35,800 bases of DNA from positions 1-35,800 of IMG/VR virus record IMGVR_UViG_3300031746_000085; one strand, given 5' to 3'. Source of the stretch: a virus. The translations under genes and the position numbers were made by a program. The notes below the pieces were generated by a model. It was not told where the DNA came from and made no database searches. It saw only the letters and a list, made by a program, of their open reading frames with translations. Positions 1-35,800 of the stretch are shown here, one piece after another (the stretch's first letter is position 1; every line of letters begins with the position of its first letter).

Positions 1-44
1 GCATTTAAAAACGAATAAAAAAATAAACATACATTTATATGCCT

Positions 45-70
45 GCCCTTAAAATAATGCGTTTAAGGGC
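45..70. terminator. hairpin, possible terminator of an upstream gene
   Basis: A perfect 9-bp inverted repeat (GCCCTTAAA at 45-53, TTTAAGGGC at 62-70) encloses an 8-base loop and is followed on the plus strand by a T-rich stretch (TTGTTTTG). This fits an intrinsic terminator for a rightward gene ending before the window, or a bidirectional one. No gene end is visible, so the role is inferred. Confidence 0.45.
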
Positions 71-331
71 TTGTTTTGAGGTCTTCCCCTCTGGTACCTG
101 TTTGAATTTCCTGTAAAAAACAAACAAGACAAGGTTATTTTGTTTGATATTAGTTTTTATATTAACTTTATAATGTAATAATAGCCTATATATCAATCAA
201 TTAGCTGCATTACTAATTAGATTTGAAATTGAAAAAAGTTTTTAAAATTTGGGCCACTCGGTTTGTTTTTTTTGTTTTGTTTTAGGGAACGGCCACCCGA
301 CTTTATGGGGGTTACCACCTCCCAATCTTTA
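71..331. other. non-coding stretch with a G/C-rich patch
   Basis: I see no gene here. The DNA is very A/T-rich except for about 250-330, which carries two near-copies of GGCCACYCG (252 and 294 areas) and a short hairpin-capable GGGGG/CCTCCC pair around 317-335. A short open frame through it (249-452) uses a non-ATG start and encodes low-complexity Asn/Lys/Thr sequence, so I do not call it. An origin, packaging or attachment function is possible but unsupported. Confidence 0.4.
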
Positions 332-424
332 CAAACAAACATTTACAAATAAACATTTACAAAAAATAACACAAACAAACATTTATAAAAATAATTTAAA
401 AAAAATAACACAAACAACCATTTA
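332..424 (+). repeat. iteron-like direct repeats
   Basis: Four copies of a 14-base core, CAAACAAACATTTA, lie in direct orientation at 332-345, 346-359 (CAAATAAACATTTA), 372-385 and 411-424 (CAAACAACCATTTA). They are separated by A-rich spacers including two AAATAACACAAACAA-type blocks. The array is in the only long gene-free stretch of the window, a few hundred bases from the ends of the replication genes. Direct repeats in A/T-rich DNA resemble iterons of replication origins, but no initiator site is known to me for this sequence. Confidence 0.5.
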
Positions 425-734
425 TCAAAAAAATAGCACCACAAAAGCATAAAAACATGGGTAAAAACAGCCAAAAAATATCAAAAAAGTTATTTAAGTA
501 TATATCAAGCAATTAAGTTTTGTTTTCTCGGGAAAATGGAGCATTTTTTTAGGTAGTTTATATGGGGTTTCAGAGGTATTTATTTTGGAATTTTAAATAA
601 GGATGAATAAATGCTTATTTTGTAATAAAGTAAAATATTGCGGTAAAATGTGTGGTGTAAAATTTATTAATGAGAAGAGGTAAATTGTGAAAATTAATAA
701 ATGTTTGCTATTTTAATTGATTTAAGAGATTATT
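425..734. other. A/T-rich gene-poor stretch
   Basis: No convincing gene is visible apart from the doubtful 26-codon frame at 603-683. There is no clear promoter or hairpin. It lies downstream of the leftward gene that ends at 735. Confidence 0.4.
603..683 (+). CDS. possible micro-protein with CxxC pairs
   Basis: A 26-codon ATG frame encodes a peptide beginning MNKCLFCNKVKYCGKMCG, with cysteines at 4, 7, 13 and 17. The spacing C-x2-C-x5-C-x3-C and the YCxxxC ending resemble half of a MYND-type zinc knuckle. It stands alone on the plus strand in otherwise gene-poor DNA, has no clear TAnnTTTG promoter and is short enough to be chance. Treat it as a candidate only. Confidence 0.2.
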   Translation: MNKCLFCNKVKYCGKMCGVKFINEKR

Positions 735-914
735 TTACATTAAGTCATAGTTAGTATCAACTTCGGGTATAAAGTTCTTCTGTGGCGATATAATTGCATC
801 AGAAATGGCATTTACTTTATAAAGTTGTGAGCAGGTTTTGCACCTCCAAAGTTTATTTTCAAAAACTTCGTGAGTTTCTGTGGAGGTGCAAAAGGGGCAT
901 TTATTGGGTTTCAT
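735..914 (-). CDS. small zinc-ribbon protein (59 aa)
   Basis: This frame encodes 59 residues with two CxxC knuckles (Cys6/Cys9 as CPFC and Cys25/Cys28 as CKTC), the usual geometry of a zinc ribbon. Its ATG lies inside the 3' end of the upstream leftward gene (14-base overlap), which suggests translational coupling as the last gene of the replication operon. A basic, aromatic core (KLWRCKTC) fits a nucleic-acid-binding ribbon. The exact role is unknown. It is below common length cut-offs and easily missed, but the motif and the overlap make it credible. Confidence 0.65.
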   Translation of the reverse strand: MKPNKCPFCTSTETHEVFENKLWRCKTCSQLYKVNAISDAIISPQKNFIPEVDTNYDLM

Positions 915-1350
915 GGCGGTTATTTATTCTTCCTTTTTTTACCAAATAGCTTAAAAAGTCTTGCTCCTGCTTGCGTTCATCGTAGTAATGATTGATAGAT
1001 TCGTGTGAATTATAGCATTTGTTACAGTCTGCGTAGAACTTTGCATCCCACTCTGCGATAACGTCTGCTTTGTGAATTTCTATTGCGGCAAAGATATTTT
1101 GAATGCCCTGCTTGTCGTTCCACTTGATTTTGTTCATCATAAATTTGTCAAATATCTTTTGCAGGTCAATCAGCTTCAATTCTGGAGCAAGCTTTTTTAG
1201 GCTAACGGACCAGTCCTCAATTTGGGATTCATTGATTGGGAATGAAACAAGTTGGTTTACTTTGAAAAGCTCATTGCACAGGTTGTTGTCCGGTAGGTGT
1301 GCGATACTTGTTTGTGCTGTAACTGTTGTTAATTTGTTTTGAGTTTCCAT
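901..1350 (-). CDS. putative replication accessory protein (149 aa)
   Basis: A soluble, mainly helical protein of 149 residues. The central stretch around residues 50-95 (LAPEL...DLQKIFDKF...KGIQNIF pattern) is of a type I associate with proteins encoded next to replication initiators in Bacteroidota phages, but I cannot name the family. It overlaps the preceding replication gene by 80 bases in another frame and overlaps the zinc-ribbon gene at its end, so the three probably form one transcript. Start chosen: ATG at 1350; a later start is possible because the first ~28 residues (Thr/Asn/Leu-rich) look poorly conserved. Function is inferred from context only. Confidence 0.6.
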   Translation of the reverse strand: METQNKLTTVTAQTSIAHLPDNNLCNELFKVNQLVSFPINESQIEDWSVSLKKLAPELKLIDLQKIFDKFMMNKIKWNDKQGIQNIFAAIEIHKADVIAEWDAKFYADCNKCYNSHESINHYYDERKQEQDFLSYLVKKGRINNRHETQ

Positions 1351-2203
1351 TTTTTATTGAGTTGATGATGTTGATTAAGTTTGAATTTATTTGTGAAAGC
1401 TTTAGTTGGTTTTTGTGGTATGGATCCCATTTTTCGATAAGGGACAGGATATGTCGCCACGAGTTTATTGTTCCTTGGTCTGTTTTCTCAATGCTGACAG
1501 ATGCAAGGTATGCGACAATGGCAACCATGCCTTTTCCTTCCTGTCCATCAAATTTGCCCGGCAAACCTGTTCTTTGAATCATGAACTGATTGTAAACTTC
1601 GATACACGCCGTAAAAACCGAAGGGACTTTTTTGACCACGTGCGCGCCCGCGCCTTTTTCTTTTTTTACTGTTGGCAGTTTTGCATTTACAGGTTTAGGG
1701 GTAAATGCCGTTTCTTCTGTTTCAAAAAAGGAGGAATCATTTACATCGTTAGTCGAACTTGTTTCGACAATACTGTTGTTGTTTTCTTTATTTATTACAT
1801 TACCATTAACATTTACATTTACATTATCATTTACATTAACAGCGATGTTTGCGATGGTCTGCGATGCTTTGCGACACTTTGCGATAATTACAGCCTCCGC
1901 TAATGTTATTTCATCTTTTATAACTTTTGCGTAAAGGTCTGTATTCCACCTTTTTAAATTGCCTAAGGCTCCTGACTCCGCTTTTGAGGTTTTACTTTCT
2001 TCGTACTTTACAAGATCCCTTTTTAGCTGAAGCTTGATTGTAATAAATGAAATATTTACAATAGGGTTGTCGGAAATCGGGTTTTCATCCGACACATATC
2101 TGAAAATGTGTCGGATTAATTCTGCGGCATCTTTATCCGAAAGAGTTTCAAAAAGCTCTTTGTGATCCGAATAAAGTACAAATGATTTTTTATTTTCAGC
2201 CAT
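1271..2203 (-). CDS. replication initiator-like protein (DUF6291-type)
   Basis: A 310-residue protein starting MAENKKSFVLYSDHKELFE. This opening, followed by an acidic/helical block with LIRHIFRYV and a basic RDLVKYEE helix, is typical of a family in Bacteroidota phages and prophages annotated as DUF6291 (name from memory) and found with replication genes. The middle (about residues 110-200) is low-complexity, rich in Asn and Val. The C-terminal ~90 residues (YNQFMIQRTGLPGKFDGQEGKG...) form a second helical domain of the type seen in phage replication/helicase-loading proteins. The open frame extends upstream to a TTG at 2320, but the family starts near KKSFVLY, so the ATG at 2203 is preferred. 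A promoter at 2347-2376 leaves a leader of about 140 bases. Confidence 0.65.
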   Translation of the reverse strand: MAENKKSFVLYSDHKELFETLSDKDAAELIRHIFRYVSDENPISDNPIVNISFITIKLQLKRDLVKYEESKTSKAESGALGNLKRWNTDLYAKVIKDEITLAEAVIIAKCRKASQTIANIAVNVNDNVNVNVNGNVINKENNNSIVETSSTNDVNDSSFFETEETAFTPKPVNAKLPTVKKEKGAGAHVVKKVPSVFTACIEVYNQFMIQRTGLPGKFDGQEGKGMVAIVAYLASVSIEKTDQGTINSWRHILSLIEKWDPYHKNQLKLSQINSNLINIINSIKNGNSKQINNSYSTNKYRTPTGQQPVQ

Positions 2204-2346
2204 AGCTTTAAAATAGGTATTCCCATCCAGAACATAGCGACAAACTTGCGGAGAGTACGCATTTGTTCCTTCAGGGAATATTATAAATAATATGTGATTG
2301 TAGAGTTTGACATTTTGCAAGTTTGTTATTTAATAATTTTCTTCGG

Positions 2347-2376
2347 CAAATGTAAATAAATAATTTAAACTACAAA
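2347..2376 (-). promoter_or_regulatory. leftward promoter for the replication genes
   Basis: On the minus strand, TACATTTG (2354-2347) matches the Bacteroidota -7 consensus TAnnTTTG, and TTTG (2376-2373) sits 18 bases upstream as a -33 box. It lacks the TGTTACA element of the late promoters, consistent with host-type early transcription. Confidence 0.65.
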
Positions 2377-2439
2377 GGAAAAAGTAAAATAATTTTAAAA
2401 CTATCCAACTCATCAAGATTATTGACAAGCCGGAATTTT

Positions 2440-3129
2440 TTACTGGTAAATGCTATTATTCAAAACATTCTGAACGTGCGAAGGAAAGAACTTGCCTCCC
2501 TTTTTTGCCCTATATCCTGCAAGGTTTAGTTTGTCAGCAATTTTAGCTGCCGATAGTTCGTCTTTGTTTTGTTTAATGATTGCAATAATGTCTTGCTCTG
2601 GTTGGTTCTTAACTAGCATGCCATCTACTTTATCAAAGCCAAATAAATAACCTGAGTACATCTTGCCTGTGGCTTTTTTGTTATTAAGGACTACTTTAAT
2701 ACGTTCTCCTGTCTGCTCACGTTCAAAGGCTGCAAATGCAATAAGTATAGTGAAGATTAATTTACCTGAAGCAGTGGTTGTGTTAAGGGTTGCTCCGTTT
2801 AAATCTACTACATGGAGCTCTATTCCAAGCTTATTCCACTTTTCTACTGAGATAAGTGCATCAGTTGTGGACCTAAATAGCCGATCAGGTTTAACGCAGA
2901 TAACACCCTTAACATGTTTTGTAAGTAATAAACAAAGTTTACTTCCTTCCGGACGTTTGTCAATTGGTATTGAACCGCTAACACCTTCATCTACAAATAC
3001 CTTCTCCAACTGTAAATGCTTAAATTCGCAATATTCTCGTATGCGTTTTTCTTGAACTTCTTTTGACTCGTCCTGTCTGTCGGTACTGATTCGCACGTAT
3101 CCGTACACTTTTGTTTTTGTAGTTTCCAT
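2440..3129 (-). CDS. serine recombinase (resolvase/invertase family)
   Basis: This 229-residue protein is a site-specific recombinase that would cut and rejoin DNA through a serine-phosphate link. The N-terminal catalytic domain shows YVRIS (nucleophile Ser15, Arg13), the KPDRLFRS motif at 80-87 with the conserved arginines, and the long E-helix FEREQTGERI at 135-144. The C-terminal part (about 188-226, SAAKIADKLN...GKFFPSHVQNVLNN) resembles the DNA-binding end of recombinase domains in larger serine integrases, but the protein stops there, so it is resolvase-sized. It lies 2 bases after a 93-residue partner gene. Roles could be integration, dimer resolution or inversion of a segment; I found no obvious crossover sites in the window. 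Confidence 0.9.
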   Translation of the reverse strand: METTKTKVYGYVRISTDRQDESKEVQEKRIREYCEFKHLQLEKVFVDEGVSGSIPIDKRPEGSKLCLLLTKHVKGVICVKPDRLFRSTTDALISVEKWNKLGIELHVVDLNGATLNTTTASGKLIFTILIAFAAFEREQTGERIKVVLNNKKATGKMYSGYLFGFDKVDGMLVKNQPEQDIIAIIKQNKDELSAAKIADKLNLAGYRAKKGGKFFPSHVQNVLNNSIYQ

Positions 3130-3131
3130 AA

Positions 3132-3413
3132 TTATATTTGTTTAAGGTTAATAAATAAAGGGTTAGTAAACACTAATTGTTCTGGTTTAACTTTCATAAT
3201 AGTTCCTGTCTTATAAAGGTCGTGAATTGTTTTGCGGTAAAGAGTTAATGGAATATTTAATTTAGGAAGTATTGCGGCGGATAGCTCAGATGGGGATAAC
3301 CCTTTTTTTATTTTCGACATAGCAATTATCTCTGCCAATACTTTTTCCATATTGCTATCTTTTTTACGAGATAATGCAATAGCATATTTTGCTTGTTTTA
3401 AGTTTAGTTCCAT
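3132..3413 (-). CDS. small helical protein upstream of the recombinase
   Basis: A 93-residue protein starting MELNLKQAKYAIALSR. The stretch around residues 36-75 (KGLSPSELSAAILPKLNIPLTLYRKTIHDLYKTG) has a helix-turn-helix/winged-helix feel, followed by a β-like tail, so a DNA-binding regulator or recombination directionality factor is possible. I do not recognise a family. The open frame extends to 3467, but that extension overlaps the promoter at 3437-3467, so the ATG at 3413 is taken. It is co-transcribed with the recombinase (2-base gap). Confidence 0.6.
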   Translation of the reverse strand: MELNLKQAKYAIALSRKKDSNMEKVLAEIIAMSKIKKGLSPSELSAAILPKLNIPLTLYRKTIHDLYKTGTIMKVKPEQLVFTNPLFINLKQI

Positions 3414-3436
3414 GTTTAGTAATTTTTTGTTCGGCA

Positions 3437-3467
3437 CAAATATATAGTACATAAAATTAACAAACAA
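3437..3467 (-). promoter_or_regulatory. leftward promoter for the recombinase unit
   Basis: Minus-strand TATATTTG (3444-3437) matches TAnnTTTG, and TTGTTTG (3467-3461) lies 16 bases upstream as a -33 box. The predicted start site is about 20 bases before the ATG at 3413. Confidence 0.6.
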
Positions 3468-3493
3468 GTAATTTATAATAAATTATTAATTTA

Positions 3494-3892
3494 TTATTTA
3501 TTTAGGTGTAAAATCTTATATTTTTTTTTGAGGGTATTTTCAAGAAGGTATATCCAGTTCCATTGCAAATCAGTGCATTTATGTCTTGCATTATCCCAAC
3601 AATGATGTTCGTCAATTGTCATAAGAATTATGTTTTCTGGGATTAATTTAAAATGAGGGTATTTGTTTTGCCCTTTAGGAAGTATGTGAGCAAAAAATGA
3701 AACATTGTATTCTCCAAGGAAAGTTCCCGAGATTTGGCTATAAGGCCCGCGTTCTTCAAAAATCTTTTCAAAAATATCTTTTTCTCCAGTAGGTTTCTTT
3801 TTATAGGACAAACCTTTCTTAATTTTAATTACTTTCTCAGGTTTAGGCTGAGGATTGAAAGTATTGCAGGATAGTTTTACAAAGTTTGCCAT
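3494..3892 (-). CDS. HNH-like / recombination-endonuclease-like protein
   Basis: A 132-residue protein whose second half carries AHILPKG (His69), a proline/phenylalanine-rich spacer, ENIILMT (Asn87) and DEHHCWDNARH (His96/97). This H-N-H spacing resembles HNH nucleases and the phage NinG-like recombination proteins that begin with a zinc-free sHIlpK motif. The first 45 residues are basic and likely flexible. Its ATG overlaps the stop of the exonuclease gene by one base, so both are likely made together and may act in the same recombination or DNA-processing step. Alternative: a nuclease-fold protein without catalytic activity. Confidence 0.55.
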   Translation of the reverse strand: MANFVKLSCNTFNPQPKPEKVIKIKKGLSYKKKPTGEKDIFEKIFEERGPYSQISGTFLGEYNVSFFAHILPKGQNKYPHFKLIPENIILMTIDEHHCWDNARHKCTDLQWNWIYLLENTLKKKYKILHLNK

Positions 3893-4707
3893 TACATTAA
3901 ATCACCCTCTACAATATTAGCTTTTAAAAGAAATTCGGAATTTCCGAATGAAGTAAATGCCTTTGTTTTTGGTTTTTGAATTGGTGTTGGTATTGCGTTA
4001 TCCCTTCTCCATTGAAGCATGTTTATTACATCTGATTTCATATATGGAACGTAAATTTTTCTCCACGCTAAATGATTTTCAGGTGGTATAAATAATATGT
4101 GTAGCGATCCTATTTTGCAATCGTGCTTCTTTTGATATAAATAAGAATATAAACTTAATTGGAGAGCGTATTTTACAAAGTTGCAATCTTGTAAATGCGA
4201 TAAAGGGCCAAGCAAATATTGGCCATATTTATTAGTGTATTCTATTCCCCTAGAAAGGTTTGTTTTGTAGTCCCCGAAATCAATTATAGATTTCTTTGAA
4301 CTGGTTAATTGGAACCGGTTATCTGTTTTACCGGCCAGTAATTCTTCTTCACTAAAAATTATCTCTTCAGGGAATATTCTGTAATACGATGAGTATTCAG
4401 CCATAATAGACTTAATTGTAGGGCTTAAATATTCATTCTCAGGAAGTGTCGTTGCGGTTTTTTGGTAAAGTTCTAAAGCGTTATGAATGCGATTGCCATG
4501 GTCAATAGCCTTATCTCTTTTGTTGTCCCATTCTGATAATATTTCAGTTTGTGATATACCTTGTTTAATCGCTGACATTTGACTTATTCCTTCTCTATCA
4601 AATTTTTTTGAGAATAATCCAAGGAAAGCAGATACAGACAAATATGTTTTACCATAATTGTCTGTATATGTATGTGTGGTTTCATCTAAGGTAACTATTG
4701 TATTCAT
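3892..4707 (-). CDS. PD-(D/E)XK exonuclease (RecB/Cas4-like fold)
   Basis: A 271-residue nuclease-fold protein. Visible motifs in order: GNRIH (His75), an acidic strand SEEELLAGKTDNRF (Asp129), the catalytic IIDFGDYKTN strand (Asp143/Asp146/Lys148) and the YALQLSLYSYL helix (Gln183, Tyr187). These are the motifs of RecB-family and phage recombination exonucleases, which resect double-stranded ends with Mg2+. Residues 196-230 form a β-rich tail (GSLHILFIPPENHLAWRKIYV). It follows the 277-residue gene with no gap and overlaps the HNH-like gene, so it lies in a recombination operon. The fold call is firm; the exact substrate is inferred. Confidence 0.8.
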   Translation of the reverse strand: MNTIVTLDETTHTYTDNYGKTYLSVSAFLGLFSKKFDREGISQMSAIKQGISQTEILSEWDNKRDKAIDHGNRIHNALELYQKTATTLPENEYLSPTIKSIMAEYSSYYRIFPEEIIFSEEELLAGKTDNRFQLTSSKKSIIDFGDYKTNLSRGIEYTNKYGQYLLGPLSHLQDCNFVKYALQLSLYSYLYQKKHDCKIGSLHILFIPPENHLAWRKIYVPYMKSDVINMLQWRRDNAIPTPIQKPKTKAFTSFGNSEFLLKANIVEGDLM

Positions 4708-5541
4708 TTATCCAACTTTCAATTTTTTAGCTGTTGAAACCTTTGCTTCCATAGGAGTAGTAATAATTTTAAAATTATCTCCCTCTGTAACCATAGATAA
4801 GGTAGATTTATTGTCATTTTTAACAACAACCATTTTAGCGGGAGTAACTTCTTTATTTTCTTCTAATTCAAAATCATCAAATACAACAGGCTCAACCACA
4901 ACAACAACTTTTTCTAAAACAGCTTCTTCTGCAACAATTTCTTCATCGGTTACTGCGTGAAACACCATTGATCCCATATCTTCTAATATTTTTGTAGCTA
5001 CATCTCTTTGTTGGCTTTTATCCATAGCTTTAAATGCTACTTTATCAAAGTTTTCTTTGCCCTCTGAAAATTTTAATACAAGTTGTTCATCAGAAAATGA
5101 TTTTTCTCCTGACATATAAGACTTTGCTTCGCCATAAATTAATTCTAAAGTTTTTACAACTTCATTAAAGTTTTCAAATTCAGATTCATCTTTAATAGAT
5201 GGCGTAGTTAAATTAATTGTTTTATCTCCTCCAAGTATTTTATATTTACCAGCAATAACAAAGCCTTTATCATTATATGTAATTTTAGTAATTTCAGTAC
5301 AAGAAACATTATATACACCCTCTTGTGAATCATTGTTCTCATAACCGCATATTTCAAGTAAATGCTTTCTTAATGATTCAAATGCTAATTCTAACTCTTC
5401 GTGTATTGGAGCTTTTTTCTTGCTTACATGCTCATCAATAAATGTGCGGCGCCCTTTATCTGATGTGTTGGCGTAAGTAATTACAATTCCTTTTAAGCCA
5501 GAATTTACTAGCTTTATACTGTTTATGTTCATGTTTGTCAT
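4708..5541 (-). CDS. conserved phage protein of the recombination operon, unknown
   Basis: A 277-residue protein with an N-terminal ~160-residue ordered region (β-strands around INSIKLVNSGLKGIVITY, a helical EELELAFESLRKHLLEICGY block, then YNDKGFVIAGKY and INLTTPSIKD strands) and an acidic, Val/Glu-rich C-terminal tail. The layout, an OB- or β-barrel-like core with an acidic tail directly upstream of an exonuclease gene, would suit a single-strand DNA-binding or annealing partner, but I see no decisive motif. Its ATG at 5541 has a second in-frame Met three codons later. Real gene: confident; function: not known. Confidence 0.75.
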   Translation of the reverse strand: MTNMNINSIKLVNSGLKGIVITYANTSDKGRRTFIDEHVSKKKAPIHEELELAFESLRKHLLEICGYENNDSQEGVYNVSCTEITKITYNDKGFVIAGKYKILGGDKTINLTTPSIKDESEFENFNEVVKTLELIYGEAKSYMSGEKSFSDEQLVLKFSEGKENFDKVAFKAMDKSQQRDVATKILEDMGSMVFHAVTDEEIVAEEAVLEKVVVVVEPVVFDDFELEENKEVTPAKMVVVKNDNKSTLSMVTEGDNFKIITTPMEAKVSTAKKLKVG

Positions 5542-5564
5542 TTTTTTGTTTTTTGTTTAAATAA

Positions 5565-5858
5565 TTATTTTTTTGTTGCAATATACCTTAATCTGTTATA
5601 GTCAATTACTTTGCCAAAAGAAAGGGTAACAAAGTTAAGCGATTGTACAAGTCTTATAAGTTTAATGTCAATATAATATTCGCCATGTTTAAGCCTTATA
5701 AATTCGTAAGAAATTCCGGGTGAGCATTTTGTAAAAAAATCTTCTATGGATAGCTTAATGTCGGTGCCACCTCCTTCGTTACACCTTATAAATCGCAATA
5801 CTCTATTAAATGTTTTAGTGTCTAAATTTATTAAAATAAACTTAACTGGTATAATCAT
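5565..5858 (-). CDS. hypothetical protein (97 aa)
   Basis: A 97-residue basic protein with alternating β-strand-like hydrophobic segments (MIIPVKFILINL, EYYIDIKLIRLV, FVTLSFGKVIDY) and an Arg-rich helix RVLRFIRC. No recognised family. It begins at the stop of the 60-residue gene and lies 23 bases before the 277-residue gene, so it belongs to the leftward early operon. Confidence 0.6.
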   Translation of the reverse strand: MIIPVKFILINLDTKTFNRVLRFIRCNEGGGTDIKLSIEDFFTKCSPGISYEFIRLKHGEYYIDIKLIRLVQSLNFVTLSFGKVIDYNRLRYIATKK

Positions 5859-5859
5859 A

Positions 5860-6042
5860 TTACTGTTTAATGTATAAAGTTTGTTGCACTACAGTAAATC
5901 CGTTTATTTTAAGAATTTCATCAACAGCTTTTTGGGATAATTTACCTTCATTGTATCTTTGTTTTTTAACCCTCATATTAGCTGATAGCCATTTAGTGCT
6001 GAAAACTTCTTTTATTGCTTGTTCACAAGTAAATTTTTCCAT
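5860..6042 (-). CDS. hypothetical small basic protein (60 aa)
   Basis: A 60-residue, Lys-rich protein with a helical N-terminus and a MRVKKQRYNEGKLSQKAVDEILK segment resembling a helix-turn-helix of small phage regulators. It is the first gene of the leftward operon, only 7 bases downstream of a TATCTTTG -7 box, so it would be among the earliest proteins made. No family recognised. Confidence 0.55.
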   Translation of the reverse strand: MEKFTCEQAIKEVFSTKWLSANMRVKKQRYNEGKLSQKAVDEILKINGFTVVQQTLYIKQ

Positions 6043-6049
6043 TCTTTGA

Positions 6050-6057
6050 CAAAGATA
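6050..6057 (-). promoter_or_regulatory. leftward early promoter (-7 box)
   Basis: Minus-strand TATCTTTG (6057-6050) matches TAnnTTTG and lies just before the first leftward gene. A clear -33 TTTG is not found; TGTTACG (6074-6068) is 10 bases upstream. It is the mirror image of the rightward chaperonin -7 box: AATATCTTTG occurs on both strands of this divergent region. Confidence 0.55.
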
Positions 6058-6118
6058 TTAAAATATTCGTAACATAAATGATACAAACAAAAATAAAATT
6101 AAAATAAATATAACAAAA

Positions 6119-6151
6119 GTGTTACACATGTTAATTTAATAAATATCTTTG
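6119..6151 (+). promoter_or_regulatory. rightward promoter of the chaperonin operon
   Basis: TATCTTTG (6144-6151) is a -7 box 20 bases before the first ATG. The heptamer TGTTACA (6120-6126), embedded in the 9-base palindrome GTGTTACAC, lies 17 bases upstream, that is at the -33 position. In the late promoters the same heptamer is 26-27 bases upstream. This promoter is therefore probably regulated differently. Confidence 0.6.
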
Positions 6152-6171
6152 CATAATTAAAATAAATAAAT

Positions 6172-6465
6172 ATGTCGCTAACAGGTGAAATTCGTCAATT
6201 AAAATATGGTATTATGCCTTATCCTTCTCCAAGCTTTGTTGTTATTGCTGGACAAATGGTAGGAGGAAAAGAAAACCCTATGCAGGTGGTTCAAATTATA
6301 AAAGAACATGTTTTAAATGGTAAATGCGAATATCATATACAATGTGTTAAAAAAGATGAAAAAGGTTTTGCTGGAAATCCTTTTATATGGAAAACTTATT
6401 ATAGAGAGCCAGACGAAATACAATATTTTAGTCCAGACGAAATCCATAATTTTTTAGTTATATAA
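6172..6465 (+). CDS. hypothetical protein, first gene of the chaperonin operon
   Basis: A 97-residue protein with a mixed α/β pattern: a central IIKEHVLNGKCEYHIQCV segment and an acidic, aromatic C-terminus (FIWKTYYREPDEIQYFSPDEIHNFLVI). I recognise no family. It is separated by 3 bases from the tandem GroES-like gene and is the first product of the chaperonin transcript, so it may be a cofactor or adaptor, but nothing in the sequence proves this. Confidence 0.6.
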   Translation: MSLTGEIRQLKYGIMPYPSPSFVVIAGQMVGGKENPMQVVQIIKEHVLNGKCEYHIQCVKKDEKGFAGNPFIWKTYYREPDEIQYFSPDEIHNFLVI

Positions 6466-6468
6466 TAA

Positions 6469-7269
6469 ATGCCAAAAGTAGCAAGAAATAAATTTTTAAT
6501 TGAGGTTAATAATCAATTTGTTCGTCCTAACATAAGAGGGCTTGATTTTATTGATACAGACTTTAACCCAAGGGCGTTAGCTACAAAAACAGGTAAAATA
6601 TGTTGTTTGCCAATATCAATAGGACAAGAGTTTCGTTACGATGTAGAGTTAAAAGTTGGGGATGAAGTGGTGTTTAACCATTTAGTATGTAGCGATAAAA
6701 ATAAGTTTTCTGATACAATATTTTTTGCAAATTACAATTTAATATTTGCTGTTATTCGAGATGGCGTTTTAATTCCTTTAGAGGATTCAATGTTTTTGGA
6801 AAAAATAATTGATGTGGGTGCGGAAATTGGTTGCTTCAAGGTGCCAGATAAAGTTTCAAGTAAATGCGCTACTATATATGAAGCTTCTTTATTTGCAAAG
6901 TCTGAAGGAATAAGAAATGGCGATATTATATTTTTTACTAAGGATGCTGATTACCCAATAATTATTCATGGCAAAGAGTTTTATAAGATGCACCTAAGAA
7001 ATGTAATAGGTATTAATCGAGAAGGCAAATTAACTACATTCAGAAATAAGTTACTTGTAAAGGATATAACTGAATTAGGCAAAATCGGAGGACTAGAGAA
7101 AATATATGCCAACACATCATTAAGAACAGGCATTGTTAGGGAAAGCGGTACAACAAGTATTACACAAGGTTCTTTATTAACTTATTATAATAGCACAGCA
7201 AGTATAGTAAATTGGAAAGGAAGTGATTATGCGTTTATTTTAGAAGAAAATATAAAATATATTTTATGA
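6469..7269 (+). CDS. tandem (three-unit) GroES-like co-chaperonin
   Basis: A 266-residue protein that appears to be three GroES-fold units in a row. Each unit has a turn-strand signature matching VKVGDKVIY of the neighbouring true GroES: LKVGDEVVFN at 61-70, IRNGDIIFFT at 148-157 and ITQGSLLTYY at 231-240, spaced 87 and 83 residues. Each is preceded by an entry strand like the GroES LHDRVIV (NKFLIEV at 7, GVLIPLEDSMFLEK at 99, KLTTFRNKLLVKD at 187) and followed by a closing strand (NLIFAVI, FYKMHLRNVIGI, YAFILEENIKYIL). Unit length (~85-90) matches GroES (~97). It overlaps the groES start by 4 bases. Canonical mobile-loop sequence is not obvious. Tandem GroES domains are known from plant Cpn20 (two units); three is unusual. 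The domain count is my inference. Confidence 0.65.
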   Translation: MPKVARNKFLIEVNNQFVRPNIRGLDFIDTDFNPRALATKTGKICCLPISIGQEFRYDVELKVGDEVVFNHLVCSDKNKFSDTIFFANYNLIFAVIRDGVLIPLEDSMFLEKIIDVGAEIGCFKVPDKVSSKCATIYEASLFAKSEGIRNGDIIFFTKDADYPIIIHGKEFYKMHLRNVIGINREGKLTTFRNKLLVKDITELGKIGGLEKIYANTSLRTGIVRESGTTSITQGSLLTYYNSTASIVNWKGSDYAFILEENIKYIL

Positions 7270-7559
7270 TAGAACTAAGAGGTAAAACAGTACTTGACAG
7301 AATATTTATTCTGCAATTAGAAGGAGAAAAAGAAATTGCAGGGATGATTGTTCCTGATAGCGAAAGACAAAAGCCTTGCCATGGAGAAGTTGTTCTTGTA
7401 GGCCCCGGCATATCTAATTCAACTACAGGAGAGTTTATTCCTATGACAGTAAAAGTTGGAGATAAAGTTATTTACGACCATAATTCGGCAACGCAGGTTG
7501 CTATTAATGGGGTAGATTATTTGCAAGTAAGAGAGGGAACATTGCTTTATATATTTTAA
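7266..7559 (+). CDS. groES: GroES-family co-chaperonin
   Basis: A 97-residue protein, the usual GroES length. It has the entry strand TVLDRIFILQL (residues 8-18), a mobile-loop region ending in AGMIVP (25-30, the counterpart of GGIVL that docks on GroEL), HGEVVLVGPG (39-48), the VKVGDKVIYD strand (62-71) and a terminal GTLLYIF strand. It would cap the GroEL cage during ATP-driven folding. The ATG overlaps the stop of the tandem GroES-like gene (ATGA), indicating coupled translation. Phages such as T4 (gp31) encode diverged co-chaperonins; this one remains recognisably GroES. Confidence 0.88.
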   Translation: MIELRGKTVLDRIFILQLEGEKEIAGMIVPDSERQKPCHGEVVLVGPGISNSTTGEFIPMTVKVGDKVIYDHNSATQVAINGVDYLQVREGTLLYIF

Positions 7560-7562
7560 ATT

Positions 7563-7937
7563 ATGAAAACAAAAAGTAAAAATTTAATTGACATAAAAAA
7601 TAAAGAAAAAACTTCAGCTGAATTAATAGATGAAAAGGCGCGTATTGAAAAGTTTAAACTATATAATGAAAAGTGCGAAGCGTTAGCTAAAGGATATACT
7701 GAAAGACTAAATGAAAGCCTAGCTACTTATTTTAATAATTTTTCAAATGATGAGCAAATAAATAAATCTACTTATAGTCTTCTTAATAAAGAGTGGAAAT
7801 CTTATTGCCAAAGAGTTAATGCGTTGAATAAATTATTTAGATTAAAACACGATGGGTTTGAAGTTGAAACAGCTCGCATTATAAAAGATAATCCTCAATT
7901 TCAAAAAGGAATAATAAATTTAACTAAAATAAAATAA
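7563..7937 (+). CDS. hypothetical helical protein between groES and groEL
   Basis: A 124-residue, Lys/Glu-rich protein predicted to be almost entirely helical, with a charged N-terminus (about residues 1-45) and an aromatic middle (LATYFNNF, LLNKEWKSYCQRV). No family recognised. It sits 3 bases after groES and 4 bases before groEL, so it is made with the chaperonin. A coiled-coil adaptor or substrate-linking role is possible but unproven. Confidence 0.6.
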   Translation: MKTKSKNLIDIKNKEKTSAELIDEKARIEKFKLYNEKCEALAKGYTERLNESLATYFNNFSNDEQINKSTYSLLNKEWKSYCQRVNALNKLFRLKHDGFEVETARIIKDNPQFQKGIINLTKIK

Positions 7938-7941
7938 AATT

Positions 7942-9525
7942 ATGGCAAGAGAATTATTTTTAATCAGCGAACAAAGAGAAAAACTACAAAAGGGGTTTAA
8001 TTTTGTAGAGCAAGCGGCAGGAAGCACATTAGGTCCTGAAGGTAAAACAGTTATTATTTCAGCGGGCGGCGCAATGCCTATTGCAACAAAAGATGGCGTA
8101 ACTGTTGTAAAATCTTGTTATGTAAATGATGAGATAGAAAATGTAGGCGTTTTATGGATAAGATATGCTGCGGAAAAGACTTTAGCAGAAGCGGGAGATG
8201 GCACCACTACTGCAAGCGTATTAACCCACAATATTATTACAGCCGGATTAGATGCTATTAAAAATGGCGCAAACAGAAATCAAGTTAAGTCTGGTATTGA
8301 AAAGGCGGTGTCATCGGTAGTTGAATCTTTAAAAGAAATATCTATTGAGGTGTCTGATAATGCAATGATAAAAAATATTGCTACTACGGCAGCAAATAAT
8401 GATGAGGAGATTGGAGAAAAACTAGCAGATGCCTATAATAAAATTGGTAAAAATGGATTGTTGACAATAGAGAAATCTAAAACTGTTGACACGTATGTTA
8501 CTATTATGGAGGGCCACGAAATGATGAGAGGGTTTGCTAACGATAAATTTGTAAATAATCAGGCAAAGATGTTAGTTGAATATGAAAATCCGTATATCCT
8601 TGTTCTTAACTATGAAATTAAAACAATGAAGGAGTTAGAGCCATTTATGAATGATTTTGCCCCAACGCATGATTTAAAAACAATGTCATTAATTATTATT
8701 GCTAAAGGATTTGAAGGCGAGCCTCATAATACATTTGTGGTAAACAAAACTACTTATGGAGCAAATTTATGTTTAATTGAAGCTCCTAACGTGTATCAAA
8801 CAGAATCTTTAATTGATATTGCAACTTTAACTGGAGCTACATTAATTACTGATGATGCAGGGCTAAAAATTGAACATGCCCGTACAATACATTTAGGAAG
8901 GTCTAAAAAAATTATTGTTTCAAAAGCTACTACAATGGTAATTGATGGCGCTGGAGATAAAGATAAGGTTGAAGAATTAAAAAGAAAGATTCAATTACTT
9001 GTTGATACTACCGATAATGCAGATGCTAAAGCGGTACACGAAAAACGTCTTGCAAGACTAACTGGTAGCATTGGAGTTATATATGTAGGCGGAAAAACAG
9101 ATGTTGAGCAAAAAGAAAGGTTTGATAGAGTAGATGATGCTAACAGGGCTGTTAAATCAGCTATTGAAGAAGGTGTTGTGGCAGGAGGGGGAATTACTTT
9201 AATTCGCTGTGCTAATAAAATTAACTTTACTAAAATGTTAGGAGATGAATTAATTGGCTCTAATATTGTTTTTGATTCCTGTTATGCTCCATTAAAAAAA
9301 ATGCTATTAAATGCAGGAATAAATGAAGACTTAGTTGTGCCAGTAATTGCTAATGTATCAGGAACAAAAGGTTATAATGTAAAGACAAAAGAGTTTGTTG
9401 ATATGATTGAGGCAAAAATTATTGATCCTGCAAAAGTTGTAAGATGCGCTTTACAAAATGCAGCAAGTGTTGCAGCGCAGGTTATTAATAGCGATGTAAT
9501 GCTTGTTGAAATAAATCCTAAATGA
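7942..9525 (+). CDS. groEL: GroEL-family chaperonin, phage-encoded
   Basis: A full-length 527-residue group I chaperonin. ATP-site motifs are present: LGPEGKTV (30-37), TKDGVTV (49-55), AGDGTTTASVL (84-94, the catalytic Asp of GDGTT), the NDE motif in AANNDEEIG (150-158), the RVDDA pair (398-399) in the second intermediate segment and EEGVVAGGG (409-417). The apical domain keeps hydrophobic groove positions (GFANDKFV, FVVN) but is diverged. It ends at VMLVEINPK and lacks the C-terminal GGM-rich tail of bacterial GroEL. It should form a cage assisting large virion proteins, with the GroES proteins encoded just upstream. It is the last gene before a strong hairpin. The divergence, missing tail and phage context argue against a recent host copy. 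Confidence 0.93.
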   Translation: MARELFLISEQREKLQKGFNFVEQAAGSTLGPEGKTVIISAGGAMPIATKDGVTVVKSCYVNDEIENVGVLWIRYAAEKTLAEAGDGTTTASVLTHNIITAGLDAIKNGANRNQVKSGIEKAVSSVVESLKEISIEVSDNAMIKNIATTAANNDEEIGEKLADAYNKIGKNGLLTIEKSKTVDTYVTIMEGHEMMRGFANDKFVNNQAKMLVEYENPYILVLNYEIKTMKELEPFMNDFAPTHDLKTMSLIIIAKGFEGEPHNTFVVNKTTYGANLCLIEAPNVYQTESLIDIATLTGATLITDDAGLKIEHARTIHLGRSKKIIVSKATTMVIDGAGDKDKVEELKRKIQLLVDTTDNADAKAVHEKRLARLTGSIGVIYVGGKTDVEQKERFDRVDDANRAVKSAIEEGVVAGGGITLIRCANKINFTKMLGDELIGSNIVFDSCYAPLKKMLLNAGINEDLVVPVIANVSGTKGYNVKTKEFVDMIEAKIIDPAKVVRCALQNAASVAAQVINSDVMLVEINPK

Positions 9526-9527
9526 TA

Positions 9528-9583
9528 AAATATTGTATTATTAATTAAGTTGCTATTAATTAATTAATAATACAATATTTTTG
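9528..9583 (+). terminator. long hairpin terminator after groEL
   Basis: A perfect 21-bp inverted repeat (9528-9548 and 9560-9580) with an 11-base loop lies 3 bases after the groEL stop, with the second arm running into a T tract. The stem is almost all A/T. It ends 1 base before the next late promoter motif. Confidence 0.75.
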
Positions 9584-9622
9584 TTACATATTTTTGATAG
9601 CGTATATTATTATTTAAGTTTG
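9582..9622 (+). promoter_or_regulatory. late promoter 1 (before the 199-aa gene)
   Basis: TGTTACA (9582-9588), 26 bases, then TAAGTTTG (9615-9622). The gene starts at 9648. One of six late promoters with this architecture. Confidence 0.75.
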
Positions 9623-9647
9623 TTATTAAATCTAAAAAATAAACGAC

Positions 9648-10247
9648 ATGCCAAGCAATCGCAGTAAAATAATTACGCTAACAGACTATATATCAGGTGG
9701 TGTATTCCAAGTATCTTCTTGTCAGATAATTTCTTTTCAAGCAATTGGATTGAATGATACTTCAATAACATACATTAATCAAAGAGGTGTCCGCAAAGTT
9801 GGTCAAAGAGTAACTCAAACTCCAGCAGCAATAGCAACAGCTTGTATTAGCAATGCTATAGGAATTTTAACTCCTATAACTTTAGATACCGGTATTATAT
9901 TGTATATTAATATTGACCGAATAATTTATATTGATGTTCTGTCAAACTCTGCTCCAGTAATAACAGCAGTAACTTACGATGCGTTAATAAATCCTCCACA
10001 AGTGTATTTATGTTCAGCCCCTACAGCGCTTGCGTTAAAGAATTTAACAGATAATATGTTGGCTATAACAACTGTTGCTACTTCAAGTATTCCTAGTAGA
10101 ACTCGTTATATTAACAATTTAAAAATTGATATATTGACTGGCACCACAAGTTCACATATATTTTATGACGAGCATAAAACAGAATTTATAAAATTAGAAG
10201 CTACTCAAACAGTAGCGGCTATCATTGCAACAGTAAACGCGTTGTAA
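9648..10247 (+). CDS. virion-type protein with three FlbD-like repeats
   Basis: A 199-residue protein that reads as three β-rich repeats, each a strand pair followed by a T-x(2-3)-A-hydrophobic helix: residues ~19-68 (ending TPAAIATACIS), ~84-136 (LYINIDRIIYIDV...APTALALKNL) and ~152-199 (RYINNLKIDIL...TVAAIIATV). Each unit resembles the small FlbD-type fold (xINxDxIxxI...VxxT/S...I). It is a monocistronic unit with its own late promoter and terminator, placed just before the terminase genes, which suggests high, independent expression. Likely a head or accessory virion component; the repeat reading is mine and the function unproven. Confidence 0.55.
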   Translation: MPSNRSKIITLTDYISGGVFQVSSCQIISFQAIGLNDTSITYINQRGVRKVGQRVTQTPAAIATACISNAIGILTPITLDTGIILYINIDRIIYIDVLSNSAPVITAVTYDALINPPQVYLCSAPTALALKNLTDNMLAITTVATSSIPSRTRYINNLKIDILTGTTSSHIFYDEHKTEFIKLEATQTVAAIIATVNAL

Positions 10248-10267
10248 ATAATTTTTTAATTAGGGTT

Positions 10268-10302
10268 AAAAAGGAGGGTTTAGAAATTTACTCTCCTTTT
10301 TT
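10268..10302 (+). terminator. intrinsic terminator after the 199-aa gene
   Basis: AAAAAGGAG (10268-10276) pairs with CTCCTTTTT (10293-10301), giving a 9-bp stem with a 16-base loop and a T tract, 20 bases after the stop. Confidence 0.75.
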
Positions 10303-10312
10303 ATTACAAAAA

Positions 10313-10353
10313 TGTTACAAAATATATATATTGACCATTTTATTTTAAATTTG
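10313..10353 (+). promoter_or_regulatory. late promoter 2 (before the terminase unit)
   Basis: TGTTACA (10313-10319), 26 bases, then TAAATTTG (10346-10353). The downstream leader is a run of AAATT repeats reaching the ATG at 10384. Confidence 0.75.
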
Positions 10354-10383
10354 ATTATTAAAATTAAATTAAATTAAATTATA

Positions 10384-10770
10384 ATGGATCGCCCAAAAAA
10401 CATTAAGGAAAAGTCTGTCCTTGATTATATTAATTATTTAGAATCTAAGCTAGATAATTTTACCAAAAATACATATTGTGATTCGTACCTTTCATTAAAA
10501 AGGATAGTTGATAAAGGAAATCAGCAAATTGCTACTATTGAAATTGATATTTTGACAGATGATGGGGAAAAGCAATATAAGTCAATTGCTAAATTCGCTT
10601 CTCAACTAAAAGAATATGGAGAGCAAATGGAATATTTTAAAAGTAAAATGACTGTGCAAGAGGTTGATAAAATAGATGGTGTAGTTATTAAAAAGATGGT
10701 TGATAAAAAGGTTGGTATTGCTGAAAAAATGGCTATAAATAATAAGGATGGAAAAAATACATCTATATAA
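10384..10770 (+). CDS. small protein before terminase, candidate small terminase subunit
   Basis: A 128-residue, Lys/Asp-rich, helical protein with coiled-coil character in residues 70-95 (FASQLKEYGEQMEYFKSKM). It is the first gene of the terminase transcript and overlaps the large terminase gene by 23 bases. Position and size suit a small terminase subunit, which binds packaging sites, but there is no clear helix-turn-helix, so this is a context guess. Confidence 0.5.
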   Translation: MDRPKNIKEKSVLDYINYLESKLDNFTKNTYCDSYLSLKRIVDKGNQQIATIEIDILTDDGEKQYKSIAKFASQLKEYGEQMEYFKSKMTVQEVDKIDGVVIKKMVDKKVGIAEKMAINNKDGKNTSI

Positions 10771-12988
10771 AGACTTATATTTTACTCTTCCAAAAGAGCC
10801 TGCCAAGAATAAAATTCAAGGGCATAACCTACTTAAAAATAAGCAAAAATGGAAACGAACAGAACTTCTAGATAACTGGAAAGAAGTAAGTGAGGAAGTG
10901 GAACTTATTGAACGCGAGCTAATAACTCTTGAAAAACAGTTAGAGGTAAAAGAAAGAAAACTTGAATTAAATAAACGTGAAGGAAAGCTTGTACGCAGGG
11001 CATCGTTAAATCCAATTGTTGAAGCTATAAATAGTCTTGTTGTTAGATATAATGAATTAAATGTAGAAATTGAAAAATTTGCATTTGAGGAGGATAGGAA
11101 GTGTACTGAAGGTATTTGGTTCATGAATAATGGTGTGGCCACCTACATAACAGGAGACCATTACCATTATTTGAATTGGTTTAAGCTTGATGGTATATAT
11201 GCCGATTTTAGAGATAGAGATAAACGCTGGTTCTATCATTGGTATCTGTGTGATAATGATACAGATTGCCTTGGTCAAGATTATGGTAAATTAAGGCGAG
11301 ATGGTTATTCTTTTAGGGTGATGTCTGTAATTTATAACAGGGCAAGGAAAACATTTGATTCTAAGTATGGTATCATGTCAAAGGCTGTAATTGACTCCAA
11401 CGAGATGTTTAATAAAGGAATAAATGCTTTTAATAATTACCCTTCATTTTTTAAGCCTCAAGTTTATACTGCCGAAGATCCAAAAGATAAAATTATTTTT
11501 AAGACACCGCAGCAAAGAATTACCTACAAGACACGCACCTCAAAGAAAGAAGTTAGTTTAAATACAGAGATACAATCCTTTGCTCCAAACGAAAATGCAA
11601 TGGATGGTTCTAAGCGTAAAATTATTGGTGGCGACGAAGTTGGTAAATTTAAAAAGGAAATTTCCGTAGAGAAATGGTTTAACGTAGCAAAAAGATGTTG
11701 TGTTCTTGGAAGTTTAATTACGGGTAAAATATTGTTCGGCTCAACAGTAAATGAATCTGAAAGTGGTGGAGCAGGATTTGAGGCGATATGGAATAACTCT
11801 GACCATACAAAGAAAACAAAAAACAACAGGACTGTAAGTGGACTATGGAGATATTTTGTAGATGCCGCAGATGGACAGGAAGGTTTTGTTGATGAATATG
11901 GGATGAGTGTTATCGAAACACCAGAAGTTCCTGTTATGGGAATAAATGGAATACTAATCCATGTTGGAGCTGCTGAGTATATAGCTAATGAGTTGGAAGG
12001 TTTAAAGAAAGCCGGAGATATGGTTGGTTATTACGAATTTAAAAGACAGTTTCCAAGGGAAGAGAGTGATATGTTTATATCGCCTTCAAACGAAAGAACG
12101 TGTTGGGATATTGACAAGATACATCAACAGCTTGAACATAATGCAATAGTATCTATTGATAGAACCATTGTACACGGTTATTTTGAATGGGCTAATGGAG
12201 TTAGGGATTGCGGTATCGTAAATTGGTGCCCAGTAGAACCTGACAATGTTTTAGCTAAGCATAAGTTTGTTTGGCTTCCTGAAGTAAATGACAGAAATAA
12301 ATTTACTATAATTAATGGAAAAAAGGCTCCTGCAAATTCTCATGTAGGGTTATTTACTCTCGACCCTTATGCTGCTGTAAATACTGTAGATGGAAGGCAG
12401 TCAAAAGCTGCTTCACATGGTTATAAAAAGTTTGATTACACTCAACCAAAACATTTAAGCGAAGCTTTTATTGGGCAATATTGGAATAGACTTCGCGATC
12501 CACTATTGGTTTACGAAGATTGTATAATGCAGTCTGTATTTTTTGGATGGCCATTAATTCCAGAAAGGAATATAAAGAATTGCAATGATTACTTTAGAAA
12601 TAGGGATTATCATAATTATCTTTTACAGGCGGCATTTATGACTGAGGAAGAATTTAATCTTAACAGAGATAAAATTCAAGATGCTGGACTTGCAAACACG
12701 GGCGGAAAAACTCAACAACAATTAGTAGAATATTTGGCAAGTTATATTGCAAATCATGTTGGGGTAAATGAAAAAACGGGAGAGATGGGATATATGCCTT
12801 TTGATGATACGTTAAAAGATTGGTTAGCATTTGATATATTGAAATGGACGCCTTACGATTTAACGGTAAGTTCAATGTTAGCAACAACTACTTCTCGCGG
12901 ATTTGTTCCAAAAAAGCAGGTATTAAAAATTTTAAATTTATGGCCAAAATATAGAACTAATGGTGATGTAAGTGAATATATAGCTTAA
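10748..12988 (+). CDS. terL: terminase large subunit
   Basis: A 746-residue packaging motor: ATPase plus nuclease. An N-terminal ~120-residue coiled-coil region (residues 45-115) precedes the ATPase. Walker B is KIIGGDE (291-297) with the catalytic Glu, and the coupling motif is ILFGSTVNE (328-336). The expected P-loop position holds GKLRRDGYS (180-188), a deviant Walker A like the basic RRxGxS loops of crAss-like terminases. The RNase H-like nuclease is seen as VGLFTLDPYA (533-542), the acidic LVYED strand (587-591) and the DDTLKDWLAFD segment (686-696). It would translocate DNA into the prohead at the portal encoded next. Length and order match crAss-like phages. Confidence 0.88.
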   Translation: MEKIHLYKDLYFTLPKEPAKNKIQGHNLLKNKQKWKRTELLDNWKEVSEEVELIERELITLEKQLEVKERKLELNKREGKLVRRASLNPIVEAINSLVVRYNELNVEIEKFAFEEDRKCTEGIWFMNNGVATYITGDHYHYLNWFKLDGIYADFRDRDKRWFYHWYLCDNDTDCLGQDYGKLRRDGYSFRVMSVIYNRARKTFDSKYGIMSKAVIDSNEMFNKGINAFNNYPSFFKPQVYTAEDPKDKIIFKTPQQRITYKTRTSKKEVSLNTEIQSFAPNENAMDGSKRKIIGGDEVGKFKKEISVEKWFNVAKRCCVLGSLITGKILFGSTVNESESGGAGFEAIWNNSDHTKKTKNNRTVSGLWRYFVDAADGQEGFVDEYGMSVIETPEVPVMGINGILIHVGAAEYIANELEGLKKAGDMVGYYEFKRQFPREESDMFISPSNERTCWDIDKIHQQLEHNAIVSIDRTIVHGYFEWANGVRDCGIVNWCPVEPDNVLAKHKFVWLPEVNDRNKFTIINGKKAPANSHVGLFTLDPYAAVNTVDGRQSKAASHGYKKFDYTQPKHLSEAFIGQYWNRLRDPLLVYEDCIMQSVFFGWPLIPERNIKNCNDYFRNRDYHNYLLQAAFMTEEEFNLNRDKIQDAGLANTGGKTQQQLVEYLASYIANHVGVNEKTGEMGYMPFDDTLKDWLAFDILKWTPYDLTVSSMLATTTSRGFVPKKQVLKILNLWPKYRTNGDVSEYIA

Positions 12989-12992
12989 TTAT

Positions 12993-13033
12993 TGTTACAT
13001 AGTTAATATTAAAAAATTTGCTAATTAAATTTG
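12993..13033 (+). promoter_or_regulatory. late promoter 3 (before portal)
   Basis: TGTTACA (12993-12999), 26 bases, then TAAATTTG (13026-13033). The motif begins 4 bases after the terminase stop. Its position rules out the TTG start at 13031 for the portal gene. Confidence 0.75.
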
Positions 13034-13051
13034 TTAAAATACTATTTCCTA

Positions 13052-15544
13052 ATGGGGGTTAATACAAGTGTTAAATATTCGGCGTTTCCTAGTGATTTCG
13101 CTACATTGGAAGAAAAAAAACAGCCAAAATACGGGTTAGAGTATGTAAAAGCTATGTATGGCTTATATCTTATAAACTTTCCTGTTAATAATCCTGTTTA
13201 TTTACAATATCAAATTAATAGAGAATTTGCTGAAGGAATTTATAATACGGATATTTACAAAAGTAGATTAGGTATTTCTGGTGATAATTCATATTTAAAC
13301 TTGGATTATACATCAGTTGACCGCATTCCTACAATTGTAGATAATATGGTAGGAAAATTAACTAATAAGCCTTGGCGTTTTCAATGCAATCCAACAGATA
13401 CAGTATCAAGAGGTAAATTTGATGCTAAAAGAGCTGAAATGAAAGCTGACATGTTTTTAAGACAACATTCAGATGAAATAGAAAAGTTAACCGGTATTCC
13501 ATTAATTCCTAAAGGAAAGTTTGTTCCAGAAGACGAGGACGAAAAAGAGCTTCATCTTCAAATGAACTTTAAACTTGACGAGGCGGAAGCTATGGAGCTT
13601 GCTTTAAAATGGGTTTTTGACAACAATAACTTTAATAGCGAATCAGTACCATTAATATATAGAGATTTAATAACCGATAAAAAAGCTTGTATTGTAAGGT
13701 ATTATGATGCAAACAAAAATATTAAAGTAATGCGCTGGGATCACATGAAACTTATTCACCCTCCAAGTACATTTGAAAACTTTAACGATATACCTTATGT
13801 TGGACTTTTGCCTACATACACCATTGGCGCTATCTCTAAAATGAATACCAATTTTACTGATGAGCAATTGTATGATATAGCTAAAAATAATGCAGGCAAC
13901 AACAATAACTCTATTTGGGACGTTTCTTGGGGAACAAACTATGCTCAATATGCTCAATATTGTGGCGGAGGTGTAGGAAATTTTGCTTACAGACAATTTC
14001 AAAACTTTAATATAAATGTAGTAAATTTCTTTTTTTTAACTCCTGTAAATGATGTTACAGCAGTAAAAACAAGCGAAACAGGTAAATTAAGAGTAGAAAA
14101 TAAAAAAGAAGGATATGTGGTTAATCCAAAAGAAAAAACTTTTGGCGAGGAAACTGCCACTACAGAAGTTATAAATAGAAAAAAATTAGTTCGTTTTGAA
14201 GGCTTTTGGATTCCTAACACAGACTTGATGTGGGGTTACGAAATGACTAAGAACGAGGATAGAGATGTTGTTTTTGGCGGATATAGTCCTGAAACGGAAT
14301 TGCCGACAAAAATAATTATGCCAAATATGTTTGGTATGAGGAATAAGTCTGATGTTCAGCGTATGATTCCTTTGCAAAAACAGTTAATGTTAGCGTGGTT
14401 AAAATTGCAACAATTTTTAATTAAAGCTATGCCTCCGGGATTAGCTGTAAATCAAAACGCTTTATTAGAAATTGTTGGTGCAGTAGGAGAAGGAAAACCA
14501 TTACCGACTGATTGGACTAAATTATATCAACAAACAGGCTCATTTATATTTACCGATAAAGATGCAAGCGGTATGCCTATAAATATTCCTTTTAAAGAAT
14601 TAGAAGGAGGAATTGGTGCAGCATTTCAACAGTTTATGGTAGTAATGGATTATACTATAGCTAAAATGAATGAGGTTGTTGGGTACAATACAGCAGTAGA
14701 TGCTAGTTCACCTAAAGCTGATATGTTAGTTGGTGTTCAACAGATGGCTACTCAATCTACTTATGACTGTATGAGACCTAAGTATTTAGCAGCAACAAAT
14801 CTTATTGAAGGCACAGGGAAGCGCGTTGGCTTAATGATACAAGACTGTTTACGCCTTGGTAACGATAACTTTAAAAATGCTTTAATAGAGGCTATTGGAC
14901 AAGCTAATGTAGATGCACTTGTTATGGGTAGAGATGTTCCGTTTAGTTCTTCGGCTATTAGTTGCGAAATACAACCAGATGAAAAGGAATTAGCTGATTT
15001 AGAAGTTTTAATTCAATTAGGTATTCAAAGTGCTATGCTTACCCCTTCTGATGTATTAAGAGTAAGACAACAATTAAAAACAAATGTTAAATTAGCTGGA
15101 CAATTACTTGTATTTTTAGAAAATAAAAATACCAAAGAAAAGGCAAAACAACAGTCTTCTGCTATTCAAGAAAACGCTTCAGCACAACAGCAGTCAGTAC
15201 AAGTTTCTTCTCAAATGCGTCAACAAGAGTTGCAATTAGAAAATCAAGCAAAAATAGAACTAATGCAATTTGAGTATCAATTAAAGAGCGGGTTAAGCCA
15301 ACAAGAGCATCAACAAATGATGCAAGAAATAGCTGGCAAAAATATTGGTATAGCTGACCAAGCTAGAATTAATGCAGGAAGAGCAGTAGAGGTTCAATCT
15401 ATTTCTACAACAGGCAAACTTGAAGAGGCTCACATCGCAAAAGATAAAGCGGTTGAAAAAGCGCAAATAGACCACGGCAGCAAGTTGGGGCAGATAGCTT
15501 TAAAAGGTGCAATAGAGCCTAAGAAAGAAACGGCGAATAAATAA
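13052..15544 (+). CDS. portal protein (crAss-like)
   Basis: An 830-residue portal that would form the dodecameric DNA-entry ring at one capsid vertex. The N-terminal signature (REFAEG at 57-62, then YLNLDY at 81-86, then IPTIVDNMVGKLTNKPW at 92-108) is the pattern I associate with crAss-like portals. The final ~150 residues are Gln-rich and helical (QQSSAIQENASAQQQS... to EKAQIDHG), suggesting a coiled-coil barrel or crown. The open frame extends to a TTG at 13031, but that codon lies in the promoter; the ATG at 13052 gives an 18-base leader. It directly follows terminase and precedes the scaffold-like and capsid genes, the canonical packaging order. Confidence 0.85.
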   Translation: MGVNTSVKYSAFPSDFATLEEKKQPKYGLEYVKAMYGLYLINFPVNNPVYLQYQINREFAEGIYNTDIYKSRLGISGDNSYLNLDYTSVDRIPTIVDNMVGKLTNKPWRFQCNPTDTVSRGKFDAKRAEMKADMFLRQHSDEIEKLTGIPLIPKGKFVPEDEDEKELHLQMNFKLDEAEAMELALKWVFDNNNFNSESVPLIYRDLITDKKACIVRYYDANKNIKVMRWDHMKLIHPPSTFENFNDIPYVGLLPTYTIGAISKMNTNFTDEQLYDIAKNNAGNNNNSIWDVSWGTNYAQYAQYCGGGVGNFAYRQFQNFNINVVNFFFLTPVNDVTAVKTSETGKLRVENKKEGYVVNPKEKTFGEETATTEVINRKKLVRFEGFWIPNTDLMWGYEMTKNEDRDVVFGGYSPETELPTKIIMPNMFGMRNKSDVQRMIPLQKQLMLAWLKLQQFLIKAMPPGLAVNQNALLEIVGAVGEGKPLPTDWTKLYQQTGSFIFTDKDASGMPINIPFKELEGGIGAAFQQFMVVMDYTIAKMNEVVGYNTAVDASSPKADMLVGVQQMATQSTYDCMRPKYLAATNLIEGTGKRVGLMIQDCLRLGNDNFKNALIEAIGQANVDALVMGRDVPFSSSAISCEIQPDEKELADLEVLIQLGIQSAMLTPSDVLRVRQQLKTNVKLAGQLLVFLENKNTKEKAKQQSSAIQENASAQQQSVQVSSQMRQQELQLENQAKIELMQFEYQLKSGLSQQEHQQMMQEIAGKNIGIADQARINAGRAVEVQSISTTGKLEEAHIAKDKAVEKAQIDHGSKLGQIALKGAIEPKKETANK

Positions 15545-15585
15545 TGTTACATTTTTGTTATACATATAAATGAAAATTATTTTTG
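15545..15585 (+). promoter_or_regulatory. late promoter 4 (before scaffold/capsid)
   Basis: TGTTACA (15545-15551), 26 bases, then TATTTTTG (15578-15585). The heptamer starts on the base after the portal stop codon. It should drive the scaffold-like gene and the major capsid gene, since no promoter lies between those two. Confidence 0.75.
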
Positions 15586-15619
15586 TATTAAAATTAAATT
15601 TAATTAAATAAAATATAAT

Positions 15620-16732
15620 ATGCCGACAATAGAAGAACAAGTATCAGCAGGTCTTTCTGCAAAATACGCTGAAGTATCAGGAGTTGTTGCTCCAGTAATT
15701 GAAAATAAAGAGATTGCGTCTGAAAGCGCTACTCCAATTATTGAAAATAAAGAACTTTTAGTTAAGGATCCGGTCATTGAAAAGATTGCAATAGAAGAAA
15801 AGCCATTAAAATCTTTTGATGAGCAATTATCAGAAAGGACTTCTGGTAAATACAATAAGTGGGAAGATGTTGAATTAGGCCTTACGCCTAAAGAATTAAA
15901 GTTTGCAAATGAAAAAATAAAGCACTTTAATGAATTAGCTGAAAAGGGAGTTGACGTAACAAGTAGAGAATTTCTTGAATTACAAGGAGTTGATTTTGAA
16001 AAAATAGATAAAGCAGAAGATATTTTATTCGAAAAATGGAAAAGAAGTGAAGATGGAGAAGGTTTGTCTGAAACAACAATTCGTAACGATATAAATAAAA
16101 AATATAATATTGAAGATTGGATTGACAAAGACCCTTCAGATTATAATAGTGATGATATAGCCAATAGAGAAAAAATGGCTAGGGATTCAAATAAAGCAAA
16201 AAGTTGGTTAAACAACTATAAAAACGAACGATTATTAGAGAAGCAGGTTGATCCAAGTGTTGCAGAAGCGATGGCAGAAGCAACTAGAACACAACTAAAC
16301 AGTTGGGATAAATTTGTTGATTCTGATTTAGTAAATAAGATTACAAAGTTGTCTAGCCCTATTAGCTATAAGGATAAAGCTGGTAAAACAGTTGAATCAC
16401 AGTTAGACTTTGAAGTATCTGCCGAAGACAGTAAATATGTTGCAGATATGATGAAGCAGTTACCGAGAGATTCAAATGCGTTTTTTAATCAGTTTATAGA
16501 TAACAATGGAAATCGCAATCATGAAGCACTTGCTGTTATGATGCTTAAAGCAAGAAGTTTTGATAAGGCAAGGGCTTTATCTTATACAGCTGGAGCAGAA
16601 CAAAGAGCATTAGCTATTGAAAAAGTCGCAAAGAACACAGACTTTAAACCTTCTGAATCAGTTTCAGCGGGAAAAGTGTTCACAACAATAGAAGAGGCTC
16701 AAAAAAACGCCTTAATAAACATGAAAATTTAA
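15620..16732 (+). CDS. scaffold-like capsid assembly protein
   Basis: A 370-residue, highly charged, helix-rich protein between portal and major capsid genes, where scaffolding proteins are normally encoded. The N-terminal 70 residues hold repeated short blocks (PVIENKEIASES, PIIENKELLVKD, PVIEKIAIEEK); the rest is Glu/Lys/Asp-rich with few aromatic residues. There is no membrane segment or catalytic motif. It would assist prohead assembly and leave or be packaged. Inference from position and composition; a capsid-internal cargo protein is the alternative. Confidence 0.6.
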   Translation: MPTIEEQVSAGLSAKYAEVSGVVAPVIENKEIASESATPIIENKELLVKDPVIEKIAIEEKPLKSFDEQLSERTSGKYNKWEDVELGLTPKELKFANEKIKHFNELAEKGVDVTSREFLELQGVDFEKIDKAEDILFEKWKRSEDGEGLSETTIRNDINKKYNIEDWIDKDPSDYNSDDIANREKMARDSNKAKSWLNNYKNERLLEKQVDPSVAEAMAEATRTQLNSWDKFVDSDLVNKITKLSSPISYKDKAGKTVESQLDFEVSAEDSKYVADMMKQLPRDSNAFFNQFIDNNGNRNHEALAVMMLKARSFDKARALSYTAGAEQRALAIEKVAKNTDFKPSESVSAGKVFTTIEEAQKNALINMKI

Positions 16733-16774
16733 TAATTAAAAACTAAAAAGAGAGTTTAAGAAACTTATAAAAAT

Positions 16775-18220
16775 ATGTCATTTTCATTTAGTACACCATC
16801 AACGGTGCAGGTAGCAACACAATCAAATTGGGTTGCATCTAATGCTGTTTACGATTTACGTAAACCATATATTGACCCTAGAGAAACCAAGTCTTGGGGA
16901 TCTCAAGATATTACAGGGTTGTTTGACGAGTTAAAAGGCGGAAAAAACTATGTAGAGGCAAATTTTGGTCGCCATTTTGAAGAAGATCGTTTACATACGG
17001 TTATTCATGCAACAGGCTTAACAGTTGCAGCTTTAGGTGCTGTAACTTATACAATAGTTGCTGGAGATACCATTACTGGTTTCCCTACAGTTCAGTTACC
17101 TTATATTGCAACAGGTACAGCTGGTTTTCCTTCATTAGGAGGTCCTGTATTAAAGCCTGTTCGTATTCACGAAGTATTAGTATTTCCCGGAGATGTTCGC
17201 GGTAAAGTAACAGCTATATTAGGAAGTACATTTACTGCAACTCCAACAGGTTCGGTAAATTTACCAACAACCATTGCGACAGACGAAATTTGGAATTTAG
17301 GTATTTCTACTCCAGAGGGTTTTAAAGAACAAATTAGCTCTAATAACTGGAGAGAACATGTTGTGTATTGGAACTCTGAGATTATGGCAGACGCACACGA
17401 GTCGACTGGAACTGCAATGGTTCAAGCTACTTGGATTCCATTTACTGCTCCCGATGGTTCTACAATGTATAATTGGTGGTTTAAAGGCCAAATGGGTGCA
17501 TTAAAGCAATTTCGCAACTATCGTGAATTAAAATGGGTGTTTGGACAAGCTGTTACCAATGCTACCACTTTGCCTACTAATTACTCTGCACAATACCAAC
17601 AAACTTCAGGTTTGCTTGAATTTGCAAGTTCTTTTGGTAACGTTCCAACTTATGATTTAACAACTGGTCTTACATTAGATTCTTTTGGAAATATCATCAT
17701 TGATACAATGTCTAAAAACGCTGCATCAACTGAGAATTGTTTTTACGAGTCTATTTCTGTAGATAAAATGTTTAGTCAATTTATCAGTGTTGAAATGCAA
17801 AATGGTGCTGTTCAGTATGATGCTCTTGGTGGAACTAAAGATGCTTACATTAAGTTTGATTTCAAACATTTTGAGTATTTAGGTTATACTTTCCACAGAA
17901 AGGTGTATTCTGTTTTCAATGATCCTACCTTAGCTGGTAATGTTAGCTCTGTTTACAAAAACTTTGCTTTCATGGTTCCTTTAGAAAATAACATGTATCA
18001 GTGTGTTGAGAAAAAAGACAAAGTTGATTGTCCTCCAATGAGAATTAACTTCTTGAAACAAGGAAGTGTATCTCGTGAGATGATTGAAACTTTAACTGGT
18101 GGTGCTATTGGTGGTTATACCGACAATGGCGATTACGCTAAAGTTGATTTTCGTTCTGAAAATGGTGCTGAATTTTTTGGTGCTAACAGGTTCTTAACTT
18201 TAACAGGAGAGAATTTGTAA
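16775..18220 (+). CDS. major capsid protein
   Basis: A 481-residue protein with the features of a phage major capsid protein: no charged linker, many Thr/Gly/aromatic β-segments, a long inserted β region (about residues 85-175) and a conserved C-terminal body (YIKFDFKHFEYLGYTFHRK, then YKNFAFMVPLEN). It follows portal and scaffold-like genes and is followed at once by the strongest G/C hairpin terminator of the window. Codons are somewhat richer in C-ending forms than in neighbours, fitting high expression. An HK97 fold is expected from the family. A 42-base gap without a promoter suggests co-transcription with the scaffold gene. Confidence 0.82.
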   Translation: MSFSFSTPSTVQVATQSNWVASNAVYDLRKPYIDPRETKSWGSQDITGLFDELKGGKNYVEANFGRHFEEDRLHTVIHATGLTVAALGAVTYTIVAGDTITGFPTVQLPYIATGTAGFPSLGGPVLKPVRIHEVLVFPGDVRGKVTAILGSTFTATPTGSVNLPTTIATDEIWNLGISTPEGFKEQISSNNWREHVVYWNSEIMADAHESTGTAMVQATWIPFTAPDGSTMYNWWFKGQMGALKQFRNYRELKWVFGQAVTNATTLPTNYSAQYQQTSGLLEFASSFGNVPTYDLTTGLTLDSFGNIIIDTMSKNAASTENCFYESISVDKMFSQFISVEMQNGAVQYDALGGTKDAYIKFDFKHFEYLGYTFHRKVYSVFNDPTLAGNVSSVYKNFAFMVPLENNMYQCVEKKDKVDCPPMRINFLKQGSVSREMIETLTGGAIGGYTDNGDYAKVDFRSENGAEFFGANRFLTLTGENL

Positions 18221-18224
18221 TTTA

Positions 18225-18264
18225 AAAAGGGGAGATTCAATAAAAGTTTCTCCCCTTTTATTTT
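18225..18264 (+). terminator. strong intrinsic terminator after the capsid gene
   Basis: AAAAGGGGAGA (18225-18235) pairs perfectly with TCTCCCCTTTT (18249-18259), an 11-bp stem with a 13-base loop, followed by ATTTTT. No late promoter follows, so the next gene depends on read-through. Confidence 0.85.
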
Positions 18265-18302
18265 TAAAAATATTATACTTAAATTAAATAAAATTAAATA
18301 CA

Positions 18303-19481
18303 ATGAATGAACTAAACAAGCCGAGAGGCACAGCAGCCGATTATAAATTAGGTTCCGCTATCTATTCCAATAAACAATTTGTTTTTGAATTAATAAAAAA
18401 GAATCCACAAGTAGGCAATAATGCTCAAGGAAACCCTATGGCTGGCATGAGAACTAAGGAAGGTAAAACAATGGAGTTCCCTTTGTCTGTACCAATTCCT
18501 TTAGTAGGAACAATTTATTTTACAGACGCTAAAGGTAGAACGTCTTTAAGAAAAATTCGTTACGCAGATGGAGAAACAAGCATTTTTGTTGATGAACAAC
18601 AATCGGAAGATAAATTTAAGCATTTAGAGGTGCGAGTTAATTTTGTAAAAGGAAGATTTTCAGTTGATGGTCAAAACTCTACATTATTAGATTTTTTTAT
18701 GAATTGGGATATGAACGAAAGCAAGCTTAATCGCGATGTTAAGAAATTCCCAAAATTTAGATTGCTTGATACTGGTAAAATTGCAGAAAAAGTAAGAAAA
18801 GAAGACGAAGTTGTTTTTGATGTTTTAAAGTGGTGTTATACTGCTGATTGGGCTAAAAAAGTTCAGCCATTAGCAAATGCTATTTTTTCAGAAGAACAAA
18901 TGGATCAAACATCTGAAGAAATTAGACATAATTTAGTTGTGCTTGCAAAAAGTAATCCAGTAGCATTTCAAGAAATGTTAGATAATCCAAAAATGGAAAG
19001 ACTGATTGTTATTAAATCAGCTATACAAAAAGAAATTTTAGTGGTAAATGCTTCTTCTAACACATTATGTTGGATGGACAACCCAAGTGTGCCTATTAGT
19101 CAAGCAGCTCCGGGAAAAGAAGTTATTGATGATTTTATCAGTAAATCATTTTCTAGTGTAGGAGAAATAGCTTATAAAGCAATTTATGACGTTATGAATC
19201 CGGTAGATGGCGATGGGGTATTTGATGTTGCAACAACTACAAAAATATTTCAAGCTCCTGTAGTAAGAGGAGCGACTGAAACTGATGAAGAATTGCAAAT
19301 GTTAATACGCGATGCAGTTGAAAAAGGGATTGTTAGCGTAAAAAGAAATATCTGGTGGGGCTTTAAGGGTAAAAATTCTCAAGGAGAAGCCGGTATGGTA
19401 AAAGATTTGCGTGATAACGAAATTATGCTATCTATTTTAAAGAAAAATGTTTTAGAGTGGGAGCCAGTAGCAACTGCATAA
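18303..19481 (+). CDS. conserved virion-region protein, unknown (392 aa)
   Basis: A 392-residue soluble protein encoded between capsid and fibre-like genes. The N-terminal ~130 residues are β-rich (FPLSVPIPLVGTIYF, KHLEVRVNFVKGRFSV); the middle is helical; the C-terminus carries EEIMLSILKKNV-like helices and a WWGFKGKNSQGEAG loop. No family recognised; head-completion or head-auxiliary protein is plausible from position. It has the common A/T leader (TTAAATTAAATAAAATTAAA) but no promoter of its own, being separated from the capsid gene by a terminator. Confidence 0.6.
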   Translation: MNELNKPRGTAADYKLGSAIYSNKQFVFELIKKNPQVGNNAQGNPMAGMRTKEGKTMEFPLSVPIPLVGTIYFTDAKGRTSLRKIRYADGETSIFVDEQQSEDKFKHLEVRVNFVKGRFSVDGQNSTLLDFFMNWDMNESKLNRDVKKFPKFRLLDTGKIAEKVRKEDEVVFDVLKWCYTADWAKKVQPLANAIFSEEQMDQTSEEIRHNLVVLAKSNPVAFQEMLDNPKMERLIVIKSAIQKEILVVNASSNTLCWMDNPSVPISQAAPGKEVIDDFISKSFSSVGEIAYKAIYDVMNPVDGDGVFDVATTTKIFQAPVVRGATETDEELQMLIRDAVEKGIVSVKRNIWWGFKGKNSQGEAGMVKDLRDNEIMLSILKKNVLEWEPVATA

Positions 19482-19503
19482 AATAATAATAAATTTTTTA
19501 AAG

Positions 19504-19537
19504 CCTCTTTAGTTTAAAAACTTAAAGAGGTTTTTTT
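19504..19537 (+). terminator. intrinsic terminator before the fibre/tail operon
   Basis: CCTCTTTAGTTT (19504-19515) pairs with AAACTTAAAGAGG (18-30 of the same stretch, ending 19530) with one bulge, followed by T7. It ends 1 base before the next late promoter motif. Confidence 0.8.
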
Positions 19538-19538
19538 A

Positions 19539-19579
19539 TGTTACATATTTATTCTTATAGGATATGCTATGTATTTTTG
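19539..19579 (+). promoter_or_regulatory. late promoter 5 (before the fibre/tail operon)
   Basis: TGTTACA (19539-19545), 26 bases, then TATTTTTG (19572-19579). It should drive the seven genes to 27831. The in-frame ATG at 19538 lies inside this promoter, so it cannot be the main start of the next gene. Confidence 0.8.
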
Positions 19580-19597
19580 AATAAAACAAATTTTATT

Positions 19598-21118
19598 ATG
19601 GCCACAATAAGTTTTTCAACGACTTTTGATTTAACATTAAGCCCAATACAGGCTATATTTACTGATACGTCAGACTATTCAGGTCAAGCAATTCCTTTAG
19701 CTAATGTTGTGGGGAGCTTTACAATAACAGCCCCAAGCGGAGTTGTTATTTATAATAATACAGATATTACAAATGCAGGATGCGACATAGATATTGTTAA
19801 TTCGTTAGTAAGTCAGCAAATTATTACCCTTCCTTTAGACTCTTTTTTATTGCCAGAAATTGGTAATTATACAATAGTTTATAGGGTATGGAACTCAGCT
19901 TTAAGTGTATTTTATACAATAACTAATGTTGTAAATTATCAATACGTCGCTCCTGAAATTTGTATTAATCAAAGAATAGACTGCATCTCCCCTTTATTTA
20001 GTTCAGTAGATGCCACTGATTATACTGTTAATGGAATAATTCCTGCTATAGTTGGGACACATACGTTGGATTATCCCTTTGGCTCTGCAGGAGAGGGTGT
20101 CCCAACAATTTTGCCATTTACAGCAGAGGCTTCAGTAATAGCTGTATCAATATTTTATCAAGGAACTCAAACTACAGAAATAGTAGCAGGGTTAACATAC
20201 ACTATTATTACAGGCGTTAATTCTTTTATTGTTATTGATTCAATATCTGGCAAAAGAGAAATTAAAGTTGATTGCGCTTACATTTGTTCAATATTATGTT
20301 GTATAAGAACTTATGAAAAAATAAAAGAAAGTTTTAGAAACACAAACGCTGTTAAATTTAGAGAATACGATGAAGTTTTCCATGAGATAATGTCTTATGT
20401 TGGCTTAATGCAGTTTTCTATTGAGTGCGGATTAGGCGATGAGGTTTGTGATTATTTACAAAAAATAAAAATTTTATCAAACTGTTCAGACGCTTGTAAA
20501 TGTAGTTCAGAAAACGCATCAAGAGTAATTGGATTAGGTTATTTAATTGGCCCCGCTGGCCCTGCTGGCCCACAAGGAAATCAAGGAGCATCTGGCAATA
20601 ATGGTAACTATGTAACAGTAACAGCGGAAGCTCCGGGAGTAAATTGCGTTAATGGCGGACAGAAAGTAATTCTTTACAATGGAATAACAAATTTGCCAAT
20701 AAGCACAAGTTATATTTGTAATGGTGTCCCACCTACAATAGATTTTGTAATTGAATCAACTGACAACAGTCCAGCAGTAAGGTTTGTTGTTGCCGCAGCA
20801 ACAAACAATCAAACTGTAACCGGGTCAACAGGTCTTGTCGCTGTTTCTGGAACATATTTTATTATATATGAAGCAGACTGCTTAACAACTGGCGCAGCGG
20901 TTGACTGCCATTTTAATTTGAATAAAACAGGCGCAATTCCAATTAGCGATACAAGGGAGTTAAGGGCTTTGGCAATAAGTTCAGGGACTATATATAAAAT
21001 AGTATGCACCACGGTTGCTGTACTTATTGCAGGCGATTTAGTAAATTTAATTATAGATAATTTTGGTGGATTGTTTGTTGTTAATGGGAAATCAATAATA
21101 ATGATTAAAATAGCTTAA
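19598..21118 (+). CDS. collagen-like head-fibre/appendage protein (506 aa)
   Basis: A 506-residue modular protein. Residues 1-200 are β-rich, with immunoglobulin-like strands (GSFTITAPSGVVIYNNTD..., NYTIVYRVWN). Then come a Cys-rich helical segment (CAYICSILCC near 226-235, CSDACKC near 297-303), six Gly-X-Y triplets GPAGPAGPQGNQGASGNNG near 318-336 and a β-rich C-terminal domain. Short collagen-like repeats trimerise fibres in many phages, so this is likely a head or tail fibre. A frame opening at 19538 adds 20 residues, but that ATG is inside promoter 5. It is followed 5 bases later by a second collagen-like gene with a related Cys motif. Confidence 0.7.
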   Translation: MATISFSTTFDLTLSPIQAIFTDTSDYSGQAIPLANVVGSFTITAPSGVVIYNNTDITNAGCDIDIVNSLVSQQIITLPLDSFLLPEIGNYTIVYRVWNSALSVFYTITNVVNYQYVAPEICINQRIDCISPLFSSVDATDYTVNGIIPAIVGTHTLDYPFGSAGEGVPTILPFTAEASVIAVSIFYQGTQTTEIVAGLTYTIITGVNSFIVIDSISGKREIKVDCAYICSILCCIRTYEKIKESFRNTNAVKFREYDEVFHEIMSYVGLMQFSIECGLGDEVCDYLQKIKILSNCSDACKCSSENASRVIGLGYLIGPAGPAGPQGNQGASGNNGNYVTVTAEAPGVNCVNGGQKVILYNGITNLPISTSYICNGVPPTIDFVIESTDNSPAVRFVVAAATNNQTVTGSTGLVAVSGTYFIIYEADCLTTGAAVDCHFNLNKTGAIPISDTRELRALAISSGTIYKIVCTTVAVLIAGDLVNLIIDNFGGLFVVNGKSIIMIKIA

Positions 21119-21123
21119 AAAAT

Positions 21124-21483
21124 ATGTGTAAAAATTGTGATTGTGCTTGTAAAGGCGAACCGGGACCAAGAGGTCAACAAGGGGTTGCTGGCCCAATGGG
21201 TGTTCCCGGAACAGGCAGCACGCCATTAATAAATATATCTGCTACATACACAGCTTTAGCCGCGGATTACACAATAAATGCTATAAACAATACATTTGTT
21301 GTAACGCTACCAACAGCGGTTGGCATATCTGGAAAGATATATGTTATTAAAAATAGCGGAACAGGCATTATAAGTTTAGCTACCACAGGAGGTCAATTAA
21401 TTGATGGCTTAGCCACGCAAACTCTTCCTATATATGTTTCTTATACTGTTCAGTCAAACAATACAGGGTGGATTATAATTTAA
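21124..21483 (+). CDS. small collagen-like fibre protein (119 aa)
   Basis: A 119-residue protein opening with a cysteine cluster, MCKNCDCACK, then six to seven Gly-X-Y triplets (GEPGPRGQQGVAGPMGVPG, residues 11-29) and a ~80-residue β-rich C-terminal domain (ISGKIYVIKNSGTGII... to NNTGWIII), like the distal domains of many phage fibres. The collagen-like stalk should drive trimer formation; the Cys cluster could bind metal or cross-link in the virion. It lies in the tail/fibre operon and probably partners the preceding collagen-like protein. Confidence 0.7.
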   Translation: MCKNCDCACKGEPGPRGQQGVAGPMGVPGTGSTPLINISATYTALAADYTINAINNTFVVTLPTAVGISGKIYVIKNSGTGIISLATTGGQLIDGLATQTLPIYVSYTVQSNNTGWIII

Positions 21484-21501
21484 TAATTAATAGTTAAAAA
21501 A

Positions 21502-21936
21502 ATGACATACATTCCTGTTTTACCAGATGCAACCGTAAAATCTTTTAAAGTTACCATATCAGCTGCTGATGTTTTAACTGCAAATACAAATAGAGTTATT
21601 CTTGTTTCTGCTCCCGGAGTAGGCTATACAATTGAATGTATAACTGCATCAATTAAAGTTCTATACAATACTATAGCTTATGCTACAAATTTGACAGGAA
21701 CTATAATTTCTGGAACAGCGTTAAGCAATCCGTTTGGCTCTCAAATTATTTTTACTAATGCTTTAGCTGCAACGTTAACAAGAGAAATAACTTATACAAA
21801 AGCAACTACATTTGGTGCAACAACTAAATGTTTTATTGAAAACGAAGGCCTTTACTTTACTGTTAATACAGGAAATCCTGTTCTTGGAGATTCGGATATT
21901 GTAGTATATGGATTATATAGAATAAAAGCGATATAA
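21502..21936 (+). CDS. β-rich virion protein, unknown (144 aa)
   Basis: A 144-residue Thr/Ile/Ala-rich protein with alternating β-strand pattern throughout and no charged helices, typical of a small jelly-roll or β-sandwich virion component (decoration, fibre base or tail tip). No family recognised. It lies 18 bases after the small collagen-like gene and 1 base before the next gene. Confidence 0.6.
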   Translation: MTYIPVLPDATVKSFKVTISAADVLTANTNRVILVSAPGVGYTIECITASIKVLYNTIAYATNLTGTIISGTALSNPFGSQIIFTNALAATLTREITYTKATTFGATTKCFIENEGLYFTVNTGNPVLGDSDIVVYGLYRIKAI

Positions 21937-21937
21937 A

Positions 21938-22591
21938 ATGTCTGTAAATGTTAATCTTTTTAAAGCCACAGCGGAATTTATAAGCAATAAATCCCAAAGC
22001 GGAAATACTGTAACCCCTTCCCAATTTTCTCTTATTGCGGATCAGGCTCAGTTATTAGCATTTGAGCAAGATAGATTAATATTCTTAAAGACAGGGGAAT
22101 CAAGCGATTATCTAAATTGGTTTTTAAAGAATACGATTATAAATCCAAGTTCAGCAACAGGCTACGCAAATTATCCGTTAGGCTTTCAGCATACCGCAGG
22201 AGTTAGGTGTTACTATAATGGTAGAGAGCGACCTGTAGAGCTTGTAGAAAATAAGGCGTGGGGAGAGGTTCAGGCTTCGGAATTAATGAAGCCAACAAGG
22301 TTATTTCCAAAATATACTGAGTTTTTGGGTGAGTACAGGTTTTTACCAAGAAATATTGGAATTGTTATGTTAGATTATTGGGTACGTCCTATAGTTCCAG
22401 TTTGGGCCTACACTATTGTAAATAACGTGCCTGTATATAACCCCATAGGAAGTGTAGATTTTGAATGGGAAGCATTTAGCTTTAATCGTATAATTAGCAT
22501 TTACCTTCAAATCATTGGGTGCAACTTAAAGGATAAAGAACTTTCAGTATTTGCATCAGAGTTTAAAAGTGAAACAAATTCAATATTATAA
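21938..22591 (+). CDS. putative portal-vertex/ring protein (217 aa)
   Basis: A 217-residue protein with a helical N-terminus (SQFSLIADQAQLLAFEQDRLIFLKTGESSDYLNWFL, residues ~27-62) and a β-rich, aromatic body (GVRCYYNGRERPVELV, NIGIVMLDYWVRPIVPVW). The pattern and its position before two other ring-type genes match the tail-ring group of crAss-like podoviruses. It likely forms one layer below the portal. Assignment is from pattern and gene order. Confidence 0.55.
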   Translation: MSVNVNLFKATAEFISNKSQSGNTVTPSQFSLIADQAQLLAFEQDRLIFLKTGESSDYLNWFLKNTIINPSSATGYANYPLGFQHTAGVRCYYNGRERPVELVENKAWGEVQASELMKPTRLFPKYTEFLGEYRFLPRNIGIVMLDYWVRPIVPVWAYTIVNNVPVYNPIGSVDFEWEAFSFNRIISIYLQIIGCNLKDKELSVFASEFKSETNSIL

Positions 22592-22595
22592 ATAA

Positions 22596-23186
22596 ATGGC
22601 AACAAGTCTTTATAGAATAGCGGAAAGTTGCAGGATAATAACTGAAAAAAGAGTTTCTATTCAGGTACTTGTTAGTGAAGTTACAGATGCTTATGGCGCT
22701 GTAGCAAAGAAAATTTGGTACGAGAACGCGGCTCAAGATACTCAAGAAGTTGACGGTTCTTTTATTAGCACTTTTAATTCTATTGAACCAATATTAGATT
22801 GCGACAGGGATATGTATTATATAATTTTACCTTCTACATATTTAATATTGCCACATGAAATTGGTGTTGTTTGGGTGTCGTTAATGAAGGATAGATTGAG
22901 TTGGGTAAGAGTTCAAAATTGGGGCATATTTAATGGATTAAAAGCTGCCGTAATGGGTGGAAGAAATCCTTATGAAATAGAAGGCAATAGAATGTGGTTT
23001 CCAAAAATGACAAGAGAAACTAGCGGCGCTGTTCTTTTAAAGTTAGCAATAGCTTTTGATACTATTGACCCTTACGAACAGTTAAATATAGGCCCTAATA
23101 TAGTAAATGATATTATTGTAATAGTTACTACGCCATATATGAATAAGCAGAATCCTATTGAGAAAATTAGAGAAATAATTAATTAA
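22596..23186 (+). CDS. putative tail ring protein (196 aa)
   Basis: A 196-residue protein with an N-terminal helical part, the segment MYYIILPSTYLILPHEIGVVWVSL (residues ~68-91) and a C-terminal β half (NRMWFPKMTRETSGAVLLKLAIAF). The LP...LP...GI.WVS pattern is familiar from ring/head-to-tail proteins of crAss-like phages. It sits in order between the other two ring-like genes with 1-4 base gaps. Confidence 0.55.
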   Translation: MATSLYRIAESCRIITEKRVSIQVLVSEVTDAYGAVAKKIWYENAAQDTQEVDGSFISTFNSIEPILDCDRDMYYIILPSTYLILPHEIGVVWVSLMKDRLSWVRVQNWGIFNGLKAAVMGGRNPYEIEGNRMWFPKMTRETSGAVLLKLAIAFDTIDPYEQLNIGPNIVNDIIVIVTTPYMNKQNPIEKIREIIN

Positions 23187-23187
23187 G

Positions 23188-23940
23188 ATGGCATATACAT
23201 TAGATTCAATTGTATCGGAATGGTTAGCAGAAAATGGCAAGCCTGAAAATCAAAGGTCAAGGCTTTATACAATAGCTTTGTCTTGCCTTCGCGAGATGAA
23301 TATGGATATTAATGGTGTAGTTAAGATTGTGGCATTAGCAATAAATAATAATGATACAGTAGATTTACCAAACGACTTTTTAAATTATTCTAAAATAGGA
23401 ATATTGGGAGCCGATGGCAGAATACATTCTTTAGGCAGAGATAGCAGTATAAATTTATTACCTATTTATGATGATTGTGGCGTACAGATTAGTTACCCAA
23501 ATACATCTTCTTCAGTAGACCCTTTTAGCGGAATGCCTTATTCTGGAATATTTTATGGATTATATAATAGCGCACAGTTTGGTATTAACGGAGGAAATAA
23601 TGTTATAGGGTATTTTCGTCTTTCAAGAAGCACAAATCAACTTTATTTAGCCAATATGAATATTTTGGCTGGCACTACATTAATAATGGAATACATTGCT
23701 GATATAGAGAGCAGCGAAAACGATTTTGAGGTTCACCCTTATGTTATTGAAACGATAAAAAATTATATTAGTTGGAAGTACGTATCTGGGGATCGCAATA
23801 CAGGTTTAGGAGAAAAGCAAATGAGAAGGGCTGAATATTTTAATTCACGCAGGTTGTCAAATGCTAGATATGGAGTAAGTACAATTGAAGAATGGGCATC
23901 CTCTTTGAGGGCTAGTAACACCGCAGCAGTTCGCTGGTAA
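23188..23940 (+). CDS. tail tubular / ring protein (P22 gp4-like)
   Basis: A 250-residue head-to-tail protein. The N-terminal helix pair (LDSIVSEWLAENG...YTIALSCLREMNM) is followed by DTVDLPNDFLNYSKIGILGADGRIHSLGRD (residues ~51-80), the LP-D-F-x-N-y-x-K-h-G pattern of tail-tubular/ring proteins, and a C-terminal helix with IETIKNYISWKYVSGDRNTG. It would join portal to the tail tube. It is directly followed (3-base gap) by the stabilisation protein, as in crAss-like and P22-like phages. Confidence 0.7.
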   Translation: MAYTLDSIVSEWLAENGKPENQRSRLYTIALSCLREMNMDINGVVKIVALAINNNDTVDLPNDFLNYSKIGILGADGRIHSLGRDSSINLLPIYDDCGVQISYPNTSSSVDPFSGMPYSGIFYGLYNSAQFGINGGNNVIGYFRLSRSTNQLYLANMNILAGTTLIMEYIADIESSENDFEVHPYVIETIKNYISWKYVSGDRNTGLGEKQMRRAEYFNSRRLSNARYGVSTIEEWASSLRASNTAAVRW

Positions 23941-23943
23941 TAT

Positions 23944-26900
23944 ATGCAACAGAAAATAGTTTTTACTAAAGGAATTGATTCTGATACAAGCCCTGAAGTT
24001 ATGCCTGATGGCGTAAGTAAATTTAGGCTTAATGCAAGAGTTTTTAGTTCTGAAAATGGGGAAGAGCAATCCGCCGAATCTGCCAAAGGAAACACATTGG
24101 TGCCATTTACTTTGCCTTTAGGGGTTAATACTATTATAGGGACAAACGAAGATAAGAAAAACAAAAAAATATATTACTTTTTACACAATGATTTAGATAA
24201 CCACTTAATTCTTGAATATAATTCAGTAACAAATGTTGTTGCAAAAGTTTTTCAAGATTCTGTAAATATTGTTGGAGGGCTTACTAATATATTAAATTTT
24301 CAATTAACTAATCTTATTACTGGTATTGATGTTGTAGAGTTGGATTCCAATAATCATTTATTGTATTGGACAGATGGCTATGTATCAACAAGCAATTCTA
24401 ATGAATATAATGAGCCAAAGAAAATAAATATCGAAAAGGGTAAATATTTTATGGCAGGAGATTTTATTAATGGCTATAAAACACCTTTTGATCCTGAGAT
24501 ATTATTTAGAATTAAGCAGCCTTCATTATGTGGGCCTACTTATATTTGGGCAAAAGGCGCACATGAGATTCAAATTACTTCAAATATTAATCAAACTCCA
24601 TTTACGGATCCCGGATTAGCAAATCCTCCCGGTGGAAATACAGTTGTTGCATTTAATGTAATACAGTTTGATGAAAGCAATGAGTTTAATCCAACTATTA
24701 TAGGAAATGCTTATAGTTGGACAGTAGGGGAAACTTTTCAATACAATGTCGCTAGTTCTGTATATATAAGAAATAACATTATTGCTTTAACAACTTGCGA
24801 CTTATGTATTTTTGTAAATGGCGTTGCTGTTTCAACTTTTAATGTGTCGCTAGCAGCATTTCCCGCATCTGGGAATTTTACTGTTCAAAATGATTCACTT
24901 AATTTAAACGCTGGAGATTATGTGCAAATTGTTGTAAATAACGTGTCTTTTGCAGGCGCTTTTGATATAAAAGGACTATCATTTACAGCACAAAAGAAAA
25001 GGGTAAATTATTTATTTAAACAATACCCTGTATTTAAAACACAATTTGTATATGATGATAATGATGTAAGTTCTTGGTCGCCATGGAGCCCTTACGTATT
25101 TCCAAACGTAGTTCACGATGCAACTACAGGAAATGATATTATTATTCAAGATAATTCAATAAATGTTATAGTAGAAACAGGCATTAATATTGTTACTAGA
25201 ATTCGAGTAGCTGTAAAAATGCTTGGCACTCAACTTATTAATAGCGTAATTCAGCCATTGGAATTTTCTTTAATTGCCGACCTTGACAAAAAGAATTTAC
25301 AGATAGCAGATAATTCAACTTATAGTTTTCAGTTTTTAAATGAAGGAAATTATACTCCAATATTTATTAAAGAAAGTATTAAATTATTTGATTCTGTACC
25401 TTTAGCTAGTCAGGCGCAAGAATTAATTATTGATGGAAGGATAACAGATGGATTAATAACCGAAGGGCAAAACTCTGTTGGTGTTGATATGATAATGAAT
25501 CTTTCCTATATTGACATAGGTACACTACCTAATTGGGCTACAGCTATAACGCCTGCTTCATTTTTAAAGTCTGGCGGTATTTACAAATATGGCATTGTTT
25601 ATTCAGACCACGGAGGCAGAGTTTATAATGCAAATATTCAACGGGGAGCGTCAACAGTTTTATTGCCAAACGGCAAATACGGAACTACACTATATGTGCC
25701 ATTTTTAACGGAGCTAGAATATAACGCTCCGCATGCAATACCAAATGCAGACATGGCTTATGTGCCACAAGTAAATATGCAAATTTACAACGAACCTCCT
25801 GCTTGGGCTACTCACTATTTTATTATAAGGAGTCAAAATAAAGGAATGACACAATATTTTCAGTTTGTAGCACAAGACGTTTCGTATGTTGATATATTAG
25901 GAGCTCCTGCAGCTCCAGCGGTGGCTACTAATTTAATAATTGATATTCTTAATATTACAGACAGATACCAAGACGAAAACGGAACATCTTCGTTAGTATA
26001 TGATTTTACCCCGGGGGATAGAATAAGATTTATTGCTAACAGGTCTGGAGCAGGGCCTTCTTTTACTCAAATAGGGCCATTTTTTAGTTTTAATGATACA
26101 GAAATTACTAGCTACGATTCTGCTACAGGACTTGTTTATATAAAAATGACAAGCGACATACCTATTGCTCCAGCAATGGGTTATGGAGTGCTTTTTGAAA
26201 TTTACACCCCGGCACGCAATGTTATAAATGATAATGAGTTTGTATATGAAATAGGAGAGTGCTATCCTTTAATTAATGATATTCATGGTAATTTAGTACA
26301 TTCTTTTGATACCAACCAATTAATAAATTCTTTTACTTCACAAGCAACTGTTGGAACAAACGTAACTGTTCAATTAGCTTTAGGGCATGGAATAGTATTT
26401 GGAGATAATGTAAAAATTGTTGATTTAACGTCAAGCATTTATGGGGTAGTAACAGTAGTAAATCCTACAAATGTTGTTGTATCAACAATAGGCTTTACTC
26501 TTACCGTATTTCCTTCAACTGGTTCAAAAAAGATTTACAAATCTGCTGATGGCGTATTAAATAGCGGAGATTGTTTTAGGATATTTCAAAATATGCCTTG
26601 GGTAAATACAGGCACAGTTCGCAGAATGTATATGTATGTGGAGAATATGAATATCTCTAATTTGTGGGTATCTAACGCTTGGGATTACGCAAGACCTAAC
26701 AGAGTGGATGAAAGCGCTGGTAGGGTAACAAGACCTTCTACGTGTATATGGAGCGAGTCTTTTATTCCAGAAACTCTTATAAATGGATTAAGTACTGTAT
26801 ATGACACCAATTTTCAAACATACGAACAAAAGTATGGAGGCATTTATTTATTAGTAAATAAAAACTTATTTTTAGACGTATATCAAGAATTAAAGGTTAG

Positions 26901-27831
26901 CAGGGTTCCTATTCAACAAAGCGTTCTTAATAGTACACAAGGGGTTCAACTTGTTACTCAATCTTCCGATGTTCTTGGTAGTGTTGCAATGTATTATCAA
27001 GGAGAGTTTGGAATAGGAAGGCACCCAGAAAGTCATGCTGAATATGCAGAACGTGATTATTGGATTGATGTTAATAGAGGTATTGTATTAAGAAAGTCTA
27101 ATGATGGAATAACTCCCATATCCGACTTATATAAACAGCACGTATTTTTTAATAATAAATGCAAAGATGTATTGGCGTACCCAAGCGGTAAGATTAATAT
27201 TTATGGAGTGTACGATGTTAAGTTTGGTGAATATATAATTTCTTTTGAGAATATTGTTGGGAATGTTTCTGTGCCCCCTTTTGTAGGAGATACAATTGCT
27301 TTTAATGAATACAATAATTCATGGAGTACTCATTATTCTTACATTCCTGAATATATGTGCAGTAATGGTATAGGTATTGTATCTTTTAAAGATGGAGCAA
27401 TATATACTCACAATACAAATAATTTATATAATAATTTTTATGGAGTTCAATACAGTATTAAATTATGGTTTTTCTCTAATTTATCTCCAAGCAATATTAA
27501 AGTATTTGATGCACTATCTTTAGAGGCATTACATTCTTGCAATGCTATAATTGAAACCCCTATAACAGAAGAAAATTTAATAGGACAAACAACAGGCTTA
27601 TTTCCTGCTAATTTTCAAAGAAAAGAAGGTTGGTGGTATTCAGATATATTAAGAGATGATACTACTCCCAATATTGTTCCGTTTCCTGCAATCCTTCCAA
27701 ATGCAAGATTTGAAGGCAACGTTCTTCGCGGAGCGTATGCTTTAATAAAGCTAGAGTACCTACCAGATAGTTATAATAAATTTTTTGCTTGTAATGTGAG
27801 GGTGATTAATAGTCCGAGAAGCAATGAATAA
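23944..27831 (+). CDS. tail stabilisation / muzzle protein (P22 gp10-like, very large)
   Basis: A 1295-residue protein opening with MQQKIVFTKGIDSDTSPEVMPDGV, the start typical of P22 gp10-like packaged-DNA stabilisation proteins, where a ring seals the tail below the ring proteins. It is mostly β-rich with many Asn/Asp turns and repeated sugar-binding-like sandwich patterns (residues ~240-340 and ~700-800 look like inserted β-domains, e.g. IYIRNNIIALTTCDLCIFVNG). P22 gp10 is 472 residues and crAss-like versions are larger; this is at the top end. It is the last gene of the unit from promoter 5. The next promoter motif begins 1 base after its stop. Confidence 0.75.
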   Translation: MQQKIVFTKGIDSDTSPEVMPDGVSKFRLNARVFSSENGEEQSAESAKGNTLVPFTLPLGVNTIIGTNEDKKNKKIYYFLHNDLDNHLILEYNSVTNVVAKVFQDSVNIVGGLTNILNFQLTNLITGIDVVELDSNNHLLYWTDGYVSTSNSNEYNEPKKINIEKGKYFMAGDFINGYKTPFDPEILFRIKQPSLCGPTYIWAKGAHEIQITSNINQTPFTDPGLANPPGGNTVVAFNVIQFDESNEFNPTIIGNAYSWTVGETFQYNVASSVYIRNNIIALTTCDLCIFVNGVAVSTFNVSLAAFPASGNFTVQNDSLNLNAGDYVQIVVNNVSFAGAFDIKGLSFTAQKKRVNYLFKQYPVFKTQFVYDDNDVSSWSPWSPYVFPNVVHDATTGNDIIIQDNSINVIVETGINIVTRIRVAVKMLGTQLINSVIQPLEFSLIADLDKKNLQIADNSTYSFQFLNEGNYTPIFIKESIKLFDSVPLASQAQELIIDGRITDGLITEGQNSVGVDMIMNLSYIDIGTLPNWATAITPASFLKSGGIYKYGIVYSDHGGRVYNANIQRGASTVLLPNGKYGTTLYVPFLTELEYNAPHAIPNADMAYVPQVNMQIYNEPPAWATHYFIIRSQNKGMTQYFQFVAQDVSYVDILGAPAAPAVATNLIIDILNITDRYQDENGTSSLVYDFTPGDRIRFIANRSGAGPSFTQIGPFFSFNDTEITSYDSATGLVYIKMTSDIPIAPAMGYGVLFEIYTPARNVINDNEFVYEIGECYPLINDIHGNLVHSFDTNQLINSFTSQATVGTNVTVQLALGHGIVFGDNVKIVDLTSSIYGVVTVVNPTNVVVSTIGFTLTVFPSTGSKKIYKSADGVLNSGDCFRIFQNMPWVNTGTVRRMYMYVENMNISNLWVSNAWDYARPNRVDESAGRVTRPSTCIWSESFIPETLINGLSTVYDTNFQTYEQKYGGIYLLVNKNLFLDVYQELKVSRVPIQQSVLNSTQGVQLVTQSSDVLGSVAMYYQGEFGIGRHPESHAEYAERDYWIDVNRGIVLRKSNDGITPISDLYKQHVFFNNKCKDVLAYPSGKINIYGVYDVKFGEYIISFENIVGNVSVPPFVGDTIAFNEYNNSWSTHYSYIPEYMCSNGIGIVSFKDGAIYTHNTNNLYNNFYGVQYSIKLWFFSNLSPSNIKVFDALSLEALHSCNAIIETPITEENLIGQTTGLFPANFQRKEGWWYSDILRDDTTPNIVPFPAILPNARFEGNVLRGAYALIKLEYLPDSYNKFFACNVRVINSPRSNE

Positions 27832-27832
27832 T

Positions 27833-27874
27833 TGTTACTAAAACTATTTTGCTTTGTATTGTTTACTATATTTG
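27833..27874 (+). promoter_or_regulatory. late promoter 6 (before the internal-protein operon)
   Basis: TGTTACT (27833-27839), 27 bases, then TATATTTG (27867-27874). It differs from the other five by one base in the heptamer and one in spacing. Only 4 bases separate the -7 box from the ATG at 27879, so the transcript is probably leaderless. Confidence 0.65.
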
Positions 27875-27878
27875 CGAT

Positions 27879-28175
27879 ATGATAAATTTACTGATATTCA
27901 TATTATCAACAGCAGGACTTGTTTGGGTCTTAAATAAATCCAAAATTTTCCGCCCTTTTAGAGAATATATATCTTTAAAATACAAAAAAAGCCCAAGCGG
28001 TTTACTGTGGTTCCTAGATAACATTTTAGAATGTTCTGGGTGTATGGGAGTTTGGGCCGCATTAATTATTTATTTATTACAATATTACAATATACAGATA
28101 ATTTTATATACTTTTATCGGAAGTTATTGTAGCGTGTTTTTAATTTCATTATTGCAAAGCATTGACCGTAAATGA
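27879..28175 (+). CDS. small membrane protein with CxGCMGxW motif (98 aa)
   Basis: A 98-residue protein with a hydrophobic N-terminal segment (MINLLIFILSTAGLVWVL), a basic loop and two more hydrophobic segments (MGVWAALIIYLLQYY and IILYTFIGSYCSVFLISLL), so two or three membrane passes. The motif ECSGCMGVW (residues ~51-59) is reminiscent of the DUF1360-type membrane family found in many phages; function there is unknown, and lysis or superinfection roles have not been shown here. The frame opens at a TTG (27849) but that lies inside promoter 6. It overlaps the cupin gene by 4 bases. Confidence 0.6.
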   Translation: MINLLIFILSTAGLVWVLNKSKIFRPFREYISLKYKKSPSGLLWFLDNILECSGCMGVWAALIIYLLQYYNIQIILYTFIGSYCSVFLISLLQSIDRK

Positions 28176-28693
28176 GCGTAGAAATAAAAAATATGGATAT
28201 GTTGTCAATTCCTCATTCTGCAAGAAAAAGCATAATTGACTTTGAGGAAAGTATTAGCGAATTAGAAGGCGTATTCTTTGGCGATAATGATGTTTGTCCA
28301 TTGACTCATACTTTTAGTGATGGCATTTATGTTCGTGAAATTTTTATTCCAAAAGGAATTGTTTTAACAGGAAAAATTCATTTACACGACCACCCTAATT
28401 TTTTAATGAAAGGCAAGGTTGAGGTATTTACTGAATTTGGAGGGTTAGAAGTTTTAGAAGCTCCTCTTTCAATGATTTCTAAGGCAGGAACTAAAAGAGT
28501 TGTTAAGACTTTAGAACCTACTACATGGGTAACAGTACACTTAAATCCAACAAATACACAAGACTTAGGTAAACTTGAAAAGATTGTTATAGCTGATTCT
28601 TACAAAGAGTATGATAAATTTATAGCAAATAAAGGACAAAACAAAGCGATAGGATTTATTAAGAAATTATTTAAAATAGGAGGTATCAAATGA
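28172..28693 (+). CDS. cupin-fold phage protein (173 aa)
   Basis: A 173-residue protein with a single cupin barrel: VREIFIPKGIVLTGKIHLHDHPNFLMKGKVEV (residues ~54-85, His70/72/74 as candidate metal ligands), EAPLSMISKAGTKRV (96-110) and TTWVTVHLNPT (117-127, His123). Cupin proteins of this type recur in tailed phages beside internal or tail genes, without a settled role. Its start and stop overlap the flanking genes by 4 bases (ATGA), so translation is coupled. Confidence 0.65.
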   Translation: MSVEIKNMDMLSIPHSARKSIIDFEESISELEGVFFGDNDVCPLTHTFSDGIYVREIFIPKGIVLTGKIHLHDHPNFLMKGKVEVFTEFGGLEVLEAPLSMISKAGTKRVVKTLEPTTWVTVHLNPTNTQDLGKLEKIVIADSYKEYDKFIANKGQNKAIGFIKKLFKIGGIK

Positions 28694-29316
28694 CTTGGAT
28701 AGCAGCAGGGGTTGTAGCCGGTGGTTCAGCATTAATTGCTGGCACACAATATGGTGTAGGTAAATACAATCAGAAGAAGGATGAAAAAAAACGCCCTCAA
28801 TATAATATACCTGATGAGATAAGTCAGAATTTGAACCAAGCACAGCAACAGGCTTTACAAGGTTTGCCAGAAGTTCAGAAGCAACAGTATTTAAACAATC
28901 TTCAACAAAGTACAGCTTATTCATTAGGGCAAACAAGTTCTCGTAAGGGAGGGTTGACAGGAATTGCGGCATTAAACCAAAATCAAATACAAGGACAGCA
29001 AGATTTAATGTCTTTGGACGCACAAGCAAGAATGCAAAATCAGCAAGGCTTAATGGGTCAACGTCAAAACATGGCAGACTATAAGCAACAAGAGTTTCAA
29101 ATAAATAAACTTAATCCTTATTATGAAAATATAGCACGTAACGAGGCTTTAACTGGAGCTTTGTTTCAGAACGTGAATAATGCAGTTGGCATGGGCGCTT
29201 CTATTGGAATGAGTGGAATGGGTGGAAAAAGCAAGATGCCAAAAATTAAATTACCTACGGCTGCCGAACAATGGCAAAGCGATTATAACAACCAAAATTA
29301 CGACACAACATATTAA
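28690..29316 (+). CDS. Gln-rich internal virion/ejection protein (208 aa)
   Basis: A 208-residue protein with an N-terminal hydrophobic stretch (WIAAGVVAGGSALIAGTQYGVG), a long Gln/Asn-rich helical middle (QAQQQALQGLPEVQKQQY..., QNQIQGQQDLMSLDAQARMQNQQ) and a Gly/Met-rich hydrophobic patch near 168-180 (VGMGASIGMSGMGG). This matches the small internal virion proteins of podoviruses such as T7 gp14, which leave the capsid and form part of the ejection channel. The assignment is by composition and location. Confidence 0.6.
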   Translation: MTWIAAGVVAGGSALIAGTQYGVGKYNQKKDEKKRPQYNIPDEISQNLNQAQQQALQGLPEVQKQQYLNNLQQSTAYSLGQTSSRKGGLTGIAALNQNQIQGQQDLMSLDAQARMQNQQGLMGQRQNMADYKQQEFQINKLNPYYENIARNEALTGALFQNVNNAVGMGASIGMSGMGGKSKMPKIKLPTAAEQWQSDYNNQNYDTTY

Positions 29317-29320
29317 ATAG

Positions 29321-30883
29321 ATGTATCAGATAAACCCAAGCAGTGCAATGACCGAACTCTACGGAATAAATAAGGGTGCGGCACAGGTATTCGACAATAA
29401 AAATGTTGAGGCTGCTATATTATCAAAACAGAAAGAGGGTATTGCCGACAAGAAAGTCAAAGCAGATGAAGAAAAAAGAATTTTGGTTGATATTGGTAAA
29501 TTAGGCAAAGGAGCGATACGTCCTTCTGATTTAGGTTATTTTTCTGATGGACAAAAAAATATTTACGATAAAGTAAAAAAGTATTATGCAGATGCTAAAG
29601 GTGGCGAATTATCTGTTGACCAACAAGTAGAGATTGAAAGCGATATTGTTAAATTGCAAACAGAGGCAAATGTATCTGCTCAATTAAGTTCTAAAAATAC
29701 AGCAAACGCAAAATTAGCTTCTGCAAACCCCGGTAAATTTCGTAAAAGTTCGGTTGATGCTGTTGTGGCTAATCAATTTGATAAAAAATTTGCTGGCAAT
29801 TTTGATGATCCCGGGGACTTACAAGGCTATGTTGATTTAAACCAGTTTGTAAACGAGAAGTTAGCCCCAGAAGCAATGAGGCAAGCTCAAATGGTAAATG
29901 ATGGAGATAATTATAATAATACTTCAGAAGATAGAAAAGCTCTTGTTTATGGTATGTTTAATTCTAATCCAGAAAATTTAATTCAAGCGCAAATTAATTA
30001 CGATGAAATTCCTGTTGACGAAAGACTTAATACGGACAATCCGTTAGATTATTATACAAAATTGTGGGATTCAAAATTAACTGTTAAGCACACCCCAAGA
30101 CCATTTGCTGCTCAAATGGGTGGCGCAGGAGGTTCAACTGCCACAACTCCAAAAATAACATCACAAGAGCAAGAGGATGGAACATATAATACTTCATTTG
30201 TAGCCAAACCTGTTCAAATGGATGCAGGCCAAGGTATTCAAAAAGGGACTATTAAAAATATACAAAACAATGCTAACGGAGAAATAATTAGCGCTGTTTT
30301 TCAGCCAGAAATAAATGAAGCAGATAAGGCGATAGCAAATCAAAATTTTATTGATATAAGAAGTGCAGAAATTAATAACGCTAAACAAAATGCTGCTTTT
30401 AATGATGCTGTTGGAGAGTATAGCACAAGAATAGGTAAAGCTAAGTTTGCAGAAATAAATGAAAAAATTAAAAAAGGAGAATTAACTATTAATCAAGTTA
30501 ATACAGATAACGTTGTAAGAGATAATTCAGGGAAAAAATTAAAGTATCCAAACAGAGGGGAATATCCTTTAATGAAAGTTGATAAGATAAACATTCCTTT
30601 GCCACAAGCTATTACTATTACTGATCCAAATGAATTGGTTGATTTGCATAATCAATTAGGTGTTACGCAGGATGAGTTAGGGGCTTTAAATAAAGGTGGT
30701 AAAAATGTAAGGAATAAGCAGATTAATTATGAGCATGTTGGCAGAAGTAAAGACAAGCCAGTACAACCCGGAAAGTATAAAGATGACGATGTTGTTAATA
30801 TAAAGATAGGAGATAAGGTGTACACTCAAACAGTTGGGTCTTTAAGAAAAAAGGGTTATAAGGACGATCAATTTTATAAATAA
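29321..30883 (+). CDS. putative internal virion protein (520 aa)
   Basis: A 520-residue hydrophilic protein, rich in Lys/Asn/Asp and helical in its first 250 residues, with a Gly/Ser/Thr-rich linker (AAQMGGAGGSTATTPK, near 264-279) and a mixed C-terminal half ending in a small β-rich, basic segment (DDVVNIKIGDKVYTQTVGSLRKKGY). No catalytic motif recognised. Placement between the Gln-rich protein and the giant polyvalent protein suggests an ejected inner-core protein, analogous to T7 gp15. Confidence 0.5.
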   Translation: MYQINPSSAMTELYGINKGAAQVFDNKNVEAAILSKQKEGIADKKVKADEEKRILVDIGKLGKGAIRPSDLGYFSDGQKNIYDKVKKYYADAKGGELSVDQQVEIESDIVKLQTEANVSAQLSSKNTANAKLASANPGKFRKSSVDAVVANQFDKKFAGNFDDPGDLQGYVDLNQFVNEKLAPEAMRQAQMVNDGDNYNNTSEDRKALVYGMFNSNPENLIQAQINYDEIPVDERLNTDNPLDYYTKLWDSKLTVKHTPRPFAAQMGGAGGSTATTPKITSQEQEDGTYNTSFVAKPVQMDAGQGIQKGTIKNIQNNANGEIISAVFQPEINEADKAIANQNFIDIRSAEINNAKQNAAFNDAVGEYSTRIGKAKFAEINEKIKKGELTINQVNTDNVVRDNSGKKLKYPNRGEYPLMKVDKINIPLPQAITITDPNELVDLHNQLGVTQDELGALNKGGKNVRNKQINYEHVGRSKDKPVQPGKYKDDDVVNIKIGDKVYTQTVGSLRKKGYKDDQFYK

Positions 30884-30885
30884 AA

Positions 30886-33800
30886 ATGGAAGACATTAAA
30901 AAGCCTATTTTAAGTAATATAGATGAAATACCTGATGCTGTGTTGTCAGATATAAGCGATATACCCGATGCAGCCACAGAGGTTGCAAAAAAAAAATGGA
31001 GATGTCCCATTAAAATTACAATCGAATACACCGGCAGGAAAATCGGTATCAGAAACCCCTTCTATTTCAAGTAGTTTTGCAGAGGCAGTAGGGCAAGAAA
31101 AACCATTACCTATTCAAATTCCATTTCAAAGACCATTATTACAACCAGAACATAAAGTTGTAAGCAATGAGACATTAATAAATTCTACTAAAAATCAATT
31201 TCTTAATAACCCTTTGTTCGCCGATAACAACCCAAATGTTGAGGCAAACAAAAGAGTTTACATTAATAATTTAGCAAAAACTGGCGTTAATAAAGCGCAG
31301 TTACAAGAAATATCTGATGGTTTAACAAAGAATAAAAAACTATTGTCTGAATCATTGCAAGAGATAAAGAGATACGAAACTGTACCAGAATCTAATTTAA
31401 TTCCTGAAGGAGGTAACACTCAATCACAAGAAATGACGATTCGCGCAGCTAATGAATTTATTTTATCTCAACAAAAAAGGGGTAATGTTCCAACAGAGCT
31501 TTATTTTAATGCTGGCAGTGCTTATTTAGGATTAAATAAGCCAGACGAAGCAATAGAAATGTTTAAGAACACATTAAACACATTAGGTAATCAAGCAGAT
31601 AGCCCATATGGAATGTTGCCTCAAAACGAATTAGCAAAAAATACTCCGATAACAAAAAAAGCATTTACAAACCCTGCATCTTCATTCTTTGGTATAGGTG
31701 CGGCATTAGCGCAAAAAGGAAATCACGAAGAGGCTATTAATAATTACAACGAAGCGTTAAAACTTGATCCTGAAAATATTAATGCAAAAAAAGGCCTTGT
31801 TTATTCAGAATATAAATTAGGCAATAAAGAAGGTTCTGCAGAAAATTTAAAACAATTAAAAGTATTAGAACAAAACGCAAAGCCTTTTGAGGCAATGCGC
31901 GGTCAAATAGAAGAGGAAGCTGTTGCTGAAACAGAACAACAAAGGCAAGCCGATTATATGGGAGATATTGCTGGAGGGTTAGAAGCTTTTGTTACGGGAT
32001 ATGACCCTCAAAATAAATTGAAAACACTTGGTTATCTTAATCCATTAGGTAAAATAATGTCAGGTATTCAAGAAGGGGCAAAAACTATTGGTGAGGGGGT
32101 AAAGCAGATGGGAGTTGCTTATGTAGCGCAAAATGAGAAAGAAAAACTGTCAGCAGGGTTAACAATGATAGAGGGGGGAATAAGCACAGCGTTTGCTTCG
32201 ATGCCTGCAATAACAGGATTTAATGCAGGAATATCAGCGTTAAAAGATGCGGTTAGTCTGCTACCAGAAGAAGGAGCAAAAACAGGAACAGAAGCGATAG
32301 AAGGCCTTGAAGGAATATTTTTTGGTTCAGCTACATTGTTTGCAAACTCATTAGGATATAATCCTGAACAGGGCGGAGATATGGAAAAAGCATTGCATAT
32401 AGGAGATGTTGTAGCTTCTTTTGCAATGATGGGAGGGGCGCATAAAGCATTAAATAAATTAACAGATGCTATAAAAAGAAAAGATGTAGCAAAAATCAAC
32501 GAGATAAAAACAGAAATTAAAAATGCTGAAAATGTAACTATTGATGATATTAAATTAGCTTTAAAAAAAGATGGTTCAGTATTATCAAAAGAAGTTCTTT
32601 CGGATATTGATAAACAAGCGCAAAGAGATGTTGAAATAAAGCAAGCACAGAAAAATAGAGCAGAAGGCGGCACGCAAGATGTAGGAATTTTAAATCCTAT
32701 TCCCGCATCCGTAAGTAAAACAATAGAAAAAATGAATGGCGATAAAATATCGTTGCCTTCACAATCACAATTAAATTACGCATCTAATTATATTTATTCT
32801 GAATACAAGCGATTACAAGCATTAAAAGCTGACAATACTAGAATGTTTACTACTGACCAAATAAATGAATCTATAGGTCAGTTAGATAGGGCATTAACTC
32901 AAATAGAAGAGTTTAAGGTAAAAAGAGAGAATATGTCGCCTGAATTAATTGCTAAACACAAGGAATTAGATGATTTGAATGATATAGTAAATATTCCTGC
33001 TGTAATGCAACCCGTTATTGAGCAATTAAAAATTAATGCCAACGAGGAGATAAATAAATTATCGGCAGAAGCAGAGTTGCAAAAAGAGGATGAGGCCCTA
33101 AAAATAGTTGATGAAAATAATAATGCTGAAAACTTAAAAGCGATAGAGGAGTTTAAAAAAGCTAACCCTGATAATCCTGCTGTTATAAATCTTGTTGAAC
33201 AGATTACACCAAAGGCGGAGATTGTGCCAGAAGTTAAAGTTGAAACACCAATTAAAGGTAATGAATTGGCTATTATAGTTAATCCTGTTAATGTTGAATT
33301 AAAAAATAATAAAATAGAGGGAAAGTTATTTAACGAACAAGAAGCAAAAGATTATCAAAAATTAATTGAATCTAAGTATAATGATAGCGGAATACAAAAA
33401 TTTGGACAAGAAAATGAAGATATTCGGCAAAATATGTTTAGTTACGACCAACCAATAGCTGAAAAAGATATCAATGGAGTAAATGTCAGAATTGCGGAAG
33501 GATTAATAGAGGGAGAGCCTTATTCAGGTAATAGGAGGAAAACTTATTTATTGTATGCTGATGGTAAAGTAGCTGGCAAGTTTTATTCTGTATCGGATGC
33601 AAAACAAGTTGTGAAATTTATTGAAGATAATTTAGTTAAGCAAATTGGTGCAATTAAAGTAAAACAAGGAATGGTTCGTTCTATAAACGAATTAAAAGCC
33701 GAGGTTGAATTGATGAAGGGAGGCAAAAGAAGCCCTGAAAAAGATGCTAAAATAGCTGAATTTGAAAAAGAAATTGCTTTACAAGAAAAGATGGGGATAG

Positions 33801-35800
33801 ACCCTAATAAGGGAAGGTTAGAAGATGTACAAGAAGTAGTAGGACAAGAAGCGCTTGCACAAAAAACCCCTAAAGTTCCTGAGCCAAAGGTGGAGGCAAA
33901 AACCCCAACAGAAGCAAAAATAGAATTAATTGACCAAGAATTTGAAAACATTATAAACCAACGCCCAGAAAATGAACAACTCATCATCGAACTCCCAGAC
34001 AATGCTAAGCAAGAGCCAGTTATTGCGAATATCGAACGCAAGGCGCAGAGCGATAGCGAAGCAGAACGATTACAAGCGATTGAAGGCGCAAAGCAAGTCA
34101 TTGCCCAATATGAAGGGAATGTAATTGCTCCAAAACCTCTTTTAGAACTTCTTACAGACGAAAAACGTTTTCAAGGCAGAGAAGATAAGTACTCTAAAGA
34201 ATCTGTTGTCAATATTCTTGGAAACTACGATGCAAGCTCTATGAACCCTATTTTATTTTGGAGAGATGCTAATGGAAAAGATTATGTTCTTGCAGGGCAT
34301 AGCAGAAGGTTTGCGTTAAACATTTTATCTAAACTTGTTGAAGGAAAAGAATTAACTTTAGAGGAAAGTAAATTAGTTGATCAGGCATCAAAAGAGTTTA
34401 ATATTACAAAAGAGCAAATGCTTGCAAAAGCAAAGGAACAAGGATTTAATGCAGGTATAGCACCAGAATCAAAAGAATTTAAAGGAACAGAAAGAGAAGC
34501 TATTGATAAAGCTGAAGCGTCAAACGCAAGGGCGGCAATGCAAAAGCCAGTTGAAAATGCTGGCATATTAAGCCGCATGAGAAAAAATGGCGCATCAGAA
34601 AAAGAAGTTGAAAAAAAATTACAAGAATTAGCTGGGCGTAAAGACAGAGTATTTACTGAAAATATTTCTTATCTAAGCGAAGGAGGTAATGCGCTAGCTA
34701 ATTTAAAGGTTTTTAAAGAAGCCGGAGATAGAGCAACAGAAAAATATATTGAAAAAGTTGCTGATTGGATTGGTGCCGCAAGGAAAAAATATTCAGGATT
34801 AACTGATGCACACGAACAAGAGATGTACGATTTTCTTCAAAAAAATAAAACTATTCGTGAACGTAATGATTTTGTTGAAAAAGTAGGATTTTTACTTAAA
34901 GAATTAAAAGATGGAGAACCATTAAACTTTGAACATAGAGCTGTAATGGGGTATAACGAAAGTCGCATTACAAAAGAAAAAAAGGAAGTTATAAAGAAAA
35001 TTGAAGATTTAGAAAAAGATAGAAAAAAACCACAAACAGAACAGCGATTAACTGAAATTAGTAATGAGATTGGCGATTTAAATAAAAAACTTGCTGAGCT
35101 AAATAAGGATTTAATTAACGCAAAAGCTGGCGATGAGTTACAAATAAATTTATTTGAACCTAATCCTGAGTATTCCACATCACAGAAACTTTCTGAACTT
35201 GACAAACGTATAGGCCAAGTAGCAAAAGCTCGTGAAGCTAAAGCGAAAGAATTGTCTAAGAGGATAAAAGAAGAATCACAGGGAGATATGTTTGGTAAGC
35301 CACAGGACGCGCAATTTCAAATTGAATTAGAAGCTGATGTATCAAAAGAGAATTTTAAAAAACAATTGTCTATCTTTGACAACGAGATAGAGGCGCTGAA
35401 AAGACAAAAAGAAGAGTTACTTAAACAACAACGCAATGAAAAAGAACTTGAAAAAAACCAAACTTCACTCTTTGAGCCCGGGCAAGAAAAAATCAATTTC
35501 CCTGAAGAAACGGGAGAAGGCTCCGGTGAAGTTGTACGTTTTAAACGAAATCCCACCAATGTTTCTGGATTAAAGAAACTAGCTAAAAATGTTATTTCAA
35601 ATATTGAAAGCAAATACAATGCTTTCAAACAAATTAACCTTTATGCTCGAAACACTAAAATAGAATCTGTTGATGATGCCGCTTTTATTTTTCGTGCATT
35701 AGAAACACAAAAATCAGAAAACTTTTTTGTTATTCATGTAAGAGAGGATGGTTCTTTTGTTGCACAGCACTTGAGTACAGATTCGCATAACCAAACTGTT
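30886..35800 (+). CDS. giant polyvalent virion protein, incomplete and frame-shifted at an A10 run
   Basis: An ATG at 30886 opens a frame that stops at 31074 (62 aa). After an A10 run (30987-30996) the next frame is open without a stop from about 30995 to the window end, giving at least 1,638 residues if joined. The joint reads ...TEVAKK-NGDVPLKLQSN.... Segments in order: two or three TPR units (about residues 195-335: ELYFNAGSAYLGLNKPDEAI and ALAQKGNHEEAINNYNEAL); a Gly/Ala-rich hydrophobic region (about 420-530) suited to membrane passage; long charged helices; a ParB/Srx-like motif LAGHSRRFALNIL (near 1137-1149); and at the edge a RadC/JAB-like N-terminus (KIESVDDAAFIFRALETQKSENFFVIHV, near 1590-1620). 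This mosaic fits an ejected polyvalent protein that acts on host DNA and defence. The rest lies outside the window. Confidence 0.7.
30987..30996 (+). other. A10 slippery run joining two frames of the giant gene
   Basis: Ten consecutive A residues follow GTTGC. Removing one A (or adding two) joins the N-terminal 36 codons to the long downstream frame with a natural sequence. RNA polymerase slippage on A9-A10 runs is well known. A sequencing or assembly indel would look the same. Confidence 0.6.

Follow-up and report, generated by a model that had tools for sequence, protein, structure and literature searches.

Middle promoters of phage T4 combine a MotA box, WWTGCTTYA, centred near −30 with the host −10 element; the late promoters of P2 and 186 are served by the zinc-finger activators Ogr and Delta, with a site TGT-N12-ACA centred near −55; and at CRP class II promoters the dimer site TGTGA-N6-TCACA lies at −41.5. 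Late gene control in Bacteroidota phages has been little described, and our literature search on the subject found no paper describing a late promoter motif such as the one reported here. On the bacterial side, the sigma-A box TAnnTTTG has been mapped at −12 to −5 in Flavobacterium psychrophilum (PMC9723704).

We focus here on a Bacteroidota podovirus represented by a 35.8-kb genome fragment (IMG/VR record IMGVR_UViG_3300031746_000085, positions 1 to 35,800; 35,800 nt, hereafter the window), with most of the early region lying outside it. In this fragment and two relatives, L006 and L008, 14 late promoter sites pair a TGnTAC element with a TAnnTTTG −7 box at a nearly fixed distance. As in T4 middle promoters, an unaltered host −10-type box is preceded at fixed spacing by a short element that contains TG and is flanked by A/T, and the usual upstream contact is apparently replaced; unlike T4 middle promoters, they stand before late genes and carry TGnTAC centred at about −42, and no MotA or AsiA relative was found. 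As in P2 and 186, each late unit is headed by an upstream site and a host-type promoter, and a small zinc-ribbon-like protein is encoded in the window; the Ogr/Delta site TGT-N12-ACA near −55 is exact in only 1 of the 14 promoters. The centre, at about −42.5, is like that of a CRP class II site, but one short asymmetric element takes the place of a 16–22 bp dimer site, and CRP-type sites are matched in the 14 promoters with 3–5 mismatches at best. A sigma-54 promoter, TGGCAC-N5-TTGCW at −24/−12, also has 3–5 mismatches at best, and the T4 late promoter sequence is not matched across the 14 sites. Compared with the Bacteroidota sigma-A promoters of F. psychrophilum, the −7 box is identical and predicted leaders of 14–31 nt lie in the usual range, whereas upstream it is TGnTAC at −45, rather than TTG near −33, that is conserved (PMC9723704). 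As for the general class of phage late promoters with a dedicated activator, the element heads each late unit of the window, L006 and L008, and the leftward promoters are without it. By this analogy, an activator-type late promoter on a Bacteroidota −7 box would be a new version of the activator-dependent promoters already known from T4 MotA and P2 Ogr.

Six spaced pairs ahead of the late genes

Among the leftward genes of the window are those for a serine recombinase, an exonuclease and a protein with a DUF6291 domain; GroES/GroEL are encoded rightward, as are the terminase, the portal and the proteins of capsid and tail. Judged by its terminase and portal, the phage has no close cultured relative: the nearest, which include Flavobacterium elemo phages and Cellulophaga phi46:3 and phi38:1, are only 27–33% identical, and a query of bacterial genomes with the terminase large subunit (TerL) found no relatives. 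Besides a GroEL of its own, the phage has two GroES-like genes, of which one codes for a longer, 266-aa form (6469–7269, 7266–7559 and 7942–9525). At the other end, an open frame exceeding 1600 codons (30968–35800), with TPR-like and coiled-coil-like sequence, runs past the contig end in the position held by a giant structural protein in related phages.

The first-pass annotation had read six pairs of a TGTTAC-type heptamer and a TAnnTTTG box in intergenic gaps before late gene units, and all six were found where it had placed them (Table 1). The intergenic placement also holds, in the case of 19539 only with the gene start taken at ATG 19598, a start that relatives support. The site at 27833 is the weakest of the six, since its predicted transcription start coincides with ATG 27879 and the transcript would be leaderless. 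All element sites stand ahead of late virion genes, whose late expression is judged from gene content.

Table 1. Promoter pairs, palindrome sites of the sister lineages, and genes referred to in the text. Positions are those of the window unless a contig is named; distance is from the start of the heptamer to the box, in bases.
Feature	Position	Strand	Distance	Remarks
Late promoter, TGTTACA + 26-base spacer + TAAGTTTG	9582..9622	+	33	Before p9648 (ATG 9648); orthologous L006:3478, L008:377
Late promoter, TGTTACA + 26-base spacer + TAAATTTG	10313..10353	+	33	Before small terminase-like gene and TerL (ATG 10384); orthologous L006:4902, L008:1125 (TGATACA)
Late promoter, TGTTACA + 26-base spacer + TAAATTTG	12993..13033	+	33	Before portal (ATG 13052); orthologous L006:7330, L008:3818
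Late promoter, TGTTACA + 26-base spacer + TATTTTTG	15545..15585	+	33	Before p15620 and major capsid-like gene; orthologous L006:14567
Late promoter, TGTTACA + 26-base spacer + TATTTTTG	19539..19579	+	33	Before tail-fibre-like gene (ATG 19598); orthologous L006:18531, spacing 32
Probable late promoter, TGTTACT + 27-base spacer + TATATTTG	27833..27874	+	34	Before ATG 27879; relatives' contigs do not reach here
Seventh TGTTACA, ahead of TATCTTTG box (6144)	6120..6151	+	24	Divergent gap before GroES/GroEL unit (rightward, from 6172)
Terminase large subunit (TerL)	10748..12988	+		PHROG 6681, E 6.5e-103
Portal protein	13052..15544	+		PHROG 6547, E 4.1e-66
Virion structural protein, probable major capsid protein	16775..18220	+		PHROG 13704; 71% identity to L006 counterpart
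93-aa protein, weak candidate regulator	3132..3413	−		Has a leftward promoter of the ordinary kind (box at 3444)
59-aa zinc-ribbon-like protein, weak candidate regulator	735..914	−		CxxC...CxxC read from sequence
Sister palindrome sites	L101:9932, 15200, 21267; L023:1507, 3458, 8642; L026:661, 8886, 12065; L009:12057; L100:99(−), 2761(−)			

In shuffled versions of the window the spaced pair occurred 0.07 times on average and at most once, against six observed, and shuffled contigs yield 0.01–0.17 pairs each. The excess lies in the spaced pair: the window holds 86 TGNTAC and 67 TAnnTTTG in total, the latter alone being no commoner than chance, and the histogram of heptamer-to-box distances has a single peak, at 33. 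An unbiased count of every 6-mer and offset before TAnnTTTG ranks GTTACA/TGTTAC at 32–33 at the top, with 5 occurrences, and the best such combination in 200 shuffles never exceeded 4. When the intergenic gaps were shuffled one by one, so that their A/T-rich make-up was preserved, 0 of 2000 trials reached the observed 5.

No TGnTAC stands at 32–34 in the leftward promoters (6057, 3444 and 2354), as the first reading had also stated. The seventh TGTTACA is off from the late sites by about one helical turn. The same divergent gap (6042–6172), between the leftward operon and GroES-GroEL, also holds a TGTTACG on the minus strand at 6074, 17 before its box. Because the heptamers there sit 24 and 17 from their boxes, a factor reading TGTTACA might work differently in this gap.

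Anatomy of the upstream element

Over the 14 late promoter sites the conserved core is TG-n-TAC, with T, C or A at position 3 and A, C or T at position 7, and the four bases ahead of it are nearly always A or T (WWTGYTAC). The earlier proposal that TGTTACA is a palindrome suited to a dimeric protein gives way on this comparison: the relatives carry TGCTACC, TGATACA or TGCTACT, and the symmetry is therefore not a conserved property, while TG and TAC are constant, the orientation is the same at all 14 sites, and no inverted second copy or extended symmetry was seen around TGnTAC at any of them. Two of the relatives' sites have an additional TGnTAC 11 bases off, about one helical turn.

Reckoned from a −7 box at −12 to −5 (PMC9723704), TGnTAC occupies −45 to −40, a class II activator position. 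A TTG at the canonical −33 distance (17–23 bases before the −7 box), an element weakly conserved even across the Bacteroidota sigma-A promoter family, is present in 3 of the 14 late promoters, a frequency similar to that of background sites, and in 3 of the 4 leftward TAnnTTTG sites. A weak second feature lies near −19, where TTG stands 5 bases ahead of TAnnTTTG in 5/14 late promoters (TG in about half).

The TAnnTTTG box lies close ahead of a gene start in all 14 promoters, by selection; the predicted leaders keep to 14–31 nt in 13 of them, the exception being 27833, and the portal leader is predicted at 14 nt in the window, L006 and L008 alike. At every site the element starts 1–7 nt past the upstream stop codon or 0–10 nt past the T-tract of a terminator hairpin. 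Such tight packing suggests that TGnTAC is the upstream edge of the promoter, and that the promoter needs nothing further upstream.

Conservation and the sister lineages

The relatives were retrieved purely by protein similarity, and the first-pass annotation had been made without sight of them. L006, with a portal 64% and a major capsid protein 71% identical to those of the window, has five pairs versus 0.10 expected, and L008, with TerL 67% and portal 55% identical, has three versus 0.02. Scanned against shuffled sequence, as had been proposed, the window and its relatives thus hold spaced pairs far above chance. The element is present, at spacings of 32–34, in 8/8 orthologous gaps covered by these two independent relatives, and five orthologous gaps with it lie ahead of p9648, TerS/TerL, the portal, p15620 and the tail-fibre-like gene. 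Its five fixed letters are constant partly through the way in which sites were selected, and the informative result is that no covered orthologous gap is without the element. Spacer identity between orthologues is 42%, against 34% expected from base composition, and spacing and core are retained. Three window sites are repeated in L007, which is 99% identical, and one L008 site in L027. The TerL of L006 is only 36% identical to that of the window, against 64% for portal and 71% for capsid, a disparity in sequence identity which suggests mosaic exchange of this gene.

The TGnTAC/TAnnTTTG pair is not enriched in about 70 other contigs with related terminases, nor in five isolate phage records; stray matches among all of these number 6, mostly within TerL coding sequence. 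A search for contigs that extend beyond the window's left end yielded a single one of 8 kb, L186, which is without the element. In the sister contigs L009/L100, L022/L101, L023 and L026, with TerL about 48–60% identical, late TAnnTTTG promoters instead carry a 19-bp palindrome near ATTTAGAATnATTCTAAAT, with 25–28 or 33–34 bases from its start to the box, and the gaps concerned include those ahead of the portal, p15620 and the tail-fibre-like gene. The sites of Fur/PerR proteins are 7-1-7 boxes, which this palindrome resembles; the FUR family was rejected as its reader, no FUR gene being found in the seven contigs searched. Late promoters of a Flavobacterium elemo phage (L010, elemoF; 10043, 16094, 26837, 29355 and 30194) share a common extended −7 motif, roughly TTATTTCG-TATCTTTG-CAAA.

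Pfam, PHROGs and NCBIfam searches of the window's proteins found no transcription factor. The fragment covers little of the early region, and other contigs with the TGnTAC element are shorter than its 35.8 kb. Two weak candidates were noted. The 93-aa protein is missing from the corresponding operon of sister contig L100, and its AlphaFold model (pLDDT 52.6) is uninformative on fold; the 59-aa protein gave sub-threshold zinc-ribbon matches only.

How the element may be read

On balance we favour the view that the pairs are true late promoters and that TGnTAC is the site of a co-activator, probably phage-encoded and lineage-specific, which aids the host RNA polymerase. To its Bacteroidota host the TAnnTTTG box would be an ordinary sigma-A box; from TGnTAC at −45 to −40, the class II position, a sequence-specific co-activator would touch the polymerase, in place of a conserved −33 contact; and such a protein, made early, would turn on all the structural-gene units together. 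This fits because of the element's position, fixed spacing and single orientation, the absent −33 contact and the confinement to late units. TGnTAC alone carries about 10 bits and is found 86 times in the window, and binding must therefore depend on promoter context. The first-pass annotation had offered a late activator or a site tied to an alternative sigma factor. What stands of this is a late element at a set distance ahead of a −7 box of host type, which the leftward promoters lack and the relatives keep; since that box is an ordinary sigma-A box, an alternative sigma factor is the less likely reading.

It is unlikely that the phage exploits a host transcription factor bound to TGnTAC together with the ordinary host sigma-A box. 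The −7 box is indeed of host type (PMC9723704), and the phage fragment yielded no regulator, but the pair is not enriched in the roughly 70 related contigs and the five isolate records, and the corresponding gaps of the sister lineages hold another element. This lineage-wide difference argues that a lineage-specific factor, and not the host polymerase itself, sets the sequence, although differing hosts may account for it as well.

An operator for a phage repressor that silences late genes early in infection is quite unlikely in a location, −45 to −40, upstream of the polymerase core contacts, and a short, asymmetric element that never changes orientation and whose spacing varies by no more than one base fits polymerase contact better than blocking. 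What speaks for a repressor is the sister palindrome, which reaches into the region from −33 to −20 where repressors typically bind, and the TGTTACA at 6120, which overlaps −36 to −30.

The low information of TGnTAC, its strict coupling to the −7 box, the A/T-rich bases ahead of it and the unconserved −33 contact would also suit a polymerase altered by a phage sigma factor or a sigma-remodelling protein, as in T4 MotA/AsiA, that reads TGnTAC as an upstream element. This shades into the co-activator explanation, but as a separate account it is very unlikely: the −7 box still has the host consensus, and a MotA box would be expected near −30 instead of −42, WWTGCTTYA being exact at 0 of the 14 sites (one site has it with one mismatch near −30). 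Finally, that the element belongs to the upstream unit, in termination or RNA processing, is scarcely credible. Its constant closeness to an upstream terminator or stop codon speaks for this reading, but the kind of upstream end differs and the distance to it varies, for terminators too, whereas the −7 box always follows at 33 ± 1.

Implications for late gene control

With a co-activator as the preferred reader of TGnTAC, we tentatively propose that in this group of Bacteroidota podoviruses late genes are transcribed by the host polymerase with the help of co-activators that are lineage-specific and exchangeable, and that the whole late promoter set changed regulator together during evolution. 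One lineage may thus read the asymmetric TGnTAC at −45, and its sister the 19-bp ATTTAGAATnATTCTAAAT palindrome at about −45 to −20. The same tag, or a lineage-specific alternative in the same gaps, suggests virus-specific late-gene switches. If this is true, dedicated late activators of such Bacteroidota phages are still to be discovered. A well-defined late promoter, in which an activator site sits at a fixed place on the unusual TAnnTTTG promoter, would give a handle for finding the regulator, as well as a way to study the contacts of activators with the divergent sigma-A polymerase of Bacteroidota. Regulator replacement would also have a clean natural example in the regulon-wide difference between the sister lineages.
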